Positions 1-61,301 of a stretch of 61,301 nt of DNA are shown piece by piece. The stretch is from Opitutales bacterium (lineage in GTDB: Bacteria > Verrucomicrobiota > Verrucomicrobiia > Opitutales > JAJFLR01). The notes under the pieces were generated by a model that saw only the letters and a program-made list of their open reading frames with translations, was not told the origin of the DNA and did no database searches. The first letter of the stretch is position 1; each line of letters starts with the position of its first letter. The translations under genes were made by a program, and so were the position numbers. The DNA is taken from assembly GCA_021772565.1 (NCBI GenBank), contig JAJFLR010000042.1:1-61301 (forward strand). Direction: 5' to 3'.

Positions 1-51
1 AAAGACTTGTATGTTTTTAATACACCAATATTTTATGAAAAAATCAAGTAA
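1..51 (+). CDS. possible 3' end of a gene entering from the left edge
   Basis: Reading from base 1, the first frame is open to a TAA at 49-51 and would end a protein in ...NTPIFYEKIK. A second frame (from base 2) is also open, to a TGA at 99-101, and is very lysine-rich. Only one can be real. The first looks more like a normal protein end, but about 16 codons give no family assignment. From here to the repeat block nothing else is recognisable. Confidence 0.2.
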   Translation, partial: KDLYVFNTPIFYEKIK

Positions 52-176
52 ATTTTTCAAAAAAAAAGAAAAATTCGAACAATATTATTTATCTAAGTGA
101 CTGGAATGTAGAAAGTTCTGTTTTTTCGTTCAGGCACTAACTAGACATATAAATTCGTAATATTGAAAATTCTTTT

Positions 177-220
177 CGGTATCGAGTTGAATTCGACATC
201 TACCAATTTATTTTGGCAAA
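177..220. repeat. dispersed repeat A, copy 1
   Basis: This block shares the core GACATCTACCAATTTATT with 33418-33464, where a similar lead-in (GGTA-CGAG) also precedes it. Both copies lie directly beside a copy of the CATTGCGA/GCAATCTAT repeat but in opposite order, so the two repeat types seem to travel together. No coding potential is seen. Confidence 0.6.
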
Positions 221-235
221 TACTAAAAACACAAT

Positions 236-375
236 TGTCATTGCGAATCATGATTTATCATGATGTGGCAATCTATCTAGAATATGCCATTTCATAGATC
301 ACTACGTCATCCGAACTTGTCCGTCCCGATTTTACATCGGGGCTCACGATGGCAAAGTGATAGCTCTAAAAATTT
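236..375. repeat. dispersed intergenic repeat B (CATTGCGA...GCAATCTAT), copy 1
   Basis: A palindrome-rich block contains TTGTCATTGCGAATCATG, TGTGGCAATCTATC and a CCCGATTTTACATCGGGG hairpin, ending near GATGGCAAAG. Closely related blocks occur at 1712-1925 and 33280-33390. It matches the general style of interspersed intergenic palindromic repeats. A 91-codon open frame across it (284-559) is best explained as chance opening through repeat DNA and the antisense of the PEP-CTERM tail. Confidence 0.75.
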
Positions 376-380
376 AGTAC

Positions 381-412
381 AAAAAAAAACCCGGCCTTTT
401 ATCAGCCGGGGT
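381..412 (-). terminator. intrinsic terminator of the PEP-CTERM gene
   Basis: On the minus strand a G+C stem CCCCGGC / GCCGGG with loop TGATAAAAG is followed by a run of nine T. It sits about 30 bases after the TAG at 444-446, as expected for the end of the minus-strand PEP-CTERM gene. It survives although the gene carries an internal stop. Confidence 0.85.
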
Positions 413-443
413 TTAAATTATCTATGTAAATATTTTCATTCTC

Positions 444-1142
444 CTAATTCTTTAGCCGAGTTTTATTTCCGGGACGGCGGCGATAGTATGCAAGTCCGAG
501 TGCCCCAAGACCGAGTGCTGCGGCGTATTCGGATGGTTCAGGGACTGCAGTCACGGTGATAGCAGTGTTGGCAGTCGATTCATATTTTCCACCTAAAATA
601 GTCAATGTATTAGTGGCGGCAACCCAAGATATATTAATAAACCCGAACTAATCATCCCCGGTCTTGAATCCAATCGCGCCAGTTCTATCAACAGTCCATG
701 GACCTAAATCAATAAAAGAATTTGTTATATAAAATGAACCAGCGGTTAAGGTAGAAGAAGAATCGATGACAGATCCATAACTGAGATAGTCGATTACATT
801 CGAGTTAGTCACGAGTAAAGCACCATTAATACCGGTGCCGACACTAATTCGACTCAGAGTAGCGAAGAAGGATATTTGATCATCAATATCAGTCGTCGAA
901 GAATCGATGAGATAAGTAACACTACTCCCGGCAGAGCCAGAGCCATCGGATATGAAGGTTTCGTTAACATTAGGTCCGTCTAGGTTAAGATTCACTACGC
1001 TGGCCGAGCATATCGCGGTTTGTCCCAAGACACCCGACAACACTGCCAATCCCTGATATCCCTGAGTATATTTCTGCAATCTGTGCATTATCGGTTGCAG
1101 TTGTTTTGTCACATTGGTTCTTTTTACTGTATTCGTTTTCAT
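444..1142 (-). pseudogene. PEP-CTERM sorting-domain protein interrupted by an in-frame amber codon
   Basis: Starting at the ATG at 1142 (MKTNTVKRTNV), a 232-codon frame runs to the TAG at 444-446, with a single internal TAG at 648-650 (codon 165). The stretch after the internal stop reads FGFINISWVAATNTLTI, then a PEP-CTERM tail: VPEPSEYAA, a hydrophobic segment ending GLAYY, and an RRRPGNK basic end. In this family the tail directs an exported protein to an exosortase-type processing and surface-anchoring system. The N-terminus has a long basic region before a hydrophobic segment. Reading-frame continuity on both sides of the TAG argues for a single nonsense mutation, or readthrough, rather than two genes. 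Other genes here stop at TAG, so genome-wide recoding is unlikely. The body is low-complexity Ser/Thr/Asp-rich, with no enzyme domain recognised. Confidence 0.8.
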
Positions 1143-1149
1143 ATGATGT

Positions 1150-1464
1150 ATTTCTTTTACTATTATTAAATGCCTTTTGCCACCGTGGCAAAAGACGCAA
1201 AATTTCGTTAAGCCCGCCATATAACCAACTCAGCTATCGTTGCACATATCTCTGGAGAGACTCCCCACTCTCATGTCGCACATAACGCTCAAAGACTTGT
1301 TCAGTAAACCGCTGTATGGTTGTTTTTGATGGCCCTTCAATTCCCCGGTTATTAAACTGATAGCCCAATGTATCAAACCCTCGAGTGAGTTTGCCGATAA
1401 ATATTTTGAAATGAAATAACGCTTTTAAGCGGTTATTCCAGTCAAACAGTAAGCTTGACAACAA
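1150..1464 (-). pseudogene. C-terminal remnant of a reverse transcriptase (group II intron/retron-like RT)
   Basis: The minus frame from 1464 contains IGKLTRGFDTLGYQFNNRGI followed by SKTTIQRFTEQV. This resembles the conserved GFDFLGY...G...S..T...F segment found after the catalytic domain of group II-intron-like reverse transcriptases. The frame meets TAG at 1234-1236 after YVQR and then continues as LSWLYGGLNEI. In relatives a Trp usually stands at this place (RW..W), so TGG to TAG is the simplest explanation. No catalytic YADD box is present and nothing recognisable remains upstream, so only the last ~90 codons survive. The PEP-CTERM leader has been built on its 3' end. Confidence 0.6.
1174..1194. 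promoter_or_regulatory. perfect 10-bp inverted repeat upstream of the PEP-CTERM start
   Basis: CTTTTGCCAC-C-GTGGCAAAAG is a perfect palindrome with a one-base centre, about 31 bases upstream of the start at 1142. It could be an operator or a leader hairpin. It also lies inside the reading frame of the reverse-transcriptase remnant, so it may have been part of that element's DNA. Confidence 0.45.
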
Positions 1465-1711
1465 AGGATTTGCTGGGATGGCAGTCTGTATTAAATTGCC
1501 CGATTGCCCGATTGCAAGACACGAGGCTATTCTGAAGTCGAGGAATATCTGCTATAGCTGTTAAAGAAATCATACTCAAAAATATATCTAGTTATATTCG
1601 GTAAATTATTAGGAAAAGTCAAGTGTAGTGACATATTTATTAAAAATTCCTGTCAGATTCCATAAATTTTAGTGCATAGCAATCTATGTATATATTAATA
1701 ATCATCAATCG
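1465..1711. other. non-coding spacer
   Basis: No credible gene is present. A short tandem duplication, CCCGATTG twice, lies near 1500-1515, and the rest is A+T-rich. Together with repeat B copy 2 it fills the gap to the M48 protease gene. Confidence 0.5.
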
Positions 1712-1925
1712 TCACGTCACGTCACCCGAACTTGTTCGTCCTGATTTTACATCGGCGCTCACGATGACAAAGTTTAATCAATTGTCATTGCGAATCATGA
1801 TTTATCATGATGCGGCAATCTATCCAGAATATAGCCATTTCATGGATCGCCACGTCATTTCATTCCTCGCGATGACAAAGTCTGCTAAAAGTCATTGCAA
1901 GGCCTGATTTATCAGGCCTTACAAT
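1712..1925. repeat. dispersed intergenic repeat B, copy 2 (two tandem units)
   Basis: Related to 236-375. It contains CGTCACGTCACGTCACCCG, a TTTACATCGGCGCTCACGA arm, TTGTCATTGCGAATCATG, ATGCGGCAATCTATCC, CTCGCGATGACAAAG, and a separate AAGGCCTGATTTATCAGGCCTT hairpin. It lies immediately upstream of the M48 gene. A 73-codon open frame over it (1686-1907) is rejected as a gene. Confidence 0.75.
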
Positions 1926-1984
1926 CTATGCAGATTATTTGAGTTGAAATTCTCAGTAAACTATCGACACTCGCTTCGAATATT

Positions 1985-3220
1985 ATGAATTACGTTTTGA
2001 TCACATTTTTAATTCTCCTTCTAATAAAGGTTTGTACAGAACTTTGGCTGGAGTCACTCAATACAAAACACGTCAAAAGCCATTCTGGTGCTGTTCCTGA
2101 TTCGTTTAAGGAATTCATCGATAAAAAAACTTATGACAAATCTGTCGCATATACATTAGCTAAGACTAAATTTGGCGTCATTGAATCACTATATGATAAT
2201 ATCATTTTGGTATTGATCATTCTTTTGGGTGTTTTGCCATTTATGTTTGGTATGTTTGAATGCTGGATTGGTATCTCAAACTGGGCACAAGCTGTGACGC
2301 TTTTTCTCGTCGGCATAATTTTCTCCATTCCGTCCATACCGCTTGAGTGGTGGGAACAGTTTCGACTGGAAGAAAAGTTCGGCTTCAATAAGACAAACCT
2401 TAAACTTTGGATCACCGATAAAGTTAAAGGTTTGATTATTTCACTCATTTTAGGAGTCCCGCTAATTGCATTATTGATATTTTTGGTTAATTTACCCAAC
2501 TGGTGGCTCTGGGCATTTATAATTTTTTTCTGCTTCCAACTGCTCATGATGATTGTCTACCCACAATTTATCATGCCACTGTTTAATAAATTTGAACCAC
2601 TGCCTGAAGGTGAACTGCGAACACGCCTACTCGATTTATCTGACCGCACCGGCTTTAAAGCAAAAACTATATTAGTTATGGACGGAAGCAAACGCTCGGG
2701 TCATTCAAATGCATTTTTTACCGGTTTTGGAAAATTTCGTAGAATTGTACTATTTGATACTTTGATGGAGCAACTTTCAACTGAGGAACTTGAAGCAGTT
2801 CTCGCCCATGAAATTGGCCACTACAAACTCGGTCATATCCCGAAAATGTTAATGATTTCAGCTGTATCGATGTTGATTGGATTTTGGGTGCTAGCTTATT
2901 TGATAGACAGCCCATGGTTTTACGAAGGCTTCGGATTTTCTCCAACAAGCGGTGTCGCTCCAGCATTAATACTATTTAGTATTATGAGTGGTCTAATTTC
3001 ATTTTGGCTCACTCCATTTACAAATTTATGGTCGAGAAAACATGAATACGAAGCCGACGAATTTGCTAAAAAAGCTGTAAATTCGCCGAATCCACTCATT
3101 CAATCACTGAGAAAATTATCAGAAAAAAATTTGAGTAATTTAACTCCGCATCCGACGTACAGTAGCTTTTACTATTCGCATCCTACTCTGCCGGAACGTG
3201 AAGCTGCCTTAAAAAAATAA
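1985..3220 (+). CDS. M48-family zinc metalloprotease, Ste24/CAAX-protease-like
   Basis: A 411-residue integral membrane protease. It has several hydrophobic segments in the first ~200 residues (the CAAX protease N-terminal region), the zinc site HEIGH (H275, E276, H279) inside AHEIGHYKLGH, and a downstream EADEFA motif whose E356 is the expected third zinc ligand. Length and layout match bacterial Ste24 homologues rather than the shorter HtpX. In eukaryotes the family cleaves prenylated CAAX proteins. Bacteria usually lack that substrate, and these enzymes are thought to act in membrane-protein quality control. The ATG at 1985 starts a hydrophobic first helix. The next gene follows after 31 bases on the same strand, so the two may share a transcript. 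Catalytic residues appear intact. Confidence 0.92.
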   Translation: MNYVLITFLILLLIKVCTELWLESLNTKHVKSHSGAVPDSFKEFIDKKTYDKSVAYTLAKTKFGVIESLYDNIILVLIILLGVLPFMFGMFECWIGISNWAQAVTLFLVGIIFSIPSIPLEWWEQFRLEEKFGFNKTNLKLWITDKVKGLIISLILGVPLIALLIFLVNLPNWWLWAFIIFFCFQLLMMIVYPQFIMPLFNKFEPLPEGELRTRLLDLSDRTGFKAKTILVMDGSKRSGHSNAFFTGFGKFRRIVLFDTLMEQLSTEELEAVLAHEIGHYKLGHIPKMLMISAVSMLIGFWVLAYLIDSPWFYEGFGFSPTSGVAPALILFSIMSGLISFWLTPFTNLWSRKHEYEADEFAKKAVNSPNPLIQSLRKLSEKNLSNLTPHPTYSSFYYSHPTLPEREAALKK

Positions 3221-3251
3221 ATTTTTGCCCAAATGTAATAATTCAAAATAA

Positions 3252-4169
3252 ATGCATCTAAACGCCTTCCCAGCGATAATTGTATTACATTTCTTTTTGA
3301 TTTTAAGCAGTTTAGTTAATTCTGAACTGGCTGCTGACTCACTGCGAATCGCAACCTACAATCTTCGCAACTATAATTTATCCAACAGAATGGTAGATGG
3401 AATCTATCGGAAAAATTATCCTAAACCTGAAAAGGAAAAATCAGCACTGCGAAAAATTATCAAAGCTATAAATCCTGATATTCTGGCTATACAGGAAATC
3501 GGAGCTGAACCTTTTCTAAAAGAATTAATCAACGACCTAAAATCCGAAGGTCTCGAATATCCGCATTTCAGTTTAATGGAAGCTGTGGACTCAGATCGCC
3601 ACACTGCATTCATATCAAAATTACCCTTTCTTGAAATTGTTAATCATCATCCACTCGAATTCAAATATTTTGAAAGCAAGGAAATCGTAAAACGCGGTCT
3701 GCTTGAAGTAAAAGTGAAATGGGGAAGCAAGTTAATTACACTCTATAATATTCATTTAAAAAGTCGATGGACTGTCCGCAAAGATGATCCGGAGTCAGCT
3801 GTCAGGCGACATGCAGAAGCAAAGGCAATTAGAAATATAATTCGAAAAAATCACCCTGCTGAGTCTAGGGATTTGTTTATAGTTGTCGGTGATTTTAATG
3901 ATGTCATAATCAGTAAGACGTTAAAGCGATTTTTTAAAATCGGTAAAACTGAACTCCTGAAACCAATTATTGCTGTAGATTCAACTGGCGAAAACTGGAC
4001 TTATTTGTTTGGGAAACAGGACTCTTACTATCGTTCCGACTATATTTTAATTTCACCATCCGTTGATCGGCTCTCAACTGAACTAACGGGGAATATTGCA
4101 GATATAAAAGAATGGAAAACCGCCAGCGACCATCGGCTAGTTTACGTCGATTTGATATTCGAAGATTAG
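3252..4169 (+). CDS. secreted endonuclease/exonuclease/phosphatase-family protein
   Basis: A 305-residue protein with an N-terminal signal peptide (MHLNAFPAIIVLHFFLILSS, likely cleaved near residue 25), followed by the DNase I-like fold. Visible motifs in order are IATYNLRNYN, ILAIQEIG (metal-binding Glu), YNIHLKSR, VVGDFND (catalytic Asp/Asn), RSDYILIS and ASDHRLV (catalytic Asp-His). This set is characteristic of Mg-dependent phosphodiesterases and phosphatases acting on nucleic acids, inositol phosphates or lipids. The exported location suggests nutrient or extracellular DNA use, but the substrate cannot be read from sequence. It follows the M48 gene by 31 bases. Confidence 0.9.
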   Translation: MHLNAFPAIIVLHFFLILSSLVNSELAADSLRIATYNLRNYNLSNRMVDGIYRKNYPKPEKEKSALRKIIKAINPDILAIQEIGAEPFLKELINDLKSEGLEYPHFSLMEAVDSDRHTAFISKLPFLEIVNHHPLEFKYFESKEIVKRGLLEVKVKWGSKLITLYNIHLKSRWTVRKDDPESAVRRHAEAKAIRNIIRKNHPAESRDLFIVVGDFNDVIISKTLKRFFKIGKTELLKPIIAVDSTGENWTYLFGKQDSYYRSDYILISPSVDRLSTELTGNIADIKEWKTASDHRLVYVDLIFED

Positions 4170-4585
4170 AAATAATTTATAATTACCTATATTATAGAGG
4201 TTATAGTATTTCATTTACATTTATAAGAATTTTATTGGCCACAGATGAAACGCAGATTGAACACAGATTAAATTATTCGATGAGGAGGCATTTTGAAATT
4301 TAGATGTGAGATGTTAAATTTAGTATTATATCTATAAGTCTGCAATCTCACTTTTAAATAAGATGGCCTCTGCGCTTACAATGATTTCACGTCACTAAAA
4401 GACATTACTGAGGCTTTGACCTAATTTCAACAAACGACAATTTCTCACTATCATATCAAACCTATAAAATAGATCTGTGTTCAATCTGTGGCTTAATTCA
4501 AAAATCATTGTTAAGAATTCTTAACTACATCTTCGAGGTAGTCAGTAAGAATAATTTAAGTACTAAACTTTTTACCAGCACATAC
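4170..4585. other. non-coding spacer with inverted CACAGATT repeats
   Basis: No gene is seen. Two arms of a degenerate repeat face each other. One lies at 4236-4270 and contains GATTGAACACAGAT; the other, at 4473-4496, is its inverse with an exact 14-base match. A fragment of the same family, TTGGCCACAGATTT, recurs near 8414. The rest is A+T-rich. Confidence 0.6.
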
Positions 4586-4615
4586 TTGACAATGCAAAAT
4601 AATACTTCTTAGATA
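4586..4615 (+). promoter_or_regulatory. candidate sigma-70 promoter of nusA-infB
   Basis: TTGACA at 4586-4591 and TAGATA at 4610-4615 are separated by 18 bases. They stand about 80 bases upstream of the nusA start and just before the leader hairpin. The -35 is a perfect consensus. No start-site data exist. Confidence 0.5.
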
Positions 4616-4646
4616 GTAAAGTTACATTATTTCACGTTTAATTTGA

Positions 4647-4675
4647 ATAGTGGGTTTCTACCCGCTATTTTTTTT
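4647..4675 (+). terminator. leader terminator/attenuator in front of nusA
   Basis: A nine-pair stem ATAGTGGGT / ACCCGCTAT (one G-U pair, loop TTCT) is followed by eight T. It ends 17 bases before the nusA ATG and lies downstream of the candidate promoter. A strong intrinsic terminator between promoter and start is the hallmark of transcription attenuation. In other bacteria similar leader terminators precede rimP-nusA-infB operons, and NusA itself affects hairpin-dependent termination, so autoregulation is plausible. Alternatively it could end an unseen upstream transcript. Confidence 0.75.
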
Positions 4676-4692
4676 ACATTTAAATAAATCAG

Positions 4693-5952
4693 ATGAGCAA
4701 CGAAATTTTATCGGTATTAGAGTACATGGAAAAAGAAAAGGGGATCAGCCGTGATGACATGATCAAGGCTATCGTTACCGCTATAAAAGGTGCATCTCAT
4801 AAAGGTATTAATTCCGGCCAAGAACTGAAAATCGAGATCAATCCTAAATCGGGTGCATTATCAGCCTGGGCAATGTTTAATGTAGTCGATTCTATCGGTG
4901 ATTCTTCAGTGGATATGCATGTCGACAAAGCCAGGCAAATCGATCCTGAACTCAATATTGGAGATATGGCACCGGTCGAAATTGACCCATCTTTTTTGGG
5001 TCGAATTGCCGCACAAACGGCACGACAAGCCATTATGCAGCGATTGAGACAATTTGAGAAAGAACGCATATATGACGATTATAAAGACACGATAGGAGAT
5101 ATTGTTTCAGGTGTCGTCAGAAGGCGCGACAGAGGTGATTTAGTAATTGATCTGGGAAAAGCAGAAGCAGTATTGCCTTCAAAAGAACGAGTCCCTGGAG
5201 AAGATTATAATCCGGGTGAGCGCATAAGATCTTTATTGTTAAATATTGAACATACTAACCGTGGCCCGGAACTTATTCTTAGTAGAGCCAGTGTAAAATT
5301 TGTCAGAAGATTATTTGAACTAGAAGTTACTGAGATTGCAGATAAAACTGTTGTTATAGAATCAATTGCCAGAGAGCCTGGCTACAGAACTAAAATTGCT
5401 GTAAATTCTAAAGAACCACGAGTCGATCCAGTCGGTGCATGTGTTGGCGCAAGAGGTGCTCGAGTCAAAAGTATTGTCAGAGAACTCGGTGGTGAAAAAA
5501 TTGATATCATACGCTATTTTTCAGATCCGGTAAAAATGCTTGAAGAGGCAATTAAACCGGCAATTCCACAAAATATAAAACTTGATAAGGATAGCAGACG
5601 AATTTATTTCGAAGTTTCGGAAAGTGATTTATCTATAGCAATTGGTCGAAGAGGTCAAAATGCCAGACTAACACATAAACTAATTGGTTGGAAATTAGAT
5701 ATATCAAAAATTGAAACTCAACAAATTGGCTTTGATGCAAAAGTTAAAGCAGCAGTAGCTGGATGGAATGATATATCTGGTATTTCAGATGAACTGGCTA
5801 AAAAACTTGTTGATATCGGCATTGTTAACCCTGAAGCATTTGTCGATGTAGATATAGAAGATTTAGTGGGAGGTGGACTTACTCAAGAAGAAGCAGAAGC
5901 AACTATTAATCATGTAAACTCATACAGAGAGACGCATAATATAGTTCAATAA
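4693..5952 (+). CDS. nusA: transcription termination/antitermination factor NusA
   Basis: A 419-residue NusA. The N-terminal RNA-polymerase-binding domain covers about residues 1-125. It is followed by an S1 domain (about 133-200, [15 protein letters not shown]), KH1 with GARGARVKS from residue 252, KH2 with IGRRGQNAR from residue 317, and a short helix-hairpin-helix-like tail (ISDELAKKL...). It modulates pausing, intrinsic termination and antitermination in the cytoplasm. The usual upstream partner rimP is absent, and infB follows after 59 bases. There is no clear Shine-Dalgarno sequence before the ATG. The leader contains a terminator that probably regulates this operon. Confidence 0.97.
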
Positions 5953-6011
5953 AATTGAAATTTATTAAATAAAAAAATCATAGACCAGGCACTCTCTGAT
6001 TAACTGAATAT

Positions 6012-8324
6012 ATGAGCGTTAGAATTTATCAATTATCAAAAGATTTAGGCATTGAAAACAAAGAGCTGATATCATTATTAAATGAACGTGGTTATTCGTT
6101 AAAAAGTGCATCCAGTACTGTTGATAATATTACTGCTGAAAGTTTATTGAGTGAATTTGGAAAAAATGATTCTGGTCAGCCGAATTCGGAAGAAAACACG
6201 CAGGAATCAAGCTCAAAGCAGGAAGAGGTAATAGAGCAAAAGAAGGTGACTAAGCCAAAAATCACCCTCCCCGAAGGCGTATTTGTTAAGAGTAAAAAGG
6301 ATGTTGCTGAAGAGCGTGAAGCAAAAAAGGAGGCAAAAAGAGCTGTTATAATTCCTGCTCCATTAAGTTCTCCACCTCCGATTATAAAAGCACCCCCACC
6401 TACTCCAAAAAAATCAGTACCTCCTCCAATAAATAAAACTATGCCTGCGCCAGCTATACCACCCACACCTACTAAAAAGGTTGAACCCCAAACAACTGAA
6501 TCAGGTGAAGTAACTCAACTAAATAGTGATAGTGATGAACCAAAAATTATCCAAATTAAACCTCCTATTGTTGTTAGAGATTTTGCTGCCCAATTAAATT
6601 TAAAACCATTCAAACTAATTTCTGAGTTAATGGAACATGGAATATTTAGTTCCATGAATCAGGCTATTGATGAAAATATCGCAATACGAATAGCTAATAA
6701 ACATAACTTCAAGTTAGAAATTAGACATCGTGGTGAAGGCCAGAGTGATGAACTAAAAAAGAAAGTTGAAAAGCCAAAAGAAGATGAAAGCAAATTACTC
6801 GAACCGCGTCCACCGGTAATATGTGTACTAGGACATGTCGATCATGGCAAAACAACTTTGCTTGATGCAATTAGAAAAACAAATGTCGTTGCAGGAGAAG
6901 CAGGTGGAATAACTCAACATATTGGCGCCTATCAAATTGAACACAAAAACCAAAAACTAACATTTATTGATACACCTGGACACGCTGCATTTTCAAAAAT
7001 GAGGCAACGTGGAGCTGATGTTACAGATATTGCTATTCTAGTAGTCGCTGCAGATGATGGTTTTATGCCTCAAACAGATGAAGCATTAAAATTTGCACAA
7101 GATGCTGATGTTCCAATAATCGTTGCAATTAACAAAATGGACGCACCGGGCGCAGATATTAACAGAGTCAAAACATTGATGCAGGAGCGTAATATCGCCT
7201 CAGAAGATTGGGGTGGTGAGATTTTAACTATTTCAATTTCAGCTTTAAAAAATGAAAACATCGACGACTTGGTTGATGCAATTCTACTTCAGGCTGAAAT
7301 AATGGATACCGTAAAAGCTAATCCTAACTGTGATGCTGAAGGATTCATTATAGAATCCCAAAAAGAAGTTGGTAAAGGATCTACTGCAACTATCATTGTT
7401 AAAAGAGGAACTTTGAAACCAGGTGATTCATTAGTATGTGGTAACTATTTTTGTAAAGCGCGGGCATTAATTGATGAAAATGGAAAGAATATCAAAAGTG
7501 CTCCTCCCTCAACTCCTGTAAAAGTAATTGGATGGTCTGGTGCTCCGGAGTCTGGTACAATTTTTACTAAAGTTAAAAATGAAAAAGAAGCTAAACGAAT
7601 ATCGGAAGAAAATTTACATAATACCAAACTGGCTAACAATGTTGAGAAACAACCGGTAGAAGAAGGTGACAATGCACTCGATACACTTTTTGCGGCAATT
7701 GAGAAAACTCAAAAAAATACTTTTAAAATATTAATTAAAGCAGATGTCTATGGAGCTGCAGAGGCTTTAGCTGCATGTCTAGAAGATATTACCAGTGATA
7801 AAATTCAACTTGAAGTCGTTGAAACATCAGTTGGTCTTATCAGTAAAAACGATGTGCTATTGGCTAGTGCCACAGAAGCGACTATTATCGGTTTTAATGT
7901 AGGCCTGGATAATGGTGTTAGCGCATTTGCCAAACACCACGGTATAAAAATTTATCATCATAATATTATTTATGAACTCATTGATATTGTTAGAGAGGCG
8001 ATGATTGATTTACTTGAACCAGAATTAAAAGAAAATAAACTTGGAGTTGCACAAATAAGAGCAGTTTTCACAACAGGAAAAGGTGTCGTTGCCGGTTGTA
8101 TGGTTACTGAAGGAAAAATTGTCCGTGATAAATTTGCACGAATATCTAGTGATAAAGATAAAGATAAAAAGCGCAGGGTTGTAACACTCAAACGTTTTAA
8201 AGATGATGCAAATGAAGTGAGAGCAGGATTAGAATGTGGTATAAGACTAGAAAATTTGAATGATTACAAGGAAGGCGATTTGATTGAATGCTTTGAATAT
8301 TTAAAAATAAAACCCGCTCTATAA
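6012..8324 (+). CDS. infB: translation initiation factor IF-2
   Basis: A 770-residue GTPase that places initiator tRNA on the small ribosomal subunit and promotes subunit joining. It shows an N-terminal IF2N-like helical segment (residues 1-50), a Pro/Lys-rich linker (about 80-170) with many PPP and PTP runs, a second IF2N-like segment, and the G domain. The G domain has G1 GHVDHGKT (274-281), G3 DTPGH (from 320) and G4 NKMD (374-377). Domains II-IV follow, ending near the normal C-terminus. It is cotranscribed with nusA. The usual followers rbfA and truB are not present; a convergent TPR gene comes next. A weak AAAACC/GGTTTT hairpin overlaps the stop. Confidence 0.98.
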
Positions 8325-8482
8325 CAGGTTTTATCTTAAGCTAACCAAGATGTCTATAAAGATTATTAAATTTGCTATTGGTATCAGGATAGCTTTCAAA
8401 ATAAATCAACTCCATTGGCCACAGATTTAAATTGCGTGGAAAGCGACAAGGATAATTTTATCACTCTAACTCAGTAGTTACC

Positions 8483-11116
8483 TTAATTTTCAAGTTCAGT
8501 AAATTTTTTAATTTTAGATTCAGCTAAAGCTTTTCCAGGAAGATTTTTTAATAAAATCAATTGATAAGATTCAAGTGCTTCACTATTACGATTTTCCTTT
8601 TCATAAAGAGCACCTAATTCAAAAATTGATTTTGATAACCAATAACGACCCTGTAAATTTGGCTGATTATCCTCTTTTAAATCAATCAAAAAACGAGAAA
8701 TAATTAACCAATAAACTTCTTGAGCTCTGATAAGATTATCAGTGCTAGCCAATGCAAATGCCCACTTAAAACCAGCTTCTATTCTTACATCTATTGATAT
8801 ATTAGATATATCAACTATGCGTTCATATATTGAAATGGCATTATTATAACGTGCCTTATTTTGACTTGCCTGTGCAAGAAAACAATCGGCTCTGGACATA
8901 TCAGCACGATAACGTTCAACATGATTAGGATGATTATTTATTAGATTTTCATAAATTAACTGCGCCGCACCAAAATCATTTAGCTTACGAGATATATCAC
9001 CCTGTTTCAATCGAGCATAATATACTAAATAACTTTCGGGAAATTCTTCAGTTAATCGTTCTAATATCGTAAGTGCCTCTTTATATGTTGAGTTTATCCC
9101 TCTTTTCTCAGCATTTAGAGCAGCTTCCCATAGAGCAATTGGCGCGTACTCACTTTTAGGATAACGGTCTACTAATGTGATTAATTTTTGCTGAGCATCA
9201 ACAGTTTGATTGATACTGGTATAATAGCGTGCTTCTACTATATATGAAAAAATTGTTGTAGTTGAATTTGGCAAAAGGTCTCTCAATTCTTTAAATGTTT
9301 TTAATGCCGCATCAATATCTGCAGTTTCCAATAGTGCCTGCCCCATCAGTAATAACGTCTGACCTTTTATTAAATTCCTTTGTTCATCACCAATGGTTTT
9401 TTTTGGTAGTTGTTTTAGGATTCTCAATATACTATTACACCGGGTAACTGTTTCAGATTTGGCTTTATTTAGATCAATAGATAATTTAGCATCCAGCCAC
9501 ATTAATCGCAAACTTAATTCAGGTGGGATTTCAGAAGCATTAGTATTTTCCAACTGTTGTTTCACTCTACTTAATGCTTCTTCGGCATTATTCTGGTTTA
9601 ATGCACTAACGATATTCCATTCAGCTCGCCATCGGTATACAGGATCGATATCGAGATACATTTCAACTGCACTATCTAAATATTTAATGCCCATATCTAC
9701 TTTACCTGCACTTATACTGGAGATTACTTGTTGGTAGACAATTTTTCCAATGTTAAGACTGCTGTTTTCTGAAATCAAAATAGAGCCATAGGCATCAGCC
9801 GCACTGTCAAAATCTCCATTGAGGTAAAAACAATCAGCCAACAAAACACCCATAAAAGCTTTTTCTGGACCATCAATCATATTCTTTCGAATTTCATTAA
9901 TATATCCGGCAGCAACTCTATATTGCGGAGGGTCACGATTCCATGATAGATACGCCAACAATCTAATGGCGTTATTCTTAAGAGGTGATCCAGGAAAATA
10001 ATCAATAATATTCCGTGCGTCCTCTTCAACTAAGTTCCAATTTTCAGTCAGCAATCCATGTTGCGCTCGAATATAATAGAGCTCATCTAATAAAGCATGT
10101 GACTCAGGTTGCTCAATCAATTGATTCAATAAATTAAGAAAGTTAGTTGTTGCTGCCGGCTCACTATTTTTTAAATAAATGCCAGTGATAATATTGAGTG
10201 CCATTTTTTGATATTGAACATCAGCTTTTTTTGAGAGCAATGACTGCAATGATTGATTCCCTGTTATAGAATCTGGTCCAGCTAACAATCCGATGAATAA
10301 CAAAAATTGATCTTCAAATTTTGTTCCTAAAATAGATTGATAGCGTAATTGTTCTTCCAATAGATTTACAGCTTCATCAGTTCTGTCTAACCTCGATAGC
10401 ACCATTGCTAATATTCTGGCAGATTCAAAACCTACAAGTTGTCCCTGAAACTCAATTATTCTAGACCTAAGATCAGCAACCATATTTTCATCCGCCTCAC
10501 CATAAAAAAATAAATTACGTTTTCGAACAATATTAATTTTAGTTTTCTGTATATCAGTTATTGCAGCCGAACTCGCTTTTTGAAAATACATTTCAGCCTC
10601 ATCAATTTTTCCATCAGATTCATGGATCAAACCTCTAACTAAAAAAAACCAAGTCTGATCTGTTCGTTTAATTTTATCCTCACTGATTTTTTCCAGATGA
10701 GATTTTGCTGATTTTATATTTTTCAACCGAAAATCAACAATTGCTCGCCGAATTAGATATGATGAGTTTTCTTTATTAGAATATGAAAACAATGCCTCAT
10801 CAGCTTTAATATTTTGATTTTCTCCAATGAGTGCAGATATATAATTTAATAAAATCTCGTCTTCTTTACTTCCATCAATTGATTTTGAATTGAGAATAGT
10901 GCTATAAAGTCTAACTGCGATACCGGATAATCCTGATTCAAGAGCATTATCAGCTGCACTCACTATCCACGGTAAATTTTTTTCAAACTTTAATTTTTCA
11001 TTTTCATTATTCGTTATTAATGGGATATTTTCAGTTAAGCTCGTATCACTATAAATATGTACACATAGCAATTCGTATAATATGATTATAAATAAAAACT
11101 TTAAAAAATGTTTCAT
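8483..11116 (-). CDS. large secreted TPR-repeat protein
   Basis: An 877-residue protein with an N-terminal hydrophobic signal segment (MKHFLKFLFIIILYELLCVH), followed almost entirely by helical tetratricopeptide-type repeats. Typical fragments are AVRLYSTIL, AEMYFQKASSAA, ALKTFKELRDLLPN, AAQLIYENLINNHPNH, AISIYERIVD and ALESYQLILL. Such solenoids scaffold protein complexes. With a signal peptide it would act in the periplasm or at the envelope, in the manner of TPR proteins that help cell-envelope assembly. No enzymatic domain is visible. It lies alone between infB and tig on the opposite strand, and its partner is unknown. Confidence 0.8.
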   Translation of the reverse strand: MKHFLKFLFIIILYELLCVHIYSDTSLTENIPLITNNENEKLKFEKNLPWIVSAADNALESGLSGIAVRLYSTILNSKSIDGSKEDEILLNYISALIGENQNIKADEALFSYSNKENSSYLIRRAIVDFRLKNIKSAKSHLEKISEDKIKRTDQTWFFLVRGLIHESDGKIDEAEMYFQKASSAAITDIQKTKINIVRKRNLFFYGEADENMVADLRSRIIEFQGQLVGFESARILAMVLSRLDRTDEAVNLLEEQLRYQSILGTKFEDQFLLFIGLLAGPDSITGNQSLQSLLSKKADVQYQKMALNIITGIYLKNSEPAATTNFLNLLNQLIEQPESHALLDELYYIRAQHGLLTENWNLVEEDARNIIDYFPGSPLKNNAIRLLAYLSWNRDPPQYRVAAGYINEIRKNMIDGPEKAFMGVLLADCFYLNGDFDSAADAYGSILISENSSLNIGKIVYQQVISSISAGKVDMGIKYLDSAVEMYLDIDPVYRWRAEWNIVSALNQNNAEEALSRVKQQLENTNASEIPPELSLRLMWLDAKLSIDLNKAKSETVTRCNSILRILKQLPKKTIGDEQRNLIKGQTLLLMGQALLETADIDAALKTFKELRDLLPNSTTTIFSYIVEARYYTSINQTVDAQQKLITLVDRYPKSEYAPIALWEAALNAEKRGINSTYKEALTILERLTEEFPESYLVYYARLKQGDISRKLNDFGAAQLIYENLINNHPNHVERYRADMSRADCFLAQASQNKARYNNAISIYERIVDISNISIDVRIEAGFKWAFALASTDNLIRAQEVYWLIISRFLIDLKEDNQPNLQGRYWLSKSIFELGALYEKENRNSEALESYQLILLKNLPGKALAESKIKKFTELEN

Positions 11117-11341
11117 TTAAGAATGGTAAACTTTTAAACGGAAATTTTTATAAAATTAATTGACTGATATGCTCAATTGTCACGACAATCAATTACTAAA
11201 TAAAAGCTGACGTCACTCTGTAAGTGCAATCAAAACTAATTTTCATTTTCCATTTTCAGATCAAAAAACTTAAATTGACCTGCTAACAGAGTAAATGGTA
11301 ATTAAAAACAAAATTAAATCAAAAAAATAGAATATTAAGCT

Positions 11342-12676
11342 GTGAATGTAATTATTGATAATATATCTGAAACAAGAAAAAAAATTAATGTATCTATCCC
11401 GGCAAATGAAATTACTGAGGAGGAAAAAACGTTACTTAAGGATCTTTCGCCTCGGGTTCAGGTACCGGGGTTCAGACCTGGAAAAGCTCCGGCCCATTTG
11501 ATTAAAAAGAGCCTTGGAAACAGACTTGATAGTGAACTTAAAAGAAAAATTACGGCCAAAGCGTATACTAAATCTTTGGACGAAACAAAACTTGAAGTAT
11601 ATTCTATATTAGAGGTTGAGGATAGCAAAGTAACCTCAAAACAAGGTGGAGAAATTACATTTACCGTAGATATAAATCCTGATTTTGAACTACCTGAATA
11701 TCTAGGAATTGAAATAGAAGCACCCTCTACCGAGATTAAAGATGAAGAAGTAGATAACTCAATTGAAGCTCTTAGGAATGAAAGAGCTAAATTTGAGGTT
11801 GTCGATAGAGCTGTCGAAAATGGTGATTATGTTAAATTGTCCTATACCGGTAAAATTGAAGACAAATTAATTTCTGAAATTCTGCCCGATCACAAAATTT
11901 ACGGCTCTCAGGAAAATACCTGGGAAGAAGCGGGTAATGATCAAAATGGAATCTCAGCAATTGTTGATGGAATCACAGGAATGAAATCCGGTGATAAAAA
12001 GAGTGTAGAAATGATATTTGATACAGAATTAGATGTAAAAGAATTGGCCGGCAAAAAAGTTCATTATGATATCGAAATTCATGAAGTTCGAGAAAAAGAA
12101 CTACCTGAATTAGATGAAAAATTCCTTAAAGAACTAGGAGTCGAAAGTATAGAACAGCTCAAAAACCAATTGTTTGAATATATCCAAACTCAAAAAGATC
12201 GTAATAAAAATATATCTTTGAGAGATCAAATTGTAAATGAACTCGATAAAAGAGTTTCTGAATTTCCGTTACCGGAATCAGCTATTGAAGAAGAACGTGA
12301 GCTCAATATACAACAATTAATGAATTCGAATTTAAAAAGAGGAGTGCCTAATGATGAACTTGAAAAGCATAAAGTCGAACTATACGATAAATCCCACGAA
12401 ATTGCCAAAAAAAATATAAGAAACCGAATTATATTATTTCGCATAGCAAAAAAAACAACAATGGAAGTAAAAGATGAAGACGTTAGCAATTATATTATGG
12501 CTAAAGCTAATGCGACAAAAACTAAACCAGAAGAAATTGTTAAAGAACTTAAAAATGACAGAGCCCAACTTCAAAAAGTTCAACTATCAATATTGTTGGA
12601 AAAAACTTTGCAATTTCTGTTAAAAGAAGCAAACGTCAAGAACGCTTCTACAGAAGACAAAAAAGAAGATTCTTGA
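11342..12676 (+). CDS. tig: trigger factor, ribosome-associated chaperone
   Basis: A 444-residue trigger factor with all three domains. The N-terminal ribosome-docking domain has the signature GFRPGKAP from residue 43. The FKBP-type prolyl isomerase domain covers about 155-245 (GDYVKLSYTGKIEDK ... GMKSGDKKSVE), and the C-terminal helical chaperone domain follows. It binds nascent chains at the ribosome exit tunnel. The start is GTG at 11342, giving the normal N-terminus MNVIIDNISETRKK. It heads the classic tig-clpP-clpX block, but a 149-base gap to clpP suggests a separate clpP promoter. Confidence 0.96.
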   Translation: MNVIIDNISETRKKINVSIPANEITEEEKTLLKDLSPRVQVPGFRPGKAPAHLIKKSLGNRLDSELKRKITAKAYTKSLDETKLEVYSILEVEDSKVTSKQGGEITFTVDINPDFELPEYLGIEIEAPSTEIKDEEVDNSIEALRNERAKFEVVDRAVENGDYVKLSYTGKIEDKLISEILPDHKIYGSQENTWEEAGNDQNGISAIVDGITGMKSGDKKSVEMIFDTELDVKELAGKKVHYDIEIHEVREKELPELDEKFLKELGVESIEQLKNQLFEYIQTQKDRNKNISLRDQIVNELDKRVSEFPLPESAIEEERELNIQQLMNSNLKRGVPNDELEKHKVELYDKSHEIAKKNIRNRIILFRIAKKTTMEVKDEDVSNYIMAKANATKTKPEEIVKELKNDRAQLQKVQLSILLEKTLQFLLKEANVKNASTEDKKEDS

Positions 12677-12812
12677 TACATAATCTATTTATTTTAATAA
12701 TTTATTGAGAATATAATCATTTCGTCTATTTCATAAATAAATCTTTTAGTTTACTTACTCAGTAACATATATTGTAATAGATTTATAAGTTTAAATAATA
12801 TTAACATTAATC

Positions 12813-12817
12813 AGGAG
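12813..12817 (+). promoter_or_regulatory. strong ribosome-binding site for clpP
   Basis: AGGAG lies eight bases before a GTG at 12826. It is one of very few clear Shine-Dalgarno sequences in this window, and it decides the non-ATG start of clpP. Confidence 0.8.
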
Positions 12818-12825
12818 AAAACAAC

Positions 12826-13434
12826 GTGAGTTATCACTACTTACCATTACCAAGTGTAGTCGAAAACGATGGACGGACTGAAAGGTCCTGGGACATTTAC
12901 AGCAGATTATTGAAGGAGCGAATAATTTTTATTGGTTCACCAATTGATGATTATGTAGCGAACGGAGTTATTGCTCAATTGCTATTTCTGGAAATGGAGG
13001 ATGCAAAAAAAAGAATTCACATTTATATAAATACACCTGGTGGTAGTATTACCGATGGTATGGCAATTTACGACACTATGAATTATTTACGTTGTGATGT
13101 TGAGACATATTGCCTGGGTCAAGCTGCCAGCATTGGAACTTTGTTATTATCTGCAGGCACTGCGGGTAAACGTTATGCATTGCCCCACAGCCGTGTTCTA
13201 ATTCATCAGCCTACTGGCGGGGCAACTGGCCAGACAGTTGATATTTCAATAGCTGCTAAGGAAATATTACGTTGGCGGCAAATTCTCAATGAAATACTTT
13301 CAAAACATACTGGGAATTCTATAGAAAAAATAAATACAGATTCTGACCGTGATTATTACATGACTGCTGAAGAAGCAAAAGAATATGGTATAGTGGATCA
13401 TGTTATTGAGTTCAAAAATGACCTGCCCAAATAA
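12826..13434 (+). CDS. clpP: ATP-dependent Clp protease proteolytic subunit
   Basis: A 202-residue serine peptidase. The catalytic triad is visible as S102 in GQAASIGT, H127 in VLIHQPTGG, and D176 in SDRDYYM, matching the family order. It forms the tetradecameric chamber that degrades substrates unfolded by ClpX. The GTG start is supported by AGGAG eight bases upstream and gives the usual short N-terminus ([13 protein letters not shown]). clpX follows after 23 bases, so the two are almost certainly one operon. Confidence 0.97.
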
Positions 13435-13457
13435 ATTATCAATTTTAGAATATCATA

Positions 13458-14738
13458 ATGGCTAAATCGACAAAAATGACTTTTTGTTCCTTTTGTGGAA
13501 AATCTCAAAAGGAAGTGCGAAAACTGATTGCCGGACCTGCAGGTGTATTTATATGTGATTCATGTGTCACTGTTTGTAAAACTATCATTGATAGAGAACT
13601 TCGCACGACAGCAAAGAATGCGGAAACCGTATTCAAGCAAGTAAAACCCAGTGAAATATACTTAGCGTTAGAAGACCATATAATTGGACAAACTCATCCA
13701 AAAAAAGTGTTATCAGTTGCAGTATACAATCATTACAAAAGACTGCAATCAGAAGAGTCATTTTATAAAGATTCGAAAATTAATGATTCGAAATTAAATG
13801 AAGTAGAAATTGAAAAAAGCAATATTTTATTAATTGGACCTACAGGCAGTGGAAAAACTTTATTGGCAAAAACTTTGGCCGAACTATTGGAAGTACCTTT
13901 TGCAATTGCTGATGCAACCACACTCACTGAAGCAGGCTATGTCGGTGAAGATGTAGAAAATATAGTATTACGTCTATTACAATCTGCCAATTATGATGTT
14001 AAACGAGCTGAAAGTGGAATTATTTATGTGGATGAAATAGATAAGATTGGAAGAAAAACCGATAATGTTTCCATTACCAGAGATGTATCTGGAGAAGGTG
14101 TCCAACAGGCACTATTAAAAATTTTAGAGGGAACTACGTGTAACGTTCCACCACAAGGTGGACGCAAACATCCTAATCAGGAATACATTCAGGTAAATAC
14201 AAATAATATATTATTCATTTGTGGAGGTGCTTTTGTTGGACTTGATGCTATTGTTAAGCGCAGAATTGCAAATAAGTCTCTTGGATATAATTCTAGTGAA
14301 GATGATAATGAAATTAAAACTGTAGATATTTTAAATAACGTGGCTCCTGTTGATTTAGTGAAATATGGGTTAATCCCAGAATTCATTGGACGATTACCAG
14401 TCGTTTCTGTTTTTGATGAATTAAAAATTGAAGATCTTGAACGAATTTTACTCGACACAAAAAATGCACTGACAAAACAATATAGTAAATTGCTTGCAAT
14501 GGATGGAGTTCGCTTAACATTTACTCGAGATGCCATTAAAGCTATTGCCGAAAAATCAACGGAATTAAAAACCGGGGCAAGAGCTTTACGTTCAATAATG
14601 GAAAAAATCATGTTGGACATCATGTATGATCTACCACAGGAAACAAATATCGAAGAAGTTATTATCAATCGTCAAGCAGTAGAGGGTAAACGTAAACCTA
14701 AAATTAAAAAATTTAGTAAAGACAGAAACGCGGCTTAA
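13458..14738 (+). CDS. clpX: ATP-dependent Clp protease ATP-binding subunit ClpX
   Basis: A 426-residue AAA+ unfoldase. It has the N-terminal zinc-binding domain (C10, C13, C33, C36), Walker A GPTGSGKT (127-134), Walker [10 protein letters not shown], and the pore-loop and sensor regions. The C-terminal small domain carries TGARALRS. It recognises tagged substrates and feeds them to ClpP in the cytoplasm. It lies directly behind clpP and ends 13 bases from the convergent riboflavin gene, with no obvious terminator hairpin between them. Confidence 0.97.
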
Positions 14739-14751
14739 AATACCAGTTCTA

Positions 14752-15873
14752 CTATTTTAAGACCAATGGTATTTGCTCAATAATTTCAAGGCCGTATCCG
14801 TCCAGCCCAATAACATTTCTGTTAGTATTTGATAATAATCTAATTTTCTTTAGACCTAACTCAGATAATATTTGAGCACCTATTCCATAATCACGAAAAT
14901 CCATTTGCTCAAATATCACATCTTTTACATTTTCTTTTTTATTTGTAAATTGCTTTAAATTTATCCCCCTATTTTGATGAGACATATACAGGACTACACC
15001 TTGTTTAGATTCGTTAATAACTTTAAATGATTCCTTTAATGATTGGTGACTACTAAAATCACTCGCATGAAAGACATCACTGAGCAGATTTTCGCTGTGA
15101 ACTCGAACATATGTAGGTTCATTAGTCAGCTCACCTAAAGTAAATGCATAATGGTGCCTACCATTTAGCAGGTTTTGAAAAATATGAAGATCAAATTCAC
15201 CAAATTCTAATTTGAATTTCTTACTGGCTATTTTCTCTACAAGCTTCTCACGGTAATGCCTGAATCTTATAAGGTCTGCAATTGATATTAAAGTCAGCCC
15301 AAATCGCTTTTTAAATTCAAGTAATTCGGGTAGTCGTGCACAAGTTCCATCTTCATTTAAAATTTCACAAATAACTCCACTAGGATGAAGTCCTGCTAAC
15401 GTTGCTAAATCTACTGCCGCTTCAGTATGACCTGCCCTTTCCAATACTCCACCTGGTTTTGCCCTAAGAGGAAAAACATGGCCAGGCTGAACGAGTTGAT
15501 CGGGCGATGTAGTCGGATCTGATAACATTTTTATTGTTAATGCACGATCGTAGGCACTGATACCAGTAGTAATACCCTCAGCTGCATCTACCGATATAGT
15601 AAAATCTGTTCGATGAGACTCTCTATTTTGTTGAACCATCGGATTAATTCCTAACTTTTTCAAATGATGGTCTGTCATCGGTGCACATATTATACCACTG
15701 CAATAACGTATCATCATATTTACTGCTTCTGGTGTAACTTTTGAAGCAGCCATTATAAGGTCACCCTCATTTTCACGATTCATGTCATCTGTCACAATTA
15801 CAAGTTTGCCATTAGCAATATCTGTAATGGCATTTTCAACAGAATCAAATGATTTATTATCTGTGTTTTCCAT
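14752..15873 (-). CDS. ribBA: RibBA-type protein: DHBP synthase with a degenerate GTP cyclohydrolase II domain
   Basis: A 373-residue fusion. Residues 1-205 are 3,4-dihydroxy-2-butanone-4-phosphate synthase (NRENEGDL, SHRTDFTISVDA, RAGHTEAAVDLA), which makes the four-carbon unit of riboflavin from ribulose 5-phosphate. Residues 215-373 align with GTP cyclohydrolase II (YVRVHSE, DFRDYGIGAQIL, IRLLSNTNRN). However, the three zinc-binding cysteines of active enzymes are replaced: by alignment to the CLTGD...CDC segment they become N262, F273 and S275. The second domain therefore probably lacks cyclohydrolase activity, as in described RibBX-type proteins. An active RibA would then be needed elsewhere. 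No FMN riboswitch is evident upstream. Confidence 0.88.
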   Translation of the reverse strand: MENTDNKSFDSVENAITDIANGKLVIVTDDMNRENEGDLIMAASKVTPEAVNMMIRYCSGIICAPMTDHHLKKLGINPMVQQNRESHRTDFTISVDAAEGITTGISAYDRALTIKMLSDPTTSPDQLVQPGHVFPLRAKPGGVLERAGHTEAAVDLATLAGLHPSGVICEILNEDGTCARLPELLEFKKRFGLTLISIADLIRFRHYREKLVEKIASKKFKLEFGEFDLHIFQNLLNGRHHYAFTLGELTNEPTYVRVHSENLLSDVFHASDFSSHQSLKESFKVINESKQGVVLYMSHQNRGINLKQFTNKKENVKDVIFEQMDFRDYGIGAQILSELGLKKIRLLSNTNRNVIGLDGYGLEIIEQIPLVLK

Positions 15874-15941
15874 TTGGTATAAATATTAAATAACAACCAA
15901 ATAAGTATTATGCTAACGAGTCAAAATGATTTTTTGATATA

Positions 15942-16643
15942 CTACTTAATAAAACTCATCTCTATCTGTGATAAAACAGCATCCATAATCTTATTAATAC
16001 AGATAAATCTATTTTCATCACATAGAATTTCTTTTGCAGATTGAACATATTCAGAGGAATCTAAGTCATCTGAACAATTTTCTATAAGCAAATTTGCTGA
16101 TTCAGATGTTGTTTCTAAATGAAATTGAAATCCAAAAATCCGATCGAATATTGAGAATGCCTGATTTTGACAAATATCACTGGATGCTAGTAACGTTGCA
16201 CCCTCTGGAAGATCAAAAGTATCTCCATGCCAATGAAACGCTGTTAATTTTTCAGAAAATATATTTGATAAAATTGTACTATTATCCTTATCAGGTTTAC
16301 CAATTGGAAACCAACCAATTTCTTTAAACTTATTTTTTTTTATTTTAGCACCTAGGCAACTCGCAATCAATTGAGCCCCTAAACAAATTCCTAATACTAA
16401 TTTTTTTGAAATAATAACAGATTTGATAAATTCGATTTCTCTTTCTAGCCAGGGATACTCTTCATAATCATAAACTCCCATAGGCCCTCCCATTACAATT
16501 AGCCAATCAATGTCGTCAATCAAAGGGAATTCGTCATTCTGATAAAGTTTTATTGATTGGACTTCATGACCTTTAGAATGAAAGTAACCTTCCATACTTC
16601 CAATTCCTTCAAAAGGTACGTGTTGCAAATAATGTATTTTCAT
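15942..16643 (-). CDS. class I glutamine amidotransferase domain protein
   Basis: A 233-residue stand-alone glutaminase-type domain. The nucleophile is C87 in GICLGAQ, with the triad completed by H175 and E177 in GFQFHLE. The oxyanion strand MGGPMGVYD is also present. This is the GMP-synthase-like subgroup, often annotated as amidotransferase or gamma-glutamyl hydrolase-like, that transfers ammonia or hydrolyses gamma-glutamyl bonds. It is divergent from the sulfotransferase-like gene, with a 96-base shared upstream region. A role in the neighbouring amino-acid cluster is possible but not shown. Confidence 0.8.
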   Translation of the reverse strand: MKIHYLQHVPFEGIGSMEGYFHSKGHEVQSIKLYQNDEFPLIDDIDWLIVMGGPMGVYDYEEYPWLEREIEFIKSVIISKKLVLGICLGAQLIASCLGAKIKKNKFKEIGWFPIGKPDKDNSTILSNIFSEKLTAFHWHGDTFDLPEGATLLASSDICQNQAFSIFDRIFGFQFHLETTSESANLLIENCSDDLDSSEYVQSAKEILCDENRFICINKIMDAVLSQIEMSFIK

Positions 16644-16739
16644 AAAATTGATTTTTTGCTAATTACGTTATTTTAAATAATAAGATTCAGAAAATTTTGA
16701 GTTGTCAATTTATACATATTATTTTGATATTTATTAACA

Positions 16740-17546
16740 ATGTCAAAAAAACAAAATACGAGCTCCGATGTAATTTCCAAATATAATTCTATATACGTAA
16801 TTATCTCCCCACCGCGCTGTGGATCAACTGCATTTGCTAGAGTATTTTGGCAACACCCTTCAATACGTTACTACTCTCATGAACCTTTTGAAATCACCTA
16901 CTATTCCGGTAAATCATTAGATGATGTTTATGAGAAACTTGAATCACCACTCGATTTAAAAAATATTGTAGCAGATAAAAATTCAGAAAATTGTGTTAAT
17001 TTAGTAATAAAAGACATAGTATATCAAGTTGGAGATAACCTAAGTAATTTAGTTTCATGGGCTAAAAAGCCCGTAATATTTCTTATTCGTGATCCACGTT
17101 TAAATATTTTATCTCGCATTGATAAAAAAATTGAGGTTGGGACCAGTCCATTTTTTCCGCTCATTGAAACTGGTTGGGAACTAGTCAATAATCAGATCAA
17201 TTACTGTAAGCAGAGCAATGTCCCGTACATTATAGTTGATTCAAGTGACTTCAGAAACCATTCACAAAATATTTTTAATCAGGTTTTTAATAAACTAGAG
17301 TTAAATTTTAGTGAAGAATTTCTAACGTGGCCAAATTGTCACACTGTAGAAATAGATAATCTTGATGGAGCACACACACATCTCTATAAAAAAGTTTTAA
17401 GCAGCACTGCTATCAAGCCAGCAATAGAGCCTATTCCAACACTTGATGATTTCCCAAAAGAACATGGATTTCGTCAACATGTTATCGAATGTCTTGAAAT
17501 ATATAAAAAATTAAGGCAGGATTCTCATAGAATATTACCCAAATAG
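16740..17546 (+). CDS. sulfotransferase-like P-loop protein
   Basis: A 268-residue protein with SPPRCGSTAFARVFWQHP near residue 27. This resembles the 5'-phosphosulfate-binding loop of PAPS-dependent sulfotransferases, where the start of the loop binds the PAPS 5'-phosphate. A second motif, VIFLIRDPRLNILSR (about residues 117-131), corresponds to the 3'-phosphate-binding segment (RDPR...S). It would transfer sulfate to a hydroxyl or amine of a small molecule. It is the first gene of the apparent diaminopropionate cluster, 71 bases before sbnA. A weak promoter (TTGTCA 16702, TGATAT 16725) would give a very short leader. The acceptor is unknown; a kinase-like P-loop role is a less likely alternative. 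Confidence 0.65.
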   Translation: MSKKQNTSSDVISKYNSIYVIISPPRCGSTAFARVFWQHPSIRYYSHEPFEITYYSGKSLDDVYEKLESPLDLKNIVADKNSENCVNLVIKDIVYQVGDNLSNLVSWAKKPVIFLIRDPRLNILSRIDKKIEVGTSPFFPLIETGWELVNNQINYCKQSNVPYIIVDSSDFRNHSQNIFNQVFNKLELNFSEEFLTWPNCHTVEIDNLDGAHTHLYKKVLSSTAIKPAIEPIPTLDDFPKEHGFRQHVIECLEIYKKLRQDSHRILPK

Positions 17547-17617
17547 TTATTGACTCATTACTTTATAAAAAGTAAATATTCTATAAAAACAGTTATTTAC
17601 CTCTTATAAAATTTACT

Positions 17618-18616
17618 ATGAAAATTGACGGTATATTATCATTAGTGGGCAACACACCAATGGTTAGGTTAAATCGTATATTTGATGACATTAAATTTGA
17701 ATTATATGCGAAATTAGAATTACTCAACCCAGCAGGCAGCATTAAAGATCGGCCTGCTCTAAAAATGATTCAGGCTGCTTTTGAAAATGGAGATATAAAT
17801 CCTAATACGACAATAATTGAATCTAGCTCCGGCAATATGGCTGTGGCACTCTCTCAAATTTGCACATATCTTGATTTAAAACTTATTTGTGTAGTTGACA
17901 TTGGGTCAACCGAAGCCAATCGCCAGATCATGCAAGGGTATGGTGCTAAAGTTGATTTGATCACAGAACCTCATCCTGAAGAAGGATTTTTAGGTGCTCG
18001 CTTAAGGCGTGTTCAGGAACTTCTCGAAACTATTCCAAATAGTTTTAATTGTGATCAATATAATAACGTCAACCATACTATTTCGCACCATTCAACTATC
18101 CAGGAAATAATTACTGATCTGGGAGTTGAGCCGGATTATTTATTTTGTGCTACCAGCACTTGTGGTTCTTTAAAAGGTTGTTCTAATTATATCGAAAAAC
18201 ATAAATTAAAAACTAAAATGATTGCTATTGATGCATTTGGAAGCGTTATTTTTGGTGACCAACCCAAACCAAGACGTATACCAGGTCATGGTGCATCAAT
18301 CATTCCACCATTTTATACTGATGGACTGGAACATGAACATATACTAATTTCTGATATGGAGGCAATAATTGGCTGCAAAAAATTAATGCGACGTGAAGGT
18401 ATTTTTGCCGGTGGATCTTCAGGAGCGATTATGTCTGGAATAGGAAAATATATTAGTGAAATTCCAGAAAACTCAAAATGTGTAGCTATCCTCTATGATA
18501 GAGGTGGGCGATACCATGATACAATTTATTCTGATAAATGGATAAAGGAAAATTTTAGTGACGAATATCATTTATTGGAAGAAGAGTTAACACCTTTACC
18601 AATTTTAGTTAACTAA
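17618..18616 (+). CDS. sbnA: SbnA-type O-phosphoserine-dependent synthase (diaminopropionate pathway)
   Basis: A 332-residue fold-type II PLP enzyme of the cysteine-synthase superfamily. The PLP lysine is K43 in NPAGSIKDRPA, and the phosphate-binding loop is SSSGNM. The region SVIFGDQP...IPGHGAS and the end ILYDRGGRYHD are close to SbnA of Staphylococcus aureus. By family knowledge SbnA joins O-phospho-L-serine and L-glutamate into N-(1-amino-1-carboxy-2-ethyl)-glutamate. The next gene is the SbnB partner, 37 bases downstream, which makes the assignment firm. Together they supply L-2,3-diaminopropionate, a building block of siderophores and peptide antibiotics, yet no NRPS or siderophore synthetase is in this window. 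Confidence 0.88.
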   Translation: MKIDGILSLVGNTPMVRLNRIFDDIKFELYAKLELLNPAGSIKDRPALKMIQAAFENGDINPNTTIIESSSGNMAVALSQICTYLDLKLICVVDIGSTEANRQIMQGYGAKVDLITEPHPEEGFLGARLRRVQELLETIPNSFNCDQYNNVNHTISHHSTIQEIITDLGVEPDYLFCATSTCGSLKGCSNYIEKHKLKTKMIAIDAFGSVIFGDQPKPRRIPGHGASIIPPFYTDGLEHEHILISDMEAIIGCKKLMRREGIFAGGSSGAIMSGIGKYISEIPENSKCVAILYDRGGRYHDTIYSDKWIKENFSDEYHLLEEELTPLPILVN

Positions 18617-18653
18617 TTTATAACGACTAACATTAGTCGATCCTGAAGTAGAG

Positions 18654-19688
18654 ATGAATAATCTGAAAAATAATATTTTACTACTGAAGGGCTCCGAAAT
18701 TGATCAACTGCTACTGAACCGAGAAAATGAAATTCTCGAAACTATCAAGCAAACATATCAAGCACATGCAAACGGCAATACCGTTATGCCTCCCAACGCC
18801 TATCTACGTTTTCCCAATATGGAAAAAGAACGTATTATTGCAAAACCAGCATATCTAGGAGAAAACTTTAATACTGCTGGAATAAAATGGATAGCTTCAT
18901 TTCCAAAAAATCTTGCATGTGGCATTGAACGGGCTTCAGCGACTTTGATACTCAACTCAGCTGAAAATGGTCATCCTACAGCCATCATGGAAAGTTCTAT
19001 TATTAGCGCAAAAAGAACTGCTTCCAGTGCCGCATTGGCAGCAAATTATATCTATCCCAATGAAAAAGTTACTCATATCGGTCTCGTAGGATGTGGTCTG
19101 ATTAATTTTGAAACTTTGCGCTTTCTAATATCTGTTTATCCGATGATTGAGACTGTTCACCTTGTTGATTTGAGTGAAGAGCGTGCTGAAATATTCAAGA
19201 ATAAATCGCTCAATTTGAATTCTAATCTAAACATTTATATTCATAAAGACTATAATAAGATAATCCCTCATGCTCAGATTATTGCATTTGGTACTACCGC
19301 AGTTCAACCGTTTGTAAATTCAGTAGAAGATCACTTACCCCATTCATTAATCCTACACACATCATTACGAGATTTAAAGTCAAACGTCATTATAAACGCA
19401 GATAATATTGTCGATGATATCGATCAGGTTTGTAGCAATCAAACATCTGTTCATTTAGCAGAACAGGAAATCGGTAGTAGAAAATTTATTCGTACAACGA
19501 TCGGTGACATATTAAATGAAAATGCAAAGCCATACGACAAAAATAAAAATCTTCATATATTTAGTCCATTTGGATTAGGAATTTTGGATATGGGACTCGC
19601 CCATTTAGTTGAACAGTTGGCACTTAAAAACAATATCGGAACAATTATCGAAGATTTTTTACCCGACTCATGGACAGAACGTAATTAA
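18654..19688 (+). CDS. sbnB: SbnB-type dehydrogenase, releases L-2,3-diaminopropionate
   Basis: A 344-residue member of the ornithine cyclodeaminase/mu-crystallin family. It shows GIKWIASFP near residue 76, MESSIISAKRTA, the Rossmann loop IGLVGCGLINFETLR and a C-terminal FSPFGLGILDMGLAH. Order and spacing match SbnB, which oxidatively hydrolyses the SbnA product with NAD+ to L-diaminopropionate, 2-oxoglutarate and ammonia. The gene is 37 bases after sbnA. It is separated by 132 bases from the next gene pair, which has its own conserved upstream sequence. Confidence 0.87.
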   Translation: MNNLKNNILLLKGSEIDQLLLNRENEILETIKQTYQAHANGNTVMPPNAYLRFPNMEKERIIAKPAYLGENFNTAGIKWIASFPKNLACGIERASATLILNSAENGHPTAIMESSIISAKRTASSAALAANYIYPNEKVTHIGLVGCGLINFETLRFLISVYPMIETVHLVDLSEERAEIFKNKSLNLNSNLNIYIHKDYNKIIPHAQIIAFGTTAVQPFVNSVEDHLPHSLILHTSLRDLKSNVIINADNIVDDIDQVCSNQTSVHLAEQEIGSRKFIRTTIGDILNENAKPYDKNKNLHIFSPFGLGILDMGLAHLVEQLALKNNIGTIIEDFLPDSWTERN

Positions 19689-19820
19689 TTTATTAAAGTC
19701 ATAGATTTATTTAGGGCTTTGATATTAGTGATTACAATGAATACACTGAGTGATATCTTGACTCACAACAGAAAGGCTATCAACTATTTGGATAAATATT
19801 TTATTTGAAAAATAAAATTC

Positions 19821-21086
19821 ATGCAAGAAAACATAGAATGCTTACGATGTCTCATATGCGGAAAAGAATACGCACCAGATGATGTACAGTATATTTGCCC
19901 TGATCACAATCTTGATGGAACGTTAGATGTAAATTATAATTACGATAACATTAAAAAAATATTTGACCTTCATACTCTTAAAAAAAACCTGGATTTTTCC
20001 ATGTGGCGATACAAGTCGTTAATGCCAATTACAGAAAACATAAGCCCTCCCCCTCTTCGCGTTGGATGGACACCCCTGTATCATTCCAATCATTTTGTAA
20101 ATAAATTTAATTTAAAAAACGTTTGGATAAAAGATGAAGGGCAACAACCAACCGGTTCACTGAAAGATAGAGCGAGCGCACTAGCTATTGTTAAAGCTCA
20201 AGAAGCAAAAGCAACTATTATTGCGACTGCCAGTACGGGAAACGCTGGTGCAGCTCTCAGCGGCCTGTCAGCCAGTGCCAATCAAAAAAATATTATCTTT
20301 CTTCCTGAATCCGCACCTCGAGCAAAAATTGCCCAGTTACAAGTTTATGGCTCAACAATCATTTTGGTTAATGGTTCATATGATGATGCCTTCAATTTAT
20401 GTAGAAGCGCCTGTGAACTATACGGCTGGTATAATCGCAATACCGGGTATAATCCATATATGTCTGAAGGTAAGAAAACTGTAGCCTATGAAATTTGTGA
20501 GCAATTAATCTGGAATGCCCCCGATCTAATAATTGTCAGTGTTGGAGATGGGTGTATCATTGGTGCAGTTCATAAAGGCTTAAAAGATTTACTCGCATTG
20601 GGCTGGATAAATAAAATGCCGCGTCTAGTTGGTGTTCAAGCTGCCGGCAGTAATTATCTCACTCAAGCTTGGGAGAATGATGAATATCTGCAAATCAAAC
20701 CTGCCATCAAAGCAAATACAATTGCGGACAGTATTTCAGCTGGTCTACCCCGAGATCGATTTAAGGCAATGAATGCAGTGACTCAATCTGACGGCGTTTT
20801 TGTAACAGTAACAGATGATGAAATACTTGCGGCAATTCCTGAACTAGCTAGCAATACGGGGGTGTTTGCTGAACCGGCGGGCGCTGCATCTCTTGCAGGA
20901 TTAAAAAAATGTTTAGAGAAAAATTTAATAAAGTCTGATGAAAATGTAGTTTTAATTAATACCGGAAATGGGTTAAAGGATATTAAGAGTTCTCAACAAG
21001 CTATCGATAAATTTAAATCAACTGCTCACCTTGTAAATCCAGATATTCAAGCTCTGAAAAGTATCGAAAAATTTTTTCCAATTTAA
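19821..21086 (+). CDS. threonine-synthase-like PLP enzyme, copy 1
   Basis: A 421-residue fold-type II PLP enzyme. The N-terminal zinc-ribbon-like segment has C10, C13, C26 and H29 (LRCLICGKEY ... YICPDH). Then come GWTPLY, the PLP lysine K115 in QQPTGSLKDRAS, the phosphate loop STGNAGAALSG, SVGDGCIIGAVHKGLKDL and AEPAGAASLAGL. The family includes threonine synthase (O-phosphohomoserine), archaeal cysteate synthase (O-phosphoserine plus sulfite) and diaminobutyrate-forming relatives. Linkage to sbnAB and to a racemase argues for a specialised role, possibly beta-replacement on an O-phospho amino acid, rather than threonine supply. The racemase gene follows after 15 bases. It shares an identical 117-bp tract with copy 2. 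Confidence 0.82.
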   Translation: MQENIECLRCLICGKEYAPDDVQYICPDHNLDGTLDVNYNYDNIKKIFDLHTLKKNLDFSMWRYKSLMPITENISPPPLRVGWTPLYHSNHFVNKFNLKNVWIKDEGQQPTGSLKDRASALAIVKAQEAKATIIATASTGNAGAALSGLSASANQKNIIFLPESAPRAKIAQLQVYGSTIILVNGSYDDAFNLCRSACELYGWYNRNTGYNPYMSEGKKTVAYEICEQLIWNAPDLIIVSVGDGCIIGAVHKGLKDLLALGWINKMPRLVGVQAAGSNYLTQAWENDEYLQIKPAIKANTIADSISAGLPRDRFKAMNAVTQSDGVFVTVTDDEILAAIPELASNTGVFAEPAGAASLAGLKKCLEKNLIKSDENVVLINTGNGLKDIKSSQQAIDKFKSTAHLVNPDIQALKSIEKFFPI

Positions 21087-21101
21087 TGTTTTTATTTAGC
21101 T

Positions 21102-22232
21102 ATGACATCGATTGATCAATATCTGGCTAAAGAAATATCCCTCAAGCATCTTGAACTACATTTGCTAAATTTACCTGAGAAGGAATCTTTTTTATCATCT
21201 GTAGGTAGAAGAAACTCAAAACAAATTCTTATTATTAAGTGGATTGATAAAGACAACAATAACGGCTATGGAGAATGTTCATGTCGCACAGATCCTTACT
21301 ATTCAGCTGAATTTGTTGATGCTTCTATTATTCTAATAAAAAATTTTGTGATGTCTGGGTTGAAGGAGCAATTTACTGTTAAAGCTGTTTTAAGTTATCT
21401 CAATAAAATTAGAGGATGGAACTTCACTAAAGCAGGAATTGAAGCAGCAATGCATGACCTGATCAAAAATCGAGACAACGAACATATTCTCGATTGCTGG
21501 AATAAAAGTAAATTGGAAACCGTTTCTGTCGGAGTATCTATTGGCATTCAAAAAAATAATGATGAATTAAAACGTATAGCAGAAACTGCAATTGATGATG
21601 GTTATAAACGTTTAAAATTTAAAGTTCATCCAAGTTATAAATTGAACTTGGACTACCTAAATCTTCTTTCCCATAAAACAAAAATAAGTTTTGACGCCAA
21701 CGGTTCATTTGAATCTGCGGACTTTGAATATTTAAAAGAGATTTCTCAATTTAACACACCTATAGAACAACCCTTTGCACTGCATCGAATTGACCTTGTT
21801 AAAAAAGCTAAAGAACAAATTGAAAATTTCAAAATTTGCTATGACGAAGAAGTCGAATGCCTGGGCGACCTGATGAAACTCAATCAACTAAAAATAATTG
21901 ATGAGCTCAATATCAAGCCAGGTAGAGCTGGAGGTATCTACAACAGTATAAAAATTGCAAATTACTGCTTTGAAAAACAAATCCCATGTTGGGTTGGCGG
22001 TATGTTTGAAACAGGCATCGGACGATCATTAAATTTGTCCTTTGCCGCACGACTACAGAATGAAACTATTCATGATTTGAGTCCACCAAGCTATTATTTT
22101 GAAGAAGACATTTTAATAAATCCAATCAATTTGATAGCGGGAACTATTGATTCCATGCAGATAGAAAATGTAATTATTGACGAAAAAAGATTAGAAAGAT
22201 TTACAGTCGAAAAGATTATTCTCAGTAAGTAG
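21102..22232 (+). CDS. enolase-superfamily enzyme, N-acylamino acid racemase/OSBS-like, copy 1
   Basis: A 376-residue muconate-lactonizing-type enolase-superfamily member. It has the capping domain (YGECSCRTDPYY; AGIEAAMHDL), then a barrel with the KxK pair K172/K174 in RLKFKV. Metal ligands are D198 (FDANGSF), E222 (IEQPF) and D248 (CYDEEVE), and the opposing base is K272 in NIKPGR. WVGGMFETGIGRSLN is typical of the o-succinylbenzoate synthase/N-succinylamino acid racemase branch. Two lysines facing each other allow 1,1-proton transfer, hence racemisation of an N-acyl amino acid or dipeptide. OSBS in menaquinone synthesis is an alternative, but no other men gene is near. All catalytic residues are kept here, unlike copy 2. 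Confidence 0.82.
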   Translation: MTSIDQYLAKEISLKHLELHLLNLPEKESFLSSVGRRNSKQILIIKWIDKDNNNGYGECSCRTDPYYSAEFVDASIILIKNFVMSGLKEQFTVKAVLSYLNKIRGWNFTKAGIEAAMHDLIKNRDNEHILDCWNKSKLETVSVGVSIGIQKNNDELKRIAETAIDDGYKRLKFKVHPSYKLNLDYLNLLSHKTKISFDANGSFESADFEYLKEISQFNTPIEQPFALHRIDLVKKAKEQIENFKICYDEEVECLGDLMKLNQLKIIDELNIKPGRAGGIYNSIKIANYCFEKQIPCWVGGMFETGIGRSLNLSFAARLQNETIHDLSPPSYYFEEDILINPINLIAGTIDSMQIENVIIDEKRLERFTVEKIILSK

Positions 22233-22375
22233 AATATATACGATTGTCGTTAAAGAAAAAATTAAACTAGATTGTATAAATTTATTTAACTTTATTTCTT
22301 GCCTAATGAGTAATCTGGTTATTATGAATATCAAGATATATTAAGTAATCTGAAAATACCTTTTCGCTACCTGCA

Positions 22376-25300
22376 ATGATTTATAAACAAAATATTGGAA
22401 GACCGATTTATAATCCCAATATACTGAAACTTATAGGTATTAGTTTATTGATGCTGTGTCTTTACAAGACAGGCCGGTCTCAGAATGATTTTCCCAAGGA
22501 TGATAATACACCGCTGCCAGAACTACACCTCCTTGAAAATGACAAGCTATTGAAAATGGCTGAGTCTATGATACAACATGCATATTATTCATATTTAGCA
22601 GAATTACGCGGTTATTCAAAAAGTGAAATTCATATTAAGCAGACAAATCAGCAAGCAAATTCTCTTAAATTACCAACCGCATTATCAATACCGGATGAAG
22701 CACTCCCTCTTGAAATAAAACGTAATCAATTGAATCAATCAAAAATATGGCTTGAGACAAATCAACAACAGTTAAAACTACTGGAAGCACAAAAGGTATA
22801 TTTAGAAAAGCACATTGCACAAATTACAACGACTCAGTTATCTGCCAATTTACTATTGAAAGCTTTTGACGACATAAAAGTTTTTCTGCTGGAAATAAAT
22901 CTCCGTTTAAGTGACAGAACTTTGATGGCGAATGAGGTACCTACTGCTTTGTATGAAGATAAGTTAGCAAGTATGAAACTAAACGTCTGGGATCAACCTG
23001 CGAGACTAACTCGAGATTTAGAAAAATACGAAAATATTATTAAAACAACTGTTGAACGAATCAGCAAAGTTCATAAAAACATCTTGGAAGCAACAACGAG
23101 TCTTACAGACGCAGAAGAAATATATAGCGAGGAACTCAAACGTCAAAATCTGAAGCAAGACTATATAATAAAACCACCTCAACAATTGTTGAGAGAGTTG
23201 GTGAAATCTCAAGAGGAATTGATTTGGTTAAATGGCACATTTAATCTTTCTTACCGTCGTTTTCACCGGTTGCAAAAGCAAAGCAACGATATCCGTGTGC
23301 AATTGGAGTCTCTTTCACCCCCTAAGTTTCAAGACTCTCAGTTGGATTCAACGAAAATTGAGGAGAGCATCAAGGCAACAATTACTCATGAAAAGAAACG
23401 TATTAAAAAATTAGGGGGACTAAAAGAAGTTTTAGTAAAAATGATTGATCAAGTAAAAAATTATCAGGCCGACGATATTGTGCTGAATGAACATTTATTC
23501 AGAATGCAGGTGTTGACCGGTGTAGTTGAAGAATTGACGAAAGAAGGAACTCTGCCAAAAAAAGATCTTCCGAAACTGACCTCATCCAAAACACTCACAG
23601 ACCGAATAAATACTAACGATAAAATTCGCGAAGACGTCCTTTTAATAATGAGTAAAACAGGGGAACAACTGTTAGACTTGGACCAACAAATAGACAACAC
23701 TTTGACCGCTCATAAAGATGCCGAAGATCGTTTATCAAAATTTCTAATGGAACAAATATTAGCGAAGCAAGCCCGGCAGTGGGACTCCGAGCTTAAGCAA
23801 CTCGAGCCATCGAATTTGATAAAACGATTTAAAGATAACGCGGATGCCATCAAACAAAATTCAGCGAAATTAGAAAAGTCCGAAAAAAGTTACCAACAGC
23901 TGCAATCAGACACCCAAAAGGCCGGGAAACAATTGCAAACGGTGAAAGACCCTTTATTACGTTCTATTCAACAAGAGTCTTCGGTAGAGTATAAAGCTAT
24001 CCTTGAAAAACTTTTTGAGGGTACAGATTTAAAACAACCTGAAAATCTCCAACCGGCCACAGCCCATCGCACCGATGAGAAGTCTTTGTCAATTGAGGAA
24101 ATAACTATCGATAATCGACAATATCAAAAAATAATTTCTACACAAATTCGTAACATTGAAGAACTGCAAAAGTATCGTCTCGAATTATTGGAGACAATGA
24201 AGGAATTGGAGAAAAAAACAAGCCACCTTGCCAAGGGTTCACAGCAAGCCGGCAAGTTATCTTTGCAGCATTATGCCATTGCTATAGAATTAAAAAAGCG
24301 TCTAGGCCAACAACAGCTGCAAAGTGACGAAATTCCGGATGGCATCACAGATGCCTTGCAAAAAGAACGAATTAGCAAGTTTGAGAATAAATCTATTAAA
24401 TTGTCGAATGAACAAAACAGCCTGGGTCAGCAAATTATAATTCTAAGTCAACCGGTAAAGACATTGCCGGAACAAAAACAAATCCTCGGTAATATTCTGG
24501 AAGCAATTGGTAAACGTTTGGATATACAGCAAGATTGGCGAAAATTAGTAATGCATCTGGAAGCAGGAAGACAGGCCTTATCAGAAATAGAAAAGAAAAC
24601 GCTTGAGCAAGATGCCCTTCGCTTAATGGAATCTGAAACAACCTGGCAGGAATCCATGCTTGGTTTCGTACCTTCTGATCGTGCTGAAAATCTTACTCAG
24701 CTCATGCAGTCCCTATACCAGGAATGGATTGAGTTAGAGGGTAATCAAAAAAATCTCCAGACACAAAAAGATAAACTGGAGCAGTTAATTCAGTCAGTAG
24801 GTGAGGAGGAAACGATCATTTCCCAACTCATGCCGTTATTACAGCAACAAGTCACCCAACTCACTGAAACTTACAACAAAGAATATACCGAAATTAAAAC
24901 TCGAATATTACACTTAAAAGCGTCGGAACAGCACAAAAATAAATCTGAAGCCATTGCACAACAACTCAACCGGCTTTTTACTCAATACCTGCAAATTGCA
25001 GCTACCCATCAATGGATACAACTCTTTGAATTACGACTATCTGCCGAAAGTCTTGGCGCAGTTCTTGATGACTACCAACAGCAATTGGGAGACTTTAATA
25101 TCAAAACCGCAACCATTGAACGGCGCTTTGACTTTTTAAAAGGACACACAAATAATAATTCAGCGAAATTACCCTCTGAAGAAACACCCAAATCCGACAT
25201 GCATAAAATCCGTTTTTCACAGGGAGAAATCGGTGTACTACGTGCAGAACGCAAGAAAATACTCAGTCAGGAAGTTATCTGGGTCTTGGGAAAAATCGGG

Positions 25301-26119
25301 ATTATTATCGTTAGTGCTTTGCTACTCGTAACTTTACTTAATTGGATCATTTCACGAATGTTGAAACGTGCGCATGAGAGGAATGCCACTGCGCATAATA
25401 TATTTGCGTTGTCCTTTATGAATGCCTTTTTAAAATTCACTATATGGGTTATCGCTATCATTATCTTATTTAGTGTGCTGGGGTTTCATGTAGGAACGAT
25501 TATGGCCGGTCTGGGTATTGGCGGTTTAGCAGTTGCTATGGCTGCCAGAGAGACACTGGCAAATATTCTGGGAGGATTTTTACTTTTCTTTGAATCTCCT
25601 TTCTCGATTGGAGATGTCATAAAAATCGGGTCTAACACTGCAAAAGTTACCGGCTTAACATGGCGAACCACACGGCTGATAACCGGTTTTGGCTATTCTT
25701 ACAGTATTCCCAACTGTCAAGTCACTGAGGCAACGATCAAAAATTATACCCACACAACGCCCCCCGGAGATTTCTTTCTCGTTTATGTTTCTGCCAAATA
25801 TGATCCCCAAATTGTGATTCCCGTGATAAATCAGGCCCTCGCAGAGTGTAGTACCGTTTTGCAAGATGAGCCTAAAGGAACCTGGGTAGCAGAGGAAAGC
25901 ATGCTGGGAAATATGACCGTTATGGCTTACTGGCCTTGGTGGTCACTGCAAGACTATCACAAACGTAACGGCGTACGAAATGAAGTATGGCAGATGATTT
26001 GGAAGCACCTAAACAAGGCGGGTATTGGGATGGAGATTAAACCATTTAATCAGGATGCTCCATTAACCATGGAAATGAAAACCCTACCTGTTGAAATTGA
26101 AAAACGAATTTCAAGTTAG
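22376..26119 (+). CDS. giant MscS-family mechanosensitive channel (MscK/MscM-like)
   Basis: A 1247-residue protein. A signal-like hydrophobic segment (about residues 17-35) precedes roughly 900 residues of Gln/Glu/Lys-rich helix and coiled coil that should be periplasmic. The C-terminal part has two hydrophobic helices (IIIVSALLLVTLLNW; FTIWVIAIIILFSVLG) and the pore-lining helix GLGIGGLAVAMAARETLANI. The MscS beta-domain follows (ESPFSIGDVIKIG; TTRLITGFGYSYSIPN). It would open under membrane tension to release solutes on osmotic downshock. It lies 143 bases after the racemase on the same strand. Only three C-terminal membrane helices are clear, fewer than in E. coli MscK. Confidence 0.88.
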   Translation: MIYKQNIGRPIYNPNILKLIGISLLMLCLYKTGRSQNDFPKDDNTPLPELHLLENDKLLKMAESMIQHAYYSYLAELRGYSKSEIHIKQTNQQANSLKLPTALSIPDEALPLEIKRNQLNQSKIWLETNQQQLKLLEAQKVYLEKHIAQITTTQLSANLLLKAFDDIKVFLLEINLRLSDRTLMANEVPTALYEDKLASMKLNVWDQPARLTRDLEKYENIIKTTVERISKVHKNILEATTSLTDAEEIYSEELKRQNLKQDYIIKPPQQLLRELVKSQEELIWLNGTFNLSYRRFHRLQKQSNDIRVQLESLSPPKFQDSQLDSTKIEESIKATITHEKKRIKKLGGLKEVLVKMIDQVKNYQADDIVLNEHLFRMQVLTGVVEELTKEGTLPKKDLPKLTSSKTLTDRINTNDKIREDVLLIMSKTGEQLLDLDQQIDNTLTAHKDAEDRLSKFLMEQILAKQARQWDSELKQLEPSNLIKRFKDNADAIKQNSAKLEKSEKSYQQLQSDTQKAGKQLQTVKDPLLRSIQQESSVEYKAILEKLFEGTDLKQPENLQPATAHRTDEKSLSIEEITIDNRQYQKIISTQIRNIEELQKYRLELLETMKELEKKTSHLAKGSQQAGKLSLQHYAIAIELKKRLGQQQLQSDEIPDGITDALQKERISKFENKSIKLSNEQNSLGQQIIILSQPVKTLPEQKQILGNILEAIGKRLDIQQDWRKLVMHLEAGRQALSEIEKKTLEQDALRLMESETTWQESMLGFVPSDRAENLTQLMQSLYQEWIELEGNQKNLQTQKDKLEQLIQSVGEEETIISQLMPLLQQQVTQLTETYNKEYTEIKTRILHLKASEQHKNKSEAIAQQLNRLFTQYLQIAATHQWIQLFELRLSAESLGAVLDDYQQQLGDFNIKTATIERRFDFLKGHTNNNSAKLPSEETPKSDMHKIRFSQGEIGVLRAERKKILSQEVIWVLGKIGIIIVSALLLVTLLNWIISRMLKRAHERNATAHNIFALSFMNAFLKFTIWVIAIIILFSVLGFHVGTIMAGLGIGGLAVAMAARETLANILGGFLLFFESPFSIGDVIKIGSNTAKVTGLTWRTTRLITGFGYSYSIPNCQVTEATIKNYTHTTPPGDFFLVYVSAKYDPQIVIPVINQALAECSTVLQDEPKGTWVAEESMLGNMTVMAYWPWWSLQDYHKRNGVRNEVWQMIWKHLNKAGIGMEIKPFNQDAPLTMEMKTLPVEIEKRISS

Positions 26120-26139
26120 TATTCAAATAAAATGTCAGA

Positions 26140-26343
26140 TTCTATTATATCAGAACACCTAAATAAAACATAAATGCTGACTTGCTTGTTGTTGAGAAAA
26201 ATAAAGACATGAAGCACACTAAAGAACTTGCGGAAAAACATGGTTATTTTGATATTTAATCAGTATGATAATCCACAAACCTACTATCTCAGTTTAGCCC
26301 CTGAAATATGGCAGCAAACCGAGCATAAAATCAAAGTAAACTA
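26140..26343 (+). pseudogene. frameshifted gene remnant of unknown family
   Basis: Two overlapping frames look like one protein split by a frameshift. The first reads NADLLVVEKNKDMKHTKELA then EKHGYFDI before TAA. The second continues FNQYDNPQTYYLSLAPEI then WQQTEHKIKVN to TAA at 26341-26343, just before the methyltransferase start. Amino-acid composition is protein-like in each half, but neither half has a good start and I do not recognise the family. Confidence 0.35.
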
Positions 26344-26347
26344 ATCA

Positions 26348-27025
26348 ATGTATAAAATTAGCACAATCAAAGCTGATAGACAAGGTGATGAAATTTTTAA
26401 TCTGGAACTTGCCGATGGCACCACCAAAGAATTACATATATGGGATTATAAAATATTGTATAGCTACCCAAACCTTTATCAAAGTTTAATTATCGATTAC
26501 CTGGATTGCCGGGTTTATGAAGCAATCGGTGATTTGTTAAACTCAGTTATTGAAAAAGGTGCGACATTAAGAATATTAGATATTGCTTGCGGTAGTGGAC
26601 TAATGGGAAAACGATTAAGAGAAAACCATCAGTTTACAGTAGATTATCTTGCCGGTATTGAAATTCTACCCGAAGCCTTGACAGCATTAGAGCGTGATAC
26701 TCCAAATATTTATGATAGATGTTTTTTATCGGAACAAGATGATTTATCTCAGCTAAAAACCAAAAATATAAATTGTATGATCATATGCGGAGCAGCCAGT
26801 CATATGACATTAGAAAATTATAAAAGTTATCTCAGTTTATTATCGGAGGAGACCTTTATTGCCTTTAATTTGATTGGCGACCCTTTGCAGCAACATCGCA
26901 GAGAGATTTTGCAGTGGATGAATGAAAATTATCAACTCCTTAAAAATAAACCCTATCGGCATAGAAAATTAATGAATGGAAGTTATATTCACCATGAAGT
27001 ATTTGTTTATTGTCAGAAAATATAA
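26348..27025 (+). CDS. class I SAM-dependent methyltransferase
   Basis: A 225-residue protein with the Rossmann motif I ILDIACGSGLMGKRL (about residues 76-90), motif II-like LAGIEILPEAL, and a following MIICGAASHM. The layout is that of small-molecule methyltransferases and TPR-methyltransferase relatives. The substrate cannot be assigned. It starts five bases after the preceding remnant and ends five bases before the third racemase scrap, so its surroundings have been rearranged. Confidence 0.8.
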   Translation: MYKISTIKADRQGDEIFNLELADGTTKELHIWDYKILYSYPNLYQSLIIDYLDCRVYEAIGDLLNSVIEKGATLRILDIACGSGLMGKRLRENHQFTVDYLAGIEILPEALTALERDTPNIYDRCFLSEQDDLSQLKTKNINCMIICGAASHMTLENYKSYLSLLSEETFIAFNLIGDPLQQHRREILQWMNENYQLLKNKPYRHRKLMNGSYIHHEVFVYCQKI

Positions 27026-27030
27026 ATTCG

Positions 27031-27162
27031 GTAGAAAAGGCCAAAGACCAATTTGCAAATTGCAAAATCTGCTATGACGAAGGAATCGAAGGTCTCGGTG
27101 ACTTCATGAAACTTAAGCGACTAAAAATAATTGATGAGCTCAATATAAAACCGGGCCGAGTC
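27031..27162 (+). pseudogene. third, short remnant of the racemase gene
   Basis: About 130 bases align with the middle of the two racemase genes. They read VEKAKDQFANCKICYDEGIE then GLGDFMKLKRLKIIDELNIK and PGRV before a stop. The match corresponds to residues around 233-276 of copy 1. A fainter echo of the later HDLSPP region may lie near 27284-27300. It shows that the racemase unit was present a third time, or was moved through this position. Confidence 0.75.
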
Positions 27163-27467
27163 TGATGTATGTTCAGAACTCAGTAATTTGAACGTTATAC
27201 TTATTTAAGAGTCCACGCTAAACGAGGCTACGAATCGATAAAATCAATGGAGTATTGGAAGAATATACTGGACGGTTAGTGCATGATTGCCTGAGTTCAT
27301 ACTTTATTTTTATTTGACAAATAATTTTTCAATTAATCATAATTACCTTATGACAAAATCATGGAAAATGATTTCAAATATAAGTGTTAGTAGGATGGAA
27401 AAATTTTCCATTTATTAATGTTGTCAACTAACCTAATTTATACTGACCTTCACAATATGAAATCATT
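27163..27467. other. spacer upstream of the cysteine dioxygenase gene
   Basis: No gene is seen. A possible promoter consists of TTGACA near 27316 and CATAAT 18 bases further. The stretch before it may be further decayed racemase sequence. Confidence 0.35.
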
Positions 27468-27998
27468 ATGACAATAAAAATTGATACCCTAGTCACAGAA
27501 CTCATAGAAGCGTCCGAGGTTAGTCCGGACATTACAATTGAGTGCTTTAAGAGTTACACTTTTGATTTTAAAAGCATTGAAAAATATGGCTCTTGGTTGC
27601 CGAAAGATTATACTAGAAACCTAATACATCGAACAAATAAATTTGAACTGATTCTTCTTTGCTGGGACGGCAATGCCAATACGCTTCCCCATGACCATAA
27701 TGGTCATTTTTGCGCCATGCACATCATAGCAGGAAAATTAACAGAAAGAATTATCCCGGGAAAGGGAAATTGCCGTGTACCAGGGAAGAATCATACCTAT
27801 AATGAAGGAGATTTTAGTTTAATAGATCATAGCGATCGAATACATTCCATTTGCAATCTGAGCGAAGAACGTGCTGTTTCTCTACATCTATACATGCCTC
27901 CAATAGACGTCTGTAGTATTTATCAGGATAATGGACAAAAATTAAAAACCAAGAAACTAAGTTACACCACAAAAAGGAATTACAAAAATTATGAATAG
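27468..27998 (+). CDS. cysteine dioxygenase-type thiol dioxygenase
   Basis: A 176-residue cupin iron enzyme that oxidises a thiol, typically cysteine, to its sulfinate. The three iron ligands are H75 and H77 in PHDHNGHFC and H126 in RIHSI. The substrate-clamping YTRNL (Y48, R50) and H140 in SLHLYMPP are kept. Both partners of the Cys-Tyr crosslink known from mammalian CDO are in the right places (C82 and Y142). Many bacterial CDOs lack that Cys, so this is a complete, animal-like set. The stop overlaps the next start by eight bases, which couples it to the methyltransferase. Confidence 0.9.
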   Translation: MTIKIDTLVTELIEASEVSPDITIECFKSYTFDFKSIEKYGSWLPKDYTRNLIHRTNKFELILLCWDGNANTLPHDHNGHFCAMHIIAGKLTERIIPGKGNCRVPGKNHTYNEGDFSLIDHSDRIHSICNLSEERAVSLHLYMPPIDVCSIYQDNGQKLKTKKLSYTTKRNYKNYE

Positions 27999-28674
27999 TA
28001 CCCAAGTAGAATATTCTAAATATCTCTTTTATCCCTATCTTGTTAGGCTTAAAGATGAAACATCATCATGGAAACCGACACCGCACGGTATAGCGCTAGC
28101 CAATGCAATGACTTCAATTGCTTCAGAATTTCAGGGAAAATCGGTTCTTGAGATTGGAGCGGGATCCGGTATCCATGCCATATTGGCTAATAAATTTGGT
28201 TGTCAATATATAGACATAACTGAAATTGAGTCTACATTCCTGGATGCGGCAAGCGAAAACGCAAAATTAAATAATTGTAGTTTTCGAAATGCTATGATTC
28301 AGGATTGGACCGACTTTACCCCAACTCAGTCTTATGATATTCTAATTTGTAATCCTCCTTTCTGTAAAGCAGGCACAAAGGATCGTAGATGGTTCATTCA
28401 ACAATTAATCAAAGACGGGAAAAAGTTTCTAAGTTCTTCAGGTTTCTTTATCTTCTGTCAAAGCAGTATGGCTGATTTCAAACTCACTGAATCAGAGATC
28501 AAGTGTGCTGATTCTTCGTTTGATGTCATATTAGAGCATAAAGGACTTTTTCGTGACTACTACTTTACCGAACCTGGGTTTATGGAAGAAAGCAATGCAG
28601 TCACCAATGGCTTTGAAATGATAGATGATGCTTACGTTGAAACACTTAGAGCATACCGTGTTCGGCCGAATTAA
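27991..28674 (+). CDS. SAM-dependent methyltransferase with NPPF motif
   Basis: A 227-residue class I methyltransferase. Motif I is VLEIGAGSGIHAILA, and the ICNPPF motif (about residues 119-124) is characteristic of enzymes that methylate an amide or ring nitrogen, as in the HemK/RsmC-like group. It overlaps the cysteine dioxygenase gene (ATGAATAG), implying joint translation. Its target could be a protein glutamine, RNA, or a small molecule made by the cluster. Confidence 0.82.
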   Translation: MNSTQVEYSKYLFYPYLVRLKDETSSWKPTPHGIALANAMTSIASEFQGKSVLEIGAGSGIHAILANKFGCQYIDITEIESTFLDAASENAKLNNCSFRNAMIQDWTDFTPTQSYDILICNPPFCKAGTKDRRWFIQQLIKDGKKFLSSSGFFIFCQSSMADFKLTESEIKCADSSFDVILEHKGLFRDYYFTEPGFMEESNAVTNGFEMIDDAYVETLRAYRVRPN

Positions 28675-28710
28675 TGTAAATATTCAGTGAACCCCGACCC
28701 TCAACAAAAT

Positions 28711-28748
28711 TTTTAAAAAGCCCTCAAGTGTTTATTTTCTGAGGGCTT
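28711..28748 (-). terminator. intrinsic terminator of the LamG PEP-CTERM gene
   Basis: On the minus strand AAGCCCTCA pairs with TGAGGGCTT, and the hairpin continues into TTTTT. It is 25 bases beyond the stop of the minus-strand gene. It lacks a T-run on the plus strand, so it acts mainly for the PEP-CTERM gene, though its stem may also shield the methyltransferase transcript end. Confidence 0.8.
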
Positions 28749-28772
28749 AAAAAAAATTTATATCTATTCTAA

Positions 28773-29507
28773 TTATCTGTGCGCTCTTTTATAATAAATA
28801 GAAAATAGTAATACTATGCTACCAAATGCAAAAGCATAAGTTGATGGTTCCGGGACGAGAGTTCCAACTTCACTTAATGATAATGCTGAATCAAAAAGTT
28901 GTACTTCATCAATTATTCCATGAAATGGATTTGCTCCGGACGAATCTGCACCGATTCTCAATGTGTTGCTATTAGCAAAATTTGCAATGCTTGCAGCTGC
29001 AGTAGCTTCTTGTACTCCGTTGAGATAAAGAGTTATATTCGTTCCATCAAATGTTCCGGCAACGTGGCTGTTAACTCCTGAAGGTATAGTAGTTGTACCA
29101 GTTATTAATGTGGAACCAACAATCATTCTCAGTTTTCCACCTACGATATCCAAAAGGTATCCATTAGTTCCACCTGCAGTTATTTTATCCAGCAGACGAT
29201 TGGACGTTGGAGATGACGCAGGGTTTATCCACATGGCAATTGATACACCTGTTGCAGAAGTCAGATCAAGCGTGTTATCGTCCGCTACTTCAATATAGTC
29301 ACCATCTCCATCAAGACTAAATGCCTGCCCGACAATACCTGTTACAAATGTCGTATCTCCAACTAATGTTCCATTGTTACCTCCCACACTATCAAGTGCA
29401 TTTCCATTGCCACTCCACAGAGAGATAGCAGCAGAATAAGCACTATGGGCTCCAATTAGTGATAACATTAGTATAGTGATTGTAGTTCTCGTTTTTGATA
29501 TTTTCAT
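28773..29507 (-). CDS. LamG-domain PEP-CTERM surface protein
   Basis: A 244-residue exported protein. It has a signal peptide (residues 1-25, cleavage near AYSA-A) and a concanavalin A-like LamG fold (about 28-210) with typical strands GQAFSLDGDGDYIEV, VSIAMWINP, HVAGTFDGTNITLYLNG and HGIIDEVQLFD. The C-terminal sorting signal is VPEPSTYAF, then a hydrophobic helix and the basic end YYKRAHR. It is probably processed by an exosortase and displayed outside, possibly binding glycans. It forms a single-gene unit with its own terminator. Confidence 0.92.
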   Translation of the reverse strand: MKISKTRTTITILMLSLIGAHSAYSAAISLWSGNGNALDSVGGNNGTLVGDTTFVTGIVGQAFSLDGDGDYIEVADDNTLDLTSATGVSIAMWINPASSPTSNRLLDKITAGGTNGYLLDIVGGKLRMIVGSTLITGTTTIPSGVNSHVAGTFDGTNITLYLNGVQEATAAASIANFANSNTLRIGADSSGANPFHGIIDEVQLFDSALSLSEVGTLVPEPSTYAFAFGSIVLLFSIYYKRAHR

Positions 29508-29737
29508 AATATTATATTAATAGCTTTTAGTTAAATTTAAACGTGTCATATTCTTATGTTTTTTTTAAAATTTATTGTGTAAATATTATGTAAGTCAATA
29601 AAAAGAATTATTTGTGAATAACTTTATAGCTTTCGCAAAGATCGCCAAGATTTTTTTATTTATTTCTATGGGACAGCACATGACATAAATACCAATAAAT
29701 AAAAAAATTAAGAAAAATTCGTTCCATAAATTAAAGC

Positions 29738-30178
29738 CTAACTTAATTTCTCCAAATCAGCTAAATCCTGATGTCTACCGGAAGCCCGCTTGTTTTTCTT
29801 TAAATTTTCAATGTTAATGAAATTGATTTTTAGTCCTTCAATATCAGCCACTAACTTAGATTGAAAACATTCCAGAAAATTAACTCCATCAATTGAAGTC
29901 AAAAGATCAATTCGGTTAGGTGGATTACCTAATTGAATAATATATTCAGGCAATAAAAAATCATCGGGAATCAGACCTAAAGATGCAAAACCAAAATCTT
30001 TAAGCACTTGTACAATACATTCTGCATTTTTCTTATCAATCAAAATCCAAATATCAATATCCTTAGTATAACGAGGATGACCATGAAATGCTAACGCATA
30101 TCCTCCAACAATCAGATACATAACATCATTTTTGTTTAATAACTCTATAAACTCTCTGAAATCCTTGTTGAGTATCAT
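29738..30178 (-). CDS. minimal nucleotidyltransferase (MNT/DUF6036-like)
   Basis: A 146-residue protein with the nucleotidyltransferase signature YLIVGGYALAFHGHPRYTKD followed by IDIWI. The GG and the D-x-D carboxylates are characteristic of the polymerase-beta-like fold. Small stand-alone members often act as antitoxins or AMPylating partners. It overlaps the upstream 64-codon gene by 53 bases in another frame, a strong sign of a two-gene module. Confidence 0.8.
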   Translation of the reverse strand: MILNKDFREFIELLNKNDVMYLIVGGYALAFHGHPRYTKDIDIWILIDKKNAECIVQVLKDFGFASLGLIPDDFLLPEYIIQLGNPPNRIDLLTSIDGVNFLECFQSKLVADIEGLKINFINIENLKKNKRASGRHQDLADLEKLS

Positions 30179-30320
30179 TTTTCCAAATTCCGTATTCCGT
30201 TCTTATACTTTCCAACTGTGCCAGACGCAAGTGATAGGGTTGAGTTTGCCAATAGCTGAAGTCATTGCTTTTTTGACCAAGCTTAATTTTTTTTACTACT
30301 GTTTTGTCTAATTTGTTCAA
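30126..30320 (-). CDS. small partner protein of the nucleotidyltransferase
   Basis: A 64-residue basic protein (NKLDKTVVKKIKLGQKSNDF, SYWQTQPYHLRLAQLESIR, GFQRVYRVIKQ). The pattern 'DF.YW...Q...RL..LE.IR' is familiar from short genes placed directly before MNT/DUF6036-type nucleotidyltransferases. The 53-base overlap implies coupled translation. The biochemical role is unknown; a toxin-antitoxin-like pair is the leading idea. Confidence 0.6.
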   Translation of the reverse strand: MNKLDKTVVKKIKLGQKSNDFSYWQTQPYHLRLAQLESIRTEYGIWKNDTQQGFQRVYRVIKQK

Positions 30321-30563
30321 TTTAATTCCAATAGATATAAGCTAGATGGTTTAAACTTTAGCAACGATAGTCAAGATATTGCTGAGAGAAAAAACAATCG
30401 CATTTCTATGGCAATACCAGACTTAGCACATACGAGAACTGATTTGTGAAACACATAAATTTATTCTGGATTCTAACTCCTGAATACTGAATTCTCTAAA
30501 ATTCCCCAGTGATATCTTGACTCACAACTGAAAGGGCATGAACTATTCGGATCAGTTACTTTT

Positions 30564-31829
30564 ATGAATAAATTTTTTAATAGCCTTCGCTGCCTTATCT
30601 GCGGCAAAGAATATTCGCCTGATAAAGCACAATACATTTGTCCCGACCACAATCATGATGGAACGTTAGATGTAAACTATAATTACGATATTATTAAAAA
30701 AAAGATTGAACGAAAATCCCTGGAAAAAAATCCTGATTGTTCGATGTGGCGATATAAACCGTTATTGCCAATAGATGCTGCTTTAAACTTGTCCCTGTTA
30801 CGCGTTGGATGGACACCACTCTATAATTCAATTCGATTATCGGATAAATTAAATTTAAAAAGTGTTTGGATAAAAAACGAGGGACAGCAGCCGACCGGTT
30901 CGCTTAAAGACCGAGCCAGTGCACTAGCTATTTATAAAGCTCATGAAATAAAGGCAAACGTTATTGCTACTGCCAGTACCGGAAACGCCGGAGCAGCACT
31001 GAGTGGATTATGTGCCAGTGCAAATCAAAAAAATATTATCTTTCTACCTAAATCTGCACCCGCAGCAAAAATTGCCCAGTTACAAGTTTATGGCTCAACA
31101 ATCATTTTGGTTAATGGTTCATATGATGATGCCTTCAATTTATGTAGAAGCGCCTGTGAACTATACGGCTGGTATAATCGTAATACCGGATACAATCCCT
31201 ATATGACAGAAGGTAAAAAAACTGTCGCTCATGAAATTTGTGAGCAATTAAATTGGAATGTTCCTGACATTATTATAGTTAGTGTTGGCGATGGGTGTAT
31301 CATTGGTGCAGTACACAAAGGATTGAAGGATTTGCTCGCATTAGGCTGGATAAATAAGATGCCCCGTTTAATCGGAGTTCAAGCAGCCGGTAGTAATTAC
31401 CTCTCCCAAGCATGGGAGAATGATGAAGATCTACAAACAAAACCACCGATAAAAGCGAACACGATAGCCGACAGCATATCCGCCGGATTGCCGCGAGATC
31501 GCTTTAAAGCGATGAATGCTGTCAAGAATACTAACGGAATATTTGTAACTGTAACTGACGAAGAGATTTTATCGGCCATACCCGAATTGGCTAGGAACAG
31601 CGGGGTCTTTGCAGAACCTGCAGGCGCGGCTTCCTTTGCCGGATTAAAAAAATGTGTAGAAAAGAATATAATAACCTCCGACGAAAGTGTAGTCATAATA
31701 AATACCGGTAACGGCTTAAAGGATATTAAGAGCACTCAACAAGCAATCGATAAAATTAAATCAAACGCTCATAAAATATATCCCGATATCCGAGAGCTGA
31801 AAAACCTTGAAAAATTTTTGCCAAATTAA
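30564..31829 (+). CDS. threonine-synthase-like PLP enzyme, copy 2
   Basis: 421 residues, the same length as copy 1 and collinear with it. C10, C13, C26 and H29 of the zinc-ribbon-like start, the lysine in QQPTGSLKDRAS, STGNAGAALSG and AEPAGAASFAGL are all conserved. Differences are spread over the N-terminal 150 residues and the C-terminus, whereas a 39-codon block (31074-31190) is identical in DNA to copy 1. It seems functional although its racemase partner is broken. Keeping both copies intact suggests dosage or slightly different substrates. Confidence 0.82.
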   Translation: MNKFFNSLRCLICGKEYSPDKAQYICPDHNHDGTLDVNYNYDIIKKKIERKSLEKNPDCSMWRYKPLLPIDAALNLSLLRVGWTPLYNSIRLSDKLNLKSVWIKNEGQQPTGSLKDRASALAIYKAHEIKANVIATASTGNAGAALSGLCASANQKNIIFLPKSAPAAKIAQLQVYGSTIILVNGSYDDAFNLCRSACELYGWYNRNTGYNPYMTEGKKTVAHEICEQLNWNVPDIIIVSVGDGCIIGAVHKGLKDLLALGWINKMPRLIGVQAAGSNYLSQAWENDEDLQTKPPIKANTIADSISAGLPRDRFKAMNAVKNTNGIFVTVTDEEILSAIPELARNSGVFAEPAGAASFAGLKKCVEKNIITSDESVVIINTGNGLKDIKSTQQAIDKIKSNAHKIYPDIRELKNLEKFLPN

Positions 31830-31831
31830 CT

Positions 31832-32784
31832 ATGGCATCGATTGATCAATATCTGGCTAAAGAAATATCCCTCAAGCATCTTGAACTCCATTTGCTAAAT
31901 TTACCCGAGAAAGAATCATTTATTTCATCTCTGGGTAAAAGAAGTTCAAAACAAATTCTTATTATTAAGTGGATTGATAAAGACAACAATAACGGTTATG
32001 GAGAATGTTCATGCCGCACAGATCCTTACTATTCAGCCGAATTTGTTGATGCTTCCATTATTCTAATAAATTAGACGAAGTTTCTGTCGGAATATCTATT
32101 GGCATTCAAAAAAATAATGATGAATTGAAACAAATCGTAGAAACTGCCATTGATGATGGCTATAAACGTTTAAAATTTAAAGTTCATCCAAGCTATAAGT
32201 TGGACTTGGAATATCTATATCTTCTTTCACATAAAACCAAAATTAGTTTGGACGCAAATGGTTCTTTTGAATTTGAGGACTTTGAATATTTAAAAGAACT
32301 TTCTCAATTTAACACTGCCATAGAACAACCCTTTGCACTGCATCGAATTGATCTGGTAGAAAATGCCAAAGAACAAATTGAAAACTTCAAAATTTGCTAT
32401 GACGAAGAAGTCGAATGCCTCGGCGACTTGATGAAACTCGATCGACTAAAAATAATTGATGAGCTAAATATCAAACCGGGTAGAGTTGGTGGTATCTACA
32501 ACAGTATAAAAATAGCAGATTATTGTTTTGAAAAACAAATCCCCTGTTGGGTTGGCGGCATGTTTGAAACCGGCATTGGTCGGTCATTAAATCTATCTTT
32601 TGCATCACGACTATCTGGAAAAGCCATTCATGACCTGAGTCCACCATTGCGTTATTTCCAAGAAGATATTTTAAAAATTCCAATTTCTATGACTGATGGA
32701 TTCATTGATTCAAGTCATCTAGAAAATTCAAATGTAGACAGTGAACAATTAAATAAATATATAATCAATAATTTGAGTTATTAA
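31832..32784 (+). pseudogene. racemase/OSBS-like enolase-superfamily gene, copy 2, broken by a 172-bp deletion
   Basis: The first 80 codons (to VDASIILIN, stop TAG at 32072-32074) match copy 1. The next bases jump to the equivalent of codon ~138 (EVSVGISIG in a shifted frame), and the rest matches to the end of the barrel. Comparison with copy 1 shows TAAA at both deletion ends (21337-21340 and 21509-21512), so 172 bp were lost by microhomology. This removes part of the capping domain including AGIEAAMHDL and shifts the frame. The barrel half keeps its catalytic lysines and carboxylates and could restart at 32125 (219 codons), but without the cap it should be inactive. Confidence 0.9.
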
Positions 32785-32785
32785 T

Positions 32786-33226
32786 ATGAAATTCTTAATT
32801 TTTATAGTAAATATATTTTTATGCACTTCGGCAACAATAGTTCACGCTGCAGCAGATAATTCAAGTGCAGTAGAGCTAACTCTGATTATTGAAAATATAA
32901 AAACTGTGGAAGGTAAAATATTCATCGCTATTTTTGATAATGATGAAGATTTCATGCGTCGCGCCATAAACAGTAAAATCGTTAAGCCAAAACAAAAAGG
33001 CCAGATGAAGGTAATATTTGAATTGGCTGAACCAACAGAAGCAGCCATCAGTATTTACCATGATGCCGATAATAACGAAAAACTTAATCGTAACTTCATA
33101 GGATTGCCCTCTGAACCTTATGGCTTTACAAATAATCCTCGACTCACTTTTGGCCCACCATCATTTAAGGGTGCTAAAGTTTATTTGATAACAGGAAAAC
33201 AGACCTTAAGGATTGTACTGAAATAG
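32786..33226 (+). CDS. secreted DUF2141 protein
   Basis: A 146-residue protein with a signal peptide (cleavage near HAAA, about residue 23) and a DUF2141 domain: VEGKIFIAIFDNDEDF, ISIYHDADNNEKLN, FIGLPSEPYGFTNN, GPPSFKGAK. It probably folds as a beta-sandwich in the periplasm or outside, and no enzymatic role is known for the family. It begins one base after the end of the broken racemase. It is therefore the last gene of that transcript, though absent after copy 1. Confidence 0.85.
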   Translation: MKFLIFIVNIFLCTSATIVHAAADNSSAVELTLIIENIKTVEGKIFIAIFDNDEDFMRRAINSKIVKPKQKGQMKVIFELAEPTEAAISIYHDADNNEKLNRNFIGLPSEPYGFTNNPRLTFGPPSFKGAKVYLITGKQTLRIVLK

Positions 33227-33279
33227 TATACCATTTGCCAAAATAAATTTCTGAAAAGAAGTTTAAAAAAAGAAAAAAG

Positions 33280-33390
33280 TCATCCCGACTTGTCGGGACG
33301 TCGCGCTGCTCCTCGCGATGACAAAGTAGAAACCTAATTGTCTTTGCGAGCTCTGCGAAAGCAGAGTGCGGCAATCTATCTGACTCACGT
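33280..33390. repeat. dispersed intergenic repeat B, copy 3
   Basis: CATCCCGACTTGTCGGGACG hairpin, CTCGCGATGACAAAG, TTGTCTTTGCGAGCTCTGCG and GTGCGGCAATCTATC match the structure of the blocks at 236-375 and 1712-1925. Confidence 0.75.
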
Positions 33391-33417
33391 CCATTAATTG
33401 CATACACTAATTTATTT

Positions 33418-33652
33418 TGGTACCGAGCTATAAAGCGACATCTACCAATTTATTATGGTAGACGCTATAAGAGTCAAAATTTGTGTAATTGATAAGATTT
33501 ATGGTCCCGAACGAGTTTTAAATAATCTATTACAAATAGAATATTGCCAATCTGATTTCTACAATCTTGTAAACATAGTTGGCAATTTTACCGGAAATAT
33601 GCCAACAAGCTATTCAAAATTATTAACCCCCCAAACGAATAATTGATGATAA
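33418..33652. repeat. dispersed repeat A, copy 2, and remaining spacer
   Basis: 33418-33464 repeats the GACATCTACCAATTTATT block of 177-220. The rest of the spacer contains an 8-bp inverted pair ATTGCCAA / TTGGCAAT (about 33543-33588). A 63-codon open frame (33455-33646) lacks a recognisable family and is not called. Confidence 0.5.
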
Positions 33653-36600
33653 TTAATTAACTTTTTTCATAAAAATTGATTCTATACCAACTAACACGTA
33701 ACCCTCAGTATCCAAAACCTCACCACTCATCATAGCATCTACTGAATTAAATTTAATCTTACTCACCTCTAGAAAACAGTTTTTACATAATTTATGAGTA
33801 TCAAAAACCGTTACTCCTTCAACACCTATCGGTAAAGTTTTAATTTTATAGGTTTCAGATGCAGCAATTCCAGCAAGTTGAAATAAAGCCTCAATAACTG
33901 TTACCAAGCGATCACCCATTATATTGCCACTATCTGATGCTAATTTATTTAAAGATAGGAATGTTTGATATTTCATTGAATCAGAATTAAACTCAACGTC
34001 ATTTAATAATTGGAAACGATGTCCATGAAAAAATCGCCCATCTGCATAGTACTTTTTTGCGTTGATTATTTTAGAAGAATTATATGAAACCCTACGTTTA
34101 GAACTTTCATGTACTAAGTCTAATTCTTCAAACTCGGCTTCGTAAATGATACTATTTGAGTACCCAACCGTAAACCTACTGTTTTTACCAGTGGAAAATG
34201 ATTTCATTTTCAAACTCGAACTTCCGTCTCTCGGGACAACACACGGATTTTTTATGGAGAATGATTTTAAAATAGTTTTCTCGGAATTTACTTTATCTGC
34301 AAACAACAATAATCCGGTTAACATATAAGATGCCGGCACATAACAAGTGCCATCGATTAAATGGTCTTCTAACCAATTATCTTTGGCTAAAGAAAAATTT
34401 CGTTCATAAGTAAAATCAGATACTGCACTACCAATAATCTTACCAATATTACCCATTGGAATTTGACGAGTTCGAAATGCCCAAATGTCTAAAGCGTCAC
34501 AAAGTAAAACAACTGGATGAGATTCATTAGACACTACCTCACTTAAAAATAATGCTTTAGCACTCTGCTCATCCAGCAATGAAATGAGTATTGATCTTAA
34601 TCTTTGCATGACTATCCGATTTTCAGTCATACCGACAGCATCCCATGGCGCCCAGACTAAACTCGTAATTTTAGTTTCGTGCTCTCGAAATTGATTTGAA
34701 AGTTGATCCAACCAGGCATTGGCATAAGCATAAATCGTTTGACCGAAATTACCAAAACTTCCTGCAATCGATGAAAACAGAAATATTTTTTTTGGTTTTA
34801 TTTTACCTATTAAATTGAGGATATAAGTAGTTGAGTTCAACTTTGTTTCGAGAACCGATGCAAAACTTTTGTCATCAATATTTTCAAATGACTCACTCAA
34901 CTCGATACCCAGTCCATTAACAACCACATCAACATGGCCAAAATTTTCCACCGCTTCATTTAAAATTAATTGAACGTTGTCTGATTTACGAAGATTTGTA
35001 GAAATATATTGGACATCTGGAATAAACTTTCGCAGCTCCTCTATATTAGATAATAAATCCGTATTATTATTTTTGGTTCGTCCGACTATTATAGCACGCC
35101 GACAAATTGATTTCTCTCCAGCCGCTTTCAACAATGAATGTGTGATTCCTCGTCCACCGCCCAAGACCAGCCAGTTTTCCTGTGTTTCCATCTTATCAAT
35201 TTTTTCTGTATGTTCAATTGCTACATACTCACCAATTTGTCGCATACCATTGATGATTCGGATATTGAAATTAAACGGTTGCTGCAATTCAGTTTGACAT
35301 AATTTATCGAGCTCATCCTTTGAACTTGGCAGTACATCAACGGATAGGTTGCGAAAAAATAATTCATTACTTTCCTGAGCTAACGTATAGAAAAATCCTG
35401 ACAACGCCTTCCATTTAACAGGTGCAAATTCGTCAACAATTAATATTAAATCGCACTTTCTCTTAATGATTTTTTTCCAAAGTAATTGATAATTAGTAAA
35501 AAAAACTTCAGCCCATTTGGCATCATTCCTAAAATCATCACCCCTATTGATATTTTCACCAATGATTCTAATTGATAACACTTCTTCCGTATCAACTAAT
35601 TCTATTTGATTTTGGAGTTCCAAAAAAAATTGTGCGATGTCTTCTGTAGCCTCTGGCAATCTGATTTCAATCCAATCCCTTGATTCAGTATTTTCATCAG
35701 ATATAATCTTATCTTCTATCCAGTTTAATGTAAGTCTAGCTGGTTCTCCCTTTCTTTCTAAAAATTCTTTAGGCCGCTCAACTTCAGTTTGCGGATCAGC
35801 TAGCAACTGACAAATATCTGCCAAACTTTTGATATCCGACATCGCTGTCGATGCTGACAGTTGTATCTTGTTTTCCTGTGCTACTGTAAATATCAATTCC
35901 GCCTTTTTTATGCTATCAATTCCCAGATCCTCCTGCAATCGATTCTGCATTTGAAAGGAAGTTATTTCGTATCCGGTTATAGAAGCGACTCTATTCAGTA
36001 GTTTCTGTAAAAAAGGATAATTCTTAAATTCTATTTCATTCTGCTGACTTTCAATACTTAAATCATAAGGAAATAATTTTTCAGTATCGAAAATTACTTT
36101 TGAACCATCACTAAAAATTTCACCGACAAATTTTGTCAAAGTTCCCTCAAAACTCATTTCCAAAAAGGAACCACATTGATTTTCAGTCGCTCTTAGAAGT
36201 TGATTCGGAAAATCAACTTTAGAGACCAACGATTTAGAAATAAGTTTAGCAATCCATTCTCGCGACGGTTTTACTCCAACATTATTCCAATCATCAACAA
36301 ATGAATATAACGGTAACGTTGCCGGAAATATTTCAAATTCCTTATCAATAATATTACCATAGGCCACTTTAGAGGCTTCTTCTAGCCATTGTGCGTGATA
36401 CGGTTGTGGAATTGTTTTTAGGGGTATTGCGCTAATCTTTTCATTTTTCAACAAACGAATAGTTGATTTTTCGAAACCCTTTTTAACAGCTATAACACAC
36501 TGTTTGGGGCTACATATATTAGCGATCACAATATCCTGATTTTCAGAAATTATATCTCCTACCCTCTCTGCATTTTCAGCAACTGCAATAAGTGATCCTG

Positions 36601-37072
36601 TTTGAAAAGGCTTGGGACAACCAAGATCTCTAAGATGTAATAGACTCAATAACGTCCTAAATGAAATAATACCCATTGCCACCAGAGCAACTGATTCACC
36701 AGCACTGAAGCCAATGCATCCTCTTGGTATTATACCTGAATTTTTAAAACAATCAAAAAGGCCCATCTCGATAACCGCCATGGCAATTATCGAAAGTATA
36801 GGTTGATCGTTACTTCTATTTTTACTTTGAAGCCAGGATGAAACTGATTGTATTCCTAGATCATCACAAAACTCATCTGCTATATTTAAATATTTTTGAA
36901 TCTCTTTAACTTTAGAAATTGCATTCCATTTTTTATAAGCAGGCAAACTTCCTTGTCCTGGAAAAAGCATTACAGGTTGGCTCGTATCAACACCTTCCCA
37001 TGATTTTAACTTTATTTGATAACTTCCGCAATAGTCACTTTTAATATTAATACATTCCATCTTCGTATCCAC
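33653..37072 (-). CDS. PUFA-synthase-like polyketide synthase subunit: AT-ACP-KR-DH
   Basis: A 1139-residue multidomain protein. An acyltransferase covers about residues 30-330 (LFPGQGS, with active S123 in GFSAGES). A single ACP lies around S387 in EDLGIDSIKKAEL. A ketoreductase spans about 640-850 (WLVLGGGRGITHSLL, NGLGIE, FSSIAGSFG, YAYANAW), and the C-terminus is a hot-dog dehydratase-like domain (about 920-1130; LEDHLIDGTCYVPASYM, FHGHRFQLL). The order resembles PfaA/HglE-type synthases of polyunsaturated fatty acids and heterocyst glycolipids, but with one ACP. It follows the KS gene by four bases. No enoylreductase or phosphopantetheinyl transferase is in the window. It probably builds a lipid or polyketide chain; the product is unknown. 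Confidence 0.85.
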   Translation of the reverse strand: MDTKMECINIKSDYCGSYQIKLKSWEGVDTSQPVMLFPGQGSLPAYKKWNAISKVKEIQKYLNIADEFCDDLGIQSVSSWLQSKNRSNDQPILSIIAMAVIEMGLFDCFKNSGIIPRGCIGFSAGESVALVAMGIISFRTLLSLLHLRDLGCPKPFQTGSLIAVAENAERVGDIISENQDIVIANICSPKQCVIAVKKGFEKSTIRLLKNEKISAIPLKTIPQPYHAQWLEEASKVAYGNIIDKEFEIFPATLPLYSFVDDWNNVGVKPSREWIAKLISKSLVSKVDFPNQLLRATENQCGSFLEMSFEGTLTKFVGEIFSDGSKVIFDTEKLFPYDLSIESQQNEIEFKNYPFLQKLLNRVASITGYEITSFQMQNRLQEDLGIDSIKKAELIFTVAQENKIQLSASTAMSDIKSLADICQLLADPQTEVERPKEFLERKGEPARLTLNWIEDKIISDENTESRDWIEIRLPEATEDIAQFFLELQNQIELVDTEEVLSIRIIGENINRGDDFRNDAKWAEVFFTNYQLLWKKIIKRKCDLILIVDEFAPVKWKALSGFFYTLAQESNELFFRNLSVDVLPSSKDELDKLCQTELQQPFNFNIRIINGMRQIGEYVAIEHTEKIDKMETQENWLVLGGGRGITHSLLKAAGEKSICRRAIIVGRTKNNNTDLLSNIEELRKFIPDVQYISTNLRKSDNVQLILNEAVENFGHVDVVVNGLGIELSESFENIDDKSFASVLETKLNSTTYILNLIGKIKPKKIFLFSSIAGSFGNFGQTIYAYANAWLDQLSNQFREHETKITSLVWAPWDAVGMTENRIVMQRLRSILISLLDEQSAKALFLSEVVSNESHPVVLLCDALDIWAFRTRQIPMGNIGKIIGSAVSDFTYERNFSLAKDNWLEDHLIDGTCYVPASYMLTGLLLFADKVNSEKTILKSFSIKNPCVVPRDGSSSLKMKSFSTGKNSRFTVGYSNSIIYEAEFEELDLVHESSKRRVSYNSSKIINAKKYYADGRFFHGHRFQLLNDVEFNSDSMKYQTFLSLNKLASDSGNIMGDRLVTVIEALFQLAGIAASETYKIKTLPIGVEGVTVFDTHKLCKNCFLEVSKIKFNSVDAMMSGEVLDTEGYVLVGIESIFMKKVN

Positions 37073-37076
37073 TTAA

Positions 37077-39125
37077 TTACCCGTGTTGAATTACTTCAAA
37101 AATTGATGCCTTAACAGGCAATCCCAATTGTAATACAGTTTTTTCATCACCGATCAATATAGCACGTAACCCATGACGTTTTACTTTTCTAAATTTAGAA
37201 TCATAATTTCCTTTTTCTGCTAACAATAAAACTAGTCCCGGCTCAATAGTAAGATTTGCTTGAATCAAACGCAGTGCCACAGGTAATGAAGCGTGTTCCG
37301 CATCAAAATTAAAGTTTGCACCTTGAATATTGAAATAATTACAAACGCGTCCGGCGATAACATTATTTAACATACTAGCACCAATATCTTCATTCGGTGC
37401 TAAATGGTGTTCACGGCAAGCAGCAACTTTTTTTGAAATTGACTCATCCAATTCCCTCAAGCTTTCTTCTATTTCGGAGTAAATTGATCTAAACGAAAAT
37501 TGTCTGGCCCTATCCAAGGTCGTACAAGAAGCAGAAACAACTCTCAATTTCTTAAAATCAATATTTTTTGCTAACGGACCTAACTCTGATATTAAATTCA
37601 TTACAACTTGCAGCGCTGTCCTCTGAAGGTCATCCATATACAAAAATATTTGTTTCGGTAAACGGAATTTTTCACAATCCTCAGCATTAAACTTCAATAA
37701 CGGTTCTTCAACTATCTTACTTATAACACAATTTCTAAATTTATTAAGTTCTGATTTTTGAGTATTATTAATTTTTGCTCTACCCTCATTTGAATTTTGT
37801 TGCTTACTCAACAGACAATGATAATTGATACCGCCAAATCCGAATGAGGATACGCCGAACAAAGCATCCGACTCAGTTTTTATTGTTTGAGTTAATATTC
37901 GATCAGTTGTTGCATATTTGTTTACAGAATGAATCTCACCTTCCTGCATAGCTGCTAGTATACGAAGAATACCAATTGCACCAGCGGCTCCTTTTGTGTG
38001 ACCGAATATAAATTTTGCAGATCCAAAGCTAGTCTTGTTATTGGTAAAGTATTTCGATAAAGATCGTATTTCTGTCTCATCACCAACTTGAGTACCTGTA
38101 CCATGAGCCTCAATATATTGAACGTTATTTTTATCTGCATTTAAATAACACCGCTCATAGGCCAATAGCTGGCCGTCGACTGATGGTTGAAAAATTCCAC
38201 TACCAGCCCCATCACTGGAACTACCGATACCCCGAATCACTCCATATATTTTATCGCTGTTTGCTTCGGCGTCATCTAACCTTTTTAGTTCGTATAATAC
38301 GGCCCCTTCACCTTGTGAAAGTCCGGTTGCAGGATTATCAAATGGACGACTCGCTTTTTCTGCAAGAGCACTCAGTCGAGCAAAAGTAATAAATGATTCC
38401 GGACTCAGATTTGCTTCTACTCCGCCTGATATTACAACATCTGCAGAACCACCCTGCAATAAAATGCAAGACTGCTCAATTGCTGCCAACGATGATGCAC
38501 AAGCAGCATCCACTAACCCACCAAATATTTTTTCTCTTTTTAAGTAACGACGTATAAGATCAATTATCGATGCCGATAACACATCACGTTTGACACGATC
38601 AACAGATAGATTTATTCCGCTATGATCTTGCTTAATACGATTGATTGCTTCTTCTTTTAGGTTACTGCTCTCGTTCGCTATCGACTCGATGATCGCCTCC
38701 TGTTCTTCAGCCCAAAAGACCGTATCCCTTTCTCTCTCATCACAGTTCATGCCGCCTATCAATACTGCATATTTTGAGTCATCAATAGCTGCGTTCAACG
38801 AATGATCAATTTGATCCAGCGCAGCCAGAGTAAGAAGTTCCAAGCGATTTAGATCAGTTCCTAAATCTGAAAAGCGCTTGCATAAAGTATTGATCCGCTC
38901 TTCATTAATCGTAGCTCCGTAATGAGTATAAGTTGAATCAGGTGGTGCATCCAGACCTTTCTTATTGGACATATAAATCTCCCCCGGACTGCGCTTGGAA
39001 GAAATTTGTTGAATTTGAGTTTCACCATTTTCAATTAGCTTCCTAAAAGAATTAAAGTTTTCTGCTCCAGGCAAATAACAGCCTAAACCGGTAATCGCAA
39101 TAGGTTGAAATTGATCTATCCTCAT
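37077..39125 (-). CDS. PUFA-synthase-like ketosynthase with second, inactive KS-like domain
   Basis: 682 residues from the ATG at 39125. This start leaves a 19-base gap after the ABC permease, whereas a longer frame from 39167 would overlap it. Residues 5-450 form a complete ketosynthase: ITGLGCYLPGA, nucleophile C209 in DAACASSL, EAHGTGTQVGD and FGHTKGAAGA. Residues ~500-640 look like a truncated second KS (VIAGRVCNYFNIQGANF followed by DAEHASLPVA), where the nucleophile Cys position is His, as in chain-length-factor domains of PfaC-type proteins. Its partner with AT-ACP-KR-DH follows immediately. Context with a MacB exporter suggests an exported or envelope lipid product. Confidence 0.85.
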   Translation of the reverse strand: MRIDQFQPIAITGLGCYLPGAENFNSFRKLIENGETQIQQISSKRSPGEIYMSNKKGLDAPPDSTYTHYGATINEERINTLCKRFSDLGTDLNRLELLTLAALDQIDHSLNAAIDDSKYAVLIGGMNCDERERDTVFWAEEQEAIIESIANESSNLKEEAINRIKQDHSGINLSVDRVKRDVLSASIIDLIRRYLKREKIFGGLVDAACASSLAAIEQSCILLQGGSADVVISGGVEANLSPESFITFARLSALAEKASRPFDNPATGLSQGEGAVLYELKRLDDAEANSDKIYGVIRGIGSSSDGAGSGIFQPSVDGQLLAYERCYLNADKNNVQYIEAHGTGTQVGDETEIRSLSKYFTNNKTSFGSAKFIFGHTKGAAGAIGILRILAAMQEGEIHSVNKYATTDRILTQTIKTESDALFGVSSFGFGGINYHCLLSKQQNSNEGRAKINNTQKSELNKFRNCVISKIVEEPLLKFNAEDCEKFRLPKQIFLYMDDLQRTALQVVMNLISELGPLAKNIDFKKLRVVSASCTTLDRARQFSFRSIYSEIEESLRELDESISKKVAACREHHLAPNEDIGASMLNNVIAGRVCNYFNIQGANFNFDAEHASLPVALRLIQANLTIEPGLVLLLAEKGNYDSKFRKVKRHGLRAILIGDEKTVLQLGLPVKASIFEVIQHG

Positions 39126-39144
39126 TATATTCAAAAATCTTTTA

Positions 39145-40323
39145 CTACGATCCGCGAATACAGTCAATAACGTCTAACCGTGCAGCTTGTCGAGCCGGAT
39201 AGAAACCAAAAAACAGACCGACTACAGAAGAAACAATCACGCCAATGAGTATAGCATTTCCCGAAATAAAAAATTCCCAGTCAGATGCCCTGGCAACAAA
39301 ATAAGAGGATAGTACTCCAAAAATAACACCCAATAGTCCTCCCAATAAACAGAGGACAATTGCCTCAACCAAGAACTGTGATTGCACTTCACTTTGACGT
39401 GCGCCAATTGCACGGCGAATTCCTATTTCAACTTTACGCTCACTCACTGAAACCAGCATAACGTTCATCACACCGACACCACCAACGAGTAAAAATATCG
39501 ATCCTATCGCTGCCAACATCAGGGTAAACATTTTCGACTGTTTTTCCATCTGCTTGATTATTGCTTCGGCGGTTTCAACTTCAGTGCGAATATTGTCCAA
39601 TTGAGATTTATAATAGTTATCAATTTCCTCACGTAGCAAATCCGTTTGCCCGGGCTTATTATTTCTGGCATGCACAACAGCGATAGATTTATTGCCACTT
39701 ATACGACCAGCAGCCTGCATGGGAATTAGAAAAGCAGTGTTGGCATCAAATCCCATTATACCCCCTTCCGGCATTCTAGCCAAAGTTCCAATGATTGTAT
39801 AAATACGTTTATCAATCCGAATTTGCTCTCCTATTAATTGCTCCGGACCATACTGCCTCAATTCGTCTGCTACGTTAGCTCCGATAACACAATATTGCGA
39901 ATTACCATCTGCATCAGAAATAAATCGTCCTTCCTCAACAGTTAGACGATGCACCTGTGCAAGTGATGAGTTTACACCATACATTTGAGTATCAATTTTT
40001 TTTCCACGATAAATCGGTTCGCCAAACGCCTCGACAATAGGTGCTGCCATACTGATCATTTCAACTTCATTTTCCATACCATTTACATGTGAGTCGGTCA
40101 CAACAGGAAATCTACCAGCATCAGAATTTTCCGGATAAAAATTTATTAACAAAAAGTCTGTTCCGAGTGCTTCAAACTGTTTCATCGCCTCTCTCTCGAC
40201 AAGGGAACCAACTGATATAAGAGCAATGACAGATGCGATACCAATGGTAATTCCCAACAACGCCAGTAGTGTACGCTGCTTTGACGACCACAAACTGTGT
40301 ACTGCTTCTTTAAATGTGTTCAT
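39145..40323 (-). CDS. MacB/FtsX-type ABC transporter permease
   Basis: A 392-residue permease. The first helix (LLALLGITIGIASVIALISV) is followed by a large periplasmic MacB-type domain (about 45-260), then three helices of the FtsX domain. The conserved MNVMLVSVSERKVEIGIRRA loop lies between the second and third helices. It would work with the ATPase encoded upstream, coupling ATP hydrolysis to extrusion of a substrate from the periplasmic side through an adaptor and outer-membrane channel. It precedes the KS gene by 19 bases, so exporter and polyketide synthase are probably one operon. The adaptor and channel genes of this operon are deleted. Confidence 0.9.
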   Translation of the reverse strand: MNTFKEAVHSLWSSKQRTLLALLGITIGIASVIALISVGSLVEREAMKQFEALGTDFLLINFYPENSDAGRFPVVTDSHVNGMENEVEMISMAAPIVEAFGEPIYRGKKIDTQMYGVNSSLAQVHRLTVEEGRFISDADGNSQYCVIGANVADELRQYGPEQLIGEQIRIDKRIYTIIGTLARMPEGGIMGFDANTAFLIPMQAAGRISGNKSIAVVHARNNKPGQTDLLREEIDNYYKSQLDNIRTEVETAEAIIKQMEKQSKMFTLMLAAIGSIFLLVGGVGVMNVMLVSVSERKVEIGIRRAIGARQSEVQSQFLVEAIVLCLLGGLLGVIFGVLSSYFVARASDWEFFISGNAILIGVIVSSVVGLFFGFYPARQAARLDVIDCIRGS

Positions 40324-40430
40324 ATATCACGTATTCAATAGATAAAACTTTCCAACCCAAAAAATAGGTTCTCGTATCAGTGACCATAATCATAACCATC
40401 ACCAAAATTGATTGAAAATTATTAAAAAAT

Positions 40431-40510
40431 TGTAGGGCCTTCGCTTGCGAAGCGCCTCTTCGAGCATGCCATGTCCTCTTACGAGGCATCGAGCAAGCTC
40501 GAGCCCTACA
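40431..40510. repeat. 80-bp palindromic element with TGTAGGGC/GCCCTACA ends
   Basis: The element begins TGTAGGGCC and ends GCCCTACA (8-bp terminal inverted repeats). It contains two internal hairpins, CTTCGCTTGCGAAG and CGAGCAAGCTCG. Its left 27-28 bases recur in inverse orientation at 61219-61246. It sits in the 292-base gap between the ATPase and permease genes, which in most MacB operons is absent, so it looks like an insertion into the operon. Confidence 0.75.
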
Positions 40511-40615
40511 GTAAAGAATCGACCTAACCCAAGCCCTACCATTATGAAACCATCGCAGTACATTTTTATAAAATCGATTTTGCTTCGACGCGACATATAT
40601 TTAATTTCAGATTTA

Positions 40616-41314
40616 TTACGGTTCATTCTTATAATTTTCAGCCGGTAAAATTTTTCCATCTTTCATACGAATTTGTCGCTTACACTGACGAGCCACATTG
40701 GCATCGTGAGTGATAATAACAACCGTTATTTTTTCTTCTTCATTCAAACGAATAAACGTATCTAAAATATCCTGCCCCACTCTTGAATCAAGTGCACCTG
40801 TTGGTTCATCGGCCAAAATTAGTGATGGGTTTCCAACCAGAGCCCGAGCAATCGCAACTCTTTGTTGCTGTCCACCGGAAAGTTCCTTTGGCTTGTGATG
40901 TAAGTGTTCACCCATACCAACTTTTTCTAAATACTCAATAGCCCGATTACGCCGATCACGAGTGCTGACTTTTTGATAGGTCAATGGTAATGCGACATTA
41001 TTGACAATATCGAGTTTTGGCAGCAGATAAAATTGTTGAAAAACAAAACCAATTTTCCTTCCTCGAATAATAGATAAACGATTATCATCTGCTGCGAGAA
41101 CACTCTCGTCTTCAAACATGTATTGGCCTTCATCAGGTTTATCCAACAGACCCAAGATATTCATCAGTGTAGATTTTCCACAGCCGGATGTGCCCATTAA
41201 CGAAACCATTTCTCCGGGAAATATTTCCATCGAAATATTTTTCAGCACCGGCAGTTTTACCGGCCCAAGGTAGTAAGATTTAAAAAGGTTTTCTATTTTT
41301 ATAACTGAACTCAT
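40616..41314 (-). CDS. MacB/LolD-type ABC transporter ATPase
   Basis: A 232-residue ABC ATPase with Walker A GTSGCGKST, Q-loop FVFQQFYLLP, signature LSGGQQQRV, Walker B LILADEPTGALD and the switch His in VVIITHD. The subfamily (LolD/MacB/FtsE) energises FtsX-type permeases that move substrates or mechanical force across the envelope. Its ATG overlaps by four bases (ATGA) with the stop of the decayed adaptor gene, preserving the original operon junction. Confidence 0.95.
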   Translation of the reverse strand: MSSVIKIENLFKSYYLGPVKLPVLKNISMEIFPGEMVSLMGTSGCGKSTLMNILGLLDKPDEGQYMFEDESVLAADDNRLSIIRGRKIGFVFQQFYLLPKLDIVNNVALPLTYQKVSTRDRRNRAIEYLEKVGMGEHLHHKPKELSGGQQQRVAIARALVGNPSLILADEPTGALDSRVGQDILDTFIRLNEEEKITVVIITHDANVARQCKRQIRMKDGKILPAENYKNEP

Positions 41315-41405
41315 GGAATCAAATAACCGGGGACAACTTGATCACCCTCTTTTAAACCAGATCGAATTTCAATTCCTTCAAGTGTAGCTTTAATTCTGTT
41401 GAGAC
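41311..41405 (-). pseudogene. 3' remnant of the HlyD/MacA-type adaptor gene
   Basis: In a frame different from the TolC-like ORF, the minus strand reads NRIKATLEGIEIRSGLKEGD followed by QVVPGYLIP and TGA overlapping the ATPase start. The IEIRSGLKEGDQVV pattern is typical of the very end of membrane-fusion adaptor proteins. Only about 30 codons remain. Everything upstream has been replaced by the 5' half of a TolC-like gene. Confidence 0.75.
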
Positions 41406-42107
41406 TAGAGAACGAAATAGACTGAGTGCGTTAGTAATAATATCGGATATAGACGATTCAAGTTGTAACAAATTTTGTTGCTCGTTAATTTTAGCAATTC
41501 GATTTGATAAAGTTGAGGCTCCAGGTCCACCTCGGAGCAATGGCTGACTTATGGAAATATTCCAATTTGCATCCCATTCAGGACGGAGAGTCGGATCGAG
41601 AGTCTGGGGACTTATTTCTGAATTTCTTCTGGATGCAGCATAGGAAACACCGACATTGGCACCAGTAGGTAAGCGCCAAGTGAGCGAAGGGCCGACTGAA
41701 GCGGATTCAGATTGGCGGGTTACTGAATTAGCAACTGTGGCATCTCGATTCCAGGAATTTTGAGAATTTGCTGAAAAATTGATGTCCGGAATAAACTCGT
41801 CCATCGCGACATCGAATAAAGTTCTCTGATCGACTCTACCCAATTTTGTCAGCAATGACGTAAGCGAGTATTTGATTGCGTAGTTGACAGCCTTTCGTTC
41901 ATCCAAAACAAATTCTGATTTATTTTTTTTTGAACCGATCAATTCATCTAATTCTTTTTCAAAAGTTTTACGCCTTTGCTCAATAGTACTTGCAAGTAAA
42001 ATATCGATTACCTGTTTTTCATTTTGGGTACTACGCTCTTCATTTTGCGCAAATGTTACAGACAAACAGAATTGGGAAATTAAAAATAGTATGGTTAGTC
42101 TAATCAC
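41352..42107 (-). pseudogene. 5' half of a TolC-type outer-membrane efflux protein, truncated by deletion
   Basis: The 251-codon frame has a signal peptide (cleavage near TFAQ, about residue 21) and outer-membrane efflux sequence (LDERKAVNYAIKYS, GPSLTWRLPTGANVGVSYAA, WNISISQPLLRGGP, IAKINEQQNLLQ). A TolC protein normally has over 400 residues with two similar halves. Here it ends about where the first helical hairpin would continue (NALSLFRSLVSTE), then runs out of frame through the adaptor remnant. A single deletion fusing tolC-like and adaptor genes explains both. The transporter must borrow these parts from elsewhere or be inactive. Confidence 0.8.
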
Positions 42108-42166
42108 GATAATAATCGGTGATTATTCTTAACATTTACTGTTATTTCAATACTTAAATATATTAA

Positions 42167-42454
42167 GGCTCAGTCCTTCAGACTGCGTGATGGTAATTCA
42201 TTTTAGACCAGGTGTTTTACACCGGGCTAATATAGATAGCGCCTTCAGCGCATAGGATTATTTAATTAGCACTTTCGATTTTTCATTCAGCGTATTGGAT
42301 ATTGCATTAAAATATTTGGTATTTTCCAGTGATTATCTCATCCGTGTAATTTTCAATTCATTTACACCAACGGTGTTGTCCATAACAGCCCAAGGTGTAT
42401 CCTTGGGTGTATTAAATCAAATAAAAATCATCGCAGTCTGTAAGACTGCTCTAG
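42167..42454. repeat. left hairpin array of the transposase element
   Basis: About 290 bases carry at least five short palindromes shared with the right array (42993-43201). It fills the gap between the TolC-like remnant and the transposase. No other gene is seen in it. Confidence 0.75.
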
Positions 42455-42499
42455 TAATTCTATTGATTTTTAAATTACAAAACGTATAAAATAGCATCT

Positions 42500-42952
42500 A
42501 TGTCCCAATCATTAAGCAATATTATAGTCCATATCGTATTCAGTACTAAAGACCGGTTCCCATTTATTGATAAAAATATACGCCATAAATTACACGCATA
42601 TATTTCAACAATTTGTCGAAACCAAAATGCCTATACGCATCGCATAGGGGGTGTTGCCGATCATATTCATATTGCTACAGTTTTACCGAGGACTAAAACA
42701 GTGAGTAAACTAGTCGAAGTCGTAAAAAGAGATTCATCAATCTGGATAAAGAAACAAAATTGTCATTATGAAAAATTTTATTGGCAAAAAGGTTACAGTG
42801 CATTTTCAGTGAGCCATTCGCAACTAGAGATATTGATTAAATACATTGAGAATCAAGAAAAGCATCATCGAAAGTTAACCTTTCAAGATGAATATCGAAA
42901 ATTTCTAAATAAGTACAAGGTTGAATTTGATGAGAAGTATATCTGGGATTAA
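42500..42952 (+). CDS. IS200-like/REP-associated tyrosine transposase
   Basis: A 150-residue Y1 HUH transposase. The metal-binding pair is H55 and H57 in GVADHIHIAT. The catalytic Tyr is Y115 in LIKYIENQ with Q119 four residues on, the spacing known from IS200/IS605 TnpA. Such enzymes cut single-stranded DNA at hairpins and join it 5'-phosphotyrosine first. Length and motifs are complete, so it may be active. No TnpB partner is nearby. The duplicated hairpin arrays on both sides are its likely substrates. Confidence 0.92.
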   Translation: MSQSLSNIIVHIVFSTKDRFPFIDKNIRHKLHAYISTICRNQNAYTHRIGGVADHIHIATVLPRTKTVSKLVEVVKRDSSIWIKKQNCHYEKFYWQKGYSAFSVSHSQLEILIKYIENQEKHHRKLTFQDEYRKFLNKYKVEFDEKYIWD

Positions 42953-42992
42953 ACAAATAATATTTAATATTTAAATTTAAATACGCTTGTTT

Positions 42993-43201
42993 AGAGCAGT
43001 CCTTTAGACAGCAAGATGGTAATCAATTTTAAACCCGGTGTTACACACCGGGCTATTATAGATTACGCCTACAGCGTATTGTATTTTACATTTGATGCAT
43101 ATGATTTTCATTTACACCAACGGTGTTACCCATAATAGCCCAAGGCACATCCTTGGGTGTATTTGATTAATAGAAATTTCGCAGTCTGTAAGACTGCTCT
43201 A
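42993..43201. repeat. right hairpin array of the transposase element
   Basis: About 210 bases in the same order as the left array, with substitutions such as CCCAAGGCACATCCTTGGG against CCCAAGGTGTATCCTTGGG. It occupies most of the gap before the acyltransferase-like gene. Confidence 0.75.
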
Positions 43202-43267
43202 TATTATATTTTTTCCTTTAAAATCGCCAACATTCAGATAAATATCATCACTCATCGTATTTACTAA

Positions 43268-44365
43268 ATGACTGAAACTGTTACATCCGATAACAAAACT
43301 TGGCTAGCGCTTGATTATTTTAAATTTGCTACTGCAATTTTGATGGTAGCCAATCATTCGTTTATCTGGTGGCTCTATCCGTGGGGTTATCTTTACACCC
43401 ATCCGTTTATAGAAAAATATTACTACTATGCTATGCCTTTGGTATTTGGTTCAATGTTGATACCACTCACAGCCGGTGCAAGTTTTCAACGAATCATTGT
43501 ACATAAAAAACTACAAACTGCTGCAAATAAAAAGACTCTATTTTTTGTAACTTCTCGAATAATCGTCTTATTCTTTTTTGGATACTTCGTTAATATTGCA
43601 GCACATGGCTGGGATGGAAATCCATGGCGCTGGCACGTTTTACATTTTATTGGCTTGGCTTATTTGGTTTCAACATTGATTGAGCGATTTTTTGGTATCA
43701 AAGGAATTATCGTTCTCACCTTGATCGTTCTGTCTGTCTATCCGTTGACACGTTTGCATGATTTTGAAATTTCAGAGTGGTTGTTAGTTCAAATTTTAAT
43801 CGGAGACCCATATGGGTCAAATTCATGGAATTTTGTCCCATGGTATGCATTATTTGGTACGGGAATTTTAGTGAGTTATAATTTAGATAAATACAAAAGA
43901 ATTCCTTTGAATTTTTGCTTCATTGGGCTCACTGCAGTGATAGTAGCTCTAGTGTTGAAAACTCCGGCATTCGCATTCTCAGAAGAGACTGCTTATGGGA
44001 ACCATATATTTTTACCCCCGTGGAGTGTCGTGCTGCTGACAATTGGCATTGGATTACCAGGAATCTGCCTTTTAGATTTTTTGAAAGACAAATTGCCAAA
44101 TAAAACTTTTATTCGAGATATTGGAAACAATATACTCATTATCTACACGATAAATATAATATCTGGAAATTATTTAATTAATCTAATTAGAGAATCAGGT
44201 CTTCGAGATAATAATAATGAACCTCTCTATACTGCACTTATGGGAATGTTACTATTTGTTATAATAAATATTACAGTTTCAATTGGGTTCACTCATATTC
44301 TTAACAAATGGGTACTGAGGAAAAAAATTATTATAAGAGCTAATAAGATATCCCGTAGTAAATAA
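43268..44365 (+). CDS. multi-pass membrane acyltransferase-like protein (HGSNAT/DUF1624-like)
   Basis: A 365-residue polytopic protein with about ten hydrophobic helices. It begins LALDYFKFATAILMVANHS, which resembles the 'R..ald..RG......NH' start of heparan-alpha-glucosaminide N-acetyltransferase-like and other membrane acyltransferase families. The conserved His in the first helix, WRWHVLHFIGLAYL and PWYALFGTGIL fit that group. Its substrate, perhaps a sugar or lipid head group on the envelope, is not evident. It is alone on its strand next to the transposase element. Confidence 0.5.
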   Translation: MTETVTSDNKTWLALDYFKFATAILMVANHSFIWWLYPWGYLYTHPFIEKYYYYAMPLVFGSMLIPLTAGASFQRIIVHKKLQTAANKKTLFFVTSRIIVLFFFGYFVNIAAHGWDGNPWRWHVLHFIGLAYLVSTLIERFFGIKGIIVLTLIVLSVYPLTRLHDFEISEWLLVQILIGDPYGSNSWNFVPWYALFGTGILVSYNLDKYKRIPLNFCFIGLTAVIVALVLKTPAFAFSEETAYGNHIFLPPWSVVLLTIGIGLPGICLLDFLKDKLPNKTFIRDIGNNILIIYTINIISGNYLINLIRESGLRDNNNEPLYTALMGMLLFVIINITVSIGFTHILNKWVLRKKIIIRANKISRSK

Positions 44366-44397
44366 TAGAAAAATATTAAATTCCTGACTTTAGTAAA

Positions 44398-44852
44398 TTA
44401 TGCTTTTTTAATTTCAAAATCCAAAGATATTCTAGTACCAGACTGAATACGCACCATTTTAATTTTCATATTAACGGAACCACTATTTCCAGATGATTGA
44501 AATGCCGTCCAATTGTTCAATGCCATATTTTTTGTAAGAGTTTTAGACCATAGCTTCACATCGTCATTATTGTAGTAATCAACAATTACCTTGATATCAT
44601 TTGGAAAAAATGCCTTTTAGTAACAGTATTACCTCCAAAACTATCACTATTTTTCATTTTATTTTTTTGCCACATTAATTCTCCATTAAAGTATATTTTA
44701 ATATTAGCATAACCAACCCCACTGACAATTCCAGACTCAGATCCATGCCAATAAGAATAAGATGCTGACTCTTTGGCTATATCGTCAGAAAAAACATAGT
44801 TGGAGAATACCCCAATAATTAATAATGTATTTAAGAGTATTACTACTTTCAT
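44398..44852 (-). pseudogene. small secreted protein, frameshifted at a homopolymer
   Basis: The N-terminal 88 codons (signal peptide MKVVILLNTLLIIGVFSNYV) end prematurely after RHFFQMISR. The other frame continues FPNDIKVIVDYYNNDDVKLW then SKTLTKNM to GSVNMKIKM and DFEIKKA with TAA at 44398-44400. That continuation aligns with the neighbouring gene at 44900-45184 (PDDMRFFVDYYNKKGKKLWS...GSVRIRVYM...DFELRRA). One extra base in the six-base run at 44605-44610 (A on plus, T on minus) would restore the frame. It is either a slippage mutation, a phase-variable switch, or a sequencing error. The family is unknown. Confidence 0.75.
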
Positions 44853-44899
44853 TGAGAATATTTTAAGTTTAAAATTCTACCCAAACCCGACCAACTATA

Positions 44900-45184
44900 T
44901 TAAGCTCTTCTTAATTCAAAATCCAAACCATAACCAGGATTATGTCGGATTTTTTTCATATAAACTCGTATTCGCACACTACCCCCATTGCCAGAAAAAA
45001 TAAAAGATTTAGATCTATTATTTTTCATTTCTTTTCTAGAATTTTTTGACCAAAGTTTTTTACCTTTTTTATTATAATAATCGACAAAAAATCTCATGTC
45101 ATCAGGATAAGTAAGTTTTCTGTTAACAGTTATTCCTCCGATACCCTCCCCTGGTTTAATTTTTTTCATAATATGTAGTAGCAT
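44900..45184 (-). CDS. small basic protein, paralogue of the frameshifted neighbour
   Basis: 94 residues, rich in Lys and Arg, with FFVDYYNKKGKKLWSKN, SGNGGSVRIRVYMKK and GLDFELRRA. It aligns with the C-terminal half of the neighbouring gene but lacks the signal peptide and first ~65 residues, so it may be a truncated copy. The fold looks beta-rich. The function is unknown. The pair is a local tandem duplication separated by about 50 bases. Confidence 0.55.
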   Translation of the reverse strand: MLLHIMKKIKPGEGIGGITVNRKLTYPDDMRFFVDYYNKKGKKLWSKNSRKEMKNNRSKSFIFSGNGGSVRIRVYMKKIRHNPGYGLDFELRRA

Positions 45185-45276
45185 ATTTCAGAAACTAATT
45201 GGGTCAATATCAATTAGTCTTGAATCAAAATTAGTTGAATTTTATTCTTAAATATTTACACTAAAGAAAGTATTAA

Positions 45277-45792
45277 ATGGAATTATCCAAGACTAACAAT
45301 ATTCTGATCGAAAAATGCAATCCACAACATTACGCAGATGTTGCTAAGATTTACAATGAACATATAGAGCAGGACAACTGCACGATGGATGAAAATAATT
45401 ACGATGCAACCGGAATCGCAAAATGGATAGAAAATTTTAATGACCGCGAACGATTGTATGTACTTTCAGTAAATAATATTGGTGTTATCGGCTGGGGAAT
45501 AATTAAGAGATACACGGATCGAGAAGGCTATCGTGCTGCTTGTGAAACTGCTATATTTTTAAAGCAAGATGAACTGGGCAAGGGCTATGGTACTTTTTTT
45601 AAAAAGAGAATAATCCAAGAATGTAAAGCTTTAGGCTATCACCATCTAGTCGCAAAAATCTGGGCGTCCAATACAGTTAGTATAGAATACAACAAAAAGC
45701 TTGGCTACGAAATTGTCGGCATACAAAAAGAGATTGGTTATAAAAATGGTAAGTGGATCGATATTGCAATTATGCAATATATAATCGATTGA
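45277..45792 (+). CDS. GNAT acetyltransferase, phosphinothricin acetyltransferase-like
   Basis: A 171-residue GNAT protein with the acetyl-CoA loop ELGKGYGTFFKKR (pattern Q/R-x-x-G-x-G/A) and a final strand-helix AKIWASNTVSIEYNKKLGYE followed by EVGIQKE-like sequence. This ending is typical of the PAT/YncA branch that acetylates free alpha-amino groups of glutamate-like compounds or methionine derivatives. It is a single gene, convergent with the MscS-type gene with a 20-base gap. Confidence 0.87.
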   Translation: MELSKTNNILIEKCNPQHYADVAKIYNEHIEQDNCTMDENNYDATGIAKWIENFNDRERLYVLSVNNIGVIGWGIIKRYTDREGYRAACETAIFLKQDELGKGYGTFFKKRIIQECKALGYHHLVAKIWASNTVSIEYNKKLGYEIVGIQKEIGYKNGKWIDIAIMQYIID

Positions 45793-45812
45793 TATTGGTC
45801 TCTTTAGTTATT

Positions 45813-47534
45813 TCATTCTTCCAATTTAGGATAATCAATTTCTCCTCCTTTATGAATTTTGAGTTGTGGAAATGGAATATCCCAGCCATGTTTGTTAGCT
45901 GCTTCCAATGCCAACTGCTGCAACTTCCAGTGTATTTCAGTCCACTCCGATGCAGCTTCACCAGAAAATCTGCCAATTGTTATAATTCCTAAAGATGAGT
46001 CATCGAGAACTTTTAGTTCAATAATTAATTTAACCAAATACTTCCCATAAAATTCTTTTTTGATATCCTCTTCCATACTCGCCCTTAACTTATTAATTAT
46101 ATCATGGTTGACGATATATCTGTACTTGTAATCAATATTGAAAATTACCGGACAAGCAAATGTATTGATAGTAAGATTTCTCGGACTCTTTTTCAAAAAC
46201 TCACTTACAGTATATGTTTGAAAGCTCCCTCTTACCGTACTGACAGTCACATGCTCTGGTGTTTGAGCAACAATCTCACCATAAACACCATCGCCCATAA
46301 TAACCCAATCTTTCAATCGCGTGGGAAACCATGCTTCATTTTCATCGTAAGGACGGGAGCGCATGTCAATTAAATCTTTCAATGGAAGTCGAACGGATCC
46401 ACCAGTAAGCAGTGGATTTACAAGTTCCGTAAAAAGATTCATCGATTCAACTTTAAATGGCACCCCATTATAAATTAATCGTTCCCCCTCTCTAACAGCA
46501 CCTAGATCAAGTAATAATTTTGCCTGTTCAAAATAACTCGGAAGTGCATTTTTCAATGTCCAAAGTAAGGCAAATATGATAATAATCACTATACCGAGAA
46601 GCACCCAATCGGCTGACATATAGAGAACAATCATTAAACCAGAGAGTGAGGCAGCTATAGTAAATACATAATAGAAGACATCCATTAATCTAATATAGAA
46701 CTGATGCTTCTTGTTTTTATAAATTGAAACTTTTTTACGAATAATGCGATGGATAAAACGAAGTGAGAAAAATATAGCTAACGTTGCACTTAATGATAAA
46801 ATTAAATTTCTTCCTCTACTACGAAAGAATATTCGTAAAACTTCCTGTGCCGTATTGCCGATACTTTTCTTGGCATTTTCCTTTTCATCCAACTGAAGTT
46901 TTACTGCATTATATTTACCGGTAAACTCCTGCTCTTGTTGCTTCCAATATTTATTGAGTTTATTAAGTTCATCACGAAGTTTCTGACTTTGTGCTGACCG
47001 GCTGAGTATATCAATATCCTTGATTGCTTCGTTTAGCTTAGGTCTTCTTGATTCAAAGTAACTCAACTCATTACGCAGTCTTTCAATTTCTCTCGGTTCC
47101 TCGGTGAGGCTTTTTAATTCAGAAAGAATCGGTGCAATCAAAACATTAACTTCGTCTTGCCACACAGCACCCTCTTTAGGTTCTTCAAAAAATTCATCCG
47201 GATCTAAACCGGTAGCAATAATTGTAAACTGAACCTGCAATTCACTCAAACGTCCATTAAGCTCTTTTATCTCACCAGAAATCTTAGATTTTTGTTCTTG
47301 AGTATCAACATATTTATGCCTTTCTTCCAGTTGCTGTATTTGCAGGTTGATGACTTGAATTGACTCTAACATGCTATTAAGAGTCGCAATTTTTCCTTTT
47401 ATTTGAGCAAAAACATGTTTCCCCCCGCCATTTGAACCACCATTTTCTTGTCCCAAAAGAGAATAAGAAAAACAAAGTGCCAAGATCAGAAATCCGAAAA
47501 GAGTCCTAAAGCAATCACGTCTATAGTTTTTCAC
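45813..47534 (-). CDS. MscS-type mechanosensitive channel-like protein with coiled-coil N-terminus
   Basis: A 573-residue protein with a signal peptide (to about residue 28, SLLGQ) and a coiled-coil periplasmic part (about 35-215, many Glu/Leu/Lys heptads). Four hydrophobic helices follow (about 235-330), then an MscS-like beta-domain (REGERLIYNGVPFKVESMN ... DWVIMGDGVYGEIV, HVTVSTVRGS). The pore helix lacks the classic Gly/Ala zipper of MscS, so conduction is less certain. The upstream gene ends ten bases before it, and both are probably one operon. Confidence 0.75.
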   Translation of the reverse strand: MKNYRRDCFRTLFGFLILALCFSYSLLGQENGGSNGGGKHVFAQIKGKIATLNSMLESIQVINLQIQQLEERHKYVDTQEQKSKISGEIKELNGRLSELQVQFTIIATGLDPDEFFEEPKEGAVWQDEVNVLIAPILSELKSLTEEPREIERLRNELSYFESRRPKLNEAIKDIDILSRSAQSQKLRDELNKLNKYWKQQEQEFTGKYNAVKLQLDEKENAKKSIGNTAQEVLRIFFRSRGRNLILSLSATLAIFFSLRFIHRIIRKKVSIYKNKKHQFYIRLMDVFYYVFTIAASLSGLMIVLYMSADWVLLGIVIIIIFALLWTLKNALPSYFEQAKLLLDLGAVREGERLIYNGVPFKVESMNLFTELVNPLLTGGSVRLPLKDLIDMRSRPYDENEAWFPTRLKDWVIMGDGVYGEIVAQTPEHVTVSTVRGSFQTYTVSEFLKKSPRNLTINTFACPVIFNIDYKYRYIVNHDIINKLRASMEEDIKKEFYGKYLVKLIIELKVLDDSSLGIITIGRFSGEAASEWTEIHWKLQQLALEAANKHGWDIPFPQLKIHKGGEIDYPKLEE

Positions 47535-47544
47535 TAAAGTTAAA

Positions 47545-48237
47545 TTATTTAGAAGGTTTAATCTCTTTATTAGTATTAGTTTTAGCCGGTTTTTTCAGCA
47601 ACTTATTAACGATTCTGATTAGTTTAGATTCTTCCGCGCTCCCGCTTAGTTTTTGATTAGTAGAAACCTTTTCTAAATCGCGTGAATTTATTTTGATTGT
47701 TTCATTAATTTCTGTTCCCAAATATTTTACGCCAATTTGAGTAAGAAAAATTAATATTTTTCGATCATCAAATACTTCATTGGTAATAAATTGTACTTTG
47801 GTATCCCAAACTTTTGAAAATTCTATGTTTTTGTTATAATGGATTTTGTTATTGTAACCAAAAATTTCTAAAACATGAATAAACTGACTCTCTCCTTTTA
47901 ATTCTTCAGATCCCTCTTCTTTTGTTGTACTGTATTTCCAGTCAATTACTAAATCTGATTTCCATTTATCTTCTTCCAATCCTTTATTTATAATTAAATC
48001 TTTTAATTTTCTACTCACACGATTTGAGATGATAATATCAGTATGACGATAATCCAAGACAATTTCATTATTATTTATTTTAAACTTCTTGGCTGAGAAA
48101 GTTTCATCGGCTAAACTCGTTAGAAATAATCGAAAGTCTGTTAAACCTTTTGATTCTGCAACAAGGCCGAGCAATAATGATTGCAATGCTATTATAAGCA
48201 CTAATTTTAAGAGACTATTATTTTTGTTCATTTTCAT
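47545..48237 (-). CDS. secreted protein of unknown family in operon with the MscS-like gene
   Basis: 230 residues. It has a signal peptide (LLKLVLIIALQSLLLGLVA, about residues 9-27), then a mixed alpha/beta region (ADETFSAKKFKINNNEIVLD; DLVIDWKYSTTKE; KVQFITNEVF) and a Lys-rich end (KKPAKTNTNKEIKPSK). I do not recognise a domain. The ten-base gap to the channel-like gene suggests the two function together at the envelope. Confidence 0.6.
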   Translation of the reverse strand: MKMNKNNSLLKLVLIIALQSLLLGLVAESKGLTDFRLFLTSLADETFSAKKFKINNNEIVLDYRHTDIIISNRVSRKLKDLIINKGLEEDKWKSDLVIDWKYSTTKEEGSEELKGESQFIHVLEIFGYNNKIHYNKNIEFSKVWDTKVQFITNEVFDDRKILIFLTQIGVKYLGTEINETIKINSRDLEKVSTNQKLSGSAEESKLIRIVNKLLKKPAKTNTNKEIKPSK

Positions 48238-48356
48238 ATTTGTTATCTTTAATATTATATTATCAGGAATCCATTTTTTGCTGATACTGTAAATTTACTG
48301 TGAAGTTTACAAGATTTTTTACTGAGGAATTCTATATTGGCTAATATAAATCAGGC

Positions 48357-51300
48357 TTATAAATCAGGCTTAATGTGTTTTAGCTCATCTGAAAAACTTT
48401 CCCCATGATGCCCTTGAAACCATTTATAAAATGCAGGTATCAAAAGAAGCGTCAACAAAGTAGAACTAATAAGCCCACCAGTTACTACCAATGCAAGAGG
48501 CTTTTGTACTTCGCTACCTGTACCTGTTGCCAGCAATAATGGTAACAGACCAAGACCCGTTGTAATTGCTGTCATTAAAACAGGACGCAACCTCCGACAT
48601 GCTGCTTCAACAGAAGCTTGATTTACATCCATGCCATTTTTACATAATTGGTTTGTAAATGTGATCAGCACTAAACCATTTCCCAATGCTATTCCAAATA
48701 ACGCTATAAATCCTACCGTTGCCGGAACAGAAAGATTTTCACCGCTTAACCAAAGTGCAGTAATTCCACCGACCATGGCTAACGGAATGTTTAATATGAT
48801 TAAAATTGAATTCCTGAACGATCCCAAAGCAGCATAAATCATAATAAAAATGAGTAACAGTGTGAGAGGAATTACTACGGCAAATCGCTTGTTTGCCTCT
48901 TGTTGGAGTTTATAAGATCCACCCCATGTTGTAAGATAACCGGTTGGCAGATCAACATTTTCAATTATCTCAACCTTTGCCTCTTTAACAAAACTACCAA
49001 TGTCGCGGCCGGAAACATTGCATTGAATAGCAACGAAACGTTGACTGTGTTCTCGGGTTATCTGTCTTGGTCCAACAACCTCTTCAATTGTTGCAACTTC
49101 TCTCAAGGGTATTAAAATCCCGTCAACATTACGGATAATAATTTCTCGAATTGATGCTGCAGAATCACGATAAGATTCAGTATAACGTACAAGAATTTTA
49201 TAACGACGAATACCTTCAAAGATTTCACCTACTTCAGATCCGCCAATACCTGACTTTATAACACGTTGTATATCACTAACGTTCAAGTTATAACGCGTTG
49301 CTGCATCACGATCAATGTGAATAAGCAGTTGTGGCGTGCCAACAACTTGATCAACCTGCACATCCCGTGCACCGTTAACTTTTCCCAAAACTCCGGCAAT
49401 TTTATCAGCATTTTCAAGAAGCAACTCTAGATCTTCACCAAAAAGTTTTACAGCCAACTCGGCCTGTACTCCTTCCAATAATTCATCAACCGACATTTCA
49501 ATCGGTTGAGTAAAGTTGACAATTACACCCGGTGGTTCGCCGATAGCATTGCGTACATCCTCTACCATCTGCTCTTGATCAAAGGGAACTCTCCATTCCT
49601 CTGCAGGTGTCATAATTAGAAAAAGTTCTGCAGAATTAATAGGATCAGCATGAGCACCGACCTCACCACGACCAATACGCGTTACTACCTTTGTCACTTC
49701 AGGCACTTTAAGAATTCGAGATTCAATAACCTGTGTCATATGCCTGGAAGTATTTATCGAAATAGACGGTGCCATTTTTAATTTTACTACAATAGTACCC
49801 TCATTAAGTTTGGGAGTAAACTCTGTGCCAAGCTTTGGAAATATCCAAAAACCCAGACCTAATAATAAAACAGAAACAATTACAGCTAACCATCGTTGTC
49901 TGACCATAAATGTAACAATCGGTCGGTAAGGATATTGAAGCATGCGAACAATAAAATTTTCTTTAATTTCTCTCTCCGCAGTATCACTTAATTTCTGTTT
50001 TGGCTTTTTCATGAAGTAATAAGCAAGAGTAGGCGCAATAATGAGCGAATAAACCAGAGCCCCACTCATGGCCAAGGCAATGGTTTGGGCAAGAGGAGTA
50101 AAAGTTTTACCTTCGACACCGGACAATGTAAAAAGAGGTATGAAGACAATTATAATAATTGAAACTGCAAAGCCAACGGGACGTGCCACTTCAGTGCATG
50201 ATTTTACTAATATTGACAGTTTCGACTCATTTGAATCGGAATTTCGTAGATGTTGATCAACATTATCAACCACAACAATAGCTCCATCAACTAACATGCC
50301 AATCGCAATAGCCAATCCACCTAGCGACATCAGGTTTGCTGAAATGCCAAAATAATACATCCCGAGTGTAGCAAATAGTAATGAAAAAGGTAACGCCAAT
50401 GAAACAACTATCGTGGGACGGAACCCACCCATAAAAACCACAAGCACAATCGCAACAAGTAATATCCCCTGAGTCAGAGCCGATGTCACAGTAGCAATTG
50501 CTGCATCAACTAAAGTCTTTTGTTCGTAGTATGGGACAATATGCACTCCTTCAGGAAGACTTCGATTTATTTCAGCAATCTTGTTTTCAACTGATTTAAT
50601 GACGGTCGAAGCATTAGTACCAAAAAGTTTGATAACTTGTCCGGCGATGACTTCAGACTTACCATCTTTGGTTTGTAGTCCGCGCCGAACTGCCACACCT
50701 TCGTAAACTTTTGCAACGTTTCCTAACAATATGGGAATTCCATCATTACTTGCCAATAAAATTGATCGTATATCTTCTACGGTTGTAACCAGCCCGACTG
50801 AGCGAACAACATATTCCTCGTTATTACTTTCAATAAATTGAGCACCGACATTAAGATTATTTTTTTCGATTCGCTCAATAACATCAATAACTGTAAATCC
50901 ATAATGTTCGAGTGCAATTGGGTCAACTTCGACAATAAATTGTTTTTCAAAGCCGCCAATTCCAAGAACCTCGGTTACACCGGGAACATTTTGCAAATTA
51001 AACTTTATTACCCAATCCTGAATAGATCGAAGTTCAGTTAGAGAATATTGCCCTGTTGTATCTTCCAAATAATAGAAAAGCACCAGACCCATACCTGTAG
51101 AAATCGGACCCATTCCCGGTTCGCCAAACCCATCGGGTATTGCCTCTCTTGCCTCATTCAATCTTTCACTGACCAATTGGCGACAAAAGTAAATATCCAT
51201 TTTATCTTCGAAATATATATTCACAACTGATAAGCCAAAATTTGAAATTGATCTGACATTAGTAACGCCTGGTAAGCCACTCATTGATGCCTCAACCGGA

Positions 51301-51497
51301 AAGGTAACAAATTTTTCAATTTCCTCAGGAGCAAGACCTTCAGTCTCAGTAAAGACTTGAACAAGATTGGGAGATACATCAGGAAAAGCATCAACTGGAA
51401 GTTTGTCATAGGCCCAATACCCCGCCCCCATCAATAGCAGGGAAAGTGTGATAACTAATAACCGTGAGTGAAGAGAAAATTCAATAAGTTTTTTCAT
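48357..51497 (-). CDS. heavy-metal RND efflux pump (CusA/CzcA family)
   Basis: A 1046-residue inner-membrane pump with the RND layout of twelve helices and two large periplasmic loops. The start LPVDAFPDVSPNLVQVFTE is diagnostic of the heavy-metal branch. Helix 4 carries LAIAIGMLVDGAIVVVDN, whose conserved acidic residue carries protons. The pattern is closer to Cus-type than to the DFG-type Czc pumps, so Cu/Ag or a divalent metal is likely. It is third in a CusC-CusB-CusA-ordered operon. A 13-bp tandem duplication (AAGCCTGATTTAT twice, minus strand) spans the stop codon. Confidence 0.93.
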   Translation of the reverse strand: MKKLIEFSLHSRLLVITLSLLLMGAGYWAYDKLPVDAFPDVSPNLVQVFTETEGLAPEEIEKFVTFPVEASMSGLPGVTNVRSISNFGLSVVNIYFEDKMDIYFCRQLVSERLNEAREAIPDGFGEPGMGPISTGMGLVLFYYLEDTTGQYSLTELRSIQDWVIKFNLQNVPGVTEVLGIGGFEKQFIVEVDPIALEHYGFTVIDVIERIEKNNLNVGAQFIESNNEEYVVRSVGLVTTVEDIRSILLASNDGIPILLGNVAKVYEGVAVRRGLQTKDGKSEVIAGQVIKLFGTNASTVIKSVENKIAEINRSLPEGVHIVPYYEQKTLVDAAIATVTSALTQGILLVAIVLVVFMGGFRPTIVVSLALPFSLLFATLGMYYFGISANLMSLGGLAIAIGMLVDGAIVVVDNVDQHLRNSDSNESKLSILVKSCTEVARPVGFAVSIIIIVFIPLFTLSGVEGKTFTPLAQTIALAMSGALVYSLIIAPTLAYYFMKKPKQKLSDTAEREIKENFIVRMLQYPYRPIVTFMVRQRWLAVIVSVLLLGLGFWIFPKLGTEFTPKLNEGTIVVKLKMAPSISINTSRHMTQVIESRILKVPEVTKVVTRIGRGEVGAHADPINSAELFLIMTPAEEWRVPFDQEQMVEDVRNAIGEPPGVIVNFTQPIEMSVDELLEGVQAELAVKLFGEDLELLLENADKIAGVLGKVNGARDVQVDQVVGTPQLLIHIDRDAATRYNLNVSDIQRVIKSGIGGSEVGEIFEGIRRYKILVRYTESYRDSAASIREIIIRNVDGILIPLREVATIEEVVGPRQITREHSQRFVAIQCNVSGRDIGSFVKEAKVEIIENVDLPTGYLTTWGGSYKLQQEANKRFAVVIPLTLLLIFIMIYAALGSFRNSILIILNIPLAMVGGITALWLSGENLSVPATVGFIALFGIALGNGLVLITFTNQLCKNGMDVNQASVEAACRRLRPVLMTAITTGLGLLPLLLATGTGSEVQKPLALVVTGGLISSTLLTLLLIPAFYKWFQGHHGESFSDELKHIKPDL

Positions 51498-51514
51498 TAT
51501 ATAAATTCCTTAAA

Positions 51515-52648
51515 TTAGTGTGCATGGCCATCGCCAAAATTTTCTTTTTGTAGATCGGCTTTTAGAAAAAATCCCCCTTGCGTAACATACGGCACTCCGG
51601 ACTTGAGACCGTTACGAATTTCTACATTGTAACTATCTTTCTTACCAACCGTTACTTCTGCTGCTTTAAAACCATCACCGGCTTCCTCCTTCACAAAAAT
51701 AACTTTTTTATTTTCTATTGTATGCAACGCAGACAGAGGCACTACAACAGGATAATTTTTTTTACTTAAAATCACATTACCTGTAACAAAAGTACCTGGT
51801 CGAAAGATGCCTGAAGAATTTTTTAATAAAACACGTGCTAATCCAGTACGGCCAGTCTCATTTATAGTCGATCCAATATAGTTTATTTTACCTTCAATAG
51901 ACGGATAGTTTTCTCCTGCCGTAATTATAACTTTTTGCCCCATCTGAAACTGTGGTAAATCACGTTGATAAACTTTTAGATCAGCCCAAACAGTTGATGT
52001 ATCCACTATGGTATAAGCAATTTTTCCCATCTCTAAATTTTCACCAGGTGCAATGTGAACTTGAACAATGGTGCCATCAATCGGGGCATTGAGTTCAAAT
52101 GCTACAAGTGTTTGAATACTTTCCATTCCAGCTAATAAATCACCCACTCGCACATTATCACCCAGTCGTTTGTGAATTGCTTTGACCACTCCATCAAAGC
52201 GTGGACTAACGTGTGCAATTGAGTTTTCATTCATCTGAATTTCACCTAACAATTTCAACTCATCAACAATCACCCCGGATTTTGATTCGCTTATCTGTAT
52301 ATTAAAATCACGAATATCATCTACAGATAAATGGACGAGACCAGCATGTTCGTCATGATTCTCATCACCATGGTCGTTGTGATCATTCTGGTTCGTCTTG
52401 CGTTGCTCATCTTTACTATGACCTTCATGGTCTTTGTCCTTCCCGAGATCATCTTGGTCTTTGTCCTTATCATGCACGTCACTATGATTGTCCTTACTAT
52501 GTTTGTCATAATAATCGTGATCCTTAAACATGCCAGTTTCACCATTGCTAGTAGCAATATTTAAAAACACTGCAGATAGAAATATACTTAGTGTTAAATA
52601 ATATTTTTTGAGTCTTAGAACTAATCGAAATTTGTTTAAAATATTCAT
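51515..52648 (-). CDS. RND efflux adaptor (CusB/CzcB-like) with His/Asp-rich N-terminus
   Basis: A 377-residue membrane-fusion protein. A signal anchor (about 15-35) precedes a strikingly His/Asp/Lys-rich stretch from residue 40 to ~102 (for example DHDYYDKHSKD, NDHNDHGDENHDEHAG). Then follow the barrel, lipoyl-like halves (NENSIAHVSPRFDGVVKAIH; LLAGMESIQTLVAFELNAP) and membrane-proximal domains, ending GDGHAH. The His-rich extension probably binds metal in the periplasm and hands it to the pump, as proposed for other CzcB-like proteins. It lies 17 bases before the pump gene and 8 after the channel gene. Confidence 0.92.
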   Translation of the reverse strand: MNILNKFRLVLRLKKYYLTLSIFLSAVFLNIATSNGETGMFKDHDYYDKHSKDNHSDVHDKDKDQDDLGKDKDHEGHSKDEQRKTNQNDHNDHGDENHDEHAGLVHLSVDDIRDFNIQISESKSGVIVDELKLLGEIQMNENSIAHVSPRFDGVVKAIHKRLGDNVRVGDLLAGMESIQTLVAFELNAPIDGTIVQVHIAPGENLEMGKIAYTIVDTSTVWADLKVYQRDLPQFQMGQKVIITAGENYPSIEGKINYIGSTINETGRTGLARVLLKNSSGIFRPGTFVTGNVILSKKNYPVVVPLSALHTIENKKVIFVKEEAGDGFKAAEVTVGKKDSYNVEIRNGLKSGVPYVTQGGFFLKADLQKENFGDGHAH

Positions 52649-52656
52649 AACTTTTT

Positions 52657-53928
52657 TTATTCAGATTTATTAATATTAGTAATTGATGTAATTTTAGCCT
52701 GAGCCAAAGCATAACGAGAAAGTGCATCGAGATAATCACTTTTTATTTCGAATAAGGTGTTTCTGCTCTCCAACACATTGAGCAAGGTATACAGTCCATT
52801 CTTATAACCAGCATCAGTTTCTTCCAGGGTTTGATGCGCTACAGATAGCAACTTTTCACTTATCGTTTTCATTTCTGCATAAGCTGCATTGAGCTGTTGA
52901 TGTAACGATGCTATAGTGGCTACCAATTTACGCCGGGTTGCTTCTCGCTTTAATTCTACTGAACGAAGCTGTGCACGTGAACTACGAATATTTCCCTGAT
53001 TCTTATCATATATCGGCCATGGAAATTCTATGCTGGCTACAAAACCAATGTCCCCGTTATTTTCATTAAAGTAACGTCCACCGGCAAAAAATTCGTAATC
53101 GGGTGTAGCTTTAGCAATTTCAGACTCAAGAGCTGCTTGCAAATTTCTGGATACTGCTTCGTACCTTTCCATTAATGCTGTTTTAGGCAGTAATGAAAGT
53201 ATCTCAGAAAGTTTAGGTAAATTGTCTTCGACTCGAACATTACCCAATACTAATAACTTTGTTTCAGGATCCACTCCAATTATAGATGCAAGTTGTATAG
53301 CAGAAAAACTTACAGCTGACTCAGCTTTTTGAACTACATATTCCTGTTGCTTTACAGCTAATATAGCCCGTGTCACTTCCACTTTTGGCACCAGTGCTGC
53401 ACTAAAAAGTTTTGCTGTCTCAATTTCACTGCTCTCGGAAACTTTTAGTAGTGATCGTTGCAATTCCAGTTTTTCTTGAGCAATAAGATGCGATACAAAT
53501 GCGTGACGTATACTTGATTCAATTTCAACATACCGCAGTCTGTGATCTATATTAATTATATCACGCTTGGACTGAGCATACTCTATACGTTTTTCACGCT
53601 TATTGGCAGTTTCAATTAATTGGCTAAACCCAAGTGTTATTTCCATGCCCTTTATCCCACTTTTAGAACCACTGCCCAAAAAATTCTCCACTTCGATTTC
53701 AAACATTGGATTCGGCCGAAGACCCACTTGTTCAGCACTACCATTAATAACTTCTATACTAGTGTCATAAATGTTGAGAACAGGATCATTGCGAATCGCA
53801 AAGTGCAAAGCGGTATCAAGAGTTAATTGCAAAGGTTCATCTGATTTCGAAGCCTGTATAGACGCAGCTCCAATTACTACTAGCATAGCGAAGAAGATGA
53901 AAATTTTTCTCTGTTTTAAATGAATCAT
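52657..53928 (-). CDS. TolC-type outer-membrane channel (CusC/CzcC-like)
   Basis: A 423-residue outer-membrane efflux protein with a signal peptide (cleavage near IQAS, residue ~26) and the two TolC halves: LRPNPMFEIEVENFLG with ITLGFSQLIETANKREKRIE, and later FAGGRYFNENNGDIGF with SIEFPWPIYDKNQGNIR. Long helical coils lie between. It forms the exit duct of the metal pump. It is the first gene of the efflux operon, 221 bases after a small Cys/His-rich gene on the same strand. That gap shows no strong hairpin. Confidence 0.92.
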   Translation of the reverse strand: MIHLKQRKIFIFFAMLVVIGAASIQASKSDEPLQLTLDTALHFAIRNDPVLNIYDTSIEVINGSAEQVGLRPNPMFEIEVENFLGSGSKSGIKGMEITLGFSQLIETANKREKRIEYAQSKRDIINIDHRLRYVEIESSIRHAFVSHLIAQEKLELQRSLLKVSESSEIETAKLFSAALVPKVEVTRAILAVKQQEYVVQKAESAVSFSAIQLASIIGVDPETKLLVLGNVRVEDNLPKLSEILSLLPKTALMERYEAVSRNLQAALESEIAKATPDYEFFAGGRYFNENNGDIGFVASIEFPWPIYDKNQGNIRSSRAQLRSVELKREATRRKLVATIASLHQQLNAAYAEMKTISEKLLSVAHQTLEETDAGYKNGLYTLLNVLESRNTLFEIKSDYLDALSRYALAQAKITSITNINKSE

Positions 53929-54149
53929 GATAATTTTTTTAACTTATGTTTGAAAAAATAATTTATTATACTTATGCAGAATCAATATTGATTGTTTAAA
54001 TAATTTGCGCACAGTTATGCTTGAAAAAAATCAGGCCCAAATCATCGATATTAAAATAGCAGATTAGTTTGTAAAAATTAATCCATTTTAATGCTCTACT
54101 AAGTGAAGTAGAGAAAACTACTAATTGCTACGTAACTCCTATTGGAATA

Positions 54150-54575
54150 TCAAATATGCAAAACAGTAGATCGCATTGCTGCCAGTCTGTCTGGCAGTGC
54201 ATATTGGTTTGAGGTATAATTTATTGAATTCAATGAATCAACTCTTCGATTCATATGAGAATCGGCAGTAATCAAATCAACAATGATACGGTTTGGAATT
54301 TTAAAATCCTGTAAATACTTTGATAGAAGAAATAATTGTTCATCACTTTTTAATTCTAAATCGGTACATTCATTACAATGATCCTTACTGTGAATTGTCG
54401 ATATTTCTTCAAAATTCTCGTCTTCAGAATGACAACACACTTCAGATTTTTCTGAAGTTAAAATATGACCTACCCCACTATCATGAAGGCATAATACCAA
54501 ACCTCCCGTTGTTCCTAGAATTATATTCCAGGAAAACAAAAAAATCATTAAAATAGTAACTATAGTTTTTGGCAT
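54150..54575 (-). CDS. small exported Cys/His-rich protein preceding the metal efflux operon
   Basis: A 141-residue protein with an N-terminal membrane/signal segment (about 5-28). A cluster of possible metal ligands follows: C29, H31, H37, C47, C48, H49, H62, H66, C67 and C70. The remainder is polar with no known domain. Position, strand and composition suggest a periplasmic metal-binding or sensing accessory of the CusCBA-like pump, but this is inference. A TTGAAA...TTACTA-like promoter may lie upstream (about 54590-54620). Confidence 0.65.
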   Translation of the reverse strand: MPKTIVTILMIFLFSWNIILGTTGGLVLCLHDSGVGHILTSEKSEVCCHSEDENFEEISTIHSKDHCNECTDLELKSDEQLFLLSKYLQDFKIPNRIIVDLITADSHMNRRVDSLNSINYTSNQYALPDRLAAMRSTVLHI

Positions 54576-54750
54576 ATCTTAATTTAGATAGTAGTAGTAA
54601 TAATTTAAGATGAATTGTTTCAAGTTAAATTTAAAGTTTATAAAATTCTTGAAATCTTAAATTATAAATGCAAACGATGTTTTAGGAAATTAGGGTAATA
54701 CCATCTTTCAATTATCCATCTTGATATGTATTCTAAATATTCTTAATAAG

Positions 54751-55794
54751 TCATAATAAAAACCAGTCAATAACACGCCTACGAATTGTAGGACTTAATC
54801 CCTCTATTATCGTTATTAAATGCTTGTGCATTATGTCGGAGTTAAACTTCATCGCAAGAAAAGGATTACTACTATCTACCTTAAATCTATTGTTGTGAGA
54901 TATCTTAGAAATTTTTTCTCTGTTGTTACTGCTTGCCATAAATTCAAGAAAAATTGAATAACTTTCCAAAAGACGTCCTACCTCTATAGGTTGTGTTTCA
55001 ACTAGTGCATCAATCAAACGTGTAAATGGTGGAGAATCGAAAATTTTCAGGAGTGCTTGTATAAAATCATTTTCTCCTCTAGGATGAACTTCCGATAATT
55101 TAACTATTGAGATTAGGTTTGAAAAATACCACAACTTCCTACTATGTCTAAGCTTTAGGTTTCTAGTTGACCAGTCTTTATCATCAATATCAATTTTAGC
55201 TTTATATTCAATACAAAGAGTTCGATAATACCTCGCAAGGTCGTTGCATAAAGATAGAACATGCCGACCACTTGTACGTTCCTCTTTTGCATATGCTTCA
55301 AGAATCTTTTGCCTGATTAGTTTCAGTGAATAACCTCCGCCGACTTGCATACTTTCAGTTAATATTAACACCCTCTTTGTCAATGCTCCACTATCATCCT
55401 TAGAGCCACCTATGCTTTCAGCATTTGTTAAGTCATTAATTGAAATACATTTTGTTAAGTCTTCACCTCTTGAGACTTTGATTTTAAGTTTATCTTTTAT
55501 TAATTCACGTAGCTTTTGATCATGAATTTTAAATAAATTATATATCTGATCGTTATTTAGTATTGGAATCAAATCTAAGTCAGACGATTCCAGTGCTTCA
55601 CTTCTACCTACTGACCCAACTGCAACAATTGAAACTTGTTCAGTATTAAAATCATTTTTTAATAAGTAGTTTTCTATGAGATCTTTTGCTTCTGTTATAA
55701 GTTTATTGCAATTATCATTTGCTCGTTTATAAACGTTAAATGATCTTGGCTTTAAATATGGTTTAAGTTCTTCTAGAGAATTACTACTAGTCAT
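54751..55794 (-). CDS. nucleotidyltransferase-domain protein, second gene of an HD/NTase pair
   Basis: A 347-residue protein with the polymerase-beta-type motif VAVGSVGRSEALESSDLDLI: G60, S61 and the D72-x-D74 carboxylates. The remainder is helical (HVLSLCNDLARYYRTLCIEY; LRHSRKLWYFSNLISIVKLS). This layout recalls GlnD-like and DUF294-type nucleotidyltransferases and some cyclic-nucleotide synthases, without a recognisable regulatory domain. Its ATG overlaps the HD gene stop by four bases, so both are made together. An adjacent HD phosphohydrolase suggests opposing synthesis and hydrolysis of a nucleotide signal, or a defence role. Confidence 0.75.
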   Translation of the reverse strand: MTSSNSLEELKPYLKPRSFNVYKRANDNCNKLITEAKDLIENYLLKNDFNTEQVSIVAVGSVGRSEALESSDLDLIPILNNDQIYNLFKIHDQKLRELIKDKLKIKVSRGEDLTKCISINDLTNAESIGGSKDDSGALTKRVLILTESMQVGGGYSLKLIRQKILEAYAKEERTSGRHVLSLCNDLARYYRTLCIEYKAKIDIDDKDWSTRNLKLRHSRKLWYFSNLISIVKLSEVHPRGENDFIQALLKIFDSPPFTRLIDALVETQPIEVGRLLESYSIFLEFMASSNNREKISKISHNNRFKVDSSNPFLAMKFNSDIMHKHLITIIEGLSPTIRRRVIDWFLL

Positions 55795-56831
55795 AAAGCA
55801 ATTTTCTTTGATTTTGTTAACACATTGTTTAGGTTTTCCAATGGAAAATCATCTGATAAAATTCGCTTTCTCATTGGTTCAACTTTATATTCAAGAGGTT
55901 GTTTATACCTTTTTAAACTAGTGTCATTTGGAGGCCCATTTTTTAGTACAGTATCAATAATTTCAACTTCAGGTAATTCCAAAGAATCAGTTAAGGTGAT
56001 TCCATTATAATTGCTGGTTATTACATTAGACCATGATGATTCAAACTTAATAGTCTTAGGATTATTTATAAATTGATTATATATCTTAGCTTTATTACGC
56101 CAAAAAGTTAACATAACTTTTGATTTTGTTTTTTCAATAACAGCTGATTCATATAAGTTTTTTAGAATTGATTCTCTAAATTTTTCGGGTTTTGGCACAT
56201 CGATTTCAAAAACCAATCCAGACCTTCGCATTCCCTCTAAAGAATCAGGAGTTATTGGTGAATTAATGATTTGCCAGATTATTCGCAATTCACCACCTAA
56301 AGCGTTTTTGCTTTTATCATATAGCTTTAATAGTATTTCAGCATCAATCCCAATCTGTTGTATAGCTTTTGTTATAGAAAATTGTATATCGAGTTTATTT
56401 GAACCAATAATCATCCATTTTCTTAATGTTCTGGAATCAACACCTGTAATGGTAGAAAATGAGCTTTCACCGGTATGTGATAGGGGCCAAGTTGCCAGAT
56501 CATGAATTAATCCCCATACTACTGCATATTTTTGAGTTTCATGACTTAAATTTAATCCTTTTACAATATCTAATATTAACGCAGCTACAGCCATACTATG
56601 ATCCGCCCTAGTACCATCCGAAATAATTGAATCATGAGATCGTTTATTATAAATCGGAAAATTGGGAATTCTCATAAATCTAGGAGACAAAATTCCTAAA
56701 AAAGTTATATTATTTAATCTATTAAAAGCATTGGAGTTTAACACAGGAAGCGCCAGATCATTAATTTCATGTCTCTGATCGTCAGTCACATAAAGTTCAC
56801 TTGATTGCTTTAGATCGGACACTGAAATCAT
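55791..56831 (-). CDS. HD-domain phosphohydrolase-like protein, first gene of an HD/NTase pair
   Basis: 346 residues from the ATG at 56831 (MISVSDLKQS). The frame could be extended to a TTG at 56909, but that overlaps a likely TTGACA promoter box and adds no conserved sequence. The HD fold is shown by LPVLNSNAFNRLNNITFLG, H78 (RADHSMAVAALIL), H110-D111 (GLIHDLATWPLSHTGE) and H119. These are the metal ligands of the dNTPase/SAMHD1-like group that hydrolyses nucleotides or removes phosphate from RNA ends. The C-terminal half is unassigned. It is coupled by an ATGA overlap to the nucleotidyltransferase. Confidence 0.75.
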   Translation of the reverse strand: MISVSDLKQSSELYVTDDQRHEINDLALPVLNSNAFNRLNNITFLGILSPRFMRIPNFPIYNKRSHDSIISDGTRADHSMAVAALILDIVKGLNLSHETQKYAVVWGLIHDLATWPLSHTGESSFSTITGVDSRTLRKWMIIGSNKLDIQFSITKAIQQIGIDAEILLKLYDKSKNALGGELRIIWQIINSPITPDSLEGMRRSGLVFEIDVPKPEKFRESILKNLYESAVIEKTKSKVMLTFWRNKAKIYNQFINNPKTIKFESSWSNVITSNYNGITLTDSLELPEVEIIDTVLKNGPPNDTSLKRYKQPLEYKVEPMRKRILSDDFPLENLNNVLTKSKKIAL

Positions 56832-57127
56832 AATATATTCTTTTATCAATTTGTTGAAATCTAATAGAATTAATTTTAATTGAATGAAAACTATGCTTTG
56901 TTTTGTCAATGAATTTAACTAATATTAGATAATTGTTTTATCAATAACTATTAGTAATATAATTAAATTCTTATATTCGGAAACATATGTAAATTTACAA
57001 AAACTAATTTTAAAATCTCTGTTTTCTCAGACAACTTTAATTTGACCACTAGTTTAAAGATTCTGCGCTAAATCATTTCATTCAAATATTGTCCTAATAT
57101 CCTAGATAGCGCTAAGTATTTGATGTA

Positions 57128-57655
57128 TTACTCAATATTTGGGATAACATCTTTCAGTGCACATTTGCCACTGTTTGATACCATAATAACGGCGACTCCT
57201 CCATTTCCTAAATTTTTTTCCAGTTCCAAAGCTTTTTCCTTTTTTACAAAATAGGCTTCAATTCCATATTTAATTTGTAAATGATAATTTGAGTTTACAA
57301 AATTTCTATTGCTTATTCTACCCCGAATAAATAATCCGCTCGATGGCTTATCCAATGATATAGAATCATAATTATAAAGATTATCTTTTTCACTTTTTAA
57401 ACTGACGTAGACAACTTCACCATTGCGCAGACCAAATTCACTTTTTAAATCCTGAGTTTCTATTTGTGAAAATTCATAATTGAGACGAGCGTAATTTCCA
57501 CGAAACATTGATCGCGGATCAACCGGTAATGTTTTTACTCTGATTTCTTTTCCAGTCCATAAAGGAATTGATGCACTGACGAACTCCCCAACTAAAACTG
57601 ATAATTGAAACAGAACTGCCAAACAAAGACCAATCGTTATTATATTCTTATTCAT
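57128..57655 (-). CDS. GDYXXLXY-domain membrane protein
   Basis: A 175-residue protein with one N-terminal helix and the family box near FRGNYARLNYEFSQI (residues ~52-66), then beta-rich sequence exposed outside the membrane. Genes of this family are regularly found behind DUF2157 membrane proteins, as here, where the genes overlap by four bases. The function is unknown. It is the last gene of a three-gene overlapping operon. Confidence 0.85.
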   Translation of the reverse strand: MNKNIITIGLCLAVLFQLSVLVGEFVSASIPLWTGKEIRVKTLPVDPRSMFRGNYARLNYEFSQIETQDLKSEFGLRNGEVVYVSLKSEKDNLYNYDSISLDKPSSGLFIRGRISNRNFVNSNYHLQIKYGIEAYFVKKEKALELEKNLGNGGVAVIMVSNSGKCALKDVIPNIE

Positions 57656-58959
57656 TTATTATTATCATTCAACTGATATTTACGCCAGAATTTCGCAGAA
57701 CATAACAGCAGTGCGGAAAATATCATAAAGAGTATGGCACCCCCAATATAATCACCAATGAGATCTATATAACGTAGTAGTGCTATCAGCAAAATAATCG
57801 TCACACCTATGAAGAAATTTTGTGAAACACTATTTTTAATACCATGTGTTATTAACCAAATTCCCCAGCCAATAACGAGTATATTATAACTAACCTGATA
57901 CAAGATCGCAAACGATCTATCGTTAATTATGATGACTATAAATAATGATAGTATAAATATAAATAATATAATTAGCAGAGGTTGCAATTTATTAGCAGAT
58001 GTGACTAGCCAAAGTGATAAAGCTATTGTCACTAAAATTACTGCCACCATTGATTTAACATGAAACCAATCAGAATTAATCAGAGAAATCCAAATTTCCT
58101 CATAACTTAAAACAATTAACAAAATAAGAAAAAATCGAGTGCACCATGCTGAAAGTAAAGTCCCATAATCCTTAGTTCTGGAACTTGTGTTGTTACCCAA
58201 CCACACACTGAAAGAATAGAGTAAAATAAAAATAGCTATGCTGATAGCTAAATGTTCACTTGAAAAATCAAAATAGTAATTATCACTCCATATGTATGCT
58301 AATGAATATTCCAACCAAATAATGAAACTAAAAATAGTCGCAAAAAATAATATACTATTCTGTTTACCTCTTATTAAAATAGCAGTAGATGTAATAATAA
58401 AAATTGGAAATGATGCCGGATAAAATCCCAAATTGGTTTCTGTAAAAAACCATATCAAACTGAGTAGAAGGCTGAATAACATCAGCCAGCAATTTATCAG
58501 TAACACGGCAAATGGCAAACTGCCTATAGCCCACCAAAATATTCCATCCGGCATATGTTCGCCCAAATGATAAATCTGAGCGACAAGAATTATTGAGGCT
58601 CCATAAAAAATATTTCCTAAAAAAAAAATGCCGGCTGCACTTTTCTCTTCATTTTTTTTATACCTTTGCAAACCCAGTAATTGAATTCCAAGTGTAATAA
58701 TTATCATGCTCAACATCCGAAGTGCACGTGGAATTTCATCCCAATTATTGCCAATTAATATAATAACAGCTAACCCCATGAAAAGGTATCCCAAACTTAA
58801 CAATATGAAATATGCGAGCGACCGCCTTTTCGACTGATCATAATCAGCACCATATCTTTGACAGATTTTCTCTGCCTGTTCTTGTGAAATTATTTTATCA
58901 GCAACCCACTCTGAGGATTCTTTTGCTAAATCATTTTTTAGCAGTCTGATTAATTTCAC
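57652..58959 (-). CDS. DUF2157/DUF4401 polytopic membrane protein
   Basis: 435 residues. The N-terminal cytoplasmic DUF2157 segment (WVADKIISQEQAEKICQRYG) is followed by about twelve hydrophobic helices (IILIGNNWDEIPRALRM is typical of the family). It overlaps the LMW-phosphatase gene upstream and the GDYXXLXY gene downstream by four bases each. The biological role of these proteins is not known; they may form a complex with the GDYXXLXY partner. Confidence 0.87.
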   Translation of the reverse strand: MKLIRLLKNDLAKESSEWVADKIISQEQAEKICQRYGADYDQSKRRSLAYFILLSLGYLFMGLAVIILIGNNWDEIPRALRMLSMIIITLGIQLLGLQRYKKNEEKSAAGIFFLGNIFYGASIILVAQIYHLGEHMPDGIFWWAIGSLPFAVLLINCWLMLFSLLLSLIWFFTETNLGFYPASFPIFIITSTAILIRGKQNSILFFATIFSFIIWLEYSLAYIWSDNYYFDFSSEHLAISIAIFILLYSFSVWLGNNTSSRTKDYGTLLSAWCTRFFLILLIVLSYEEIWISLINSDWFHVKSMVAVILVTIALSLWLVTSANKLQPLLIILFIFILSLFIVIIINDRSFAILYQVSYNILVIGWGIWLITHGIKNSVSQNFFIGVTIILLIALLRYIDLIGDYIGGAILFMIFSALLLCSAKFWRKYQLNDNNK

Positions 58960-59450
58960 GATTTAGCTGCAATTGTTTTAATAAATTCAACCAACGAGGG
59001 AATTGCTTCAATCATACTATCACGACAGACTTCATAATGTTCAAGACTCATGCCATATGGATCAGGAATCTCAGGATTTTCAGAGGGTGGTAAAAATTCA
59101 CGAAATAAATGGACTGGTGTTTTAATATCCGCAAAATAGTGATGAATTGCTGATCGATGAAGTTCTGTCATACCTAAAATTAATAACGACTTTTTGATAA
59201 TCTCTTCATCGATAACCTGACTGATATGATTGGATATATCGAGACCTACAGCTTCAAGCGCTTTGACAGAATTCAAACTTGGCCCGTCATCATTATATGC
59301 TGAAGTTCCAGCAGAAATTACGCTTATAGATTTTAGTGGCTCAGACTCTTTATACAAAGCATGTTGAAGTAATTTCTCAGCCATCGGGCTGCGACAAATA
59401 TTCGCTGTACAAAGACAAGTTATAATTTTAGGTTCTTCTGACATTAACAA
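58956..59450 (-). CDS. low-molecular-weight protein tyrosine phosphatase
   Basis: A 164-residue phosphatase with the CX5R loop CTANICRS (C14 to R20) at the N-terminus and the general-acid Asp in EIPDPYG. Both are in the usual places, so it should be active. Relatives dephosphorylate tyrosine kinases controlling polysaccharide export, protein arginine phosphates, or arsenate. It starts the overlapping DUF2157 operon; its target is not indicated by context. Confidence 0.9.
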   Translation of the reverse strand: MLMSEEPKIITCLCTANICRSPMAEKLLQHALYKESEPLKSISVISAGTSAYNDDGPSLNSVKALEAVGLDISNHISQVIDEEIIKKSLLILGMTELHRSAIHHYFADIKTPVHLFREFLPPSENPEIPDPYGMSLEHYEVCRDSMIEAIPSLVEFIKTIAAKS

Positions 59451-59615
59451 TATTCATGTAGAATTTTCATCTGGTTTTAGTCAACCCATAATTAAATTTT
59501 GTATATGACAGACCAATGATAAAAATAATCCTGTTTTATGGAATGAAGGCTACTGATTTCAAATACATCAATATTATTTTACAAAATCAATATTTGGTAT
59601 TTTTAATTTTTAAAA

Positions 59616-60362
59616 TTACTGAGTCCCAAAAACTTTTTTCAACAAGTCCGTAGTTTGCTTAACCGGATCATTTCGAATAGCTGATTCCTCTTTGGCTAAG
59701 TATGAAAATATTCCATCCATTGCTTTTTGAACAACATGGTCTGTTAAATTTGTATCGATATCAGGAACAAATGGCAATTTATTATACTTATCCATAACGT
59801 TGCTATATGCTTTAATAGCGCCAACATTTGACAGGCTCTGCTCAACAATAGGGTGCATTTCACTGCTTAAAGATTGAGACATTTTTTCCTTAAAATACTC
59901 AGTAGCGGAATCTTCAGACCCTTTGTAAATGCCCATAATATCATCAAACGTCATTTCTTTAATGGATTGCTTAAAGAGTTCTTTTGCTTTCGGAGTCGCG
60001 GCTTCAGCAGCTCTGTTTAGTTTGACTTCAAGGTCATCGACTAATTGAGACATCCCTAATTTTGAGAGCATTTTCTTCACTTTGCTCAGTTCATTAGGTA
60101 ATGGAATGCGAACATTAGAATCAGCGTTAAAACCATTAACTGCTCCTAACTTTTCAACCACAGTTTCAGAACCAATACGAAGTGCTTCCTTAAATGCAGC
60201 TCCAATTTCATCTGAACTGAGATTATCAGATGTTCTGTTTACTTTTTGTGATTTAAAAATATTGATCGCTTTCTGCCACCATTTACCTTCTGCCAACACT
60301 GAATTATATGAAAATAATAAAATGATGAGAGCTACTGATAATCTGAAATTGTATTTTATCAT
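59616..60362 (-). CDS. exported DUF4197 protein, coupled to VapC
   Basis: A 248-residue protein with a signal peptide (cleavage near VLAEG, about 25) and a DUF4197 domain (LSSDEIGAAFKEALRIGSE; RIPLPNELSKVKKML; DIMGIYKGSEDSATEYFKEK; YNKLPFVPDIDTNLTDHVV). The fold is all-helical and the function is unknown. Its start overlaps the VapC stop by four bases (ATGA), which is unusual for an envelope protein next to a toxin gene. Confidence 0.88.
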   Translation of the reverse strand: MIKYNFRLSVALIILLFSYNSVLAEGKWWQKAINIFKSQKVNRTSDNLSSDEIGAAFKEALRIGSETVVEKLGAVNGFNADSNVRIPLPNELSKVKKMLSKLGMSQLVDDLEVKLNRAAEAATPKAKELFKQSIKEMTFDDIMGIYKGSEDSATEYFKEKMSQSLSSEMHPIVEQSLSNVGAIKAYSNVMDKYNKLPFVPDIDTNLTDHVVQKAMDGIFSYLAKEESAIRNDPVKQTTDLLKKVFGTQ

Positions 60363-60739
60363 AATGAAATCTTCTTTTTAAATTGAACATTACTCAAGTG
60401 TTTAAAATGTTCATCCTGTGTCCATAAAATCGCATTATATCTTTTTGCAATTGTATATATTATGGAATCTGCCAACGCTAATTTTTCTTTAAATCCAAGT
60501 GCTGCAGCTTCGATTGATAATTCAAAATCCAAATCAATAATTTTACCGAGCTGCATAGCTGTTACAGCATGAAATGCATCGTTTTCATCTCTTTCTCGAA
60601 GGATCACTTTAAATACTTCATAAATACAAATTGATGGAACTAACAATAATTCAATATCCTCAATCGGTTTAGAAAAATATTTAGCATTCGGTTCATTTGC
60701 CAAATAAGCTAACCATGCTGATGAATCAACTATATTCAC
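60359..60739 (-). CDS. vapC: PIN-domain toxin VapC
   Basis: A 126-residue PIN ribonuclease. Acidic metal-binding residues are D5 (NIVDSSAWL), E41 (CIYEVFKV), D91 (ALADSIIYTIA) and D109 (WTQDEHF), all in the expected order. Such toxins cut tRNA or rRNA when the antitoxin is lost. The upstream AbrB-type antitoxin gene overlaps it by four bases. The toxin seems intact. Confidence 0.92.
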   Translation of the reverse strand: MNIVDSSAWLAYLANEPNAKYFSKPIEDIELLLVPSICIYEVFKVILRERDENDAFHAVTAMQLGKIIDLDFELSIEAAALGFKEKLALADSIIYTIAKRYNAILWTQDEHFKHLSNVQFKKKISL

Positions 60740-60942
60740 AATCGATCACGCTCTCTTTTAAAATCTGTGTTAATTCCTTTCAAGTAGCCTCGCATTTTTT
60801 TCATCTCTTGTAGGGGTATAATTTCGATTCTCCCTTGATAATTAATCATCCGAACTTTCTCCCCAGATTTAAGCCCGAGTTCCTGCCGAATTTTCTGGGG
60901 GATAACTACTTGAAATTTTGGTGATATTGTAACAGTTTCCAT
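60736..60942 (-). CDS. vapB: AbrB/MazE-type antitoxin VapB
   Basis: A 68-residue swapped-hairpin DNA-binding protein (TISPKFQVVIPQKIRQELGL, KSGEKVRMI), the common antitoxin of VapC toxins. The C-terminal part (GYLKGINTDFKRERDRL) would wrap the toxin active site. It probably represses its own operon by binding the direct repeats just upstream of its start. Confidence 0.92.
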   Translation of the reverse strand: METVTISPKFQVVIPQKIRQELGLKSGEKVRMINYQGRIEIIPLQEMKKMRGYLKGINTDFKRERDRL

Positions 60943-60944
60943 GC

Positions 60945-60976
60945 GTATTACAGTATTACGATCGATAGTTTTGTCA
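60945..60976 (-). promoter_or_regulatory. vapBC promoter with candidate VapB operator
   Basis: On the minus strand TTGACA (60976-60971) is followed 16 bases later by TACTGT. Two direct GTAATAC copies (60945-60951 and 60953-60959, 8-bp period) cover the -10 and the start. Repeats with this spacing immediately before vapB fit antitoxin autorepression. Confidence 0.5.
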
Positions 60977-61218
60977 ATTTTAAATTATGAGCAAATTAAG
61001 GTTATATATTATCAGATTCTAATAAAAACTCCTCAGCTTAATATTATAGTTCAATCTCATAAAGCTTATCAATGTCTCGAAAGGCTAAGAATAATCAATT
61101 TTACTATAAGCATGTTCAGCTAAATTTAAAAAGACCCAACAGTTGATGACGAATCTATATGCTTTAAGCGAAGGCTGTTGCTGAATGCCTTGTAAAAAGA
61201 CTTGGGCTGGAAAGAGAA

Positions 61219-61246
61219 AGGCGCTTCGCAAGCGAAGGCCCTACAA
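61219..61246. repeat. partial copy of the TGTAGGGC palindromic element
   Basis: AGGCGCTTCGCAAGCGAAGG followed by CCCTACA is the exact inverse of the left 27 bases of the element at 40431-40510. Only the half with the CTTCGC/GCGAAG hairpin is present, and the GAGC half is missing. Between vapB and this site (60977-61218), and from here to the right edge, no gene is supported. Confidence 0.7.
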
Positions 61247-61301
61247 TTTCTTGATCTTTATTAATCGTAATTGGACGAAATTAATTCTTGTCACAGAAGA
61301 G

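Follow-up and report, generated by a model that had tools for sequence, protein, structure and literature searches.

Gene content and organization of the locus

The window analysed here, a 61,301-nt stretch of Opitutales DNA, carries between positions 16740 and 22232 a single same-strand, operon-like run of five genes in the order SULT-SbnA-SbnB-ThrL-MenC. The preliminary description of this DNA had read these five genes in series, and family models confirmed all of them, although the sulfotransferase call is marginal. The features discussed below are as follows.

16740..17546, + strand: sulfotransferase-like gene, first in the run (Pfam Sulfotransfer_5, 23.3 bits, cut-off 23.2)
17618..18616, + strand: sbnA, predicted PLP enzyme condensing O-phosphoserine and glutamate (TIGR03945, 392.1 bits, cut-off 349.95)
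18654..19688, + strand: sbnB, predicted oxidative release of L-2,3-diaminopropionate (Dap) (TIGR03944, 373.4 bits, cut-off 326.9)
19749..19812, + strand: ThrL1 leader (repeat D6, 80% identity with the copy ahead of ThrL2 at 30508-30571)
19821..21086, + strand: ThrL1, threonine-synthase-like PLP enzyme, proposed to process Dap (TIGR00260, 200.6 bits, cut-off 167.1; family contexts)
21102..22232, + strand: MenC1, intact OSBS/NSAR-like enolase (TIGR01928, 213.4 bits, cut-off 200.65; catalytic columns)
22376-26119: mechanosensitive-channel protein, 1247 aa
26348..27025, + strand: ORF read earlier as a methyltransferase, no family match
about 27022..27175, + strand: third MenC fragment, short, ending in a stop (repeat D3; translation)
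27468..27998, + strand: cysteine dioxygenase (PF05995, 78.4 bits, cut-off 23)
27991..28674, + strand: methyltransferase, overlapping the dioxygenase gene (PF05175, 52.1 bits, cut-off 23)
28773-29507: LamG/PEP-CTERM-like ORF (by eye)
29738-30178: DUF6036 nucleotidyltransferase
30564..31829, + strand: ThrL2, intact second copy (80% amino acid identity to ThrL1)
31832..32784, + strand: MenC2, pseudogene with a 172-nt deletion that breaks the frame
33653..39167, - strand: two-gene type I PKS (KS, KR, ACP and DH above Pfam cut-offs, AT just below)

The sulfotransferase-like gene ends 71 nt ahead of sbnA, and its product has no believable PDB relative and no plasmid match. The adjacent sbnA and sbnB are 37 nt apart, followed by gaps of 132 nt between SbnB and ThrL and 15 nt between ThrL and MenC. 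Promoter-like sites in the stretch as a whole number 80, too near the shuffle mean of 66.8 (sd 7.8) to speak for or against a separate promoter of ThrL-MenC. A recent horizontal island was rejected on composition, the GC and GC3 of the run being like those of its neighbours.

Farther downstream, the cysteine dioxygenase and one of the two methyltransferases reported earlier stand, but the ORF at 26348-27025 had no match in Pfam or NCBIfam at E<=0.001. These genes are linked to the run by proximity only, and proximity is likewise the one hint that tailoring might include sulfation and methylation. One of the published hypotheses for BMAA is methylation of Dap (PMC9414260); BMAA was not adopted as the product, since no link between the methyltransferases and Dap emerged here. 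The genes for the mechanosensitive-channel protein, the LamG/PEP-CTERM-like ORF and the DUF6036 nucleotidyltransferase had been left out of the earlier gene list.

SbnA and SbnB are predicted to synthesize Dap

Synthesis of Dap by SbnA and SbnB, as proposed in the preliminary description, is well supported at the level of sequence: both proteins score above curated cut-offs, and alignment of SbnA with its closest PDB structure, 5d84, demonstrated that Lys47, Arg132, Tyr152 and Ser185 are all kept (for the roles of these residues, see PMC12414870). The closest structure to SbnB is 4m54. The same two enzyme families are encoded by the adjacent sbnA-sbnB genes of the staphyloferrin B system of S. 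aureus. Unlike that system, the present run has no synthetase, decarboxylase or exporter, and ThrL and MenC come next instead. No NIS or NRPS synthetase gene was found in the run, nor among the window proteins scanned or read by eye.

ThrL is not the threonine synthase of the genome

Threonine synthase (ThrC) provides the closest family models and solved structures to ThrL. ThrL differs from ThrC in its gene context, which is other than threonine synthesis, and in having Met in all 54 aligned ThrL rows where three aligned threonine synthases have the phosphate-binding Arg of their NP(Y/H)R(L/I)EG motif. The genome also holds a separate, canonical ThrC on contig C75 (TIGR00260, 270 bits, Thr_synth_N present). 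With this ThrC and the replaced Arg, a role for ThrL as the threonine synthase of the genome was rejected. The ThrL model lies nearest to threonine synthases, with the Dap ammonia-lyase 4d9m at rank 42. YgeX is only distant kin, the sole match in the genome to its model (TIGR03528, cut-off 532) being ThrL2 at 43.6 bits, below the cut-off.

ThrL1 and ThrL2 differ with a dN/dS of 0.096, and ThrL2 is under purifying selection. The two copies fall on either side of the NF006050 cut-off of 303 (ThrL2 314.9, ThrL1 301.3). Near the PLP lysine and the Asn loop both carry the changes D106E, R108Q, A112G, F114L, T135A and A143G, and both are without the DDGR arginine found in purine-linked relatives.

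Relatives of ThrL occur in purine-pathway contexts

Locus counts were made on the best 80 of 421 ThrL relatives. One locus scan read 70 of these as single ORFs (10 dropped), and later neighbour counts used all 80; the alignment (A3) and tree comprise 52 of the 80 loci, with L089 excluded because of an internal stop. ThrL branches deeply within a family whose members occur in cassettes similar to the reductive purine pathway. At 63 of the 80 loci the ThrL relatives (55-62%) have YgeW-, YgeY- or carbamate-kinase-like genes nearby, a count based for YgeW and YgeY on bit thresholds of 80 and 120 that may include other carbamoyltransferases or peptidases. The carbamoyltransferase scanned is closer to ornithine carbamoyltransferase models than to YgeW. 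A second PLP protein accompanies ThrL at 69 of the 80 loci and could be the Dap enzyme there. More distant ThrL relatives also stand among purine genes, on three of four haloarchaeal plasmids viewed and in three of three cases from the same class.

The Dap ammonia-lyase YgeX was found at none of the 80 loci, several of which are only 4-6 kb long, making absence beside them weak evidence. Genome-wide, YgeX is absent from 18 of the 25 ThrL-cassette genomes checked, which come from 25 of the 80 loci, picked for their long contigs, and are mostly MAGs, so that absences may be assembly gaps. The other seven have a YgeX-type lyase (six above the cut-off, one just below), and ThrL is therefore not simply a YgeX replacement.

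Dap is a product of the reductive purine pathway (PMC12507026, PMC12990295), encoded in E. coli for uric acid by ygeW-ygeX-ygeY-hyuA-yqeA-ygfK-ssnA-xdhD (PMC12507026). ThrL relatives resemble that pathway in adjoining YgeW-, YgeY- and YqeA-like genes, with Dap as the common intermediate. In contrast, no reductive uricolysis cassette lies beside ThrL in the window, which has no match to YgeW, YgeY or carbamate kinase; YgeY is absent genome-wide, and Dap here would come de novo. With ThrL beside SbnAB here and its relatives in purine cassettes, the connection of ThrL with Dap appears in two unrelated settings. The relatives in Dap-yielding purine cassettes lend independent support to the earlier suggestion that the PLP enzyme works on Dap or on some related amino acid. 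Judged by titles and the opening of abstracts, the open literature searched, both on a threonine-synthase-like member of the purine pathway and on SbnAB in this phylum, contains no description of the combination, and the main text of PMC12507026 contains neither "threonine synthase" nor "Chloroflexi" (0 occurrences each).

Conservation of the gene combination

The preliminary description had led to a check of whether sbnAB and the PLP-racemase pair are co-conserved in relatives, and the outcome spoke against a conserved unit. Neither SbnB nor MenC lies near ThrL at any of the best 80 of 421 relatives (some loci spanning 4-6 kb). SbnA matches at 11 of these loci comprise ten on ThrL itself and one on a separate PLP gene (L052, 29%, 99 bits). 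Among 103 genomes of the order, SbnA occurs in one, the present genome, which is also the only one in which genes for Dap synthesis were found combined with ThrL and MenC. Among 38 plasmid records with SbnA, the four neighbourhoods viewed contain no ThrL or MenC; their genes are PKS, ATP-grasp plus aminotransferase, NRPS, or IucA/IucC. Plasmid neighbourhood L159 has an additional PLP gene beside sbnBA, which is not ThrL by tblastn.

MenC copies and menaquinone synthesis

MenC aligns with OSBS/NSAR enolases (1wue, 1wuf; 1sja) at Lys-x-Lys, Asp, Glu, Asp, Lys and at Lys-x-x-Arg, columns that presumably hold the catalytic roles. It differs from these enzymes in overall sequence, with about 33% identity at best among the plasmid matches listed. 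Epimerisation by MenC is possible on this evidence of OSBS/NSAR type and kept catalytic columns. No gene for an N-acyltransferase or deacylase, the partners of an NSAR, was found in the run.

The ThrL-MenC pair was duplicated without SbnAB. Of the repeated PLP-racemase pair reported earlier, the second PLP copy is intact, but the second racemase copy is broken by the 172-nt deletion. MenC2 retains an N-terminal part from 31832 to about 32070 (93% nucleotide identity) and a C-terminal part at about 32067-32784, and a TTG start at 32125 falls inside this gene.

MenD (470 bits, cut-off 244) and MenB (444 bits, cut-off 343) are both present in the genome. Genome searches with PF13378 and TIGR01927 returned, besides the window copies, an enolase (identified by eye) and one 10-bit match, and no further OSBS candidate. 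A housekeeping menaquinone role of MenC, the only OSBS candidate found alongside MenD and MenB, is thus a serious rival to a role in the run. In the assembly, whose completeness is 95%, contig C13 stops about 300 nt past MenD with no recognisable menC start there (by eye); a native menC may be absent from the assembly or too divergent for the models used. MenC matches at E<=1e-20 occur in 14 other genomes of 288 in the phylum, none of the same order. Enolase-superfamily counts across 70 genomes of the order are too unspecific to show the OSB route of relatives.

Proposed pathway and alternatives

We tentatively favor, at somewhat less than even confidence, a pathway in which the run makes Dap, ThrL turns Dap into another beta-substituted alanine and MenC acts on the product. 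Family membership, kept residues and the order of the genes suggest that SbnA would join O-phosphoserine to glutamate, and family and gene order that SbnB would split the SbnA product oxidatively into L-Dap and 2-oxoglutarate. ThrL would bind Dap, or a near relative of it carrying an N-acyl or N-carbamoyl group, in an external aldimine and drive out the beta-nitrogen to leave PLP-aminoacrylate, to which a second nucleophile would be added, giving a beta-substituted alanine. As a 1,1-proton-transfer enolase, MenC might then conceivably fix the stereochemistry of an N-acylated product. The product would be a small free amino acid, not an NRPS or NIS product; its identity and the role of MenC are guesses. 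Replacement is preferred to elimination because lyase action would waste fresh Dap and because the motif beside the PLP lysine is altered in both copies. Speaking against this pathway are the restriction of the combination to the present genome, the 132-nt interval ahead of ThrL, the duplication of ThrL-MenC apart from SbnAB and the possible menaquinone role of MenC.

ThrL is a "threonine synthase" by family models, and its contexts in several phyla and haloarchaea point to Dap-yielding purine breakdown, where the gap to be filled is the enzyme that removes Dap in YgeX-less organisms degrading purines. In a broader reading, which we consider improbable, ThrL would belong to a so far unrecognised family of PLP enzymes acting on Dap, which together with a second PLP protein completes the reductive purine pathway in YgeX-less bacteria and archaea; in the present lineage it would have been duplicated, altered at its active site and combined with de novo synthesis of Dap and with an enolase serving as epimerase, giving a new beta-substituted, possibly D-, alanine. 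Dap synthesis joined to ThrL in this genome suggests an uncharted small-molecule route, leading to a new free amino acid or involving a Dap lyase.

The genes could also be unrelated neighbours, with Dap from SbnAB used elsewhere, MenC acting as the menaquinone o-succinylbenzoate synthase and ThrL an independent deaminase-type enzyme. We regard this as rather unlikely, even though it accords with the MenD and MenB findings, with the copying of ThrL-MenC apart from SbnAB and with the missing co-conservation. The close spacing and joint duplication of MenC and ThrL speak against it, as do the possible loss or divergence of a native menC and the confinement of other MenC matches to genomes outside the order. 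That ThrL instead splits Dap into pyruvate and ammonia as a Dap ammonia-lyase, making the run a nitrogen or detoxification module, would agree with the Dap-type cassettes of its relatives and the scarcity of YgeX around them. This is quite improbable: it would be futile to build Dap from O-phosphoserine and then deaminate it, the genome has no YgeY, both ThrL copies lack the DDGR arginine, and cassette genomes can hold YgeX-type lyases anyway.

A further alternative has Dap feeding an assembly line, either the neighbouring PKS or a synthase encoded elsewhere, as is usual for SbnAB clusters such as those of the plasmid neighbourhoods viewed. The earlier statement that no assembly line is present holds inside the interval 16740-32784, but the type I PKS begins 0.9 kb beyond it. 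We consider this route improbable, since the PKS is on the opposite strand, its two proteins contain no NRPS domain and nothing ties it to Dap. Its genes are organized as AT-ACP-KR-DH (33653-37072) and KS (37077-39167) with ABC-exporter genes next, and a 4032-aa ORF on contig C69 also appears PKS-like by eye.

Gene content and predicted Dap synthesis

The window is a complete contig of a 3.57 Mb genome (124 contigs, 95% complete), and the genes at the locus are real. Five same-strand genes, separated by intergenic gaps of 71, 37, 132 and 15 nt, precede a large mechanosensitive-channel gene, beyond which lies a dioxygenase-methyltransferase pair. The association of this pair, of the ORF at 26348-27025 and of the sulfotransferase-like gene with Dap is one of position.

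Features of the locus
16740-22232, same strand: sulfotransferase-like gene, sbnA, sbnB, ThrL (threonine-synthase-like PLP enzyme, copy 1, 19821-21086) and MenC (OSBS/NSAR-like enolase, copy 1, 21102-22232), in that order
26348-27025: ORF beyond the mechanosensitive-channel gene, included by proximity
27468-27998: cysteine dioxygenase
30564-31829: ThrL copy 2
31832-32784: MenC copy 2
33653-42107, opposite strand: two-gene type I PKS (KS; AT-ACP-KR-DH) and ABC exporter genes

SbnA (392 bits, cut-off 350) and SbnB (373 bits, cut-off 327) both exceed their curated NCBIfam thresholds, and their closest solved structures are S. aureus SbnA 5d84 (254 bits) and 4m54, respectively. PMC12414870 gives Lys47 as the PLP lysine and names Arg132, Tyr152 and Ser185 for O-phosphoserine binding; the aligned columns hold Lys, Arg, Tyr and Ser. 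Synthesis of L-2,3-diaminopropionate (Dap) by this pair, as put forward in the preliminary description, is therefore a sound prediction from sequence and the firmest step of the scheme.

ThrL (TIGR00260, 200.6 bits, cut-off 167.1) and MenC (TIGR01928, 213.4 bits, cut-off 200.65) also pass curated NCBIfam models. The sulfotransferase-like protein is a marginal match to Pfam Sulfotransfer_5 (23.3 bits, cut-off 23.2). Bacterial cysteine dioxygenases usually have Gly at the mammalian Cys93 column; the enzyme here aligns with Cys at that position. The exporter genes beside the PKS encode a MacB-like permease, an ATPase and a short outer-membrane efflux protein ORF. By eye, an ORF at 42500-42952 resembles a small REP/IS200-type transposase, and on contig C69 of the same genome a PKS-like ORF of 4032 aa comes before a sulfotransferase-like one of 385 aa.

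Conservation of the cluster

By the criterion that the preliminary description set for itself, shared occurrence in relatives, the genes do not form a conserved unit. Scanning the ThrL alignment against a collection of 84,980 species, one genome per species, gave 421 relatives, of which the 80 top-ranking loci share 55-62% identity and belong mostly to Chloroflexota and Desulfobacterota by record title. SbnB, MenC, the sulfotransferase and the dioxygenase were each found in 0 of these 80 loci at E≤1e-5. Among the 103 genomes scanned for the order, the source genome alone has SbnA at E≤1e-80; ThrL relatives at E≤1e-90 occur in 3 of 383 other genomes of the class (43-44% identity). In four SbnA neighbourhoods inspected out of 38 plasmid records, the genes nearby encode a PKS, an ATP-grasp ligase plus an aminotransferase, an NRPS, or IucA/IucC synthetases, and neither ThrL nor MenC was found there. 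On a Streptomyces plasmid, an extra PLP-enzyme gene (8101-8976) adjoins sbnB-sbnA and NRPS genes.

ThrL relatives and purine breakdown

Among the best 80 of the 421 loci, 63 encode at least one of a YgeW-like carbamoyltransferase (48), carbamate kinase (54) and a YgeY-like peptidase (29). A second PLP protein is present in 69, and SsnA-like, XdhD-like and HyuA-like proteins in 14, 11 and 3. One YgeY-like cassette protein scored 468 bits (cut-off 321.5); one cassette carbamoyltransferase scored higher with ornithine carbamoyltransferase models (254 bits) than with YgeW (198). Three of four haloarchaeal plasmid relatives (41% identity, annotated thrC) lie amid purine/ureide catabolism genes; the neighbours of the fourth, from Salinigranum, and of a Chlorohelix relative (35%) are not such genes. 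Two of the three same-class relatives are near an 8-oxoguanine-deaminase-like gene (one scanned, 588 bits), and the neighbours of the third include an XdhD-like gene as well as YgeY (463 bits).

In the reductive uric acid pathway, as described in PMC12507026 and PMC12990295, YgeW and YgeY remove ureido groups to yield Dap, which YgeX converts to pyruvate and ammonia. YgeX was found in 0 of the best 80 loci, its weak matches being ThrL itself. In the genomes of 25 of these loci, YgeX was over the cut-off in six, just under it in one (508 vs 532) and absent from 18. The purine-type contexts and this pattern of absence make ThrL look like a Dap-linked enzyme, perhaps standing in for YgeX in many, not all, cassette genomes; the second PLP protein of the cassette is an equal candidate for the Dap enzyme there. 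Cassettes with ThrL and a second PLP protein, and without YgeX, are likely a variant of the reductive purine pathway. Besides its place next to sbnA-sbnB, which was seen in the source genome only, ThrL thus gains unexpected further evidence for a role as a Dap enzyme.

A role for ThrL as sole threonine synthase is ruled out by a canonical ThrC on contig C75. The Arg of the NPYR-LEG motif is Met in all 54 aligned ThrL rows. The closest structures to the AlphaFold model (pLDDT 88) are threonine synthases, with the Dap ammonia-lyase 4d9m at rank 42. In the tree both window copies share one well-supported lineage with a long stem, placed basally, either just outside the cassette clade or as its first branch, with a warning from the program about long branches. 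Among 209 columns with at least 90% conservation across 52 cassette rows, 24 are altered in copy 1 and 20 in copy 2, 16 of them by an identical change in both. Cassette rows have a median of 6 and a maximum of 20 deviations, so copy 2 is merely level with the most divergent row. Several changes common to both copies flank the PLP lysine (D106E, R108Q, A112G, F114L) and fall at the Asn loop (T135A, A143G); the window copies read EGQQPTGSLKDRAS, and aligned purine-linked relatives DDGR-P-(T/S)-(A/G)-(S/C)-FKDRAS. Judged from these substitutions, ThrL specificity may have changed.

MenC and the ThrL-MenC repeat

MenC aligns with OSBS/NSAR enolases and retains the catalytic columns of that family. 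It may act in epimerisation, to which menaquinone synthesis is a serious rival: MenD and MenB both exceed their cut-offs in the source genome, where a search with PF13378 and TIGR01927 found no other OSBS candidate. The contig that carries MenD ends shortly after that gene.

The duplicated unit comprises ThrL, MenC and a leader of at least 64 nt (repeat D6). The PLP-racemase pair had been described as repeated, which holds for ThrL, whose second copy is intact (80% identity), and not for MenC, whose second copy lacks 172 nt and has lost its reading frame. This leaves one working ThrL-MenC pair and one lone ThrL. A third MenC scrap, with a stop at its end, lies at about 27022-27175. The ThrL copies differ with a dS of 1.21 and dN/dS of 0.096, by which the duplication is estimated to be old and both copies constrained. 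Silent-site divergence between the MenC copies (21096-22232 vs 31826-32784) is far lower, with a dS of 0.24 in the N-terminal and 0.53 in the C-terminal part, which suggests gene conversion.

Follow-up and report, generated by a model that had tools for sequence, protein, structure and literature searches.

PUFA and secondary lipid synthases are built from PfaA to PfaD and have been described as types A–T (Shulse and Allen 2011, PMC3098273). In PfaC, PfaBC and HglC a chain-length factor sits behind the active KS (PMC3098273), and in gammaproteobacterial PfaB a short inactive KS' lies directly ahead of the AT (PMC12895367). Other members of the phylum studied here (L193, L194 and L196) carry standard clusters, with a PfaA (KS-AT-ACP-KR-DH) and PfaBC-like proteins. 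We analysed a window of 61,301 nucleotides (contig 61) from the 3.57-Mb assembly of an Opitutales bacterium (124 contigs, 95% complete), in which the original prediction had placed a two-protein PUFA-synthase-like synthase and a MacB exporter in a single operon. Read along the minus strand, the genes follow in the order TolC-like fragment, ABC ATPase, MacB-type permease, KS-KS' and AT-ACP-KR-DH:

41352-42107, minus strand, N-terminal fragment of a TolC/OEP protein, 251 aa (Pfam OEP)
41311-41391, minus strand, remnant like the C-terminus of a MacA-type adaptor (TLEGIEIRSGLKEGDQVVPGYLIP, then a stop; frame translation)
40616-41314, minus strand, intact ABC ATPase of MacB/LolD type, 232 aa
40410-40510, no strand assigned, copy of a dispersed repeat family in the gap between ATPase and permease (41 genome matches of intergenic DNA)
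39145-40323, minus strand, intact MacB-type ABC permease, 392 aa (MacB_PCD and FtsX domains; full-length relatives in the same taxonomic order)
37077-39167, minus strand, KS-KS' protein, 696 aa (start called by the ORF caller, TTG; first ATG at 39126)
about 39107-37788 and about 37679-37077, minus strand, the KS and the KS' fragment of this protein, respectively (Pfam KS matches and class profiles)
33653-37072, minus strand, AT-ACP-KR-DH protein, 1139 aa, GTG start (Pfam and class profiles)

Both synthase ORFs were uninterrupted, the longer over 1139 codons and the shorter over 696. Measured spacing bore out the close packing that had been claimed, with 18 bases between the permease stop and the first ATG of the KS gene and 4 bases between KS-KS' and AT-ACP-KR-DH; the TTG start of the KS-KS' gene, if used, overlaps the permease gene. 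The two predicted synthase proteins were likewise real, but KS' proved to be a fragment and not a whole second KS. The reading that we favour, at a probability of roughly 0.55, is that the two proteins form a reduced, split and strongly diverged Pfa-type ("secondary lipid" or PUFA-synthase-like) synthase that is still functional, beside a damaged exporter.

Class profiles were built from the domains of Pfa-type, enediyne and modular synthases, and among these the KS, AT and KR all scored best with Pfa classes. The window KS reached 282 bits with the PfaC-type profile, 246 with PfaA-type, 225 with enediyne and about 203, in two pieces, with modular; the AT reached 86 bits with PfaA, 68 with modular, 45 with enediyne and 38 with PfaBC-type; and the KR reached 134 bits with PfaA, 110 with enediyne and 79 with modular, differences that are indications and not statistics because the profile sets are unequal in size. 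The DH was weak and slightly nearer the enediyne set (27 bits, vs 18 bits with the PfaA-DH set of three sequences only). Pfam placed KS, ACP, KR and DH above cut-off and the AT, at an E value of 1e-6, below its own. It found one ACP, in agreement with the single ACP that had been predicted, and the ACP motif DLGIDSIK is of the Pfa type, whereas DLHxNSI stands at this place in the aligned enediyne ACPs. Set against canonical PfaA–PfaD, the two proteins scored 170 and 115 bits with TIGR02813 (PfaA), far below the cut-off of 1010, and carried no tandem ACPs, and PfaD (TIGR02814) had no match in the 95% complete genome.

The expected residues were present in the catalytic domains: Cys223, His355, His390 and Lys385 in the KS, Ser123, Arg148 and His226 in the AT (the Arg being malonyl-binding), and Lys744, Ser768, Tyr781 and Asn785 in the KR. 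The DH kept His904, with Glu at the partner position, as is common to Heimdallarchaeota homologues. The KS' covered profile positions 81-227 of 516 at 52 bits, about 145 recognisable residues with both ends absent, and the domain half expected to bear both catalytic histidines is missing. In its active-site segment DAEHAS replaces the DAACAS of active KSs, putting His in the place of Cys, as had been noticed originally. As judged from the sequence, the fragment is in the position of a chain-length factor, and it would be non-catalytic, pairing with the KS structurally if at all. An AF2 model of the KS-KS' protein matched the PfaC KS-CLF didomain 6riw best (TM 0.70, vs about 0.5 for other KSs), a match favoured by KS-CLF rows in the input alignment and including a KS' part of low to moderate confidence; the window KS' is also much shorter than its counterpart in 6riw. 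Searching the PDB with the KS' sequence alone returned nothing relevant, and the AF2 model of AT-ACP-KR-DH (pLDDT 58, pTM 0.37) was too poor for use. We considered whether the odd stretch ahead of the KS cysteine hides a compensated frameshift and rejected this, the other frames having no KS motif. The short inactive KS' ahead of the AT resembles PfaB; we rejected a PfaB identity for KS'-AT, since the window AT is, unlike that of PfaB, of the malonyl PfaA type.

The KS phylogeny that had been suggested as a check gave a mixed outcome. A quick tree set the KS of the window apart from modular KSs and together with enediyne and PfaA-like ones (SH-aLRT 98). When more Pfa references were added in a careful tree, no placement of it was supported, and its end branch was 2.8 changes per site long, where the median was 0.4. 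Some CLF and PfaC rows of the careful tree were mislabelled or were not true KS domains, and these were removed before AU tests, which rejected neither the joining of the KS to modular KSs (p 0.19) nor to enediyne KSs (p 0.34). One tree had grouped the KS with PUFA and enediyne KSs, but the AU tests excluded no tested class; the KS phylogeny is compatible with the Pfa assignment without proving it. A phosphopantetheinyl transferase (PPTase), another item that the original prediction had listed for a search, was found once, elsewhere in the genome. With the KS, AT and KR profiles, the Pfa-type ACP motif and this PPTase on its side, the predicted Pfa-like assignment was upheld.

Searches of the genomes of 52 relatives, 286 members of the class and 388 members of the phylum gave only distant matches to either synthase protein or none, and no close relative emerged when 84,980 species were scanned for patterns of the window protein alone; a second species scan, whose patterns were also those of an enediyne PKS, was biased towards that class. 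The sets of relatives and of the class contained no further genome from the family of this bacterium. In common with PUFA and secondary lipid synthases, the window has a KS followed by the chain-length-factor position, a malonyl AT, a Pfa-type ACP, a KR and a DH. Unlike PUFA synthases, it is split after KS', has one ACP in place of several and a chain-length factor reduced to a fragment, and neither an enoylreductase (ER) nor PfaD was found with it. The synthase of Desulfobotulus alkaliphilus (L173, 3772 aa) shares the linear order KS-KS'-AT-ACP-KR-DH, but it is one chain with an N-terminal ER, several ACPs and a full-length second KS. The enediyne PKS (PKSE) has the KS-AT-ACP-KR-DH order in common with the window, which differs in its ACP motif and in being without a PPTase domain, and DUF1702 was not found in a search run without a positive control.

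Neither synthase protein contained an enoylreductase, and this absence, together with the unmatched PfaD search, agrees with the lack of an enoylreductase that had been claimed. An enoylreductase may act in trans, for which the genome offered just two weak matches of the nitronate-monooxygenase family. An iterative KS-KR-DH synthase without an enoylreductase is expected to yield a conjugated polyene or a partly hydroxylated chain. The window synthase is probably iterative. In the cycle that we propose, the AT would load malonyl on the ACP, the KS would condense, and the KR and DH would act in every cycle without an enoylreductase, so that the outcome would be a conjugated polyene or partly hydroxylated acyl chain, to be released by some further enzyme.

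Among the exporter genes, the TolC fragment has a relative of 538 aa in L063, to which it aligned over residues 43-237. The adaptor-like remnant amounts to about 26 codons in a frame other than that of TolC, and its stop overlaps the ATPase start. In six operons of same-order relatives an adaptor-like gene is followed by the ATPase and then the permease, and in 4 of the 6, that of L063 among them, a gene of 531-615 aa lies ahead of the adaptor-like gene. Searches with the short adaptor-like tail alone gave no match, so the adaptor assignment rests on inspection, namely resemblance to adaptor C-termini, and on gene order. The ATPase and permease would derive from an operon of TolC-MacA-MacB type in which the C-terminal half of TolC and nearly all of the adaptor were deleted; a single deletion, from mid-tolC to the end of macA, would be the simplest reading of the junction, which may also be an assembly error. 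The ATPase, the permease and the gene order are common to the window and the exporters of the same-order relatives, whereas in the window the adaptor is lost, TolC is halved and a repeat is inserted. This genome-wide repeat, a 20-base core of which recurs at 61225, lies in a gap of 292 bases between ATPase and permease, and tight operon spacing therefore applies only to permease-KS-AT. An IS200-like transposase gene was seen at 42500-42952.

With the adaptor and TolC losses and the repeat, the pump is no longer a self-contained exporter. The predicted MacB exporter was thus right as to its intact ATPase and permease, but its TolC is cut to 251 aa and its adaptor, as it seems, to about the last 26 codons. 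The idea of synthesis and export in one operon is weakened, since the adaptor and half the outer-membrane component of the exporter are gone. We regard a functional tie between the synthase and export as no more than possible. Further membrane-fusion proteins are present in the genome, so a borrowed adaptor is possible.

The genes behind the suggested tie to diaminopropionate, and a duplicate of two of their neighbours, lie elsewhere in the window:

30564-32784, second copy of a threonine-synthase-like gene and a MenC-like gene, 80% identical
19821-22232, threonine-synthase-like gene and MenC-like gene, behind SbnB
18654-19688, SbnB
17618-18616, SbnA

The MenC-like gene of the second copy is broken by an internal deletion and a change of frame, and SbnA and SbnB lie about 14 kb from the synthase on the opposite strand. 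What had been taken for an adjacent Dap cluster is therefore a decayed duplicate, on the other strand, of the two genes downstream of SbnA and SbnB, and with SbnA and SbnB this far off and the duplicate in between, the suggested acylated diaminopropionate lipid found no support. The same facts bear on an intact unit of synthesis and export, in which adaptor and TolC would come from elsewhere and the lipid might be an acylated amino acid with diaminopropionate. The near-contiguous permease, KS and AT genes on one strand, the intact ATPase and permease and the other membrane-fusion proteins of the genome speak for such a unit; its own adaptor and TolC are lost, however, and the distance, strand and decayed duplicate that set SbnA and SbnB apart count against the lipid, so that we hold the whole to be quite improbable. 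We give slightly less credence still to an enediyne-type polyene PKS that has shed its cassette. The shared KS-AT-ACP-KR-DH order, the slight preference of the DH profile, the AU test that did not reject it and the fact that the closest architecture seen among genomes of the same taxonomic class belongs to an enediyne PKS with UnbU, UnbV and DUF1702 (G133) would all suit it, but the ACP reads DLGIDSIK and not DLHxNSI, Pfam found no C-terminal PPTase domain, the AT and KR profiles prefer PfaA, and DUF1702 had no match in the genome in the search without a positive control.

Whether the synthase still works was weighed from its conservation. The KS kept 34 of the 38 columns that are invariant in 13 reference KSs, with a 30% majority match in variable columns, and the AT-ACP-KR-DH protein kept 47 of 79 invariant columns vs 20% elsewhere, figures that are upper estimates because the alignment itself favours matches at conserved columns. 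No frameshift was detected in any synthase domain, which together with the kept catalytic residues argues for constraint through most of the history of the synthase. The whole locus could instead be moribund, the leftover of a larger Pfa-type cluster, now without its ER, additional ACPs and the bulk of its chain-length factor, and of an exporter now without its adaptor and one half of TolC, the synthase ORFs being open only because the decay is recent. The deletions of adaptor and TolC, the repeat between ATPase and permease, the broken duplicate genes next door, the very long KS branch and the fragmentary KS' are consistent with such decay, but the 1139 and 696 stop-free codons without a frameshift and the catalytic residues retained at low overall identity are not what it would lead one to expect, and we consider it unlikely, though the strongest of the alternatives. 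Returning to the reduced but functional Pfa-type synthase, we suggest tentatively that it is a working minimal two-protein form, with one ACP, no enoylreductase and a KS fragment in the chain-length-factor position, which would make a conjugated polyene lipid and which the lineage kept as the exporter decayed.

A stripped-down, diverged synthase beside a pump missing half its parts makes this locus an odd variant and not an intact make-and-export system, and, whether or not the synthase is functional, this corrects the reading of synthase and exporter as one working unit. If moribund, the locus would be an example of the stepwise decay of a lipid cluster together with its exporter. A functional synthase would set an example of how far the Pfa type can be reduced, to one ACP and a partial chain-length factor without ER, and would be a compact system in which to probe the contributions of KS' and of tandem ACPs.

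Two more large PKS genes were found in the same genome, on its contigs C69 and C42, with lengths of 4039 aa and 2136 aa, the shorter of which has the domain order KS-AT-DH-ER-KR-ACP. PUFA-synthase-like genes were observed on contigs of MAGs labelled Heimdallarchaeota (L066, L067 and L105), the longest being that of L066, which encodes a 3376-aa protein arranged as ER-KS-AT-KS'-ACP-KR-DH. A Verrucomicrobia groundwater MAG (L043 / L069, genome G133) carries an enediyne-type cassette, in which a PKS with a C-terminal PPTase-like end is accompanied by UnbU-, UnbV- and DUF1702-like genes, and the enediyne-like PKS of a Myxococcales MAG (L130) is apparently divided between two ORFs, one encoding the KS and the other AT-KR-DH-PPTase.

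Several further features were located in the window:

17618-19688, SbnA/SbnB pair (2,3-diaminopropionate), scoring above the NCBIfam cut-offs
40410-40510 and 61178-61266, dispersed repeat
42500-42952, IS200-like single-domain transposase, with palindromes nearby
45813-52648, genes for an AcrB-type transporter and an HlyD-type adaptor, which share one strand

Two ORFs adjoining the AcrB-type and HlyD-type genes had no Pfam match. A threonine-synthase-like and MenC-like gene pair was present twice in the window, at 19821-22232 and 30564-32784, and the MenC-like gene of the latter copy bears an internal deletion and a frame change.

Genome-wide, 41 matches to the dispersed repeat were found, and together with the IS200-like transposase this repeat possibly represents a REP/RAYT-like pairing.
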